This document shows, piece after piece, positions 1 through 37,978 of a DNA stretch of 37,978 nt. Numbering within the stretch: the stretch's first letter is position 1; each line of letters opens with the position of its first letter. Source of the DNA: Acidobacteriota bacterium (GTDB taxonomy: Bacteria; Actinomycetota; Acidimicrobiia; Spongiisociales; UBA5794); the NCBI GenBank assembly GCA_022566415.1, contig JADFIY010000004.1, forward strand, positions 1 to 37,978, read 5' to 3'. The position numbers were made by a program, and so were the translations under genes. The notes below the pieces were generated by a model. The model was not told where the DNA came from. It was given only the letters and a program-made list of their open reading frames with translations, and ran no database searches.

Positions 1-1224
1 GTCATCGGTGAACAGCCGTCGCACCCTTTTTCTGGCGACGAGACGTCCGTACAGGCCTCGCTCCGGGTCGACGTCGTGGTACTGCAGATCCAGCAAGCGC
101 AGCTTCGGGTGGTCCCAGGCAAGCCCATCGCGTTCCCGATAGGCCTCGAGGATGAGCTGCTTTGCAGTCCAATCGAGACGGTCGGCTGTGGTCGCCGGAT
201 CCAATTCGAGATCAGTGAGGATCAACTCCCACTGCGTCAGCACGTCCTCGTAAATCGGGCCGACCTCTACCGACCGAGCGTATTTGGTCAACCACTCGAA
301 GTACTGCCACTGGATGTCGAGGGCGGTCATCGACCCGCTTGCAGTCTCGAAGTCGCGCTCGAGTGTCGAATCGTGACTCACCCCCCACACCGCCTCGACC
401 GGATCGGCAAGGCTGATCGGCTCGGGGAGGGCGCCGTCTTCGATGGCATCCAGAACGAGCGCCGCAGTGCCCACCTTCAAGTAGGTCTGTACCTCGTTCA
501 TGGTGGCGTCACCGATGATCACATGGAGGCGGCGGTACCGGGACGGGTCCGCATGTGGCTCGTCCCTGGTGTTGATGATCGGTCGCTTCAGCGTCGTTTC
601 CAGGCCAACCTGCTCTTCGAAGAAATCGGCACGCTGGCTGATCTGGAAGTCGACCTCAGGCCGACCGTTCTCTGACCCGACCTTTCCTGATCCGGTGAAT
701 ATCTGCCTGCTGACCAGGAACGGTGTGAGATGGGCTACGACGTCACCAAACGGCAGCTCACGAGCGATCAAATAGTTCTCGTGCGCTCCATACGAGTTGC
801 CTTTCCCATCGCTGTTGTTCTTGTGCACCACGAGGCGCTCGCCATCGCCGAGCAGCGCGCTGGCAGCGACAACCGCCCTCGCCATGATGACCTCACCTGC
901 CTTGTCGTACAACGCGGCCGCGAGCGGATCGGCGCATTCCGGCGTGGAGTACTCGGGGTGGGCGTGGTCGACGTAGAGCCTGGCCCCGTTGGTGAGGACC
1001 GAGTTGACCAGGCCTGTTTCCAGGTCGATTCCCGGGCCATCCTCCACACCGAAGCCTCTGATGTCCCTGCCGGGCGACTCTTCCTCGAACGACCACTGGA
1101 TCCGTGCCCCGCGGGTGTAGGCGTTGATGAGGGCAGAAGAGGCGTGGACCGGGTTGAAGTCGCGTTTGTGGAGAACCGTTATCCCGAACTCTGTCTCGGT
1201 CCCGAGGACCTTAGGGAGCGCCAT
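1..1224 (-). CDS. dop: Dop, deamidase/depupylase of the Pup-proteasome system (3' end outside window)
   Basis: The frame is open from the ATG at 1224 to the window edge, giving 408 codons of a family usually near 500, so the C-terminus is missing. Dop deamidates the C-terminal Gln of Pup and removes Pup from tagged proteins in the cytoplasm. Visible signatures are GTETEFGI (residues 8-15, the metal-binding glutamates), NGARLYVDHAHPEYS (79-93, with the catalytic Asp at 86) and an internal KNNSDGKGNSYGAHENY segment. The VDHAHPEYS form distinguishes Dop from the ligase PafA, which has LDVGSHPEY at this place. The start lies 6 bp after the stop of the proteasomal ATPase, so the two are almost certainly co-transcribed. 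pup, prcB, prcA and pafA would be expected beyond the left edge; that is inference. Confidence 0.95.
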   Translation of the reverse strand, partial: MALPKVLGTETEFGITVLHKRDFNPVHASSALINAYTRGARIQWSFEEESPGRDIRGFGVEDGPGIDLETGLVNSVLTNGARLYVDHAHPEYSTPECADPLAAALYDKAGEVIMARAVVAASALLGDGERLVVHKNNSDGKGNSYGAHENYLIARELPFGDVVAHLTPFLVSRQIFTGSGKVGSENGRPEVDFQISQRADFFEEQVGLETTLKRPIINTRDEPHADPSRYRRLHVIIGDATMNEVQTYLKVGTAALVLDAIEDGALPEPISLADPVEAVWGVSHDSTLERDFETASGSMTALDIQWQYFEWLTKYARSVEVGPIYEDVLTQWELILTDLELDPATTADRLDWTAKQLILEAYRERDGLAWDHPKLRLLDLQYHDVDPERGLYGRLVARKRVRRLFTDD

Positions 1225-1230
1225 GTGCCG

Positions 1231-2946
1231 TCAAAGATACTGGCCGGGCGTGACAGCCTCGACGGCTCTGCTGTCGCGGTCTCCCTCGATGAGGGTGCGC
1301 ACGTACACGATGCGCTCGCCCTTCTTGCCCGAGATCTTGGCCCAGTCATCAGGATTGGTGGTGTTCGGCAGATCCTCGTGCTCGCGGAACTCCTGCCGGA
1401 CCGCGTTTATCACATCGCTGGTCTTGAGCCCGGGAGGATCGCCCGCGATCTCGCGTTTGATGGCGTCCTTCTTGGCTCGCCTGATGATGTTCTCGATCAT
1501 CGCCCCCGAGGCAAAGTCCTTGAAGTACAACACCTCACGATCGCCGTTCGCATAGGTGACCTCGAGGAAACGATTGTCCTCGGTCTCCTCGTACATCTTG
1601 TCCACCACGACGTCGACGAGGTGATCGATCATCGGTGCCGTGTCGCCACCGTAGCGCTTGAGCTCCTTCTGGTCGTAGGGGAGGCCGTGCTCCAGGTAGA
1701 TCCGGAAGATCTCGCGGGCGGCGTCGCGACCCGGGCGCTGGATCTTGATCTTCACGTCGAGCCTGCCCGGTCGAAGAATCGCCGGATCGATGAGATCTTC
1801 CCGGTTGGATGCGCCGATCACGATCACGTTCTTCAGCGCTTCCACCCCGTCGAGCTCGGACAAGAGCTGGGGCACGATCGTCGACTCCATGTCAGAGGAC
1901 ACGCCGGTTCCCCTGGTCCTGAAGAGGGAGTCCATCTCATCGAAGAACACGATGACCGGCACACCCTCGTCCGACTTCTCTTTGGCTCGCTGGAAGATCA
2001 TCCGGATCTGGCGTTCGGTCTCGCCGACGTATTTGTTCAAGAGCTCAGGACCCTTGATGTTGAGGAAGTAGGACCGCGTATCCTCGCTGCCTTCTCTAGC
2101 GGCGACGGCCTTGGCCAGGCTGTTGGCGACCGCCTTGGCGATCAGTGTCTTTCCACATCCAGGAGGTCCGTACAGGAGCACACCCTTCGGAGCGGTGAGG
2201 TTGTAAGCGGCGAACCGTTCCTTGTAGAGGTACGGCAACTCGATGGCATCCTGGATGGTCTCGATCTGCTCGACGAGGCCCCCGATGTCGCGGTAGGTGA
2301 TGTCGGGAATCTCCTCGAGGATGAGCTCCTCGACTTGAGGGCGGATCAACTTCTCGAAAATGAGTCCGGTCACGGGGTCCATGCGGGCGTGATCGCCAGG
2401 ACGCAAGAATGTGCCTTGGAGGGATTCCGCCCGCTCGACCACCCGCTCCTCATCGGCTCTCCCTAATACGATCAGACGGTCGTCCTGGAGGGTCTCCTTG
2501 ACCGTCACCACCTCGCCGCGCCGTTCATAGGTTCTGACATCGACCACGTTGAAGGCTTCGTTCAGGATCACTTCCTGGCCGATGCCGAGCGCCTTGATCT
2601 CGACCGTCGGCTCGACGTTCACCCGGAGCTTTCTGCCGTTGGCGTTGACATCGATCGTGCCGTCCTCGTTGACCCGAAGCACGGTGCCGAACGGGTTCGG
2701 CGGTGCGGTGAGTTTCTCGACTTCCTCCCTGAGAAGTGCAAGCTGCTCGCGCATCTCCTGGAGAACCGCGCTCAGCTTCTCGTTCTGGCCGGCGGCCTGA
2801 GCCATCTTGCCGCGGGCCTCGAGCACGCGCTCTTCGAGCATGCGCACCCGGCGCGGCCCATCGTGGAGGCGGCTTCTGAGGACGTCGATCTCGTCCTCGA
2901 GCATACGAATCGTCGCCTCGAGCTGTTCAGCGTCCTGCCGGCTCAC
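1231..2946 (-). CDS. mpa: Proteasome-associated AAA+ ATPase (ARC/Mpa)
   Basis: The 571-residue product is the hexameric ATPase that recognises pupylated proteins, unfolds them and feeds them into the 20S proteasome. Residues about 5-80 form the coiled coil that binds Pup, and about 85-200 are the tandem OB domains. The AAA+ module follows, with Walker A GPPGCGKT (260-267), Walker B VIVFFDE (331-337) and the arginine-finger region after [18 protein letters not shown]. The C-terminus is GQYL, whose penultimate Tyr docks into and opens the proteasome gate. The start is GTG preceded by GAGGAGGT about 9 bases upstream. dop follows after 6 bp. Length and motif order match the actinobacterial family closely. 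Confidence 0.97.
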
Positions 2947-3063
2947 TGTCCGCTACCTCCTCAGCAGAGTCGACGGCTCCCCCGCCTCCGTTTCCGAGTG
3001 TAGGCCATACTGTTATTTCGGCGGACGCACTAGGTCCCCTTAGCTGAACCGGGAGGCCTGAAC

Positions 3064-3094
3064 CGCGAAAGAAAGCATCGGGCTTCGCCCGATG
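3064..3094 (-). terminator. Rho-independent terminator of the OmpA/small-protein operon
   Basis: An 8-bp perfect stem (CATCGGGC with GCCCGATG, 3076-3083 and 3087-3094) and a TTC loop are followed, read on the minus strand, by a T-rich run (CTTTCTTTCG). It lies about 90 bases after the last small ORF of the minus-strand chain ending at 3183. No other minus-strand gene lies between. Confidence 0.7.
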
Positions 3095-3101
3095 TGTACC
3101 A

Positions 3102-3171
3102 CGTATTACGTATCACGTGCCACGACAACCGAACGGCGCGTTTCGAAATACGTTGTACGTAATACCCGATA
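3102..3171. repeat. Paired heptanucleotide arrays, CGTAATA-type
   Basis: Two arrays of 7-bp units face each other. Units at 3102, 3109, 3116 and 3123 read CGTATTA, CGTATCA, CGTGCCA, CGACAAC. Units at 3144, 3151, 3158 and 3165 read CGAAATA, CGTTGTA, CGTAATA, CCCGATA. GTATTACGTA (3103-3112) is the reverse complement of 3156-3165, so the pair could form a stem around a 43-base loop. The second array starts 12 bases after the stop of the 33-residue ORF at 3183. Confidence 0.75.
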
Positions 3172-3182
3172 CTGGTTGGGCG

Positions 3183-3284
3183 CTAGCCCAACGCCGGCAC
3201 AATCGCCACCGCCAGCGACAACACCATCATCAGCACGATCACCCAGATGAGCACTTTCACCATCGTCTGGCGGTTGCGGAACAT
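3183..3284 (-). CDS. 33-residue single-span membrane protein
   Basis: This ORF begins ATGTTCCGC at 3284 and ends TAG at 3183. The product is a short basic N-terminus (MFRNRQTMVK) followed by one long hydrophobic stretch (about residues 9-31) and no further domain, the plan of a small inner-membrane anchor peptide such as Prli42-type proteins. Its ATG shares one base with the TGA of the upstream gene (TGATG), which implies translational coupling and argues that it is real. It is the last member of a chain of tiny genes after the OmpA-like gene, and is followed by heptamer repeats and a terminator. No function is recognised. Confidence 0.6.
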   Translation of the reverse strand: MFRNRQTMVKVLIWVIVLMMVLSLAVAIVPALG

Positions 3285-3565
3285 CAGGATTCTGACGCTG
3301 GGATCTCGAACTCGCCGACCACCGCGCCGCGCTGGATCACCCGGATGCCGATGGACTGACCAGCCTCTATCTCGGCTGAATAGATCAGGCGCCTCTGTGG
3401 TCTGCGGCCGCGTCCTATCCCTATTAGCAATAGGCCGAGTCCGAGGGCTGCCCGCCTGTTATCTCCCCGCCTCGAGCCGTCGACCATGGTGTCGAAGCCA
3501 ACCTGGGCCCACGGGTGGAAGCGGTTTGCCCACCAGCGATCGATGAGGGCGACTAACAGTTTCAT
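3284..3565 (-). CDS. Small hypothetical protein (93 aa)
   Basis: I take the start as the ATG at 3565, whose ATGA overlaps the stop of the upstream gene; the longer reading of the frame runs back through that gene. The N-terminal 30 residues are amphipathic and Trp-rich (MKLLVALIDRWWANRF). A short hydrophobic segment with small residues follows (about 41-50), then a basic patch (RGRRPQRR) and a hydrophilic C-terminal half (IYSAEIEAGQSIGIRVI). No family is recognised. It is flanked on both sides by coupled membrane genes, so a membrane-associated role is likely but inferred. Confidence 0.6.
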   Translation of the reverse strand: MKLLVALIDRWWANRFHPWAQVGFDTMVDGSRRGDNRRAALGLGLLLIGIGRGRRPQRRLIYSAEIEAGQSIGIRVIQRGAVVGEFEIPASES

Positions 3566-3759
3566 GGCTGGGTATAGATCTCGACCGTGATCTTCTGGGT
3601 GCGGGATCGATAGATCCTCCAGCTGACGAAGACTGCTGTTGCCAGTACCAGGCCGCCGATGATCCAACGCGAAGCGCCCGTTACGGTGATGTCGACCACG
3701 TCCTCGATTTCGCGGAGCTTGCCTTCGAGGTCGTCGCGAGTGATGGTGTTCGGTGTCAT
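3562..3759 (-). CDS. Small single-span membrane protein (65 aa)
   Basis: The start ATG at 3759 overlaps the TGA of the holin-like gene (ATGA), and its own stop overlaps the next start in the same way. Residues 1-26 are charged and probably helical (DDLEGKLREIEDVVDI), about 29-45 form one transmembrane segment, and a basic loop and short tail follow. The layout (acidic amphipathic helix, one span, Arg-rich flank) resembles the small DUF3618-type partners that often accompany actinobacterial holin-like proteins, but I cannot assign that family from sequence alone. Confidence 0.65.
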   Translation of the reverse strand: MTPNTITRDDLEGKLREIEDVVDITVTGASRWIIGGLVLATAVFVSWRIYRSRTQKITVEIYTQP

Positions 3760-4064
3760 CCACTCTCCTCTGCGGGCTTTGGTCCGAGCTGGTAGAGCAC
3801 CGCTCCAAGCGCAGCGAGCCCGATCACGGCAAGCAAATACCCAAGCGCTTCCCAATATGGGGTGTCGGGGAGGGTGTCGACGATCGCCCGCATCCCGGCT
3901 ACGGCCAGCAGGATGATGGCGAACGCCCAGACGAGCGCCGCCCCGAGTGAGAACCCGCCGAGCCTGCGCAGCTCCTCGGCCCGCTCAACCGTCTCCTGAC
4001 GCAGGTAGGCGCTAGCCAGCTCCTTGAATTCGGTGAGCAGGGCAGGCAATTGTTGGAGACTCAT
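3756..4064 (-). CDS. Holin-X/phage-holin-III-like membrane protein
   Basis: The start is the ATG at 4064, with GGAGG seven bases upstream; the longer upstream reading lacks a ribosome site. The 102-residue product has an N-terminal charged helix (LLTEFKELASAYLRQETVERAEELRR split over residues 9-35), then two membrane spans (about 40-58 and 73-93) with a short extracytoplasmic loop. This is the layout of the actinobacterial Holin-X/superfamily III group of chromosomal membrane proteins, which are usually not phage lysis genes. It heads a set of three overlapping small genes. Function is unknown. Confidence 0.75.
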   Translation of the reverse strand: MSLQQLPALLTEFKELASAYLRQETVERAEELRRLGGFSLGAALVWAFAIILLAVAGMRAIVDTLPDTPYWEALGYLLAVIGLAALGAVLYQLGPKPAEESG

Positions 4065-4134
4065 CAATCCTCCGGCGGATGCGGACATCCAGCGTAGCCG
4101 ACCACGCCGACGCTCAGGTCCGGTCGGATCCCTT

Positions 4135-4257
4135 CTAGAAGCGTCTCTTGCGAGCGGTACGCATGCCCCGGCGACCGCGAATGAGCCACCCGACCGCAAA
4201 CCCGAAAGCGGTAGCGATCAAGATCCACAACACGATCTGGGAGCCGACGTACAGCAA
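4135..4257 (-). CDS. 40-residue membrane protein with basic tail
   Basis: The proposed start is TTG at 4257, one base after the stop of the OmpA-like gene, with GGAGGGG five bases upstream inside the end of that gene. The product has one membrane span (about residues 4-24) and a tail with nine Arg/Lys among the last fifteen residues (RGRRGMRTARKRRF). The ribosome site, the tight spacing and the clean anchor-plus-basic-tail design support a real micro-protein. The start codon is not certain; a CTG directly after the TTG would remove one residue. Confidence 0.5.
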   Translation of the reverse strand: MLYVGSQIVLWILIATAFGFAVGWLIRGRRGMRTARKRRF

Positions 4258-4258
4258 A

Positions 4259-5500
4259 TTACCCCTCCTGAGGGATGAACTCGATCCTACGGTTCTGTTC
4301 AGCCGTTGCCGTCGGCGACACCGGTTGCGTATCACCGTAACCGACAACGATGAAGCGGTCGGGAGACTCACCCTGGGTTACGAAGTAGTCGAGAACCGCC
4401 TGGGCGCGCCTCTCCGACAAGTCGAGATTGTGTTCCGGGGTGCCTGAAACATCGGCGTGACCTGCGATCTCGACGGCGACATGTGGGAGCTCGAGCAAAG
4501 ACAACAGGATCTCGTCGAGCAGCGTCTTCCCTTCATCGGTGAGGTCGGCCCGGTTCAGTTCGAATTCGACGACCTTGTCGCCGATGAGCTCGGTCAGCGT
4601 CTGGGTGAGCTCCTCGACCTCCTCTGCGGTAGCAACAGGGACGTCTGGGGGCAGGATGAGGCCCGGGATCACCTGGAACCCGTCGGCTTCCAGGGCAAGC
4701 GTGGCCGCCTCGCCGTCGTCGGTGATTTCTCGTTTCTCCTGTCGGGTCTCAACCTCACCCGAGGTGAGCACGACCTTCCCGGAGGGGTTGATGATGAGTT
4801 CCCCTTCGTCGAGGCCGGCGGCGAGCGAACGGAGTAGCGCCACCGCGTTCCCGATCCAGTCGGTCTCGTCCGCAAGGCCCTCGATCCGGGCGAGGTCTTC
4901 GATGACGGCAACATCGGATGCGTCTACTGAACTGAACAGTGCCTGCTCCTCTTCATCGACGAAACCTGCCGGCTCCGTCTCGAGGTAGGTTTGGATGGCC
5001 TCTGTCGACACGTCACCGCTGATGGTGAGAGTGCCGTTGGCCCAGGCAAAGGTCATCACCCGGCCGCTCACTGCGATCGTGTCGATATCCGACACGTCGA
5101 CGATAAACAGAGCGGCCGTGTCGATGTTCCCAACCCCGTTGACGGCGGCGACCGCCGCCGTGGCATCGTCTCCCGACTGCGTTTCGCGGTAATAGCCTTG
5201 CAGCGTGACGTCGAAACCAGTCACGGCGGTCGTGATGTCCTGGAACCCGGCGATGCGAAGGGCTCGTTCGGTCCGCGCCTCCAGATCTCCCTCGATCGCC
5301 CTCGTCCCGAAGAAGGCTGCCGCCACCGCGATGAGGAGGAAGATCATCACGGTCCCGGCAGCGAAGGCAAACCGGGAGACGACCTGATCTTCCTCACCAG
5401 GTGGTCCGAACGAGGGCGGGCGATCTCCGGACCTATTTCCCGTGGTCCTGCCCCGATCCGTATTCAGCTGTTGGAGTCGCTTTGTCGTCGATCTCGACAT
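4259..5500 (-). CDS. Envelope protein with BON-like and C-terminal OmpA domains
   Basis: The 413-residue protein has a basic, Pro-rich cytoplasmic N-terminus (1-40), one membrane span (about 42-64), BON-like alpha/beta segments (about 68-240) and a C-terminal OmpA peptidoglycan-binding domain (about 306-411, with AGHADVSGTPEHN, LSERRAQAV and EQNRRIEF). This is the architecture of Mycobacterium ArfA (Rv0899). It would tether the membrane to peptidoglycan. ArfA is also followed by small membrane-protein genes, so the five small ORFs downstream may be functional partners; that link is inference. The ATG at 5500 is the only start that keeps the N-terminal cytoplasmic segment. Confidence 0.85.
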   Translation of the reverse strand: MSRSTTKRLQQLNTDRGRTTGNRSGDRPPSFGPPGEEDQVVSRFAFAAGTVMIFLLIAVAAAFFGTRAIEGDLEARTERALRIAGFQDITTAVTGFDVTLQGYYRETQSGDDATAAVAAVNGVGNIDTAALFIVDVSDIDTIAVSGRVMTFAWANGTLTISGDVSTEAIQTYLETEPAGFVDEEEQALFSSVDASDVAVIEDLARIEGLADETDWIGNAVALLRSLAAGLDEGELIINPSGKVVLTSGEVETRQEKREITDDGEAATLALEADGFQVIPGLILPPDVPVATAEEVEELTQTLTELIGDKVVEFELNRADLTDEGKTLLDEILLSLLELPHVAVEIAGHADVSGTPEHNLDLSERRAQAVLDYFVTQGESPDRFIVVGYGDTQPVSPTATAEQNRRIEFIPQEG

Positions 5501-5621
5501 CGAACATGCCTCCGAGCGTACTGCTTTAGGTATCGGCAGTCTCGCCGCGCCGATATACCATTAATCGATAGGACGATCGGCTGCCGTGTTGAGGTTCCCG
5601 CCTGGGCGCGCACCAATAGAT

Positions 5622-5649
5622 GACCGGATCGCGCACTATTTGCGGAGCC
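5622..5649 (-). repeat. 28-bp element shared with the 70-bp repeat at 8609-8779
   Basis: Read on the minus strand the segment starts GGCTCCGCAAAT and matches the first 28 bases of the copy at 8608 with four differences. It lies two bases after the stop codon of the coiled-coil gene ending at 5652. Confidence 0.6.
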
Positions 5650-5651
5650 TC

Positions 5652-5954
5652 TTACTGGTCGAAGAGTCGGCGGATGGCGTCGTGATCGCGCAAGGCGTTG
5701 GTCATCATGTCGTCGGTCGCTTCCTTCAAGGCCCGCAGCCGGCTCGACAGCAACTCGAACTCGTCGCGAACCTCGGTGAGGCGTCGCACAGAACGATTCC
5801 GCTCCGCCTCGTAAACCTGAGAGGCACGCTGCTCGGCGTCACCGATGATCTTGTCGGCCTCGGCCTGGGCTATGGCAATGATCCGGCGCGCTTCGATCGT
5901 CGCACCCTCGGCACCGAGCGTTTCGCCCGGCACCGGTGATGACAGCAGTCTCAT
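5652..5954 (-). CDS. Coiled-coil hypothetical protein (100 aa)
   Basis: An AAGGAAGG ribosome site lies about seven bases before the ATG at 5954. The product is almost entirely helical. After 18 variable residues it runs as one Ala/Glu/Arg-rich amphipathic helix (about 20-95) with heptad spacing (ARRIIAIAQAEADKIIGDAE, then VRRLTEVRDEFELLSSRLRA). The pattern is that of short DivIVA-like or ATP synthase b-like coiled coils, but no N-terminal DivIVA motif is visible. It sits upstream of the OmpA-like gene with a 151-base gap. Function unknown. Confidence 0.7.
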   Translation of the reverse strand: MRLLSSPVPGETLGAEGATIEARRIIAIAQAEADKIIGDAEQRASQVYEAERNRSVRRLTEVRDEFELLSSRLRALKEATDDMMTNALRDHDAIRRLFDQ

Positions 5955-6098
5955 GCGTCATCCTTCCTTTGCGTTACCCTCCGATCCTCTCTCAGCCGTG
6001 ACACCAGTGTATGACGACTGCGCTGCGCGGTCAATAGGAGCTTTTTCGCCACTCTCTGCGCGCGCGGGCCCGTCGGAGGTGCGGTCTACGATGATTCG

Positions 6099-6773
6099 GT
6101 GACCTCGCTGGCCCAACTCGGTACCGGAGACTGCGAGGCGATTCACCAGGAGTGGCTCAAGCAACCGGTGAACGCTTGGTCCAGTCTGGCGTTTGCCGTC
6201 GTCGGTCTCGCCGTCTTGGCGAGCGCCCGGTCGGCGAGCGGGGCCGATCGAACCAATCGTGTGGTGTTTGGCTTGCTGCTGAGCGCAACAGGGATCGGCA
6301 GCTTTCTGTTTCACGGGCCGCAGCCGGATACCGCTCATTTTCTCCACGACCTCACGCTCGTGGCCGCCCTCTGGTTCCTGGTGGTCGTCAATACGGCTGG
6401 GGCGTTTTCCGCTAACCGACAGACAGCGGCCGCGGTCTTCCTCGGAGGCGTTGCCGTCCTCGCTCTCGGCCTGCTCATCAGCCCAGGGATCAGCAATGCG
6501 CTTGTCGGCATCGTCATCATTCTGCTGATCGCTTCGAATGTCGTCACGTGGACGCATACCGGACCGATCCGCTTGTGGCATGCCATGGCCATTGGAGTGC
6601 TGATCGCCGCCGTCGCCCTCAACCTGGCCGGACGGACCGACTCTCCCTGGTGTGACCCGAGCACCCTGCTCCAGGCACATGCAGGGTGGCATGTGCTCGC
6701 CGCGGTCTTCCTCGGGCTCTATTTCATGGCAAGCGCTTCGACGAGGAGCGGGATCGGAGTGGGGATGTCGTGA
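6099..6773 (+). CDS. CREST-superfamily membrane hydrolase, alkaline-ceramidase-like
   Basis: The start is GTG at 6099; the ATG at 6091 closes after three codons. About seven membrane spans are seen in 224 residues. The conserved CREST/ceramidase residues are all present in order: Cys-Glu at 12-13 (GDCE), QPVNAWSSLAF (22-32), Ser68 and His72 in GSFLFHG, Asp84 in FLHD, Trp184-Cys185 in SPWCDP, and His194 and His198 in HAGWH. In this superfamily the three His and one Asp bind zinc and the Ser helps catalysis. The natural substrate in a bacterium without known sphingolipids is unclear. The 3' end overlaps the next gene by GTGA, so they are coupled. Confidence 0.75.
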   Translation: MTSLAQLGTGDCEAIHQEWLKQPVNAWSSLAFAVVGLAVLASARSASGADRTNRVVFGLLLSATGIGSFLFHGPQPDTAHFLHDLTLVAALWFLVVVNTAGAFSANRQTAAAVFLGGVAVLALGLLISPGISNALVGIVIILLIASNVVTWTHTGPIRLWHAMAIGVLIAAVALNLAGRTDSPWCDPSTLLQAHAGWHVLAAVFLGLYFMASASTRSGIGVGMS

Positions 6774-7714
6774 CCGGAGCCGTGACCATCAACGATGTGC
6801 GAGCCGCCGCCGACCGGATCCGCCCCCACATCCATCGCACCCCGATCGTGACCTCTTCGACGCTGGACGCTGCCGTCGGGGCCTCGGTATTTGCCAAAGC
6901 GGAGAATTTTCAGAAGGTCGGTGCCTTCAAAGCCCGTGGTGCCACCAATGCCGTGTTGCTGCTCGATGATGTCCCCGGCGTAGCCACCCACTCCAGCGGC
7001 AACCACGGCCAAGCGCTTGCCTACGCAGCAGGAATACGAGGCCTGCCTGCCTGGGTCGCTATGCCCAGAACCTCCAATCCACTAAAGATCGCAGCGGTCC
7101 GCGGTTACGGTGCCGAGGTCGTGCTCTGCGACCACGCCGAGCGTGAGGAGACCGCGTTGCGTCTGGTCGAAGAGAACGGGGCGGTGCTGGTACATCCATT
7201 CGATGATGCCAACGTGATCGCTGGTCAGGGAACCGCCGCCCTGGAACTCGTCGAGCAGGTCGACGATCTCGACATCATCATCGCCCCAATCGGCGGTGGA
7301 GGATTGTTGGCCGGCACTGCAATCGCTGCCATGCCAGCCCAATCCGCGATCACCGTTGTCGGTGCGGAGCCGTTCGCCGTCGATGACGCCTACCGGTCGT
7401 TGGCCTCCGGCGAACGTCAGCCGGGCGTCTCCAACCCGCAAACGGTTGCCGACGGGCTGCTGGTCGGGATGGGAGCCATGCCGTTCGACATTCTGTCCGG
7501 GCTCGGTGTGGAGATCCTGCGCGTCGAGGAGGCCGATATCCTCACCGCGGCGGCGTTCTTCCTCGAACGCATGAAGCTGGTCGTCGAGCCATCGGCCGCA
7601 ACCGCGTTGGCCGCCATCTTCACCCACCCCGATCGGTTTGCCGGGCGCAGGGTCGGTCTCATCGTGAGCGGAGGAAACACCGATCTCGCCTGGTATGAGC
7701 CATCAAGTTCGTAG
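6770..7714 (+). CDS. PLP-dependent threonine/serine ammonia-lyase or serine racemase family
   Basis: The chosen start is GTG at 6770 (GTGA overlap with the previous stop), which puts VTGAVTINDVRAAADRI at the N-terminus as in the family; the longer frame reads back through the upstream gene. The 314-residue fold-type-II enzyme carries the PLP lysine Lys54 in GAFKARGA, the substrate loop SSGNHGQALAYAA, the phosphate-binding GGGG loop in PIGGGGLLAG, and SGGN near the C-terminus. No ACT regulatory domain is present, so it resembles catabolic threonine dehydratase, serine racemase or hydroxyaspartate dehydratase more than biosynthetic IlvA. Substrate choice cannot be made from sequence alone. Confidence 0.85.
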   Translation: MTGAVTINDVRAAADRIRPHIHRTPIVTSSTLDAAVGASVFAKAENFQKVGAFKARGATNAVLLLDDVPGVATHSSGNHGQALAYAAGIRGLPAWVAMPRTSNPLKIAAVRGYGAEVVLCDHAEREETALRLVEENGAVLVHPFDDANVIAGQGTAALELVEQVDDLDIIIAPIGGGGLLAGTAIAAMPAQSAITVVGAEPFAVDDAYRSLASGERQPGVSNPQTVADGLLVGMGAMPFDILSGLGVEILRVEEADILTAAAFFLERMKLVVEPSAATALAAIFTHPDRFAGRRVGLIVSGGNTDLAWYEPSSS

Positions 7715-7723
7715 TCGGTCCTT

Positions 7724-7744
7724 CGTAATACGTGATACGTAATA
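7724..7744. repeat. Heptanucleotide array, CGTAATA type (3 units)
   Basis: Units CGTAATA, CGTGATA, CGTAATA start at 7724, 7731 and 7738, nine bases after the stop of the ammonia-lyase gene, in the 53-base gap between two convergent genes. Confidence 0.75.
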
Positions 7745-7767
7745 CGGCTTCGGTTTCGGATACCGAG

Positions 7768-8562
7768 CTACCTGATGTTCGACAGGTCGGTCAGCGCGGC
7801 GGCGAGCCGGGGCCGGGCTTCGGCGAGAGCGGTAGATGCCCGCATCTCCTGGTCCCGCGCCGCGGCGAGCTCGGCGCCTTGCTCTGCTGGCTCCGACGAG
7901 CCCGATTCCGCGGCATGGGATGAGTGACGCGCATCGGATCGTTCGATCACGGCTGCGTACGTCTCCTTCAACGAACCGACGGCCCCCTGAGCGGCGCGCA
8001 GCGCAAGCGAGTTGGGAGCGGCGGCGGCCTCCAATGCGTAGAGATCGGCAGTGGCTTGGTCCATCCGATCAGCAAGTTGGCCCCAGATCCTGGCTTGCTC
8101 GGCGTCGGTGGCCTGACCGATGGTTCCCTCGAACTCGGCATCGCCATGCCAGATCGCCAGCTGCTCGGTGAGGTTGTCGTACAGCCATCGCGACTCTGCA
8201 TAGCCGCTCTGGGCGTGGGTCCTCCACACCGGCACCACCGCTGTCGCCGGCGTTTTCTTTCTCCTCCCCGCGAGCAGGGCGATGATCAGGATGAACACGG
8301 CACCCAGCACGATCAGCAGCACCCACCACGGGGTCTCACCTGTGTCGGTGTCAGGGGCCACCGTGGTTTGCGCAGGGGGCGCAGTCGTCTCTGCCGGAGG
8401 CCCAGTCGTCTCTACCGGAGGCGCAGTCGTGACGGGTGTGTCGGGCAGGGTCGGCTCCACGGTGGGGCCGGTGCCCTCACCTGACCCATCGCAGCCGGCA
8501 ACCAGGCTGCCGACGATCAACAGCACGGCCAGGACCAGACCGATACGCACCCACTTGGTCAT
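7768..8562 (-). CDS. Lipoprotein with Pro/Thr-rich stalk and second membrane span
   Basis: The start is the ATG at 8562, preceded by AAGGGG; the longer frame upstream is repeat DNA. The 264-residue protein has a signal peptide with lipobox VAGC (Cys24), a Pro/Thr-rich stretch (about 35-75) with three near-copies of a PPxETTx unit, a second hydrophobic span (about 79-98) followed by GRRKK, and a helical Ala-rich C-terminal part (about 110-264). Basic residues after the second span place the C-terminal part in the cytoplasm, which is unusual for a lipoprotein. No family is recognised. It is convergent with the ammonia-lyase gene. Confidence 0.75.
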   Translation of the reverse strand: MTKWVRIGLVLAVLLIVGSLVAGCDGSGEGTGPTVEPTLPDTPVTTAPPVETTGPPAETTAPPAQTTVAPDTDTGETPWWVLLIVLGAVFILIIALLAGRRKKTPATAVVPVWRTHAQSGYAESRWLYDNLTEQLAIWHGDAEFEGTIGQATDAEQARIWGQLADRMDQATADLYALEAAAAPNSLALRAAQGAVGSLKETYAAVIERSDARHSSHAAESGSSEPAEQGAELAAARDQEMRASTALAEARPRLAAALTDLSNIR

Positions 8563-8608
8563 GTCACCCCTTGAGACTGGACGGCGCCGCAGTGTAGGAG
8601 CACCAGAG

Positions 8609-8779
8609 GCTCCGCAAATGGCGCGCGACCAGGTCTTTGTTGGCAAGGCCATTGGCGGAGCCGTGGCCCGAGCGGCCCGCCGCGAAGCGGCAAGAGCGGG
8701 GAACATCGCGCTCCGCAAATAGGACGCGACCAGGTCTTTGTCGGCAAGGCCATTGGCGGAGCCGTGGCCCGAGCGGCCC
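8609..8779. repeat. Direct repeat, two 70-bp copies 101 bp apart
   Basis: Copies lie at 8609-8678 and 8710-8779. Both begin GCTCCGCAAAT and end GAGCGGCCC, with only a few differences. Each contains an inverted pair, GGCTCCGC-like at the start and GGCGGAGCC in the middle (8654-8662 in copy 1). After each copy a diverged AAGAGCGGG follows. The repeats fill most of the 285-base gap between the lipoprotein start and the thiI stop. ORFs drawn across them have no ribosome site. Confidence 0.9.
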
Positions 8780-8847
8780 ATAGCCAAGAGCGGGAAAAAA
8801 CGCTCCACTTCTGTCGAAATGACCGGTAACCGATCGCGGCGGGCGGT

Positions 8848-10014
8848 CTACAGAGCGCCTGGCATCCAGTCGCTGAGCTGGAAGGTCTTTCTGGTGGTCA
8901 CTGCGTGCTCCATCAGCTCGTCTGGGACCTCGGCAACCGATCTGGCAACGGACGCTTCGCCGGCGCCGGTGGCAACGGGCTGCCCCTCCGACAGATCGCA
9001 CACCTCCCTGGCCCGAGCCGAGATCTCAGCGGTTCCGATCGCCCTTGCCTGGGCGATGATGGCCTCTTTCGGCATCCCGAGGAGCGGCCTGAGCAGCGGT
9101 GTCGACGTCTGGTTGGACACCGCGACCAGGTGCGGCAGCGTCTGGCTGGAGACCTGTCCAAGGGCATCGCCGGTGACGAGCGCCTGAATGTCTCGCTCCT
9201 CGGCGATCGTCGACGCTGCCCGAGCCATGAGGACCTTCAGCGCAACCTGCCGCATTCGCGGCTTGACGTGGCCGATGAGGCCATCCTTCACCGGCTCGAA
9301 GTCGACGAGGTGCACGGCGGGGTCGGTGCCGTAGCCCCATCGCTCCCACATCAATCGAGCAACCGCCAGCGCGTGATCCGATTGGGCACAGTTCAGCGAG
9401 AAGTGGACATACTCGACCGGGCAGCCGCGAGACATCATCATCCATGCGGCGACGATCGAGTCGAATCCCCCGGAGACCAGGCTGAGCACCGGCCCCTGAC
9501 TGCCTATGGGTAGACCGCCGGCACCCTTGCGATGTTCGGCTATGAGAAATGCCCGGTCGTCGAGAACGGTGACGTTGACCCATTCGTCCGGGTCGTCCAG
9601 GTAGACCGTTCCGCCCGCCTCGACCAACAACGTCCCTGTGCGTGAGGCCAGGTCGTACGACCGCCATTCGTGCAAACCACGCCGCTTGACCCGCACCCCG
9701 AACGTCTTGCCTCGCACTCGGTCCGCCGACCGCGCCGCGATTGCCGCGGCCAGTGCGTCGAGGTCTTCAGCAGGCACCTCTTCGACGGTGTCGATCGACG
9801 CAGTCCCGAAGACCCTGGTGGCAGCGTCGACGACCGCATCGATGTTCCCATCGGGAAAGATAGCGAACCGATGCGAGCCGAGGCGCTCGACGGGCCCTTC
9901 ATACCCGACGCTGCCCAAGGCCTCGGTCAGGTTGGCGACGACGCGCTTGATCATCCGCGGCTGGGTGCGGCGGGATTTGAGAAATATGTCCCCGGACAGG
10001 GTGATATGGATCAT
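8848..10014 (-). CDS. thiI: ThiI, tRNA 4-thiouridine synthetase (short form)
   Basis: ThiI adenylates U8 of tRNA and transfers sulfur to it, and in some bacteria also supplies sulfur for the thiazole of thiamine. The 388-residue product has an N-terminal ferredoxin-like/THUMP region (about 1-165) and the PP-loop domain with SGGFDS at 181-186 and TGDALGQVSSQTL further on. It lacks the C-terminal rhodanese domain of E. coli ThiI, as in many Gram-positive forms. I prefer the ATG at 10014 because it aligns with the family N-terminus (MIHITLSGDIFLKS); an in-frame TTG at 10035 would add seven residues. Neither has a clear ribosome site. It follows the Rieske-ThDP gene by 89 bases. Confidence 0.9.
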   Translation of the reverse strand: MIHITLSGDIFLKSRRTQPRMIKRVVANLTEALGSVGYEGPVERLGSHRFAIFPDGNIDAVVDAATRVFGTASIDTVEEVPAEDLDALAAAIAARSADRVRGKTFGVRVKRRGLHEWRSYDLASRTGTLLVEAGGTVYLDDPDEWVNVTVLDDRAFLIAEHRKGAGGLPIGSQGPVLSLVSGGFDSIVAAWMMMSRGCPVEYVHFSLNCAQSDHALAVARLMWERWGYGTDPAVHLVDFEPVKDGLIGHVKPRMRQVALKVLMARAASTIAEERDIQALVTGDALGQVSSQTLPHLVAVSNQTSTPLLRPLLGMPKEAIIAQARAIGTAEISARAREVCDLSEGQPVATGAGEASVARSVAEVPDELMEHAVTTRKTFQLSDWMPGAL

Positions 10015-10103
10015 GGGATCGTTCGTGGAGGCCAAGGCGCGGCCAGTTTACGCCGAGACGGTGGGTGTTGGGGGTTGTCCCTTGACCCGCTCGATCAATC
10101 CGC

Positions 10104-12050
10104 TCACATCCATCGTGGCGATGTGGTCACCTCGACGAGCGCAGGGCCACCCGTCACCGCCAACGCCTCGCTCAGCACCGATTCCAGATCGTCTGGATCG
10201 TCGACCCTGAAACCTCGCCCTCCGCACAGCTCGGCGTAGGCGGCGAAATCCGGATTCACCAGATCGGTCTGCCAGACCGGACGCAGCGCCGAAACCTGTT
10301 CCCTGCTGATCTTCGCCAACTCGTCGTTGTTGAGCACGATGTGGGTGATCGGCATCTCGTACTTGACGGCGGTGGTGAACTCGGCCATATATTGACCGAG
10401 GCCACCGTCTCCCGAGATCGAGATCACCTTTCTGTGGTCCCCTACGGCGGCCCAGGCACCCAGCGCCGCGGGCAGGGCGAAGCCGATCGATCCCAGGTAC
10501 CCGGACATCAACACGTCCTGTTCACCGCGCGACTCGAAGTAGTGCCCGAAGGCGTAGGTGTTGTTTCCGACATCGACGGCGAGCACCGCATCGTTGGGGA
10601 CCAGGCCGTCGAGGACACCGAAGAGCCGGGCGGGATGCATCCGACCCTTGGCATCGAAGAGTTCGGCTCGTCGCTCCTTCTCCCTACGCCACAGCTCCCA
10701 GCGGTGGGCCAGCGTTGCTCGCATTTCGGGGCGGTCGGTTGCGGGGAGGGCGTCGCGCAGCGCGGCGACCGTGCTCCGGATATCTCCCCACACGGCGACG
10801 TCGACCGGGTGAAACTTGCCGAGCGCCGCACGGTCGAAGTCGACCTGGATCGTTCGCTTCTTCTCCGAGATCCCGGTGTGGACGGCGAACGAAGCTCCCA
10901 GGACCAGCAGCGTGTCTGATCGACCCATGGCGGCTGCGGCGACTCTGGTTCCTGACCGCCCCAGGGTCCCGGTGGCGAGCGGATGGTCATCGCCGACCAG
11001 GCCCTTTGCCTTGAACGTGGTGATGAGCGGGGCGTCGAGATGCTCGGCCAGCGCGATGACATCAGTTCGATACTGCCGTGCGCCGTTCCCTGCGATGATG
11101 ACGGGCCGCTCGGCACCGGCGAGCAGGTCGACGGCCCGTGCCACCTCGTCCCGGGGTGGTTCGATGGTCGGGTTGGCGACTCTTCCCGCCATGGGTCGAG
11201 GCGGTGGTTCCGCCAATCCCTCCAGTTCCTGGACCTCATCAGGGAAGATCAGATGAGCGACGGACCGGTCGACGATGGTGTGTTTGATCGCCAGCGCCAT
11301 CAGCTCGGTTGCGTTCGTTGGCGTCAGCACCGTCTGGCTCCAGCCGGCTACCGCGGCAAAGGCTTCGGAGAGAGGGATCTCCTGGAAGGCACCGGGGCCC
11401 AGCACCTGCGTGTTGACCTGCCCGGTGAGGGCAAGGGTTGGGGAACGGTCGACCTTGGCATCCCACAGGCCGGTCAACAGGTTGGTCGCTCCCGGCCCGG
11501 CGATCGAGAAGCAGGCCGCCGGTCGGCCGGTCAGCTTGCCGTATGCGGAGGCGGCAAACGCCGCCGCCCCCTCATGGCGGATGCCAAAGTAGCGGAGACG
11601 CCCATCGACCTCGGCCTTGCGGAACGCCTCGGCGAGGCCGAGGTTGGAGTGCCCCACCATCCCGAACACGGTGTCGACGCCCCAGTCGGTCATGACGTCG
11701 ACCATCTGATCCATGAGCGAGGGCTGCTCGACTATCGTGGGAAGCTCGACAAAGACGCCACCGTCGCGCTCTTCGACCGCGTACGGTGTTGCCGCATCGT
11801 CGTATCCCTCGTCTGGCGGATCACCGGTGATCGGGTCGTACTCGTAGCCGTGCCAGGGACAGATCAGCCACCCGTCCTCGATCGTCCCCTCCCCCAGCGG
11901 ACCCCCCTGGTGCGGGCAGCGGTTGTCGAGTGCGCCGATCCCCCGCTCGGTGCGAACCAGGCACACGGCGCGGCCGCCGACGACGAGTGCGGTGACCTCA
12001 TCGACGGCTAGATCTGCGACGTCGACCTCGTACCAGACCGTATCGCTCAC
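10104..12050 (-). CDS. Rieske [2Fe-2S] domain fused to a ThDP-dependent enzyme
   Basis: The start is GTG at 12050, overlapping the cupin stop (GTGA). Residues 1-105 are a Rieske ferredoxin domain with both cluster motifs, CPHQGG (45-50) and CPWHGYE (64-70). From about 110 a complete three-domain ThDP enzyme of the acetolactate synthase/pyruvate oxidase class follows. It has the cofactor-activating Glu160 in GIRHEGAAAF, a central domain (about 300-440) and the ThDP/Mg motif GDGG (547-550) to NND (574-576). The product is 648 residues against about 550 for the class. The domains join without a long linker. Electron transfer between ThDP intermediate and Rieske cluster is plausible but inferred. 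The substrate is unknown. Confidence 0.88.
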   Translation of the reverse strand: MSDTVWYEVDVADLAVDEVTALVVGGRAVCLVRTERGIGALDNRCPHQGGPLGEGTIEDGWLICPWHGYEYDPITGDPPDEGYDDAATPYAVEERDGGVFVELPTIVEQPSLMDQMVDVMTDWGVDTVFGMVGHSNLGLAEAFRKAEVDGRLRYFGIRHEGAAAFAASAYGKLTGRPAACFSIAGPGATNLLTGLWDAKVDRSPTLALTGQVNTQVLGPGAFQEIPLSEAFAAVAGWSQTVLTPTNATELMALAIKHTIVDRSVAHLIFPDEVQELEGLAEPPPRPMAGRVANPTIEPPRDEVARAVDLLAGAERPVIIAGNGARQYRTDVIALAEHLDAPLITTFKAKGLVGDDHPLATGTLGRSGTRVAAAAMGRSDTLLVLGASFAVHTGISEKKRTIQVDFDRAALGKFHPVDVAVWGDIRSTVAALRDALPATDRPEMRATLAHRWELWRREKERRAELFDAKGRMHPARLFGVLDGLVPNDAVLAVDVGNNTYAFGHYFESRGEQDVLMSGYLGSIGFALPAALGAWAAVGDHRKVISISGDGGLGQYMAEFTTAVKYEMPITHIVLNNDELAKISREQVSALRPVWQTDLVNPDFAAYAELCGGRGFRVDDPDDLESVLSEALAVTGGPALVEVTTSPRWM

Positions 12051-12439
12051 GCGCCGCGGTATTCGTCGTCGGTGACTTGGCGGTCCGTCCATTCGGTCGG
12101 GTCACCCACGGTGATCGACAGGTGAGTCATCGGCGCATCGAATGCCGCCCCGTGCCAATGCAGCTCACCGGGAGGGATCTGCACGGTGTCGCCCGCTGTC
12201 ATCGCGGTGCGCTCGCCTCCATCGTTGGCCACAAGTCCGTAGCCAGATACGCAGTACAGGACCTGCCCCCCGGGATGCGAATGCCAGTTCGTCCTTGCGT
12301 TCGGTTCGAAAACTACCCCGAGCACCACCGCCTCTGACGAGTCGTCGGGCTCGGCCATGGGCCCAAACCAGGCACGGCCGGTGAACTGCGCCTCAGGTGC
12401 CGGTGCCCACTTGATCAGGTCGGTTGATGTGAAGTGCAT
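12047..12439 (-). CDS. Single-domain cupin protein
   Basis: The 130-residue product is a small cupin barrel. Motif 1 is NWHSHPGGQVLYCVSGYG with metal ligands His53, His55 and Gln59; motif 2 is PPGELHWHGA with His94 and His96. Such proteins bind Fe or Mn and act as dioxygenases, isomerases or sensors. Similar cupins often have carboxymuconolactone-decarboxylase-like or quercetinase-like roles, but nothing here decides between them. It overlaps the Rieske-ThDP gene by GTGA, so the two are translationally coupled. No clear ribosome site precedes the ATG at 12439. Confidence 0.85.
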   Translation of the reverse strand: MHFTSTDLIKWAPAPEAQFTGRAWFGPMAEPDDSSEAVVLGVVFEPNARTNWHSHPGGQVLYCVSGYGLVANDGGERTAMTAGDTVQIPPGELHWHGAAFDAPMTHLSITVGDPTEWTDRQVTDDEYRGA

Positions 12440-12498
12440 GACTCGACGCTAGCGCTCTCCCAGGCCCTCGAGCACCGGAGAACGGTTGTAGCGCGGGA

Positions 12499-12504
12499 TA
12501 TACT
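12499..12504 (+). promoter_or_regulatory. Possible -10 element for the FNR-like gene
   Basis: TATACT stands out in the 143-base divergent gap, 78 bases before the ATG at 12583. No good -35 lies 16-18 bases upstream, so this is weak. Confidence 0.3.
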
Positions 12505-12582
12505 GACCCGACCGCGACAGGCGACGCGCCATCTGGTGGCGCCGTCCGGGCTAAACAGGCCGACGAGTCGACGAAGGGCCAC

Positions 12583-13863
12583 ATGGGACAGCCGATCTTG
12601 GTTCAACGCCGTGTCCAGGGCGACATCGCCATGTTCAGTGGCGATCGGTCGCTCACCGGACAAGATGGCGCCAGGTACTTCGCGGCAGACGGGGTGCCAG
12701 ACAACGGGAAGCTGTCGGCCGCCGTCGCCAAGGAGTTCTTCGACCTCGACCCCGAAATCGACTATGTCTATGTGGCCTACAACCACGTCATGGCGAGACG
12801 GGCCGGCGGGTGGGATGAAGACTTGCTTGAGGCTGCCGACGAAGCCCTCAACAGGTTTTTTGTGTTTTACGATGGAGAGATCGACGTACCGATCGGTGGC
12901 GCCGGATCCGGGGTAGCGCTGGCACCACCCGGGGCGGTAACGGGCCTGTCCGACGAGACCATGGAGGCGCTGCGGACCGAGCACTACAACGCCACCATCA
13001 GCTACCTGGACGAGGTTCACGAGGACCTGTGGATATTTCGCGTCCGACCGGACGACGGGCCGCTCGCCTACCAGGCGGGGCAGTACACCACACTCGCCCT
13101 GGGGTTTTGGGAGCCGCGCATCGACGAGCTCACCGAGGACCTCGACGATGCACAACGCCGGAAGCTGGCCAGAAGATCGTATTCGGTGAGCAGCTCGATG
13201 CTGGCAGAGAACGGCTCCTTGCTCGACCCAGCGGAGGAGGCCGCAGCCGAGTTTTATGTCGTGTTAGTGAGGAGCGACTCGCAGGGAACCCCAGCGGTGC
13301 TCACCCCTCGCCTGTTTCTCAAGGGTGAGGGTGACCGGCTGTTCATCGGCCGCAAGGCGGCCGGGCGATACCGCCTCGACAGGTTCGACGATCCGACGGC
13401 CGACGTCGTCTTCCTATCGACCGGAACCGGCGAGGCACCCAACAACAGGATGACGCTCGACCTGCTGCGACGGGGCCACCAGGGTCGGATTGTGGGGGTA
13501 TGCACCACTCGCTACTTGCGGGACCTGGCCTACTTGGAGACCCACGGCCGTCTGGCGGAACGATACGACAACTACGAATACATCCCGTTGACGACACGTG
13601 AGCCGGAGAACGAGGGCAACAAGATCTACATTCAAGACCTCATCGAGTCGGCGAAGCTGGAGGAGATGGGATTCGCCCTCGACCCCGAGCGAACCCATGT
13701 CTACCTGTGCGGCAACCCTCTCATGATCGGCCTTCCCGAGTGGGATGGCGACACCCCGACCTATCCCGAGACGCGTGGAGTCGTCGAGATCCTGACCGAA
13801 CGCGGCTTCACCCTGGACCACGGCCGCACCATCGGCAACATCCATATCGAGGAGTATTGGTAA
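12583..13863 (+). CDS. FNR-type flavin/NADP oxidoreductase with N-terminal Nfu_N-like extension
   Basis: The 426-residue product is much longer than ordinary ferredoxin-NADP reductases (about 260). Its last 280 residues are the FNR module, with FAD motif RRSYSVSS (197-204), NADP-binding GTGEAP (281-286), YLCGNP (375-379) and a terminal aromatic residue as in bacterial Fpr. Residues about 10-100 form a separate alpha/beta domain. The order (RSLTG near 22, a helix ending in FFDLDPEIDYVYVAYN, then GGWDEDLLEAADEALNRFF) resembles the N-terminal domain of Nfu/NifU iron-sulfur scaffolds; that assignment is tentative. GAAGGG precedes the ATG. It is divergent from the cupin/Rieske-ThDP pair, so it may supply or take up electrons for that enzyme. 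Confidence 0.85.
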   Translation: MGQPILVQRRVQGDIAMFSGDRSLTGQDGARYFAADGVPDNGKLSAAVAKEFFDLDPEIDYVYVAYNHVMARRAGGWDEDLLEAADEALNRFFVFYDGEIDVPIGGAGSGVALAPPGAVTGLSDETMEALRTEHYNATISYLDEVHEDLWIFRVRPDDGPLAYQAGQYTTLALGFWEPRIDELTEDLDDAQRRKLARRSYSVSSSMLAENGSLLDPAEEAAAEFYVVLVRSDSQGTPAVLTPRLFLKGEGDRLFIGRKAAGRYRLDRFDDPTADVVFLSTGTGEAPNNRMTLDLLRRGHQGRIVGVCTTRYLRDLAYLETHGRLAERYDNYEYIPLTTREPENEGNKIYIQDLIESAKLEEMGFALDPERTHVYLCGNPLMIGLPEWDGDTPTYPETRGVVEILTERGFTLDHGRTIGNIHIEEYW

Positions 13864-13885
13864 GGCTTCGCCTTACCAATACTCC
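13851..13885 (+). terminator. Perfect 16-bp hairpin spanning the FNR-like stop codon
   Basis: The arm 13851-13866 (GGAGTATTGGTAAGGC) is exactly complementary to 13870-13885 around a TTC loop. The stop codon TAA (13861-13863) lies in the stem, so the last three codons are part of it. No T-run follows; instead a heptamer array starts at the last base of the stem. Confidence 0.7.
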
Positions 13886-14034
13886 GTATTACGTATTACG
13901 TACAACGTATTACGACCCAACGGATTCGGCTGCCCGTGCGGTCGGTTTCGTGATACGTAATACGCTCCGTGTACAACGACCGAAGGGATTCGCCCGCCGG
14001 GTGCGCCGCGGTACGTGATACGTAATACGGTCCG
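13885..14034. repeat. Three heptanucleotide arrays, CGTAATA/CGTATTA type
   Basis: Units at 13885, 13892, 13899 and 13906 read CGTATTA, CGTATTA, CGTACAA, CGTATTA. Two inverted arrays (CGTGATA, CGTAATA) start at 13949 and 14014. ATACGTAATACG at 13953-13964 and 14018-14029 is the reverse complement of 13885-13896, so the first arm can pair with either. The last unit (CGGTCCG, 14028-14034) touches the 3' end of the tRNA gene. The 171-base gap holds no other feature. Confidence 0.8.
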
Positions 14035-14118
14035 TGTCGGAGAGAAGACTCGAACTTCCACGGGATTTCTCCCACATGGCCCTCAACCATGCGCGTCTAC
14101 CAATTCCGCCACTCCGAC
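14035..14118 (-). tRNA. tRNA-Leu (anticodon GAG)
   Basis: Read on the minus strand, 84 bases fold as a class II tRNA: acceptor arms GTCGGAG and CTCCGAC with discriminator A, a D-arm with GAATTGGTAGACGC, anticodon stem CATGG/CCATG around the loop TTGAGGG, a variable arm, and a T-arm GTTCGAGTC. The anticodon GAG reads CUC and CUU. CCA is not encoded. The gene lies between the peptide-transporter operon and a heptamer array. Confidence 0.95.
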
Positions 14119-14129
14119 ATGGGCCAGGA

Positions 14130-14135
14130 ACTATA
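14130..14135 (-). promoter_or_regulatory. Likely -10 element of the tRNA-Leu gene
   Basis: TATAGT on the minus strand ends 11 bases before the first base of the mature tRNA, the right distance for a start just upstream. No convincing -35 is seen. Confidence 0.45.
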
Positions 14136-14184
14136 CCGAGGCCAGTTGAGGAGTCTTCGCTGCGACTCCCACCGCGAAATACGG

Positions 14185-14213
14185 GTCCTGTGCGGCCAAC
14201 GGCCGCTCAGGAC
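14185..14213 (-). terminator. Hairpin at the end of the peptide-transporter operon
   Basis: GTCCTG-x-GCGGCC and GGCCGC-x-CAGGAC form a 12-bp stem with one mismatch and a three-base loop; the stop codon of the last ATPase gene (14207-14209) lies inside the stem. There is no clear T-run, so the terminator call is moderate. Confidence 0.5.
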
Positions 14214-15286
14214 CTCAGGTCCAACACGGCGCGCTCGCTACCCGTCCAGGTTCCGTCTGGCGCTACCAGATGGCAGGCTACGAAATGCTCATCCCCGCGG
14301 TCGTCGAGCGGTGGATGGTCTCGGTCCCGACACACGTCGGTAGCGAACGGGCAACGTTCGATGAACCGGCACACCGCCTCGGGGTTGATCGCCTTGCTGA
14401 CGCCGCCGAGGATCTCGACGGGAGGTCGGTGGTAGGAGGGGTCCGGCACCGGTACCGCAGATAGCAGCGCCCGCGTATACGGGTGCATCGGGTTCTTCAG
14501 TAACTCCTCGGTCGTCGCCAACTCGACAATCTTTCCCAGGTACATCACCGCAATCCGGTCGCACATGTAACGGGCGACGGCGAGATCGTGGGTGATGTAC
14601 AGGTAGGTGACGCCGAGCTCTTCCGCGAGCTCGGTCATCAGCCGCATGATCGAGATCCTGATGCTTACGTCGAGCATCGACGTCGGCTCGTCGGCGACCA
14701 CGAACGAAGGGTTAATCACCAACGCCCGTGCGATCGCGACGCGCTGTCGCTGACCCCCGGAGAGCTCGTGCGGGTACCGGAACAGAAAGGACTCAGCGGG
14801 GGTGAGCCCGACAAGAGTCAGCAGCTCGATCACCCGCTTCTCTCTGTCTTGCGACGTACCGATCTTTTGCACGACGAGCGGCTCCGCCACCGCGTCGAAC
14901 ACCGTCCGCCTCGGGTTCATCGATTCGTATGGATCCTGGAAGATCATCTGGACGTTCTTCCGGAAGTCCTTGCGGTCGGATTTGCTCGTGATCTCGGTGA
15001 CCTCGACCATCTCACCGGCGGTCTGGTCTCTGATCAGGACGGAACCTTCGGTCGCCTCGTCGAGTTTGACCAAGATGCGCCCGGTCGTCGTCTTCCCACA
15101 GCCCGACTCGCCGACGAGACCGAGGCTGTGGCCGGCTTTGATCTCGAAGCTGATGCCGTCGATGGCGTGGACGAAATCCTTGGCCTTGCGGAACATGCCC
15201 TTGGACACGGGAAACACCTTGCGCAGCCCCACGACCTTGACCCGGACGTCGGGCGACGTCTCTCCCCGGTTCATCGTGTCGGTCAT
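14207..15286 (-). CDS. Peptide ABC importer ATPase (OppF/DppF type)
   Basis: The start is the ATG at 15286, overlapping the stop of the previous ATPase (ATGA); the longer frame reads through that gene. The 359 residues contain Walker [10 protein letters not shown] (59-67), the signature LSGGQRQR, Walker B FVVADEPTS, the H-loop ITHD, and the C-terminal oligopeptide/dipeptide extension with cysteines CRFIERCPFATDVC that in this subfamily holds an iron-sulfur site. It is the second of two ATPases that power one importer. It is the last gene of the operon. Confidence 0.92.
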   Translation of the reverse strand: MTDTMNRGETSPDVRVKVVGLRKVFPVSKGMFRKAKDFVHAIDGISFEIKAGHSLGLVGESGCGKTTTGRILVKLDEATEGSVLIRDQTAGEMVEVTEITSKSDRKDFRKNVQMIFQDPYESMNPRRTVFDAVAEPLVVQKIGTSQDREKRVIELLTLVGLTPAESFLFRYPHELSGGQRQRVAIARALVINPSFVVADEPTSMLDVSIRISIMRLMTELAEELGVTYLYITHDLAVARYMCDRIAVMYLGKIVELATTEELLKNPMHPYTRALLSAVPVPDPSYHRPPVEILGGVSKAINPEAVCRFIERCPFATDVCRDRDHPPLDDRGDEHFVACHLVAPDGTWTGSERAVLDLRS

Positions 15287-16335
15287 GCCGATTCCGCCTT
15301 CATCTCCGGTACCTGCTCGTAGTTCCAGCACGCCACCAGGTGGCCGGGCTCGATCTCTTCCATCGGAGGCTCCTCGGCTGCACATTGGTCGGTGGCGAAC
15401 GGGCAACGGGGATGGAAACGGCACCCGGTGGGCGGGTGCAACAGGTCCGGTGGCTCACCCTCCAGCGGGTTGAGGTTCAACCGCGGTCCGGTAACCGACG
15501 GCGTCGAGGAAAGCAGCAACCACGCATACGGGTGGCGGGGTCGGGCAAAGACATCTTCGGTCAGACCGTGCTCGACGAGCTTCCCCGCGTACATCACGCC
15601 GAGGTGGTCGGTGATCTCCGCGATCACCGCGATATCGTGCGAGATGTAGATGATGCTCATCCCGAACTCATGCTGGATGCTGCGTAGCTCTTCGAGCACC
15701 TGCTCCTGCACGATCACATCCAACGCGGTGGTCGGCTCGTCGGCGATGATGATCTTGGGATCGCAAGACAACGCCATGGCGATGACCGCCCGCTGCTTCA
15801 TCCCTCCGGAGAACTCATGGGGGTACCGATCCATCATCGCCGGGTCGAGGCCCACCAGCTCGAAGAGCTCAGCGATTCGGGCGTTTGCCACCGCCACAGT
15901 CGGTTTCTCCTCCCAGTGCAGATCGATGGCTTCGCGGATCTGATCGCCGACCCGATACACCGGATTCCATGAGTTCATCGCCCCCTGGAAGATCATGGCG
16001 ATGTCGTTCCAGCGCCGCCGCCGCATCTCCTCGTCGGAGAGCTCGAGCAGGTTGTCCCCGTCAAGGACGATCTTCCCGGCCTGGATCTCTGCGTTGTCGG
16101 GGAGCAACCGCATCAGCGACATCGCGATCGAGGTCTTCCCACAACCAGACTCGCCGACCAACCCCAGTGACTCACCGCGGCCAATGGTGAAACTGACGTC
16201 CTGGACGGCCGAGACGTAGCCATCCTTGGTCCGGTAGTTCATGATGAGATGGTCGACTTCGAGGATCGGACCGGGGTCCAACTCTGGCTTCTCGCCTTCT
16301 TGTTTGCCGGCGACCATCGACCGATCGGCTGTCAT
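15283..16335 (-). CDS. Peptide ABC importer ATPase (OppD/DppD type)
   Basis: The start is the ATG at 16335 with an ATGA overlap to the permease gene; the extra upstream residues in the long frame are a shadow. The 350-residue product has Walker A GESGCGKT (61-68), the D-type signature FSGGMKQRA, Walker [13 protein letters not shown], the H-loop ISHD, and the C-terminal [14 protein letters not shown] cluster motif of oligopeptide-type ATPases. It pairs with the downstream OppF-type subunit. Confidence 0.92.
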
Positions 16336-17432
16336 CGGGCGCGGAGTCTCGGGTTGACGACCTCGTCCATCGCCCGGCCGATCAGGAAGAACCCGGCTCC
16401 GAACAACGTCACGGAAAGGCCGGCAGGGAACAGCAACCACCAGGCGGCGAGCCCGAACAGTGTGTAGCCCTGGGTGTGTGCGGTATTGATCATGATTCCC
16501 CAGCTCATCGGGATGCTGAGCAACCCGAAGAACGACAGCGTGGCCTCGAGGAAGATCGCGCCGACGACCTCAAACATCATGTACAGGAAGCTGAGCGGGA
16601 GCACGTTGGGCATGATGTGGCGGGTGATGATGTGCCAGTTGGATCCCCCGGCAACCCTGGCCGCATCGTTGAACGGCTTCACCTTGACCGACAGGGCCTG
16701 GGACTTGAGGATGATCGCGGTCGCGCCCAAGCCCGACAGGATTCCGATCAGCAGGCCAAGCTGCCACAGGCCCACCTCATACAACGAGCCGATCACGATC
16801 AGCAATGGGAGCAGCGGGAGCAGCAAAATGAGATCGGCCTGCCGCATCAGCCAGCTGTCGACCCAGCCTCCGTAGAAGGCGGCCACCGACCCGATGGTGG
16901 TAGCGATGGTCACCGCGCTGACCGCGGCGATCACCCCGAGGGTGAACGCCGCCTGCGAGCTCTTCATCAACTGGGACAGGATGTCGCGACCAAACGGGTC
17001 GGTGCCGAGCAGGTGGGCGGAGTTGGGTGGTGCCGGCGCCTGCCCAACCAGGACCACATCCCCTTCTTCAGGGAAGAAGTTGCCGAAGATCATCGCCTCG
17101 GTGAACGAGATCTCGGTGATCGGGTCGGTGACTTCACCGTCGGGTACCACGGTCTTCTCCAGAATCACCGTGTCGTTCCCCCGAACGGGATCGTAAATCT
17201 CTTCCGGCCAGACCGTGGCCATCAGGATCGGGTGCAGGATGGCCAGGAAGCCAAAGAAGGCGACAAACACGACACCGGCCACCCCGAGCCTGTTGCGGGA
17301 GAAGATCTCCCAGTTCTTGGTGAAAGAGCGGTTCCACAGGCGGATGCGGGTGCGCCACAGCCCCTCCTTTGCCACGGGAACATCGGGTTCGAGCACCGGA
17401 TCGACAGGGGGAATCTCGGTCACGTCTGTCAC
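16332..17432 (-). CDS. Peptide ABC importer permease (OppC/DppC type)
   Basis: The 366-residue product has a cytoplasmic N-terminus with RNRLGVAGVVFVAFFGFLA as first span, then the usual GTDPFGRDILSQ entry to the transport domain, four or five further spans, and the EAA motif DAARVAGGSNWHIITRHIMPN. It is longer than usual (about 300) because about 75 polar residues lie between the first span and GTDPFGRD, an extracytoplasmic insertion. An 11-base gap separates it from the other permease gene. Confidence 0.92.
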   Translation of the reverse strand: MTDVTEIPPVDPVLEPDVPVAKEGLWRTRIRLWNRSFTKNWEIFSRNRLGVAGVVFVAFFGFLAILHPILMATVWPEEIYDPVRGNDTVILEKTVVPDGEVTDPITEISFTEAMIFGNFFPEEGDVVLVGQAPAPPNSAHLLGTDPFGRDILSQLMKSSQAAFTLGVIAAVSAVTIATTIGSVAAFYGGWVDSWLMRQADLILLLPLLPLLIVIGSLYEVGLWQLGLLIGILSGLGATAIILKSQALSVKVKPFNDAARVAGGSNWHIITRHIMPNVLPLSFLYMMFEVVGAIFLEATLSFFGLLSIPMSWGIMINTAHTQGYTLFGLAAWWLLFPAGLSVTLFGAGFFLIGRAMDEVVNPRLRAR

Positions 17433-17443
17433 CGAACCACCGC

Positions 17444-18604
17444 CTATCCCTGCACCCTGATCCGTGGATCAAGGAAGGCGTAGAGGACGTCGGCGACGAG
17501 GTGAGCGAACAAGGCGAGCAGGCCGATGAAGGCGAGCGCACCCATCGCCACCGGGAGATCCTCGACGTTGACCGCGTTGAGCAGGGTCAGCCCGAGCCCC
17601 GGCCAGGAGAATATGGACTCGGTGACGATGCCGCCCCCGATGATAAAGGCGATGGCAAGCACGAACGACGTGGTGACAGGGAGCATGGCGTTCCGAGCGG
17701 CGTGCCGGTCGCGGATCACCTTCTCCGGCACCCCCTTGGCTCGGGCGGTGAAGATGTAATCCTCGCGCAGCGTCTCCAACATCGAGCTTCTGGTGAGCAG
17801 GGTGATGGCGGCGTAGAACACCAGGGTCAGCGTCGTCACCGGGAGCACGGTGTGGTAGGCGATATCGGCGGCGTACCGCGACATCGGTGAGATCAACCAG
17901 AAGGCGAGCATCGAGATGGCAATGAGGGCAAAAAGGATGCGCCGAGCCCTGGTCCGCGGTACCGGCTCGGCGACGAACTTGCCCGTTCCCCAGACAACAA
18001 GAGCGACGCCGGCTCCGGCGAGGAACATGCTGAGCAGCATGGTGTTGAACACCTGGTTTGCGGTATACGGCGCGTCGAACCACTGGGCGGGGGTGAGGAA
18101 CTTCCCAAGCGGGAACCAGTTGAGCTGAGATCCGAAGAACCACAGCATGAGGATGGCGAACCATGGGTAGAACACCGTGTACAGGATGATGCTGGTGACC
18201 ATCGTCCCCGTCTCGGCGGCGCTGCCACGCCTCCAGGCCACCATCTTGCCGGTCTGGAATCCGACGATATAGGAGAGGAGGGTGGCGATGCCGAACAGAT
18301 AGAGGGTGCGGGGAAGGGCCGTCAGCAGGATATCGGCCACCGTCCGCGGGTAATGATCAAAGCTCACCCCGAGGTTGAGGGTGAGCACGTTCCTGATGTA
18401 GAAGAGGTACTGCGCAAACAGCGGCTGATCGAGGCCAAGCCGCTCGCGAAGAATCTGCTTGGCCTCCGGAGGGATGTCCGGGTTGCCGACGAACTGGGCA
18501 GAGATGTCGCCAGGCTGAGCGTTGATCAAGAAGAAGAGAATGGTCAGAAAGACGAGGAACAGCACGAACATCTGCAGGAGCCTGATGGTCAGGTAGCGCA
18601 CCAC
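17444..18604 (-). CDS. Peptide ABC importer permease (OppB/DppB type)
   Basis: The typical start MVRYLTIRLLQMFVLFLVF gives the first span, followed by the extracytoplasmic region with RERLGLDQPLFAQYLFYIRN and LNLGVSF, then the transport domain with EAA motif TARAKGVPEKVIRDRHAARN and the terminal LDPRIRVQG. At 386 residues it is longer than usual because of an extra hydrophobic pair between about 180 and 250. It is the first gene after the terminator that follows the binding-protein gene. Confidence 0.92.
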   Translation of the reverse strand: MVRYLTIRLLQMFVLFLVFLTILFFLINAQPGDISAQFVGNPDIPPEAKQILRERLGLDQPLFAQYLFYIRNVLTLNLGVSFDHYPRTVADILLTALPRTLYLFGIATLLSYIVGFQTGKMVAWRRGSAAETGTMVTSIILYTVFYPWFAILMLWFFGSQLNWFPLGKFLTPAQWFDAPYTANQVFNTMLLSMFLAGAGVALVVWGTGKFVAEPVPRTRARRILFALIAISMLAFWLISPMSRYAADIAYHTVLPVTTLTLVFYAAITLLTRSSMLETLREDYIFTARAKGVPEKVIRDRHAARNAMLPVTTSFVLAIAFIIGGGIVTESIFSWPGLGLTLLNAVNVEDLPVAMGALAFIGLLALFAHLVADVLYAFLDPRIRVQG

Positions 18605-18700
18605 CTCAACAGCTCCTCTGTCCTGTGGTGGCCCGCAACCACCTGCCTCTCAGCGGTGCCGCGAGCATAGTCTGGCCTGCCAGGCACCGCATTGGTACGC

Positions 18701-18742
18701 AAAAGAGGAAAGAGGGGAGGGTGCCGAAGCACCCTCCCCTCT
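18701..18742 (-). terminator. Strong Rho-independent terminator after the binding-protein gene
   Basis: A perfect 14-bp stem (AGAGGGGAGGGTGC with its complement, 18711-18742) with a four-base loop is followed on the minus strand by TTTCCTCTTTTG. It lies 18 bases after the stop of the substrate-binding protein and before the permease genes, as expected when the binding protein must be made in excess and read-through supplies the rest. Confidence 0.85.
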
Positions 18743-18759
18743 GTTCAACGATCGTTGAG

Positions 18760-20742
18760 CTACTTGGCAACCGCGTTCTGCATTCCATCCTGGAACTGAA
18801 TCCCGGAGAGGGACCCAGTGAAGGGGAATTGCAGCGAGTTGTTGTAGAACTCGGTGATCGGCGTGTCGAACAGCACGACATAGGGCAGATCTGTAGCGAG
18901 CTTGCGCTCCATCTCCCAGATCTGATCGAACGCGACCGCCTTATCGGTCTCGGCGAACATGGCATCGGCAAGCGCGTCGAATTCAGCGTCGCTGTATCCG
19001 GTGGCATTGCCGCCATCGTTCGTCTCTGCGAAGTTCCTCGAGTGGAAGAACCCCTCATGGAACGTCGGCCATGCCGGGTTCCCAAGGCTCCAACCGAGGA
19101 TGTACATGTCGAAGGTGGGCTCGGTGCCAACACCGGGCCACACCTGGGCGACAATGGTGTTGAAGTCCGTCGGGTTCGCCCTGGCGTTCACGCCAAGGTT
19201 CTCCGCCCAGTCCTCCAACCACAGCGACGCCGTATGGCGCAGCGGGTCGTAGGTAGCCGAGGGAGCCATGATCTCCACCTCGGGCACGAGATTGCCCTCT
19301 GGATCGATCAATCCCGAACCGACCTCCTCTTCGAGGATGTTGCCATCTTCGTCGCGCACCGCCTCAACCGTCCAGGTGAACCCGTCGGCCTCGAGCGCTG
19401 CGTACGCCGCATTGAGGCGCTCCGTCGTGCTCAGACCAACGTACTGGCTGGCGATCTCATCGGCTACCTCTTCGTTGTACCACGCCTGGTTGCCCTCGGG
19501 CACCAGCACGTACAACGGGAAGGCCACACCCTGAAGGACGTTCTGCGTCAGGTTTTCCTTGTCGAAATACGCCATCGCCTGCCGGAACCCCAGGAACTTG
19601 CCTGGGCTCTTGCGCAGGTTGAAGGCCAGATACCGGAAGCCGTTGGTCGGGTTGACCGTGACGCTCAAGTTATCGGCCTCGAGACCCTGCTGGCGCAGAC
19701 CCGGCGACACGCCGAGCGGGTTGATCCAATAATCGATCTCACCATCGGCGAGGGCAAGCATGGCCGCTGCCTGATCGCCATAGATCGAGAACGAAGTGCG
19801 ATCGAGGAACGGACCCTCGGTGTACTCGACGGCGATGTCGCCACCACCTTCTCCGTACAACAGCTCATCGTTCACCGCATACGAACCGTCCTGCCAGAAC
19901 GTGTGCGTCGAACCGGCGTTCGCATAGTTCTCGTTCTTGATGTTCTCGACGAACGCACCCTCTTCACGCCCGTTGTAGCTCACCGGGCCGCCGGAGAGAT
20001 CCCCGACCTCGAGCGAGCTGGCGCCGTATACGATCGCAGCAGGGTCCTCGCTGGCGAGAGCCTCTGCAAGCACAGGCTCCCAAGGAGCCGCCGGCATGAT
20101 CGAAGCAACCCCGACGTTGTGCGGCCACACCGCGGCGCCGGGCTTCGAGTCGAACGTGAACTTCACCGTGAATTCGTCAACCGCCTCGACGTTTGTCAGA
20201 CGGGGCGACGATGCCTCGGTATACGGATAGGCGCTGATCCAGTCACCGCCGAGCTCCGCATCGCGGACCGCCTCGTAGGTGAACACCACGTCGGCGGCCG
20301 TCAGGATGCTGCCGTCCGACCACGTGTAGTCGTCACGCATCGGCTGGGTGACCGTCCAGATATCTCCCTCCTGGACCGCTTCGACGGGCAAGCCCAACGC
20401 AGCGTCCGGAGCTATGACGAGTCCTGGAAAGGCGATACTGAACAGTGAGGGTTTCGTGGGGCCGTGCACATAGGACATATACACCGTGCCGTCGGGCCCA
20501 ATGAACGCCCAGAAGTTGTCGTTGACGATGTCCGAAGTCATCCCAACGGTATAGGTAAAGCCGGCCGGCGTTGGTGCGGTGGTCGCTTGTGTGCCCCCTG
20601 GTGCCGCAGTGGTCCCTGGCGCCGCGGTAGTGGCGACGGTGGTGTCAGCACCATCGTCACTCGTGCACGCTCCCGCAATGAGAGCAAAGGCGACCAAAAG
20701 GACCACAACAGCGACCGGGCGGCTACGCCATAATCGTGTCAA
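18760..20742 (-). CDS. Peptide/solute-binding lipoprotein (SBP family 5)
   Basis: The start is TTG at 20742, decided by a perfect AAGGAGG at 20749-20755, six bases upstream. The 660-residue product has a signal peptide ending IAGAC (Cys26), a Thr/Ala/Pro-rich linker (about 30-60) and a large family-5 binding fold with signatures such as DDYTWSDGSILTAADVVFTY, YWINPLGVSPG, and SYRYLAFNLRK-like text at FRYLAFNLRKSPG. It would bind peptides or similar solutes outside the membrane and deliver them to the permeases encoded next. At 660 residues it is longer than the usual 530-560. Confidence 0.92.
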   Translation of the reverse strand: MTRLWRSRPVAVVVLLVAFALIAGACTSDDGADTTVATTAAPGTTAAPGGTQATTAPTPAGFTYTVGMTSDIVNDNFWAFIGPDGTVYMSYVHGPTKPSLFSIAFPGLVIAPDAALGLPVEAVQEGDIWTVTQPMRDDYTWSDGSILTAADVVFTYEAVRDAELGGDWISAYPYTEASSPRLTNVEAVDEFTVKFTFDSKPGAAVWPHNVGVASIMPAAPWEPVLAEALASEDPAAIVYGASSLEVGDLSGGPVSYNGREEGAFVENIKNENYANAGSTHTFWQDGSYAVNDELLYGEGGGDIAVEYTEGPFLDRTSFSIYGDQAAAMLALADGEIDYWINPLGVSPGLRQQGLEADNLSVTVNPTNGFRYLAFNLRKSPGKFLGFRQAMAYFDKENLTQNVLQGVAFPLYVLVPEGNQAWYNEEVADEIASQYVGLSTTERLNAAYAALEADGFTWTVEAVRDEDGNILEEEVGSGLIDPEGNLVPEVEIMAPSATYDPLRHTASLWLEDWAENLGVNARANPTDFNTIVAQVWPGVGTEPTFDMYILGWSLGNPAWPTFHEGFFHSRNFAETNDGGNATGYSDAEFDALADAMFAETDKAVAFDQIWEMERKLATDLPYVVLFDTPITEFYNNSLQFPFTGSLSGIQFQDGMQNAVAK

Positions 20743-20822
20743 AGTTTGCCTCCTTGGTTATCAGCTGTCTTCAGCTGCCGTCAGCCCGAAAGGCTCGAGG
20801 TTGCACGGTCCCGGTGAAGGGA

Positions 20823-21053
20823 TCAGGCCAGAAGCCACGTCAACAAAAACGTGGTTGCGGAGAACAGGACTGCCACCAGCACAGTCAGGCGGTCGAGATT
20901 GCGCTCGACCACCGTCGACCCAGTGATGTTCCCAGAGCTCATGCCTCCTCCGAACATGTCGGACACTCCTCCACCTCTGCCCGCATGGAGCAGGATGAGG
21001 AAGATGAGTGCCAGAGACACGAGTAGTTGGAAAACGGCGACGAATCCGTCCAA
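20823..21053 (-). CDS. secG: SecG, protein-export channel subunit
   Basis: The 76-residue product has two membrane spans (about 4-24 and 55-74) joined by a Gly-rich loop containing HAGRGGGVSDMFGGG and the conserved ERNLDRLTVLVAVLF second span. SecG supports SecYEG translocation. The start appears to be TTG at 21053; GAGG is only two bases before it, so initiation may be weak. In Actinomycetota secG usually follows tpiA; here gpmA and an unknown gene have come between and a repeat pair separates secG from gpmA. Confidence 0.92.
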   Translation of the reverse strand: MDGFVAVFQLLVSLALIFLILLHAGRGGGVSDMFGGGMSSGNITGSTVVERNLDRLTVLVAVLFSATTFLLTWLLA

Positions 21054-21172
21054 GACCTCGGAGCCTTTCTCAACAAACGACCCGCATACGAAACGGGCCT
21101 GTGGGCGCGAAGTATTGCGTCACACTCGGTGTAGCGCAACTAAATTGCTTCCAGTTTATGGCAGGAACCGAG

Positions 21173-21254
21173 TCGCAAGTCGCAAGTCGCAGGTCCCAAG
21201 TTCGAATTACGCCAACTTCCGTGCAGTTCGGGCTGGCGACTTGCGACTTCTTCT
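21173..21254. repeat. Inverted pair of heptanucleotide arrays, TCGCAAG type
   Basis: Units TCGCAAG, TCGCAAG, TCGCAGG, TCCCAAG start at 21173, 21180, 21187 and 21194. The opposite arm has TGGCGAC, TTGCGAC, TTCTTCT at 21234, 21241 and 21248, running into the gpmA stop codon. 21177-21190 and 21236-21249 are perfectly complementary over 14 bp with a 45-base loop. Confidence 0.85.
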
Positions 21255-22008
21255 ACCCTGCCTCTGCGGCAACCGCCGCCGCGGCAGCCTCGGCTGCGTC
21301 CGGATCTCCGAGATAGACACGTTCGATCGGCCGCAGGTTTGCGTCGAGCCGGTACAACAACGGGATGCCGGTCGGGATGTTGAGTGTCGTGATCTGGTCA
21401 TCCGGGATGCCATCGAGATGTTTGACCAGCGCCCGCAAACTGTTGCCGTGGGCCGCCACCAGGACCCGGCGCATCGCTCGAATGTCAGGGACGATCTGGT
21501 CGTACCAATACGGCAGCAGACGGTCGACGACATCGGAAAGGGATTCGGCCGAAGGTATGGAGTCGGGGGCCATCTCGGCGTAGCGGGGGTCATGAGACGG
21601 GTGGCGCGGATCCTCGGTTTCGAGAGGGGGAGGGGCGAGGTCGTATGAACGTCGCCACGCCTGGACCTGGTCGGCCCCGTGCACCTCGGCCATGCGCCGC
21701 TTGTTCTCACCCTGGAGTGCCCCATAGTGCCGTTCGTTGAGGCGCCAATGCTTGTGGACCGGGATCCAAGCCAGCTCCATGGCAGCGAGCGCAAGCGAGC
21801 CGGTGTCGATGGCACGACGCAGTACCGAGGTGTGCACCACGTCGAATCCAATGCCGGCGGCGGCCATGGTCGCGCCGGCTTCCGTTGCCTCGGCGATTCC
21901 TCGTCTGGAGAGCTCGACGTCGGTCCATCCGGTGAAAACGTTCTCCAGGTTCCACACGCTCTGACCGTGGCGCAGCAGCACGAGGGTGTACTCGGTGGGG
22001 CTACTCAT
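21253..22008 (-). CDS. gpmA: 2,3-bisphosphoglycerate-dependent phosphoglycerate mutase
   Basis: The enzyme interconverts 3- and 2-phosphoglycerate through a phosphohistidine. The 251 residues contain [10 protein letters not shown] (phospho-acceptor His14), [20 protein letters not shown], the proton-donor region [10 protein letters not shown] and the second catalytic His in [13 protein letters not shown]. The start ATG at 22008 overlaps the end of the upstream gene by eight bases; the longer frame is a shadow. The C-terminus is an Ala-rich tail ([12 protein letters not shown]). It is the fourth glycolytic gene of the cluster. Confidence 0.96.
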
Positions 22009-22399
22009 CTGAATCCAAGACCGGTTCGACCAGTATCGTGCGCAGGCGCCACAACGGCGTGAGCAGTCCGCTGCGTGCCGGCAGGATCGGCGACAGGCTT
22101 GCCTCCTCCTCTGCCGAGAGCAGCTGATAGTGGCGGCCCTCGCATTCCCTGATCGAGGCGGCGAGCGTCTCTCTACCCAGCAGATCAGCACCCTCAGCAT
22201 CGGCAGCCGCCAGCACGACGGCTAGCTTCACGTTGCCCTCCTCGAGTCTGGCCTCGGTCTCTACCTCGACCACGCTCGCGGCCAGCATGAGGGCATCGAC
22301 AACCCGATCGACATGGTCACGCAGCGTGTCCCGATCGTCCCATGGGATCGGTCGAGCGACCGCAAAGTCGCCCTGCACGCGGATGAGAGAGACGGTCAC
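22001..22399 (-). CDS. Unknown protein between tpiA and gpmA (132 aa)
   Basis: The start is GTG at 22399, overlapping the tpiA stop (GTGA); the stop overlaps gpmA. A single start-to-stop frame tightly coupled on both sides strongly supports a real gene. The product is soluble and helical. Residues 20-50 form an amphipathic helix ([20 protein letters not shown]), 55-75 are [18 protein letters not shown], and the C-terminal third is Ser/Pro/Leu rich. I recognise no family. Position suggests a link to triose-phosphate metabolism or simple co-expression. Confidence 0.8.
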
Positions 22400-23160
22400 G
22401 ACCAGAAGCGAACGATCGAAGCCAAACTGTCGGGGTCGAGGCTCGCCCCTCCGACAAGCGCCCCATCGATGTCGGGTTTGGCCATCATGCCCGCGATGTT
22501 GCCAGGGTTGACCGACCCTCCGTAGAGGATCCGGACGGCTTCGGCTGCTGGGCCCCACTCGTCGGCGACCAGTCCCCTGATGAATGTGACCACGGCTCCC
22601 GCGTCGTCGGCGGAGGCGGTCCGACCGGTCCCGATCGCCCAAATAGGCTCGTAGGCGATCACGACCTTTTCCACCGCACCGGCTTGCAGACCCTGGAGGC
22701 CGACTCGAAGCTGGGCGGCTACCTTGTCTTCGGTGGATCCGGCCTCCCGCTCCGCTTCGGTCTCCCCGACACACAGGATCGGGGTCATGTCGTGCTCGAG
22801 CACGGCGCCGACCTTGCGGTTGGCGTCTGCGTCGGACTCGCCAAACAGCTGGCGCCGCTCCGAGTGGCCGACGATGACGTATGCCACAGCCAGCTTGGCG
22901 AGCATTCCTGCGGCGACCTCGCCCGTGTACGCCCCTTCCTCCTCCCAGAACACGTTTTGAGCGCCGAGCCCGATCCGGAGATGGTCGACCTCGATAACTG
23001 TTTGCGCCGAGCGAAGCGCAGTGAACGGAGGGCAGACCACGACCTCGACCCGCTCGTAGTCGGAGGGCTCGAGCCGATAACTCAGCTTCTGCACCATTTG
23101 GATCGTCTCGAGATGGGTGGCATGCATTTTCCAGTTGCCGACGATCAGGTTCTTGCGCAT
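22396..23160 (-). CDS. tpiA: Triosephosphate isomerase
   Basis: The 254-residue barrel interconverts dihydroxyacetone phosphate and glyceraldehyde 3-phosphate. Catalytic residues are all visible: Lys11 in VGNWKMH, His99 in IVGHSERR and Glu171 in AYEPIWAIGTG, plus the phosphate loop ILYGGSVNPGN. The start ATG at 23160 is one base after the pgk stop; the longer frame runs back into pgk. Cotranscription with gap and pgk is clear from spacing. Confidence 0.98.
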   Translation of the reverse strand: MRKNLIVGNWKMHATHLETIQMVQKLSYRLEPSDYERVEVVVCPPFTALRSAQTVIEVDHLRIGLGAQNVFWEEEGAYTGEVAAGMLAKLAVAYVIVGHSERRQLFGESDADANRKVGAVLEHDMTPILCVGETEAEREAGSTEDKVAAQLRVGLQGLQAGAVEKVVIAYEPIWAIGTGRTASADDAGAVVTFIRGLVADEWGPAAEAVRILYGGSVNPGNIAGMMAKPDIDGALVGGASLDPDSLASIVRFWS

Positions 23161-23161
23161 C

Positions 23162-24337
23162 TCAGCCCCATCTCTCCAATGCCACGATGCCCGGCAGCGC
23201 CGCTCCCTCCAACAATGCCAGACCTGCGCCGCCACCGGTCGACAGATGATCGATGTCTTCGGCCCGACCGATGAGACGTAGCGCCGCTACCGATTCACCC
23301 CCACCCACCACGGTATAGCCGCCAGACGCGGCCGCCGCCGCGGCTACTCCTTGGGTTCCAGCACGGAACGACTCCCACTCGAATACTCCCATCGGCCCGT
23401 TCCAGAACACTCGCTCTGCCTCTTCGATGACCGGGGCGAAGGCCTCGACCGCAGCTGGGCCAATGTCCAATCCCACCGTTCCATTCGGAATCGCGGTTGC
23501 CGGCACCACCCGATGGGGGGCGTCTGCGGCGAACGAGTCGGCAACGACGACGTCCTCCGGGAGCACGACCTTCGACCCGTGAATGCCGTCGAGCACGCTT
23601 CGCACCTCGGGAACCATTGATTTGTCCACAAGGGAATCTCCAACCTCGTAGCCGCCGGCGGCGAGGAGCGTGAAGCACACACCCCCGCCAACCAGCATCA
23701 GATCCACTTCGGGCAGAAGCGCACGCATCAGCCCGAGTTTGTGTGAGATCTTTGCACCTCCCAGTACCACGACATACGGGCGCGATGGCTCAGAGAGCAA
23801 CCGGTCGAAGGCGGTGAGCTCTGCTGCAAGGAGGAGACCGGCCGCGGATGGAAGACGCGACGCCACTCCGACCGTGGACGCCTGAGTGCGGTGGGCCGTG
23901 CCGAAGGCATCGTTTACGAAGCGCGTCGCCAACTTGGCCAAACCGTCGGCGACGAAGGGATCATTGGTGGTCTCCCCTGCCTCGAATCGGGTGTTCTCGA
24001 GAACGACGACGACGTCCGGTCCCGCCGCATCGATCGTTGCTTCGACCCGTTCGCCGATGACGGCCGGTGCGTGCACGACTGGGAACCCCCCAAGCTCACC
24101 GAGGCGTTCGGCCACCGGCTTCGTGCTCAAGGCGGGGTCGAAGCCGTCTGGTCGTCCGAGGTGGGTGGCGACAATGACAGACGCTCCGCGCCTCCTGAGC
24201 TCCTGGATCGTCGGCACGCTTGCCTCGATGCGGAAGGCATCGCCCACGGTGCCGTCGACCAGCGGGACGTTGAGATCGGCCCGTACCAGGACGCGCTCGC
24301 CATCGACGACGAGATCGTCGAGGTATGGGATCGACAT
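23162..24337 (-). CDS. pgk: Phosphoglycerate kinase
   Basis: The 391-residue enzyme makes ATP from 1,3-bisphosphoglycerate. The N-terminal substrate motif is VLVRADLNVPLVDG (16-29), with ATHLGRPDG, VLENTRFEAGE and VNDAFGTAHR following; the C-terminal nucleotide domain has VLGGAKISHKLG, VFWNGPMGVFE and VGGGESVAAL. The start ATG at 24337 follows the gap stop by one base. Length is normal. Confidence 0.98.
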   Translation of the reverse strand: MSIPYLDDLVVDGERVLVRADLNVPLVDGTVGDAFRIEASVPTIQELRRRGASVIVATHLGRPDGFDPALSTKPVAERLGELGGFPVVHAPAVIGERVEATIDAAGPDVVVVLENTRFEAGETTNDPFVADGLAKLATRFVNDAFGTAHRTQASTVGVASRLPSAAGLLLAAELTAFDRLLSEPSRPYVVVLGGAKISHKLGLMRALLPEVDLMLVGGGVCFTLLAAGGYEVGDSLVDKSMVPEVRSVLDGIHGSKVVLPEDVVVADSFAADAPHRVVPATAIPNGTVGLDIGPAAVEAFAPVIEEAERVFWNGPMGVFEWESFRAGTQGVAAAAAASGGYTVVGGGESVAALRLIGRAEDIDHLSTGGGAGLALLEGAALPGIVALERWG

Positions 24338-24338
24338 C

Positions 24339-25424
24339 TCAGGCGAACTTATGGACGAGATCGACAAGCCGGCTGGCGTAGCCCATCTCATTGTCGTACC
24401 AGCCGAAGACCTTGACCAGGTCATCGGTGACCATCGTCGAGCCCGCGTCGAAGATCACCGAGTGCGGGTCCCCGATGATATCTGACGACACGAGGGCCTC
24501 TTCGCTGTACCTGACGATGCCCTTGAACGGCCCTTCTGCAGCGTCGCGGAATGCAGCGTTGACCGCATCCGTCGTGACCCCCTCGGTTTCGATCGAGACC
24601 ACAAGGTCGGTGATCGACCCGTCTGCCACCGGCACCCGCAACGCCGTTGCCTCCAGCTTGCCTTCCATCTCTGGCATGACCTTGCCGACGGCGCTGGCGG
24701 CCCCGGTCGATGTCGGGATGACGTTGATCGCAGCCGCCCTGGCGCGACGCGGGTCCTGGTGAACCAGGTCGAGGATGCGTTGATCGTTGGTGTAGGCGTG
24801 AATGGTGGTGAACATGCCGCGTCGCACACCAAACGTGTCGTGGAGGATCTTGATCATGGGCGCCACGCAGTTGGTGGTGCACGAGGCGTTCGAGACGACC
24901 CGGTGCTGCTCGATATCGAGACCGCCATCGTTTACGCCGAGCACGACCGAATAGTCCGGGTCTCGCATCGGGGCAGACACGATGACCCACTTGGCCCCTG
25001 CCTCGAGGTGCTTGGATGCAGACTCATGGGTGAGGAACACCCCGGTCGACTCGATCACCACGTCGACCCCGAGATCACCCCATGGAAGGGTCGACGGGTC
25101 ACGCTCCGACAGCACCTTGAGTCGCTCACCATCGATCACGAGCTCGTCATCAGCGAGCTCGACCGACCCCTGATAGAGCCCGTGAATGGAGTCGTGTTTG
25201 AACAGATACGCCAATGTCCCCGGATCAGAAAGATCGTTGATGGCGACAACGTCGATCCCGACCGTGGCCTGCTTGAGCCTGGTCCAGGCATCGGCGATTC
25301 CCTTCGCATCGGTGATGTCTGACTCCGCCACCGCCTGCTTGAGGTTGGAGTAAAGGTCACCTCCCTTCGCCACCCTGAGGAAGTTGCGGCCGATCCGACC
25401 GAATCCGTTGATCGCTACGCGCAT
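24339..25424 (-). CDS. gap: Glyceraldehyde-3-phosphate dehydrogenase, type I, with N-terminal insertion
   Basis: The enzyme oxidises glyceraldehyde 3-phosphate to 1,3-bisphosphoglycerate with NAD(P). The dinucleotide motif INGFGRIGRN (5-14), active-site Cys182 in SNASCTTNC, the TTIHAYTNDQ histidine, and the C-terminal YDNEMGY are present. The protein is 361 residues against about 335 in the family. The excess lies between NFLR (14-17) and the second strand DVVAINDL, where about 39 residues replace the usual 10-15. The insertion is helical and charged (SDITDAKGIADAWTRLKQ). It starts the gap-pgk-tpiA run, 24 bases after yvcK. Confidence 0.97.
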   Translation of the reverse strand: MRVAINGFGRIGRNFLRVAKGGDLYSNLKQAVAESDITDAKGIADAWTRLKQATVGIDVVAINDLSDPGTLAYLFKHDSIHGLYQGSVELADDELVIDGERLKVLSERDPSTLPWGDLGVDVVIESTGVFLTHESASKHLEAGAKWVIVSAPMRDPDYSVVLGVNDGGLDIEQHRVVSNASCTTNCVAPMIKILHDTFGVRRGMFTTIHAYTNDQRILDLVHQDPRRARAAAINVIPTSTGAASAVGKVMPEMEGKLEATALRVPVADGSITDLVVSIETEGVTTDAVNAAFRDAAEGPFKGIVRYSEEALVSSDIIGDPHSVIFDAGSTMVTDDLVKVFGWYDNEMGYASRLVDLVHKFA

Positions 25425-25448
25425 GACAGGCCTTCCGGGTTTCTGGAG

Positions 25449-26423
25449 TTAGGTTTCGACGAGCCCCCGGAGCACCTCCCCCAGCGGGGAAGGATCGTGG
25501 ACCGGACGCTCGGCCTCGCGGTCGAGCAGGTCCGCTGTGATCAGGTCTACGCCATATGTGGCGATTGCCTCACCGTCGACCACCAGCTGTTCCTGGGGCG
25601 GGTCGACGTGCACCGGGGAATCGCTGGCGACGATAGCAGCGGGGGGGCGCAGCCCGGTCAAGTGGAGCAGGGCGTCGAGATGGTCGGCCGCGTCCAGACC
25701 GAGCGTCTCGCCATCCTGGGTCACCAGGTTGGTGATGTAGATGAGGCTGGCCTTCGCGCGGTTGACCGCGTCGGTGATGCCGGAAACGGCGAGTGTTGCG
25801 ATCACCGACGTATACAGGCTGCCGGGCCCGAGGACGATCTGATCGGCGGCGTCGATTGCGCGAATCGCCGACTCCGAGGCCGGAGCATCGGGAGGCAAGA
25901 CACCGATGCGACCGATGGTTCCCCTGGCCTGCGCAATGTTCACCTGACCGGCGATCGTCTTGCCGTCTATGACCGCCTCGAGGCCCAGGTGCATCGGCGA
26001 AACCGGGAGCACGGATCCAAGCGCGCCGAGCAACTGCTCGGATGACCGAAGTGCGAGCTCGAACGATCCTTCGATGTCGGCAAGAGCGGCGATCATGAGA
26101 TTCCCGAGCGAATGCCCCTCGACGTCGGCACCGGTAAAGCGGTACCCGAAGAGGCGGCGCCACACCGACTCTTCCGGGGTCAGCGCGATGAGACACTTCC
26201 GTATATCCCCCGGCGGTGGGATATCGAGCTCCTGCGCCAGCCGGCCAGACGAGCCTCCGTCGTCTGCCACGGTCACGATGGCGTCGATACTCCCGGCGTA
26301 GCCCTGGATCGCCCGCAATGCCTGGGCCAGCCCCGTTCCACCGCCGATGGCTACCACCCTGGGGCCGCGTTCCTCCAAGTCTACGGAGTCGCCAACGGCC
26401 TCGGGCTCAGTGCCGATGGGCAT
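25449..26423 (-). CDS. yvcK: YvcK/gluconeogenesis-factor family protein
   Basis: YvcK proteins of the CofD-like fold bind UDP-sugars and control carbon flow into cell-wall precursors. The 324-residue product has VVAIGGGTGLAQALRA (nucleotide loop), TVADDGGSSGRL (family motif), PPGDIRKCLIAL, GHSLGNLMIAAL, and LGPGSLYTSVIATL. The ATG at 26423 lies inside the end of rapZ (17-base overlap). In Actinomycetota whiA normally follows directly; here only 24 bases separate yvcK from gap. Confidence 0.94.
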   Translation of the reverse strand: MPIGTEPEAVGDSVDLEERGPRVVAIGGGTGLAQALRAIQGYAGSIDAIVTVADDGGSSGRLAQELDIPPPGDIRKCLIALTPEESVWRRLFGYRFTGADVEGHSLGNLMIAALADIEGSFELALRSSEQLLGALGSVLPVSPMHLGLEAVIDGKTIAGQVNIAQARGTIGRIGVLPPDAPASESAIRAIDAADQIVLGPGSLYTSVIATLAVSGITDAVNRAKASLIYITNLVTQDGETLGLDAADHLDALLHLTGLRPPAAIVASDSPVHVDPPQEQLVVDGEAIATYGVDLITADLLDREAERPVHDPSPLGEVLRGLVET

Positions 26424-27318
26424 CGTCTGGACCAAGCCCGGCGTCGCGGTGGTGGAGCGTGGTTTCGACGCCTGAGCTGCGCAGATGCTCGGCGATCTCG
26501 TCGGCGATAGTGACAGATCGGTGTCGGCCACCGGTGCAGCCGACACCGATGGTCAGGTACGACTTCCCCTCGCGTTCGTACTCCGGGATGAGAAAGTCGA
26601 GGAGATCGGACACTTTCTCAAGGAACACGCGGGCCTCGTCGTGGGAGAAGACGTAGTCACGAACGGCGGCATCTCTCCCTGTTTGGTCACGAAGCTCGGG
26701 AACCCAGTACGGGTTGGGCAGAAAGCGTACGTCGAACAACAGGTCGAGGACTCTAGGAACGCCGAGCTTGAACCCGAACGAAGTGACATCGACCTGCAGC
26801 CTCCCTTCGGGCAGCCCGCGGGCAAACGCATTTCTGAGGCGGCTCCCGAGCTCGTGAACGTTGAGGTTGGTGGTGTCGGCGATCACATCTCCGAGCGCCC
26901 TCACCTCGATCAGAGCGCTTCGCTCGGCTGCGATCGATTCACCGAGGGTCGCACCGGGGAGGGGATGGGGCCTGCGGTTCTCCTCGTAGCGGCGAATCAG
27001 CACCCCGTCGTCGGCGTCCAGATAGAGCACCGTCGTGCGCAGGCCCTTGCCCCGCAGGGTCGTGACTGCCTCGGCTAACTCGTCGGCAGTGATTCCACCC
27101 CTGGTGTCGACCACGACTGCAAAACGATCTCGATCGCCATCTCCAACCCCGGATCCGCGCACCACATCGACAATGAGCGATGCAGGAAGGTTGTCGATGA
27201 CGAAATAGCCGAGGTCTTCGAGCACCTTGGCCGCTGCAGAACGACCAGCACCCGACATCCCGGTTACGACGACCACATGCGGCTCTTGTGGTTCACCGGG
27301 GTCCACCGCGTCATCCAT
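26407..27318 (-). CDS. rapZ: RapZ-family nucleotide-binding adaptor protein
   Basis: The 303-residue product has the N-terminal P-loop in TGMSGAGRSAAAKVLEDLG, followed by YFVIDNLP, and a C-terminal domain with SFGFKLGVP, DVRFLPNPYW and the IGVGCTGGRHRSV motif that binds glucosamine 6-phosphate in E. coli RapZ. It belongs to the conserved uvrC-rapZ-yvcK block and is implicated in sensing amino-sugar precursors; the actinobacterial target is not established. The Arg in place of the P-loop Lys (GAGRS) is common in actinobacterial forms. Confidence 0.95.
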   Translation of the reverse strand: MDDAVDPGEPQEPHVVVVTGMSGAGRSAAAKVLEDLGYFVIDNLPASLIVDVVRGSGVGDGDRDRFAVVVDTRGGITADELAEAVTTLRGKGLRTTVLYLDADDGVLIRRYEENRRPHPLPGATLGESIAAERSALIEVRALGDVIADTTNLNVHELGSRLRNAFARGLPEGRLQVDVTSFGFKLGVPRVLDLLFDVRFLPNPYWVPELRDQTGRDAAVRDYVFSHDEARVFLEKVSDLLDFLIPEYEREGKSYLTIGVGCTGGRHRSVTIADEIAEHLRSSGVETTLHHRDAGLGPDDAHRH

Positions 27319-27332
27319 GCTGTATACCCGCT

Positions 27333-27554
27333 GGAGACTCGGGACCCGAAGCTTGCAACTCTTCGTCTCCCCCGGCTTTGCGGGGGAGACGCGGCGAAGC
27401 TGATGCTTCGCCGCAGAGGGGGTCCTGGGGCTTCCTAGACCTCATTTCGTGATCAGCGACCTTCCAGAGCCCCCTCTGCGTCGTCGCTGGGCGACTCCGT
27501 GTCTCCCCCACTTCGTGGGAGAGACGAAGACGCTCGCCACTTGCGACTTGCGAC
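27333..27554. repeat. Composite palindromic region between uvrC and rapZ
   Basis: The 236-base gap is packed with structure. Degenerate 7-mers (GGAGACT, CGGGACC, CGAAGCT, TGCAACT) run from 27333. Four stems follow: 27364-27391 (11 bp), 27392-27413 (9 bp), 27412-27480 (11-bp arms CGCAGAGGGGG and complement) and 27501-27525 (11 bp, one mismatch). CTTCGTCTC (27361-27369) also pairs with GAGACGAAG (27521-27529), enclosing the rest. A heptamer array (TCGCCAC, TTGCGAC, TTGCGAC from 27534) abuts the uvrC stop. No ORF is credible. Confidence 0.85.
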
Positions 27555-29381
27555 TCACTCATGAAGTGTCTCCCACAGGGTCTCTGCCACCCTATCCGGA
27601 ACAACCCCGATGAGGTCTTCTTTCGACGCTGCCCTGATTCCCTTGAGTGAGCCGAATTCCCTCACCAGGGCACGCTTGCGGGCTGGCCCGATCCCATCGA
27701 CATCGTCGAGAATCGAGTCGATCATCCGTTTGGTCCTCAGCTTCCTGTGATAGGCGACTGCGAACCGGTGCGCCTCGTCGCGAACCCGCTGCAGCAGGTA
27801 CAACGACTCGCTCCCTCTGGCGATCGTGATCGGCTCGTTCCTCCCCGGCAGGTAGACCTCTTCGAGCCGCTTCGCCAGGCCGACGGCGGGGATGTCGATC
27901 CCGAGCTCGGCGAGCACAGCAACGGCTCTCCCCAGTTGACCGGCACCACCGTCTACAACGACAAGCGACGGCGGGTAGGCGAACTTGCCCCGCTCCTCCA
28001 CGGGCAGCTCCCGATCGATGAGGTACGCGGTGAAGCGACGCCGCAGCGTCTCCTCCATGGCGGCGAAGTCGTCCTGGCCTGCGACCGTCCTGATCCTGAA
28101 GCGCCGGTAGTCCGACTTCTTCGGCAACCCGTCTTCAAAGACGACCATCGAAGCAACCGTGTCCCTCCCCTGGATCGTTGACACGTCGTAACACTCGATT
28201 CTGAGCGGGGGCTTGTCGAGGCCCAGCACGTCCTGTAGGTCGTTGAGTGCCCTCGCCCTTGCGTTGTGGTCCGAATGGCGTCGCAGCCGGTGACGACGGA
28301 ACTCTTCATTGGCATTGTCGATCGCGGTTTGCATGATCCGGCGCTTGGCGCCCCGCTGCGGCACCCGTAGCGAGACCATGGAACCCCTCCGGTCGGTCAG
28401 CCATACCTGCCACATGTCGTCGTCTTCTGGGAGCTCCTGGACGAGCACGGTTGGCGGCGGTCGGTCGGCGCCATAGAGACGTCCGAGCAGGATGCCGACC
28501 AGCCCGGCGGTGGTCACCTCCTCGACCCGGTCGACGACGGTCGTCTTGCGCCCGGTGACGCGGCCGCGACGCACGTTGAGCACCACGAGCACGGCCTCGA
28601 GCTCATCCAACGCCAGACCGACGATATCGAAGTCCTCCTGCCGATCGGTGACGAGCTCCTGTCGCTCCATCGCCTTGCGCACCGCGATGAGCCGATCCCG
28701 TAACCTCCCCGCCTGCTCGTAGTCCTGTGCGTGCGACGCGCGTTCCATCTCCTCGTCGAGCCGGTCGGTCACCGCCGATGTGTCGCCGGCGAGGAAGGAA
28801 GCAAGACCCTCGACATGCTCGGCGTAGGTCGCAGCATCGACCGCACCGACGCACGGCGCCGAGCACTTCTCGATGTGGGCGAGCAGACACGGCCGGCCGG
28901 CCGCTTCATGGCGCCGGTACTTGGCGTCGGAGCAAGTGCGAATGGGAAATGTCCTGAGCAGGAGGTCGAGCGTTTGCCGAATCGAGTATGCGTGCGCGTA
29001 TGGACCGAAGTACACGACCCCCTTGCGTCGCTTTCCGCGCATCACCATCGCCCGCGGCCACTCCTCATCGGCGGTGATCGCCAGATACGGGAAACTCTTG
29101 TCGTCGCGTAGTCGGATGTTGAAGCGAGGCTGATGTTCCTGGACCAGCGAGTACTCGAGCATGATGGCGGCGACGTCGCTCGGGGTGACGATCCATTCCA
29201 GGGAGTCGGCTGCCGTCGTCATCGCCACCGTCTTGAGCGGCAGATCGGCCGCCCAGTAATTGGCGAGCCTCTTTCGCAACGATCGGGCCTTGCCCACGTA
29301 GAGGATCTCGCCGTGTTCATCGCGAAACAGGTACACACCCGGCGTGTCGGGAATCTCGGAAGGCGGTGGGCGGCGAACCAT
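27555..29381 (-). CDS. uvrC: UvrC, excision nuclease subunit C
   Basis: UvrC makes the 3' and 5' incisions in nucleotide excision repair. The 608 residues show the GIY-YIG domain (about 11-90, PDTPGVYLFRDEHGEILYVG), a Cys-containing region (CLLAHIEKCSAPC), the UVR motif (about 200-235, EEMERASHAQDYEQAGRLRD), the RNase H-like nuclease (about 380-540, ECYDVSTIQG, VVDGGAGQLG) and tandem HhH motifs at the end (IDSILDDVDGIGPARKRALV). The start is ATG at 29381; no strong ribosome site is seen. Confidence 0.97.
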   Translation of the reverse strand: MVRRPPPSEIPDTPGVYLFRDEHGEILYVGKARSLRKRLANYWAADLPLKTVAMTTAADSLEWIVTPSDVAAIMLEYSLVQEHQPRFNIRLRDDKSFPYLAITADEEWPRAMVMRGKRRKGVVYFGPYAHAYSIRQTLDLLLRTFPIRTCSDAKYRRHEAAGRPCLLAHIEKCSAPCVGAVDAATYAEHVEGLASFLAGDTSAVTDRLDEEMERASHAQDYEQAGRLRDRLIAVRKAMERQELVTDRQEDFDIVGLALDELEAVLVVLNVRRGRVTGRKTTVVDRVEEVTTAGLVGILLGRLYGADRPPPTVLVQELPEDDDMWQVWLTDRRGSMVSLRVPQRGAKRRIMQTAIDNANEEFRRHRLRRHSDHNARARALNDLQDVLGLDKPPLRIECYDVSTIQGRDTVASMVVFEDGLPKKSDYRRFRIRTVAGQDDFAAMEETLRRRFTAYLIDRELPVEERGKFAYPPSLVVVDGGAGQLGRAVAVLAELGIDIPAVGLAKRLEEVYLPGRNEPITIARGSESLYLLQRVRDEAHRFAVAYHRKLRTKRMIDSILDDVDGIGPARKRALVREFGSLKGIRAASKEDLIGVVPDRVAETLWETLHE

Positions 29382-29427
29382 GTTCTTGATGGTACGTACG
29401 TGAGGCGGGCATTACGGCAGTATGAGA

Positions 29428-29523
29428 GTCGTCAGTCATCAGTCCTCAGTCATCAGCCAGAGACCTCTTGCTGAAGACTGAACACTGTGCACTCTTGTGT
29501 TGCTGAAGGCTGAAGACTGAAGA
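29428..29523. repeat. Heptanucleotide arrays, GTCATCA and CTGAAGA types
   Basis: Units GTCGTCA, GTCATCA, GTCCTCA, GTCATCA start at 29428 and step by 7. A second set, CTGAAGA, CTGAACA, CTGTGCA, starts at 29471. A third, CTGAAGG, CTGAAGA, CTGAAGA, runs 29503-29523 and touches the methyltransferase stop codon (29524-29526). These fill most of the 142-base gap before uvrC. Confidence 0.85.
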
Positions 29524-30228
29524 CTATTTCCGCCATCTGGCGCCGAAGAACCTGGGTATGCCCTCTTGACCGATGTAGCCGGGATCTCTTTCGATGGCAG
29601 CCGCACCCAGCGGTCGCTCCTCGACAGCCTGCAGAGCCCATCCCGCTGTGGCCGCCGCGGTGAGGAGCTTGGCAATCGACCGATGATGGAAAACCACCGA
29701 TCGATCCCCCGCCGGCTGCAAAGACGACCCGTCCTCCAGATAGCTGCCCCAGCGCCACAGGACCTCGCCGTCGACGTCTACTAATGGACCGGAGCCTGGG
29801 GCGGTGAAGCCGGGGTGGTTGATGACCACGATCAACGAGCCGCCGGCCCTGACCACCCGTATCGTCTCGGTGAAGAACTCGCCGGCATCCGCGATCAGGT
29901 CGAGCACGAAAACCGATAGTGCGCTATCGACCGACCCGGCCTGCAGCCACGACAGCCCGGGCAGCTCGGCGCAGACCACCGGTGCCGAGGAGGCGGCGTC
30001 GGTGAGCAGCTGCAACGACCAGTCACACCCGATGGTCTGCACCCCCCTCGTCGACAGCCAGCGAAGCCACTGGCCTTCCCCGCAGCCAAGCTCGACTACC
30101 GTGCCTGGGTCTTTCGGCGTGAGGCGCTCCAGCATCGGTTCGATGTCCTCGCGGTACACGAGGTCGGTGGTCGCCTCCCTGCGCCACCACGGGGCAAGCT
30201 CATCCCAATTGTCAACCGCTATAGCCAT
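29524..30228 (-). CDS. SAM-dependent methyltransferase (class I)
   Basis: I take the ATG at 30228 as start; the longer frame to 30276 would overlap the divergent gene. The 234-residue product has the SAM motif I VVELGCGEGQWLRWLS (about 43-58), an acidic residue after strand 2 (IGCDWS), and later ALSVFVLDLIAD and GGSLIVVINHPGF, matching the Methyltransf_11 layout used by small-molecule or quinone-type methyltransferases. The substrate cannot be inferred. The start-to-start distance to the divergent gene is only 26-38 bases, so their promoters overlap the coding starts. Confidence 0.85.
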   Translation of the reverse strand: MAIAVDNWDELAPWWRREATTDLVYREDIEPMLERLTPKDPGTVVELGCGEGQWLRWLSTRGVQTIGCDWSLQLLTDAASSAPVVCAELPGLSWLQAGSVDSALSVFVLDLIADAGEFFTETIRVVRAGGSLIVVINHPGFTAPGSGPLVDVDGEVLWRWGSYLEDGSSLQPAGDRSVVFHHRSIAKLLTAAATAGWALQAVEERPLGAAAIERDPGYIGQEGIPRFFGARWRK

Positions 30229-30254
30229 GAGACATTTACTCCGAAACTTGTAGC

Positions 30255-31430
30255 GTGAACCCTTCCATGCAAGCACATGCTGGACAGGCGCGGCGCTGGC
30301 CTTTCTGGTTCTTGATCGCGTCGCTTGCCGGGCTCATCATCGGTTTCCTCCCCGCCGCCCTCGGTAATCCGACCGTGTACACCGCCGACCCGCAGTTGTA
30401 CTCCGAAGCGATGGGTCGCATGTTCGGCGGCGAGATCCCGTATTTGGATTTCGACTTCGAGCACGTGCCCGTTGCCATCGCCCCCATGTCGCTGGCGCAC
30501 ATCATCGCTTCCATCACTGGGCTTCCGTTCGGTTACCCGTTCATGATCATCATGCTGGTCATGGTTTTCGTCACCGGCATTCTGGTGGTTCGGATCGGTG
30601 AAGACCTCGGCCTGGGCGATGTCGGCCTCCGCTGGGTGGTGATGGTGGCCCCGATGCTGGTGATCATTCCTCACCGGGTCGACGCGCTTTCGGTGATGCT
30701 GGCCGTGGCGGCGATCTTCTTCGCCGTTCGCCGGAAGGAGGTGGCATCGTTTGGCTCAGCCATCGGAGCAGTCCTTGCCAAGGGCTGGCCGGTGGTTCTT
30801 GCCGCCGTAGATTGGTGGCGAGGAAAGCGCCAGCGCGCCTTCGGGTTGGTGGGCGTCACTGTTGCCATGGGTGTGATTTTGCTGGCCCTGCCTGGGTTCC
30901 GCGCCGGGCGTTCCTTTGTCGGGGTCCATGAGGAGACGGTGAGCGGGACAATCGTCATCGTCTGGCGGCTTCTGGTGGGCACCAACCCGCAGATCATCGA
31001 TTCCGCAGGCGCCGTGTATGTGGGAACCGGTGCCTGGGCGCTGGCCCTCAATCTTGTGGTCGGGTGTGCCATCGGTTTCGCGGCCCTGACGGTGCTGCGC
31101 AGGTCGTTCAGCTGGCAGGGTGCGGTGGCTGTTACCGGGGCCCTGACGTACGCGGTGCTGCTCGCCTCACCGTTGTTGTCGACCCAATTCCTTCTGTGGC
31201 CCATCCCGTTCGTCGCCCTCACCGGGTCACGGCAGGGACGGTGGCTCCTGACCACGGCCGCGGTGATATCGGTGGCCCTGACCGGAATCTGGTTCCCCGG
31301 CGAGCTGTGGTGGCACACCGGGTGGCTGATCCGGAACGTTGTGCTGGTGGCGGCTGCGATTTACGGCGTCCGCGATGCCGTCGCGACGACCTACGAAGCG
31401 AGCACCTCGCGGAGGAACTTGCCGGTGTAG
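30255..31430 (+). CDS. Multi-spanning membrane protein, GT-C glycosyltransferase-like (GT87/DUF2029-like)
   Basis: The frame opens with GTG at 30255 or ATG at 30267. About ten hydrophobic spans are visible in 391 residues. The first extracytoplasmic loop carries [20 protein letters not shown] followed by DFDFEHVP, the acidic-aromatic loop typical of polyprenyl-phosphate-mannose-dependent transferases. This suggests transfer of a sugar to envelope polymer or lipid; the identity of the sugar is unknown. The last 40 bases overlap the 3' end of uvrA on the opposite strand. Confidence 0.75.
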
Positions 31431-34216
31431 GACTCTGGGATCTCAACCACCTGTTCCGGCGTCCCCTCGGCCACGATTCTCCCGCCTCCATCGCCTCCCT
31501 CAGGGCCGAGATCGATGATCCAGTCCGCGGTCTTCACCACATCGAGGTTGTGCTCGATCACCACCACGGTGTTTCCAGCCTCGACGAGCCGGTCGAGTAC
31601 CTGGAGCAGCTTTCTGATGTCCTCGAAGTGCAATCCAGTCGTCGGTTCGTCGAGGATGTAGAACGTGCTTCCCGTGGAGCGCTTGGCGAGCTCGGCGGCA
31701 AGCTTCACCCGCTGCGCCTCGCCCCCGGAGAGCGTCGGCGCCGGCTGACCGAGCCGGATGTAACCCAGGCCGACGTCATACAACGTCCCCAAGATCCTGG
31801 CGATACGCGGTTGGTTCTCGAAGAAGTGCAACGCCTCCTCGATCGACATGTCGAGTACGTCGGCGATCGAGTGACCCTTGAAGGTGACCTCGAGCGTGTC
31901 CCGGTTGTAGCGCCTTCCCTCGCATGTCTCGCACGGGATGTACACGTCGGGAAGAAAGTGCATTTCGATCTTGAGCGTCCCGTCGCCCTTGCATACCTCG
32001 CATCGGCCCCCGGCGACGTTGAAGGAGAATCGACCCGGTTTGTAACCCCGTTGCTTGGCATCGGGAGTGCTGGCGAACAGCTGGCGGATCGCATCGAACG
32101 CCTTGGTGTAAGTGACTGCGTTGGACCGGGGGGTGCGGCCGATCGGCGACTGGTCGATATTGATGATCTTGTCGATACGTTCGACTCCTTCCAGCGAGCG
32201 GTGACGGCCGGCGAGCGGCCGTGACCCGTGCAGCTCGGTGTGTAGCGCCCTGGACAGGGTGTCCTCGACGAGCGTCGACTTCCCGCTACCGGACACTCCC
32301 GTTACCGCGATCAGCTTTCCCAGCGGGAAGGCGACGTCAATATCTTGCAGGTTGTGCTGCTGCGCCCCGCGCACGATCAGGGAGGGACCGGCGCCGATAC
32401 GACGAGTCGCAGGTATCTCGATCTCCCTCCTTCCTGCGAGGTAGTCGCCGGTCACCGAGGTGGGCTCTGCGATCAGGTCGGCGATGGTTCCCTCGGCGAC
32501 GATGTTCCCCCCATGCTCTCCGGCGCCTGGGCCGATATCGACGATGTGGTCTGCGCTGCGGATCGTGTCCAGGTCATGCTCGACGACGATCAGCGTGTTG
32601 CCAAGGTTGCGGAGCCTGACCAGAGTCTCGATGAGCCGCTTGTTGTCGCGCTGGTGCAGCCCGACCGACGGCTCGTCCAGGATGTACAACACACCGACCA
32701 GGCCGGAACCAATCTGAGTGGCAAGCCGGATGCGCTGCGCCTCCCCCCCGGCAAGGGTCGCAGCCGATCGCATCAAGGTCAGATAGTCGAGACCTACGTC
32801 GAGCAGGAAATTCATCCTGGCCATGATCTCCTTGATGACGCGATCGGCGATCTGCACTTCGCGATCGGACAAGCCAAGCGACTCGAGGGCGGCGAAACCA
32901 TCTCGGAGCGAAAGCGCCGAAAGCTCAAAGATCGTCCACCCCCCGACGGTGACAGCAAGCGACACAGCGTTGAGGCGGCCGCCCTTGCAGGTCTCGCACG
33001 GCACCTGGCGCATGAACTGCTCGTAGTTGTCCCTCGCGCTATCGGTCTCGGCGTCCGCGTACCTGCGTGCCAACCATGGGAGCACGCCTTCGTAGGTGGT
33101 CTGATAGCGGCGGGTCCTCCCGAACCGGTTCTCATAGGTGACCGTGAACGGTCGATCCCCGGTCCCGGTCAGCAACAGCTCACGGTGACGCTTCGACAGT
33201 CGGCCCCACTGACGATCGACATCGATGCCCTCTTCCTCAGCGACGGCGCCGATCAGGCGCTGGTAGTAGGTCATCCGGTGCCGGCCGCGCCACGGAGCGA
33301 TAGCCCCCTCGGCCAGCGAACGCTCCGGCTGCGGGACGACGAGATCGGCATCGACCTGATAGCGGGTGCCGATTCCTGAGCAGTCCTGGCAGGCACCGTA
33401 TGGGCTGTTGAACGAGAAGTTCCTCGGTTGCAGCTCCTCAAACGACAAGCCGCACACCGGGCAGGCGAAGTGCTGGCTGAACGAGAGCGTAGGGCCGTCG
33501 ACGATGTCGACATGTGCGATCCCGTCGGCGAGGCGCAATGCGGTCTCCAGCGACTCGGTGAGGCGGCGTTCGATGCCCGGCTTGCGAACCAGGCGGTCGA
33601 CAACCACCTCGATCGTGTGTTGGAAATACCGGTCGAGCTTGATCGTTTCGGTGAGATCCCGCACCTCCCCGTCGATCCTCGCCCTGCTGAACCCCTCCTT
33701 TGCCAGGTCCGACAACAACGACTCGTATTCGCCTTTCCGGCCGCGGATGACGGGAGCGAGCACCTCGAATCGGGTCCCCTCTTCGAGCTCCAGCACTTTG
33801 TCGACGATCTGCTGCGATGTCTGGCGGGTGACCGGCGTGCCGTCGTTTGGGCAATGCGGGATGCCGATCCTTGCGAACAGCAGGCGCAAGTAGTCGTGGA
33901 TCTCGGTGACGGTCCCCACCGTCGACCGCGGGTTCTTGCCTGCGGTCTTCTGGTCGATCGAAATGGCCGGAGACAAGCCCTCGATGAAATCGACGTCGGG
34001 TTTGTCCATCTGGCCGAGGAACTGTCTGGCATAGGCGGAGAGGCTCTCCACATAGCGACGCTGGCCCTCGGCGTAGATAGTGTCAAATGCCAGCGACGAC
34101 TTCCCTGACCCGGAGAGACCAGTGAAGACGATCAGCTCACCCCTGGGAAGCTCGAGGTGGAGATCCTTCAGGTTGTGTTCGCGCGCACCACTGATGAGGA
34201 TCGTGTCCGCTGCCAC
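31391..34216 (-). CDS. uvrA: UvrA, excision nuclease ATPase subunit A
   Basis: UvrA dimers find DNA damage and load UvrB. The start GTG at 34216 gives a 941-residue protein starting [20 protein letters not shown]; the longer frame adds 25 non-conserved residues. Features include Walker [17 protein letters not shown], zinc-finger cysteines [13 protein letters not shown] and [16 protein letters not shown] with [10 protein letters not shown], signatures [18 protein letters not shown] and [12 protein letters not shown], and the second Walker [16 protein letters not shown]. An AAGGCGG precedes the GTG. Confidence 0.97.
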
Positions 34217-34287
34217 CGCTACCGCCTTGTTCCGCCGGGGGCCCGCGCCCCCCTGGATCAGCGAGTGTACCGAACGCCTGTGACGAA

Positions 34288-35487
34288 TCACACGGGTGTA
34301 ACGCCGGGTGGTGCCGAGCTGGTGCTATAGGCTCCGGTGGCCCACACCAACGTCGCCCCGAGCAATGGGAACAACGGGCTCCAGCCCAGCGTCGAGGCCG
34401 CCAGCTGCGTGTACGACAAGACGACGAAGGTGGTCAGCGCGTACCAGCCGGTGGCGGTTTTGCCCTCGATGGCGGCGCCGAATGCCACTAGGCCGAGGGC
34501 TGCGTCGTAATACAACGCCGAGGGAGCGACGATGACAATGACCGGAGCCGCCATCGCCACCGCAACGGTGGTCAGCCCCCGGCGCCACCAGAACACTGCG
34601 GCCACAGCAGCGGCGGCCACGATGCTCAATCCGGCCAGCACGAACGCTTCCGGCTGTCCGAGCAGGTTCTGCCACCAACCCGCGGCCGACACCATCAGGT
34701 CGCCGTTGACCGCGAGATTGACGTCGTTGAACGGGGCTACCTGCTCGAGCCAGTCCTGCACCCAGCCCAAGCCCAGCATGGCGGCTCCGGCCAGGTACAG
34801 GCCCGCCGCCCCAAAGGCCCACCACTTGACGATGCGCCAGCGGCGGGCGACGACCACGAAAACCAGCAGTGACAGTCCGAACTGTGGTTTGTACAACAAG
34901 GCGGACAACGCCAGCCCTGCAGCCAGGTCCCGTTCATCTTCGGCGAAGCGCCAAACAGCCACGATCAACAACAACGTCAACGGCGTGTTTTGCCCTCCCA
35001 ACACCGAGCGCAACATCGGGTAGCTGGCCAGTAGGACGGCAAGTGCTGCGATCTTGCGGTCTGTGCTGGCGAGTAATCGCGGGAGGAGCGGGGCAGCGAG
35101 CTGGATCGCCAACCACAGCGCCACTATCAGCAGGAGCGCATGGACGAGGAACGCCGCCCTGAACGGAAGTACGGAAAGGGCGGCGTAGGGATAGGCGTAG
35201 TAGGGCGGATAGGCGAAGTAGAGAAACCCGGTGTCGTCGCCAAATAGGTCCGCCTGTACCTCCGCCTGTAGTGCGGGGTCGTACAGCCGATCCCCGTCGC
35301 CTCGTGCAACGATGGAACCGGCCCCGTAGAAAGAAGGAAAATCGCCGCCCAGACGCCCGGTCGCGGTTCCGGCACCACTGCCGAAGATGGTGCCGGCAAC
35401 GAGAACCACCAGCACCGCACCCAGGAACGCTCGCGGATACGCCCGTAGGCGAAAAGACCCCGGTGGCGCTGGCTCGGCCTCTGACAT
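34288..35487 (-). CDS. GT87-family membrane mannosyltransferase-like protein
   Basis: The 399-residue product has about eleven spans and the DUF2029/GT87 loop [20 protein letters not shown] followed by RLYDP, with [11 protein letters not shown] after it. GT87 members (for example mycobacterial PimE and AftC relatives) use polyprenyl-phospho-sugars to build lipomannan or arabinan. The gene lies between uvrB and uvrA, an unrelated insertion in the excision-repair pair. It is a second GT-C-type gene within 5 kb of the plus-strand one. Confidence 0.82.
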
Positions 35488-35518
35488 CGGGACTACGGTA
35501 CCCGCAGGGTTCTCCCGG

Positions 35519-37543
35519 TCAGTGCGCCGCTTCGGCGAGGTCGCTCAGCTCACGCTTGAGGTCGTTTACCTCGTCCCTGAGACGCGCCGCGTATTCGAAG
35601 CGAAGGTCTGCGGCGGCCTCGTGCATCTCCTCCTCGAGGCTCTGGATGAGCCTGCGCAAATCGGGCTCTGTGAGGTCGAGCGGCTCCCTCCTCCTCAGCT
35701 CCTGCGCCCGCCGGTCCCCTGCTGGAGCCTGGCGAGTCTGGATCAGCTCGAGGATGTCCGACACCTTCTTCCTGATCGTCTGAGGATCGATGCCGTGCTC
35801 TTCGTTGAACGCAAGCTGGCGCGCCCGCCGCCTGTTGGTTTCATGGAGCGCCCGTTGCATCGATTTGGTCACCTCGTCCGCATACATCACCACCGCCCCA
35901 TCGACGTTTCTCGATGCCCGCCCAATCGTCTGCACCAGGCTGGTCTCGGAGCGGAGGAAGCCCTCTTTGTCCGCATCGAGGATCGCAACCAGCGACACCT
36001 CGGGAAGGTCAAGGCCCTCGCGCAGCAGGTTCACCCCGATCAAGACGTCGTACTCCCCCAGGCGAAGGTCTCTGAGGATCTGCACTCGCTCGAGGGTGTC
36101 GATGTCGCTGTGCAGGTATCGCGCCTTGAGCCCCATCTCCAGCAGGTATTCCGCCAGGTCTTCTGCCATCTTCTTGGTGAGTGTCGTCACCAGAACTCTT
36201 TGATCGGCGATAGCCCGCTCCTGCACCTCGGCAACGAGGTCATCGATCTGACCCTTGGTTGGCCGGACGATGACCTCGGGATCGACCAGCCCGGTCGGGC
36301 GGATGATCTGCTCGACCACGGCTGCTGACTCACGCCGTTCCCAGTCGCTCGGCGTTGCCGACAGCAGAATCGCTTGGTCGGTCTTCTCGTACCACTCCTC
36401 GAAGGTCAGCGGACGGTTGTCTATCGCAGAAGGAAGGCGGAAGCCGTGGGCGACGAGCACGTCCTTTCTGCTTCGATCCGCTGCGTGTTGCCCGTGGATC
36501 TGGGGGATCGTCACATGGCTTTCGTCGATGATCGTGAGGTAGTCGCTCGGAAAGTAGTCGAGCAAGGTGTACGGTGCCTCGCCTGGTTCCCTGCCATCGA
36601 GGAACCGCGAATAGTTCTCAATCCCAGAGCAGAAACCAACCTCGCGCATCATCTCCAGGTCGTAGGCGGTGCGCATGCGAAGCCGCTGGGCCTCGAGATG
36701 CTTGCCTTGGCGCTCCAGCAGTCCGAGCTGGTCGGCGAGCTCGTCTTCGATCCCACCCAGAGCCTTCTCCATTCGCGCCCGCGACGTCACATAGTGACTG
36801 GCCGGGTAGACCCACAGTTCGTTGAGCTCATCGATGACCTCCCCGGTGACCGGGTTCATACGAAGAATGCGTTCAACCTCGTCTCCCCAGTACTCGACCC
36901 TGTAGATCGTCTCCTCGTACGAGGGAAATACCTCGAGGGTGTCGCCCTTGACCCGGAACTTGCCGCGAGTGAGGCTCACTTCGTTTCGCTCGTACTGGAT
37001 GTCGACGAGCCGTTCGATCGCAGCCTGCAGGGGGTATTCAACGCCTGCGACCAACCGCAGTACCTGGCCCTCGTATTGCTCGGGTGACCCCAGCCCATAG
37101 ATAGCCGAGACCGAGGCCACGATGATCACATCTCTTCTGGTGAGCAACGCCGCCGTCGCCGAGTGGCGGAGCCGGTCGATCTCGTCGTTGACCGTCGACT
37201 CCTTCTCTATATAGGTGTCGGTCTGCGCGATGTACGCCTCCGGTTGGTAATAGTCGTAGTAGGACACGAAGTACTCGACGCGGTTCTCGGGGAAGAACTG
37301 GCGGTAATCGTTGGCCAGCTGAGCGCCAAGCGCCTTGTTCGGAGCCAGTATCAGCGTCGGTTTCTGCACCTGCTCGATGGTCCACGCCACCGTGGCTGAT
37401 TTGCCGGAGCCGGTGATTCCGAGAAGCGTCTGGAACCGGTCGCCGCGGCGGATCCCCTCGGTCAGCTTGGCGATGGCCTCTGGCTGATCGCCCGCGGGCT
37501 CGAAGTCGGAATGGACGCGGAAGGGTCGGGTCTCGATTGGCAC
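35519..37543 (-). CDS. uvrB: UvrB, excision nuclease helicase subunit B
   Basis: UvrB verifies damage with its beta-hairpin and recruits UvrC. I choose GTG at 37543, giving 674 residues starting with [20 protein letters not shown] close to the family start; an upstream GTG at 37618 would add 25 residues encoded by heptamer-repeat DNA. Motifs: GITGSGKS (42-49), the hairpin [40 protein letters not shown], and [17 protein letters not shown] with [11 protein letters not shown]. The C-terminal UVR motif ([20 protein letters not shown]) would pair with UvrC. Confidence 0.96.
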
Positions 37544-37584
37544 TGCGGGTTCAAAACTAGCGACGGCGGGCGACAAGTTCTGCT

Positions 37585-37692
37585 GAGTGCCGAGTGGAGG
37601 TCGCCGGTCCCCGGTCACCGGCAGGACACGCAGCGTGAAGACGAACCAATTCGATTCGGGCCGGGGGCCTGGAGGCTGGACACCGGGGGCCT
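37585..37692. repeat. Heptanucleotide arrays upstream of uvrB, GGTCNCC and GAGGCTG types
   Basis: Units GAGTGCC, GAGTGGA, GGTCGCC, GGTCCCC, GGTCACC, GGCAGGA start at 37585 and step by 7. A second set, GGGCCTG, GAGGCTG, GACACCG, GGGGCCT, occupies 37665-37692 and runs into the stop codon of the coaE-like ORF (37691-37693). These fill most of the 147-base gap. Confidence 0.75.
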
Positions 37693-37936
37693 ACTCCCCT
37701 ACCAGTCTGTCCCACAGCGCCCTCACCTGTGCAGCCAGCTCTTCCTTGGTTCCCTCATTCACGATCACGTCATCGGCCCACAGCAGCCACACCTCGCGAT
37801 CCGCCTGGGCGGCAGCGCGGCGCCGAACGTCGGCCTCGTCGGCTCCGCGGGCAACGGCCTTACGCTTCAGTTCATCGATCGTCACAAAGACGTAAGGCGG
37901 CAGGGCCTTCAGACATTGGGAGGTTTCAAACGCCAT
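37691..37936 (-). pseudogene. Chimeric ORF: LL-DAP aminotransferase-like start joined to dephospho-CoA kinase (CoaE) C-terminus
   Basis: The 81-residue ORF has an AAGGA seven bases before its ATG and an in-frame stop just upstream, so it is not the tail of a longer frame. Residues 1-32 (LKALPPYVFVTIDELKRKA then VARGAD) read like the N-terminus of DapL-type aminotransferases, which continue with VIDLGIGDPD. From about residue 33 (EADVRRRAAAQADREVW, then WADDVIVNEGTKEELAAQ) it reads like the end of CoaE. coaE normally lies just upstream of uvrB in Actinomycetota, so the 3' part is at its native place. The CoaE P-loop is missing, so it cannot be a working kinase. Either a real recombination or an assembly chimera. 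Confidence 0.6.
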
Positions 37937-37978
37937 GGATCATCCTTAACTTTCGCTTCGTGGAGCGAGGCTCCGGCT

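Follow-up and report, generated by a model that had tools for sequence, protein, structure and literature searches.

Tandem heptamer repeats have been noted for decades in scattered bacteria, with neither a function nor a reason for the number seven, and the DNA considered here (the window, a stretch of 37,978 nucleotides from an uncultured Acidimicrobiia MAG) raises the question of what makes and keeps arrays of one unit length and many words in the gaps between genes. An initial annotation of the window proposed that a shared unit length with unrelated words reflects a common generating process rather than dispersal of one sequence, an interpretation that is partly supported by the results below. 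It also knew of no account in Actinomycetota. Heptameric intergenic repeats have, however, already been reported in Xanthomonas, Nostoc and Beggiatoaceae and, by citation, in some Actinobacteria: a 2007 survey, as cited in MacGregor 2015 (PMC4679880), ranks three Actinobacteria in its top ten of genomes for repeats of 5-11 nt and, according to the same citation, finds heptanucleotides to be the commonest repeat class in most genomes.

Eight period-7 arrays were detected in the window (Table 1), the same eight by TRF (score 30, base period 7) and by a separate lag scan, and each of them is either inside a gene gap or in contact with a stop codon. Seven array loci had been listed beforehand; arrays stand at six of them and in half of the seventh, where the GAGGCTG array at about 37660-37692 went undetected at the threshold used. 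Near 27333, given as the beginning of one array, the only array is the one at 27533-27555, adjoining the uvrC stop.

Table 1. Period-7 arrays and associated features in the window, with positions counted from its first nucleotide
Feature	Position	Strand	Detection or context
Hairpin CATCGGGC-TTC-GCCCGATG	~3075-3093		precedes array 3101..3124
CGTATTA-type array, ~3 units	3101..3124	+	TRF, lag scan
Inverted partner arm ACGTTGTACGTAATAC	3150..3164	-	opposite array 3101..3124
Hairpin GGTTGGGC-GCTA-GCCCAACG	near 3170-3195		after arm 3150..3164; stem with paired changes in sister
CGTATTA array, 3 units	7724..7746	-	TRF, lag scan; between convergent genes ending 7714 and 7768
Long-stem hairpin before 13885 array			contains stop codon of gene ending 13863
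CGTATTA array, 4 units	13885..13914	+	TRF; directly after long-stem hairpin
Inverted CGTATTA arm 1	13949..13967	-	
Inverted CGTATTA arm 2	14014..14030	-	
AGTCGCA array, 4 units	21171..21201	+	TRF, lag scan
Inverted AGTCGCA arm	21237..21250	-	2 bp from stop codon of gene 21253-22008 (-)
Dispersed element	27341..27530	.	between array 27533..27555 and rapZ
AGTCGCA array, 3 units	27533..27555	-	TRF, lag scan; abuts stop of uvrC (Pfam)
AGTCATC/AGTCCTC array, 4-5 units	29427..29459	+	TRF, lag scan
AGTCTTC array, 3 units	29502..29525	-	TRF, lag scan; overlaps TAG stop of methyltransferase gene 29524-30276 (Pfam)
GGTCNCC array, 3 units	37599..37621	+	TRF, lag scan

Period-7 intergenic arrays are real. 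In 435 kb of stretches from this MAG, on which the statistics are based, lag 7 yields 90 arrays in intergenic DNA and 13 in DNA called as coding, every other lag from 4 to 13 yields 1-7 intergenic arrays, and Markov-shuffled intergenic DNA gives an expectation of 1.25 for lag 7 where 89 were observed, which excludes chance; lags 14 and 21 are also raised, as harmonics of lag 7. What the initial annotation had feared for its proposal, no excess at lag 7 or the same excess at other lags or after shuffling, is thus not what the counts give (90 against 1-7 and 1.25). The modal array has 3-4 units. Their density is biased upward in the first batch of contigs, which was picked largely for CGTATTA matches, while a batch picked regardless of matches holds 15 arrays in ~125 kb, implying some hundreds per genome.

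The words are fewer and more closely related than they first appeared, the earlier word count having been inflated because strand and rotation were ignored. Once both are allowed for, most words consist of a 4-nt core, AGTC or CGTA, followed by three freer bases: CGTATTA or its reverse complement makes up all three arrays at 3102, 7724 and 13885, AGTCGCA accounts for both 21171 and 27539, and the other words of the window have a common AGTC or GGTC core. Across the genome the words include AGTCGCA, CGTATTA, AGTCGCG, AGTTCCC, AGTCATC and others. A common core and polarity contradict the description of the words as unrelated, and the variation noted between units of an array falls mostly in the last three positions rather than freely. 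Among CGTANNN units, mismatches number 0/172 at positions 1-2 against 42/258 at positions 5-7 (Fisher p ~1e-10), a misfit with free drift of slippage products. The denial of dispersal is not supported either, since individual words turn up again at numerous sites; pairs of CGTATTA units give 360 near-matches in the genome against 0 for the reversed control, whereas for AGTCNNN the reversed pattern proved to be a word class itself (CTGANNN), so that its counts offer no clean background. Likeness between sites is confined to the ~30 bp of the array and does not extend to flanks or spacers, and a common 9-mer upstream occurs in 1.7% of array pairs against a background of 1.05%; the arrays alone recur.

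All 10 arrays found in 33 gaps syntenic with a sister species are kept there, most with whole 7-bp units gained or lost and one with its word replaced; in the syntenic gap 29382-29523 the arrays are kept with their words wholly changed, the sister having AGTTCCC arrays. The array at 3101..3124 is in place although the block around it (3050-3190) has diverged, that at 7724..7746 has its variant unit displaced by one position, and the one adjoining uvrC has 3 units here and 7, with shifted words, in the sister, whose corresponding gap lacks the dispersed element 27341..27530 (similar copies lie elsewhere in its genome). With lag 7 alone in excess, units exchanged in exact steps of 7 bp and one gap keeping arrays through a complete change of words, the idea of a common process tied to the unit length itself holds up. 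Samples from some congeners of array-bearing species lack arrays, so any job that arrays do must be dispensable.

The arrays lie at the borders of gene gaps and are also oriented with respect to genes. Among those no more than 40 bp away from a gene end, with gene starts taken from our own gene caller and the sign between word families depending on alignment of AGTC and CGTA by their GT, 47 point inward and 9 outward (p ~3e-7), or 37 against 8 when counted by gap (p ~2e-5), and the sister genome gives 55 against 7; the CGTA family alone (11 inward, 5 outward) does not reach significance. Neighbouring arrays form 20 convergent and 0 divergent pairs in each of the two genomes, a rule that extends to mixed, non-complementary arms (AGTCGCA with AGTTCCC, CGTATTA with AGTTCCC). 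Near 3' ends, 35 arrays are sense and 8 antisense (41 and 7 in the sister), and near 5' ends arrays are antisense to the following gene in 12/13 cases (14/14 in the sister). The stop codon is often the beginning of the array (TAGTC, TGAGTC). Gaps with a 3' end and divergent gaps do not differ strongly (p = 0.27 by gap count).

The explanation that we favour, tentatively and at somewhat less than even chances, is that slippage drives the arrays and that they are retained because a protein that reads heptads uses them as sites, likely as a directional boundary at gene borders. Copies would be made by replication slippage or unequal recombination, and selection would preserve the core, the period and the polarity since every unit of 7 bp would be occupied by a single protomer or dimer of a protein that reads the sequence. 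By analogy with omega/ParB of pSM19035, the candidate reader may assemble cooperatively along 3-5 unspaced units, and its most likely job would be that of a directional boundary (roadblock, terminator or insulator) that halts transcription, or traffic of another kind, on its way out of a gene, two facing arrays closing the gap from both sides. In favour of a reader we count the lag-7 specificity, the conserved core, the polarity, the convergent mixed-word pairs, the modal number of units, the retention in the sister, the recurrence without flanks and the omega/ParB precedent; against it, that no reader gene was found, that congeners without arrays exist, that polarity in the CGTA family by itself falls short of significance and that the classes of gap do not differ strongly. 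The word replacement at one syntenic gap and the up to ten words per genome sit awkwardly with a single reader. The Omega_Repress family had no match in the studied genome and none in the control genomes either, a result that says nothing because the search had no working positive control.

The arrays might instead be neutral satellites without any reader, made by slippage or unequal recombination favouring 7-nt steps and surviving wherever coding sequence and promoters are undisturbed, a possibility that we hold doubtful though worth weighing. Exact gain and loss of units between sister species and patchy presence among congeners are as it predicts, an earlier proposal ascribes the step of 7 nt to DNA-polymerase contact (reported in PMC4679880 and PMC4692102), and NucS (PF01939), of mismatch repair, was not found in three array-bearing genomes (the studied one, its sister and G592, all incomplete assemblies) while present in 11/11 array-poor genomes; yet 8/11 array-rich genomes keep it, and NucS loss, suggestive in those three, was rejected as a general cause of slippage. 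Undirected slippage does not, however, predict uneven conservation across unit positions, inward polarity that includes non-complementary pairs, or the reappearance of identical words, with no flank homology, at many unlinked sites. Adjacent units are weakly more alike than distant ones, which speaks neither for nor against slippage. Spread of a mobile family, MITE- or REP-like and moved by a transposase, RAYT or reverse transcriptase with the arrays as its ends, could account for the same words at many places, and other dispersed elements of ~200-230 bp are present in these gaps. Only the array is alike between sites, though, and array positions are stable in the sister (10/10), so that we disfavour this origin as scarcely probable. 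A MITE or other transposable element with a conserved body was rejected, no body or flanks being shared beyond the array. Y1 transposase (PF01797, the RAYT criterion) had no match in the studied genome or its family, nor had reverse transcriptase (PF00078) in the studied genome (~92% complete), with control genomes positive for both; REP/BIME mobilised by RAYT and telomerase-like or reverse-transcribed tracts were discarded accordingly, and the 7-nt stepping polymerase or recombinase suggested by the initial annotation finds no backing in either family.

Two further explanations place the function in RNA. Facing arrays could pair as a transcript stem and serve as terminators or 3'-end stabilisers, a role comparable to that of REP/BIME in E. 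coli or of the P6b stem in Nostoc trnL, a stem in which heptad words have been swapped repeatedly (PMC4476775). Array transcripts do fold better than their shuffles (mean z is -2.2 with arrays and -0.76 in their absence; z < -2 in 56% against 20%), arrays often start inside the stop codon, the stem near 3170-3195 has paired changes in the sister, and a stem of at least 8 bp closely precedes 6/25 CGTATTA arrays, always on the gene side (background 2.6%, p ~1e-4). Many arrays have no partner, however, mixed-word pairs are not complementary, z is ~0 in about ten of 32 array UTRs, folding giving terminators partial support, and a simple stem is indifferent to polarity; hairpins by themselves explain neither mixed-word pairs nor single arrays, and we regard 3' elements of this sort as rather unlikely. 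The sense bias at 3' ends in both genomes would also suit sites at mRNA 3' ends where a protein of single-stranded nucleic acids, for example a cold-shock protein, binds with a footprint of 7 nt, and CspB binds heptamer repeats with one protein per heptamer (noted in PMC4679880). An mRNA site needs none of the antisense order seen at 5' ends, and the specificity of cold-shock proteins is weak, which leaves this proposal very improbable.

If a heptad-reading protein does keep the arrays, a bolder extension, which we consider quite unlikely, is a genome-wide border code in which a reader advancing in 7-bp steps accepts several words that have a 4-nt core in common and sets polar marks where transcription units end. 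One word could then replace another with no change in unit length, core or polarity, the system would come and go between congeners, and the heptamers found in cyanobacteria, Xanthomonas and Beggiatoaceae would have arisen independently as expansions of this type. Irrespective of that, this MAG separates unit length from word, with many words, one length, a prevailing polarity and a fixed core. The shared core, the polarity and the gain and loss of units between sisters make array function testable, with predictions sharper than one-word cases allow (core against non-core substitution, polarity against the direction of transcription, presence or absence among congeners), and pairs of congeners in which one species has arrays and the other has none offer a way to find the gene by which arrays are driven or read.

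Among the most similar systems on record, E. coli REP/BIME elements, which mostly follow genes, are arranged as inverted pairs in the gaps and resemble the arrays in this pairing; here, unlike REP/BIME with RAYT, no RAYT was found, there is no conserved palindromic unit and the period is 7. The omega/ParB protein of pSM19035, a ribbon-helix-helix protein, binds unspaced, non-palindromic 7-bp WATCACW heptads in direct and inverted order in parS, one dimer per heptad, and full activity requires four units in a row (PMC9499535). Here, too, each site has several 7-bp units that adjoin one another without spacers, but the words are AGTCNNN and CGTANNN rather than WATCACW, and parS comprises six plasmid sites over promoters that act in partition and regulation. 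In the tRNA-Leu intron of Nostoc, the P6b stem likewise has 7-nt repeats in two facing arms, gains and loses units, and has had the word class NNTGAGT repeatedly replaced by TDNGATT at one site (PMC4476775), although it is a single intron stem with complementary arms and the arrays occupy hundreds of gene gaps. The TAACTGA repeats of Beggiatoaceae, Cyanobacteria and Bacteroidetes (MacGregor 2015, PMC4679880) are intergenic heptamer direct repeats too, in 2-6 copies and patchy among species, and on the other strand their word rotates to AGTTATC, close to AGTCATC; they lie just upstream of start codons with one word dominant in the main genome, whereas here arrays lie mainly after stops, with many words and inverted pairs. 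Similar as well are the GGGAATC repeats of Xanthomonas and the GGGGA(C/T)T repeats of Nostoc (Rehm et al. 2015, PMC4692102), to which no function was assigned. In Xanthomonas ~185 sets per genome, mostly of 4 units and 89-93% intergenic, lie on average 28 nt from the end of the 5' neighbour, with 70-75 convergent pairs and few sets between divergent genes (PMC4692102). Tandem 7-bp intergenic units well above other periods, nearness to where the upstream gene ends, pairing in convergent orientation and lengths that vary between related species are all found here as well, as in repeats of the Xanthomonas/Nostoc/STRR type. The differences are that those genomes were described with a single word type each, dominant as in Xanthomonas, while the main words here have no G-quadruplex motif, polarity was tested at both ends of the gap, and many words with a common core face one another in mixed pairs.

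Eight arrays, short tandem runs of units with base period 7, were found in the window by TRF, the identical eight were recovered by an independent lag scan, and all four exact lag-7 runs of at least nine matches lie within its small non-coding fraction. In 435 kb of the window's own genome (G000), 90 lag-7 arrays were intergenic and 13 fell in called coding sequence; of those 13, several on contig L043 are probably gaps miscalled as genes. The 7-bp periodicity noted in the initial annotation is borne out: other lags from 4 to 13 gave 1-7 intergenic arrays each and Markov shuffles 1.25 at lag 7, so that neither an absence of excess nor an equal excess at other lags was seen. Array density in this sample is biased because several of the first contigs were picked for CGTATTA matches; a batch picked regardless of matches held 15 arrays in ~125 kb, which implies some hundreds per genome. 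Most arrays (79 of 90) have 3-5 units.

Once units were listed by rotation and strand, the claim that the words are unrelated was not supported. Several words merge, CGTAATA being CGTATTA read on the opposite strand and TCGCAAG and ACTTGCG both being AGTCGCA. The others are mostly AGTCNNN, GGTCNCC or AGTTCCC. With at most three mismatches allowed, CGTATTACGTATTACG has 360 genome matches, against 0 for its reversed control. Mismatches of CGTANNN units to their own array consensus amount to 0, 0, 1, 5, 19, 17 and 13% at positions 1-7 (positions 1-2 versus 5-7, Fisher p about 1e-10), and those of AGTCNNN units fall mostly at position 5 (19%), an unevenness that shows a core of 4 nt to be fixed and the other three bases to vary more freely.

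The arrays are also oriented. Of the 56 that lie no more than 40 bp from the end of a gene, 47 are inward, pointing away from that gene (37 versus 8 when counted by gap), a sign that across word families hinges on aligning AGTC with CGTA at GT; within single families the counts are 25 versus 1 (AGTC) and 11 versus 5 (CGTA). Many arrays begin inside the stop codon (TAG|TC or TGA|GTC). Neighbours within 150 bp, separated by 1-99 bp, comprise 20 convergent (facing) pairs, 8 tandem, five of them from a single cluster on contig L044, and 0 divergent. Their two arms often differ in word and are non-complementary, AGTCGCA facing AGTTCCC or AGATCCC in three cases and CGTATTA facing AGTTCCC also occurring. 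In the sister genome (G001), of a closely related species, 55 of 62 arrays so placed are inward, and of the pairs 20 converge, 5 lie in tandem and none diverges; this set is partly non-independent of the first because some gaps are identical.

Features located in the window and on other contigs
Location	Feature	Remarks
Window 3050-3195	Hairpin, array, spacer, inverted array, hairpin
L101:2811-2939	Same order
Window 3170-3195	Stem	Paired changes between own and sister genomes
Window 8604-8850	~230-bp dispersed element between two genes; two similar halves	At least 40 similar sister places (mostly 75-88%); kept at corresponding sister place
Window 27341-27530	Dispersed element with long stems, uvrC-rapZ gap	At this gap in own genome only; similar copies elsewhere in sister; a recent insertion or deletion
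Window 29382-29523	Gap	AGTCATC/AGTCTTC in own, AGTTCCC in sister
L043:1191-1293	Longest array seen, ~15 GACTCNN units	Apparent higher-order 14/21-bp pattern
L044:9827-10192	Seven arrays, AGTCYTC alternating with GGCCTCC	Most followed by AGCAAGA; similar tail after arrays in other gaps and in genome G025

Own and sister genomes could be aligned over 33 gaps (blocks mostly 93-98% identical); ten own gaps carry arrays, and all ten sister counterparts do too. The differences are mostly whole units, with AGTCATC three versus two, AGTCCCA three versus four, the uvrC-rapZ gap three versus seven, each CGTATTA arm about one unit shorter in the sister and one AGTCGCA/AGTGGCA array ~21 bp longer there; such gain and loss indicates that copies are made by slippage or unequal recombination. 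Upstream flanks of same-word arrays share 9-mers barely above background gaps (1.7% versus 1.05%), so no mobile body travels with the arrays.

The host, a MAG of 2.57 Mb in 272 contigs, is an uncultured member of the Acidimicrobiia (Actinomycetota), since its UvrC shares 97% identity with the one from MAG B11T1B8, deposited as 'Acidobacteria', and 61-73% with those of many Acidimicrobiia. Its closest named relative (L118, JACZST010000081.1) was deposited as Acidobacteria, yet its UvrC groups with Acidimicrobiia and the label is probably wrong. The window's Pfam matches are to ordinary housekeeping genes, namely a proteasomal ATPase, UvrA/B/C, RapZ, PGK and an oligopeptide transporter. Three consecutive AGTCNNN units occur 299 times in this genome, 283 in G494, 191 in G025, 132 in G487 and 122 in G592, and 0 times in most sampled Actinomycetota genomes. 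These counts understate array richness, and their control is unclean, since the reversed control CTGANNN is itself an array word in some genomes (445 in G222, 265 in G586); met in this way, CTGANNN heptads reach hundreds of matches in G222, G586, G354 and other Actinomycetota, a separate expansion. Relatives also carry shifted words (CGCAATA and AGTCTCC in G025, CGTATTT in G021, CGTAGTA in G004).

That the heptads are read by something is argued for by their conserved core, their stable positions and a polarity kept in pairs whose arms are not complementary. Our tentative preference is for a protein that binds DNA cooperatively in steps of 7 bp and would form a polar border at gene ends. That the arrays are neutral satellites, turning over by whole units, seems rather unlikely beside that conserved core and polarity. 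Dispensability of the arrays between congeners is the strongest counter-argument to any essential role: in small samples, a word-agnostic scan found 0 arrays in 81 kb of G599 versus 6 in 56 kb of G494 (two of whose five contigs were previously known to hold matches), and 0 in 54 kb of G005 versus 4 in 82 kb of G592. RNA stems are an improbable common basis. At 6 of 25 CGTATTA arrays a stem of at least 8 bp lies nearby on the side of the gene (2.6% in random gap stretches, p about 1e-4), and at none on the far side; 130-nt post-stop stretches fold with mean z -2.2 with arrays versus -0.76 without, most strongly where an array has a same-word partner; z is near zero in about ten of 32 array-bearing stretches, so the stem is not the common denominator.

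As for drivers of the arrays, no Y1 transposase (RAYT) was found in the own genome or its family, control genomes being positive, and no reverse transcriptase in the own genome; a search for the omega-repressor family, run without a positive control, gave no match. The mismatch-repair nuclease NucS (PF01939) was not found in G000, G001 and G592, all array-bearing, which may reflect assembly gaps, and was found in 19 other genomes tested, eight of them array-rich; its loss can be no more than a contributing factor.

Among readers of unspaced 7-bp heptads, the omega/ParB protein of pSM19035 is the only well-characterised one found in the literature (PMC9499535). TAACTGA repeats occur in Beggiatoaceae (PMC4679880), and a survey cited there places three Actinobacteria in its top ten for repeats of 5-11 nt, among which heptanucleotides were the most frequent class. 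Word replacement at a single site is known for Nostoc P6b heptads (PMC4476775). In anatomy, the arrays closely match the GGGAATC arrays of Xanthomonas, which are intergenic, lie close to the end of the upstream gene, have about four units and form 70-75 convergent pairs, with few in divergent gaps (PMC4692102).

Follow-up and report, generated by a model that had tools for sequence, protein, structure and literature searches.

A Rieske ferredoxin domain joined to a pyruvate oxidase-type ThDP enzyme: conservation, predicted function and genomic pairing with a second Rieske fusion

What would an enzyme of the pyruvate oxidase type do with an iron-sulfur electron carrier of its own? The question is raised by a gene in the window, that is, the whole 37,978-nucleotide stretch of DNA that was analyzed, which encodes a Rieske [2Fe-2S] domain and a ThDP enzyme in one chain. 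The known ThDP oxidases of the pyruvate oxidase (POX) type pass their electrons to O2 or to quinone, and the ferredoxin-linked 2-oxo-acid oxidoreductases have a different architecture. If true, a POX-type enzyme that carries a Rieske ferredoxin of its own and is paired with a second Rieske-bearing flavoenzyme would be another solution for 2-oxo-acid oxidation, present in several bacterial phyla and in haloarchaea.

The fusion gene, its conservation and its distribution

The Rieske-ThDP fusion gene was a single intact open reading frame (ORF) for 648 amino acids on the minus strand (positions 10104-12050), as supported by the ORF itself, Pfam, alignment and homologues. It runs from a GTG start codon (12050-12048) to the stop codon (10106-10104), and the coordinates given in an earlier note on this DNA proved right when the ORF was checked. 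The upstream neighbour is a cupin gene (12047-12439, minus strand), whose stop codon shares bases with the GTG as GTGA (GCGTGAGC), so that the two genes are likely to be translationally coupled. The mechanical ORF extends to an ATG at 12092, which lies within the cupin gene.

The Pfam search placed the Rieske domain (PF00355) at residues 10-77 (11820-12023, minus strand), with the ligands C45, H47, C64 and H67 in the motifs C45-P-H47-QGGPLGEG and C64-P-W-H67-GYEY. On the same strand, it is followed by TPP_enzyme_N, the Pyr domain (PF02776; residues 112-225; 11376-11717), with the activating Glu E160 and an invariant H134; by TPP_enzyme_M, the central Rossmann-like domain (PF00205; residues 303-431; 10758-11144), in which G361, G364, G367 and D404 of the FAD/ADP site are kept; and by TPP_enzyme_C, the PP domain (PF02775; residues 493-641; 10128-10574), with the GDGG...NN motif. 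The Rieske domain scored 51.6 bits against a cut-off of 20.3, and the three ThDP domains all scored far over their cut-offs. The ThDP set consists of E160 and of G547-D548-G549 and N575 for the metal and diphosphate. The claim of the earlier note that a Rieske domain and a ThDP enzyme form one 648-residue chain, each with a complete motif set, was thus borne out by the domain search and by the presence of all ligands and catalytic residues. The AlphaFold2 model of the fusion had a mean pLDDT of 91.5 and a pTM of 0.91.

Conservation of the Rieske ligands in homologues had been set beforehand as a point on which the idea could fail. In the 64 aligned full-length sequences, which are 46-75% identical to the window protein, all four Cys and His ligands (C45, H47, C64 and H67) were invariant, as were E160, D548 and N575. 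The fusion is a conserved protein and not a chance read-through. A GTDB contig scan yielded 46 full-length fusions (53-75% identity) from Acidimicrobiia, Thermoleophilia, Chloroflexota, Ignavibacteria/Melioribacteraceae, Planctomycetota and Maricaulis. In the class-level search, a fusion match was found in 53 of 296 genomes, and in the Anaerolineae in 4 of 150. The gene also occurs on plasmids, in four haloarchaea and in Mycobacteroides abscessus, where the annotation reads merely "thiamine pyrophosphate-binding protein", and the Rieske ligands are kept in all five of these homologues. The haloarchaeal fusions have Asp at the N575 position and Ser at the G547 position, which by sequence is a conservative change at the putative metal site.

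In a tree of the ThDP parts, the fusions formed a single clade with a support of 100/100 against POX, PoxB, AHAS and Gcl when the very long rows were left out, and the tree with those rows was less clear. An Anaerolineae homologue with 57% identity (L133, 6911-8533, minus strand) lacks the Rieske domain and is nested within the fusion clade; therefore, the domain was lost there, and neither the fold nor every role of the protein requires it. A separate Rieske gene was looked for in the L133 neighbourhood and was not found. Three sequences with 46-48% identity (L105, L106 and L107) make up a divergent sub-branch of the fusions with conserved neighbours of its own, namely a gene for about 1130 amino acids downstream and an ORF of about 290-450 amino acids without Pfam match upstream.

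The catalytic part and the Rieske domain compared with known proteins

By sequence and by fold, the closest solved relatives of the fusion were E. coli PoxB, L. plantarum POX (LpPOX) and C. glutamicum PQO, with the acetolactate synthases behind them. The best sequence model was that of pyruvate oxidase PRK08611, which was matched with 410 bits, short of its curated cut-off of 742. Since the match falls below this cut-off and the active site differs, the fusion is, as judged from its sequence, POX-type and is not called a pyruvate oxidase. It has the ThDP fold and the three-domain order TPP_enzyme_N/M/C of POX, PoxB and PQO (3EY9, 1POX/4FEE, 9EV3), and it shares with LpPOX the activating Glu E59, the F121, Q122, I480 and E483 positions, the GDG...N motif and the FAD-domain glycines. 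It differs from these enzymes in its N-terminal Rieske domain, and the identity is only about 26-28%. Moreover, the fusion stops about 5 residues past the aligned core, whereas PoxB (572 amino acids) continues for about 45 further residues; the PoxB-type C-terminal tail, which binds lipid and quinone, is thus absent.

Two positions set the active site apart. F479 of LpPOX is replaced by an invariant Lys (K580) and G35 by the invariant His (H134). The F479 position is occupied by F in LpPOX and PoxB, and by M or Q in the other POX-like proteins compared. Because of the invariant Lys, neither the electron path of POX nor its pyruvate specificity can simply be transferred to the fusion. The Lys580/His134 pair points to an additional anionic or polar group on the substrate or product. 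In the alignment with LpPOX, the fusion retains the glycines of the FAD domain and the Asp on the adenosine side; since the fold is also that of the FAD-dependent pyruvate oxidases, an FAD probably lies between the ThDP and the Rieske cluster.

The fusion would resemble PFOR and the other 2-oxo-acid:ferredoxin oxidoreductases in principle, in that a ThDP intermediate would be oxidized through an iron-sulfur center by single electrons. Unlike PFOR, it has a ThDP fold of the POX type and one Rieske cluster, and the Pfam search found no 4Fe-4S or PFOR-type domains in it. It is unlikely to be the sole pyruvate-oxidizing enzyme of the cell, as the genome has three E1_dh genes.

The earlier note had taken the cluster to be of high potential, and this claim was not supported. 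Compared with bc1-type Rieske proteins, the fusion lacks the extra disulfide cysteine pair and the Ser, in place of which G50, W66 and Y69 stand, so that a high-potential Rieske of the bc1 type was rejected on the basis of the motif. The bc1-type Rieske protein of the same genome (L007) reads CVHLGC...CPCHGS, and the fusion reads CPHQGG...CPWHGY. The PDB matches of the fusion domain were mostly dioxygenase-type ferredoxins and Rieske domains of oxygenases. Like the NDO ferredoxin (2QPZ), CarAc (1VCK) and T4moC (1VM9), it has the CXH...CX2H pattern without bc1-type disulfide cysteines and is of similar size. Given the ferredoxin-type motif, these PDB matches and general knowledge of the family, a low-to-middle potential is expected. 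Unlike the Rieske ferredoxins of oxygenase systems, the carrier is covalently joined to a ThDP enzyme, and no oxygenase was recognised in the fusion neighbourhoods examined.

A second Rieske fusion as genomic partner

The fusion gene is usually accompanied by a second Rieske fusion, which stands beside it in Ignavibacteria, Planctomycetota, Chloroflexota, Thermoleophilia and several actinobacterial families. In this second protein, here termed Rieske-GltS, a Rieske domain precedes a Glu_synthase domain (FMN/3Fe-4S). The two genes were adjacent on the same strand in 16 loci, mostly in the order GltS to ThDP and mostly with gaps of 5-160 bp. On haloarchaeal plasmids, they are one to three annotated genes apart in L131 and L129, and in Halorubrum both genes are carried by one plasmid. 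In the genome of the window, Rieske-GltS (539 amino acids; L006/L085, P0002) is unlinked and lies on another contig, outside the window. The paired Rieske-GltS gene is the most informative feature of this analysis, and it is invisible from the window alone.

In statistics that account for relatedness up to the genus level only, Rieske-GltS was present in 32 of the 53 genomes with a fusion and in 12 of the 243 others (odds about 30, p=3e-19), and the co-occurrence by genus had p=2.5e-12. Within the Anaerolineae, all four fusion genomes had it, against 4 of 146 others (p=3.5e-6). When only genomes with at least 90% completeness were counted, the figures were 27/39 and 9/170. The remaining 12 of these 39 fusion genomes were without Rieske-GltS; therefore, it is no obligatory acceptor. 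Of the 47 fusion genomes reached via the loci, a partner with a match that covers the Rieske part was present in 33. The genome with the Rieske-less L133 retains a divergent Rieske-GltS (L134).

In 24 sequences of Rieske-GltS, the Rieske ligands and the 3Fe-4S cysteines (CX5CX4C) were invariant. The protein resembles glutamate synthase in its FMN barrel and its 3Fe-4S motif, and glutamate synthase was its best fold match, followed by glycolate and lactate oxidases; a Pfam match to FMN_dh was also obtained. The domain search found neither an amidotransferase (GATase) domain nor an NAD(P)H/FAD domain in it. Furthermore, its loop reads AKTGTGGHLPG, in contrast to AKPGEGGQLPG in E. coli GltB. With no amidotransferase and an altered loop, glutamate synthesis by Rieske-GltS is not assured.

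Relatives of this partner carry other iron proteins in place of the Rieske domain. Two CDGSH [2Fe-2S] domains were found in a Vibrio plasmid (L148, 7695-9245) and in two actinobacterial genomes (L153, 3668-5275; L154, 3956-5569), and a rubredoxin-like domain was found in a Monoglobus plasmid (L151, 5785-7212). Fusions of CDGSH and glutamate synthase are known as "type 5 CISD" (PMC3174974). Rieske-GltS is like these in its small N-terminal [2Fe-2S] module and in its GltS FMN core, which is about 61% identical to theirs; it has a Rieske domain in place of CDGSH, and no ThDP enzyme has been described alongside CDGSH-GltS. The common denominator of the Rieske, CDGSH and rubredoxin-like modules is one-electron chemistry, and the swap among three unrelated small iron proteins speaks for an exchangeable one-electron carrier at the N-terminus of the partner. 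The Rieske domain of the ThDP enzyme is, by analogy, probably a carrier as well. The suggestion of the earlier note that the cluster serves as a built-in one-electron partner is thus supported.

Predicted electron route, alternatives and neighbouring genes

We propose, with a probability of roughly 0.6, that the fusion is a POX-type, ThDP- and probably FAD-dependent 2-oxo-acid oxidoreductase from which electrons exit via the attached Rieske ferredoxin. The oxidative scheme is favoured because of the invariant ligands, the POX fold, the kept FAD positions, the single clade of the fusions and the partner with a swappable carrier. In this scheme, ThDP would add to the 2-oxo acid and CO2 would then be released, the resulting carbanion/enamine would be oxidized, probably via FAD, and a separate protein would take up the electrons one by one by way of the N-terminal [2Fe-2S] cluster. 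A Rieske-type ferredoxin, permanently attached, would thus stand in for the usual external acceptor, either O2 or a membrane quinone reached via a C-terminal amphipathic tail. The candidate acceptors or exchange partners are Rieske-GltS, adjacent or elsewhere in the genome, and, in Planctomycetota and Maricaulis, a ferric-reductase-like protein of the membrane that bears a Rieske domain at its C-terminus and whose gene lies near the fusion in L041, L042, L044 and L051. The binding of the cluster and of FAD, the direction in which the electrons flow, the class of substrate and the acceptor are each predicted here.

Where the electrons go can be read in different ways. The two proteins may form a couple in which Rieske-ThDP oxidizes a 2-oxo acid and the electrons pass from Rieske to Rieske into a reductive step of Rieske-GltS, perhaps a glutamate-synthase-like amination; the reduction would then be driven by the decarboxylation and need neither NAD(P)H nor free ferredoxin. 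The adjacent same-strand pairs in 16 loci of several phyla, the pairs on haloarchaeal plasmids and the strong co-occurrence speak for such a couple, as do the small iron-sulfur carrier fused to each protein and a partner devoid of amidotransferase and NAD(P)H/FAD domains. However, the partner is absent from the 12 good fusion genomes mentioned above and from both Maricaulis genomes, its altered loop means that the reaction may differ from glutamate synthesis, and CDGSH-GltS exists without an adjoining fusion (L153). We hold this couple to be a tentative idea and, on balance, rather unlikely. It is unlikely, too, that both enzymes are oxidative, with Rieske-GltS making the 2-oxo acid, Rieske-ThDP decarboxylating it and both handing their electrons to the same acceptor, for instance the Rieske-ferric-reductase in the membrane. 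The FMN_dh and glycolate/lactate oxidase matches of Rieske-GltS, the fold of which is related to the FMN-dependent 2-hydroxy-acid oxidases, would agree with this, and so would the membrane protein in the four loci. The same holds for a gene row of malate synthase, isocitrate lyase, the fusion and a GAPDH-II-like dehydrogenase (L109, L110 and L137; partial in L140; also L138 and L139), which fits a context in which a 2-oxo acid is converted to acetate or glyoxylate. Nevertheless, the best matches of Rieske-GltS are still glutamate synthases and not hydroxy-acid oxidases, the membrane protein occurs in few lineages, and the gene row is found in one actinobacterial family only.

A different reading dispenses with oxidation altogether. 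The ThDP part could be a non-oxidative carboligase or decarboxylase like AHAS or Gcl, with the Rieske domain as a structural element or as a redox sensor that gates the activity. AHAS and Gcl have a similar FAD site and use their FAD in a non-redox role; in AHAS, it is not consumed in the net reaction. The FAD of AHAS, an enzyme of the same fold, is indispensable (PMC5298238). The change of F479 to Lys and the Rieske-less L133, which keeps the catalytic set, could also be accommodated. In sequence and fold matches, however, the oxidases outrank AHAS; moreover, the replacement of the partner's carrier by other electron carriers points to electron transfer, and the ligands in the fusion are strictly conserved. 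This non-oxidative role therefore seems improbable to us, and the oxidative scheme with exit through the Rieske ferredoxin is preferred.

The earlier note had also considered that the fusion might already be a well-characterised family. In the literature searched, which covered few subscription papers, neither the Rieske-ThDP fusion nor its pairing with Rieske-GltS was found to be described; an account may exist elsewhere, and domain-architecture databases may list the fusion. What is new is the combination of domains and the pairing, as every single domain was already known. The conserved pairing of two Rieske-bearing enzymes suggests an undescribed route for electrons out of, or between, both. 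The pair is a testable unit: both proteins are apparently soluble, few redox cofactors are predicted, and the two genes are strongly linked across genomes.

The neighbours in the window were also considered as clues. A divergent ferredoxin-NADP reductase-like gene (12583-13863, plus strand), found by the domain search, is a possible electron partner, but it adjoins no other fusion and was rejected as a dedicated reductase. The cupin gene adjoins the fusion in six other loci, and a ThiI-like gene downstream (8848-10035, minus strand) also adjoins it in L008, L009, L029 and L035; both were assigned from Pfam and the loci. In the same four loci, an oligopeptide-type ABC transporter stands upstream of the fusion, as it does in the window (14207-20742, minus strand; two ATPases, permeases and SBP_bac_5). 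These three were set aside as pathway clues because they are conserved among near relatives only. The DivIVA, OmpA, proteasome ATPase and Sir2 neighbours represent lineage context with no plausible link.

Several further observations were made around the fusion genes. The Rieske-ferric-reductase belongs to a membrane module (L042, 7937-10474; L051, 8324-10860; L041, 3566-5866; L044) together with a small transmembrane protein and an anchored protein of about 255 amino acids, which has no Pfam match and carries the conserved motif DSKCW/Y-x-G-x-M-K/R-P...H-K/R-ACA. On the haloarchaeal plasmids, the surroundings of the fusion and of Rieske-GltS (L128, L129, L130, L131 and L150) contain many sulfur-handling genes (TusA, DsrE, rhodanese, YeeE/YedE and TauE/SafE), and a triple-rhodanese gene lies near the fusion in the Ignavibacteria locus L056. 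In the window, positions 6686-7714 (plus strand) encode a PLP-dependent dehydratase that is close to the models of BhcB and threo-3-hydroxyaspartate ammonia-lyase, under their cut-offs, and that is found near the fusion in several relatives too.
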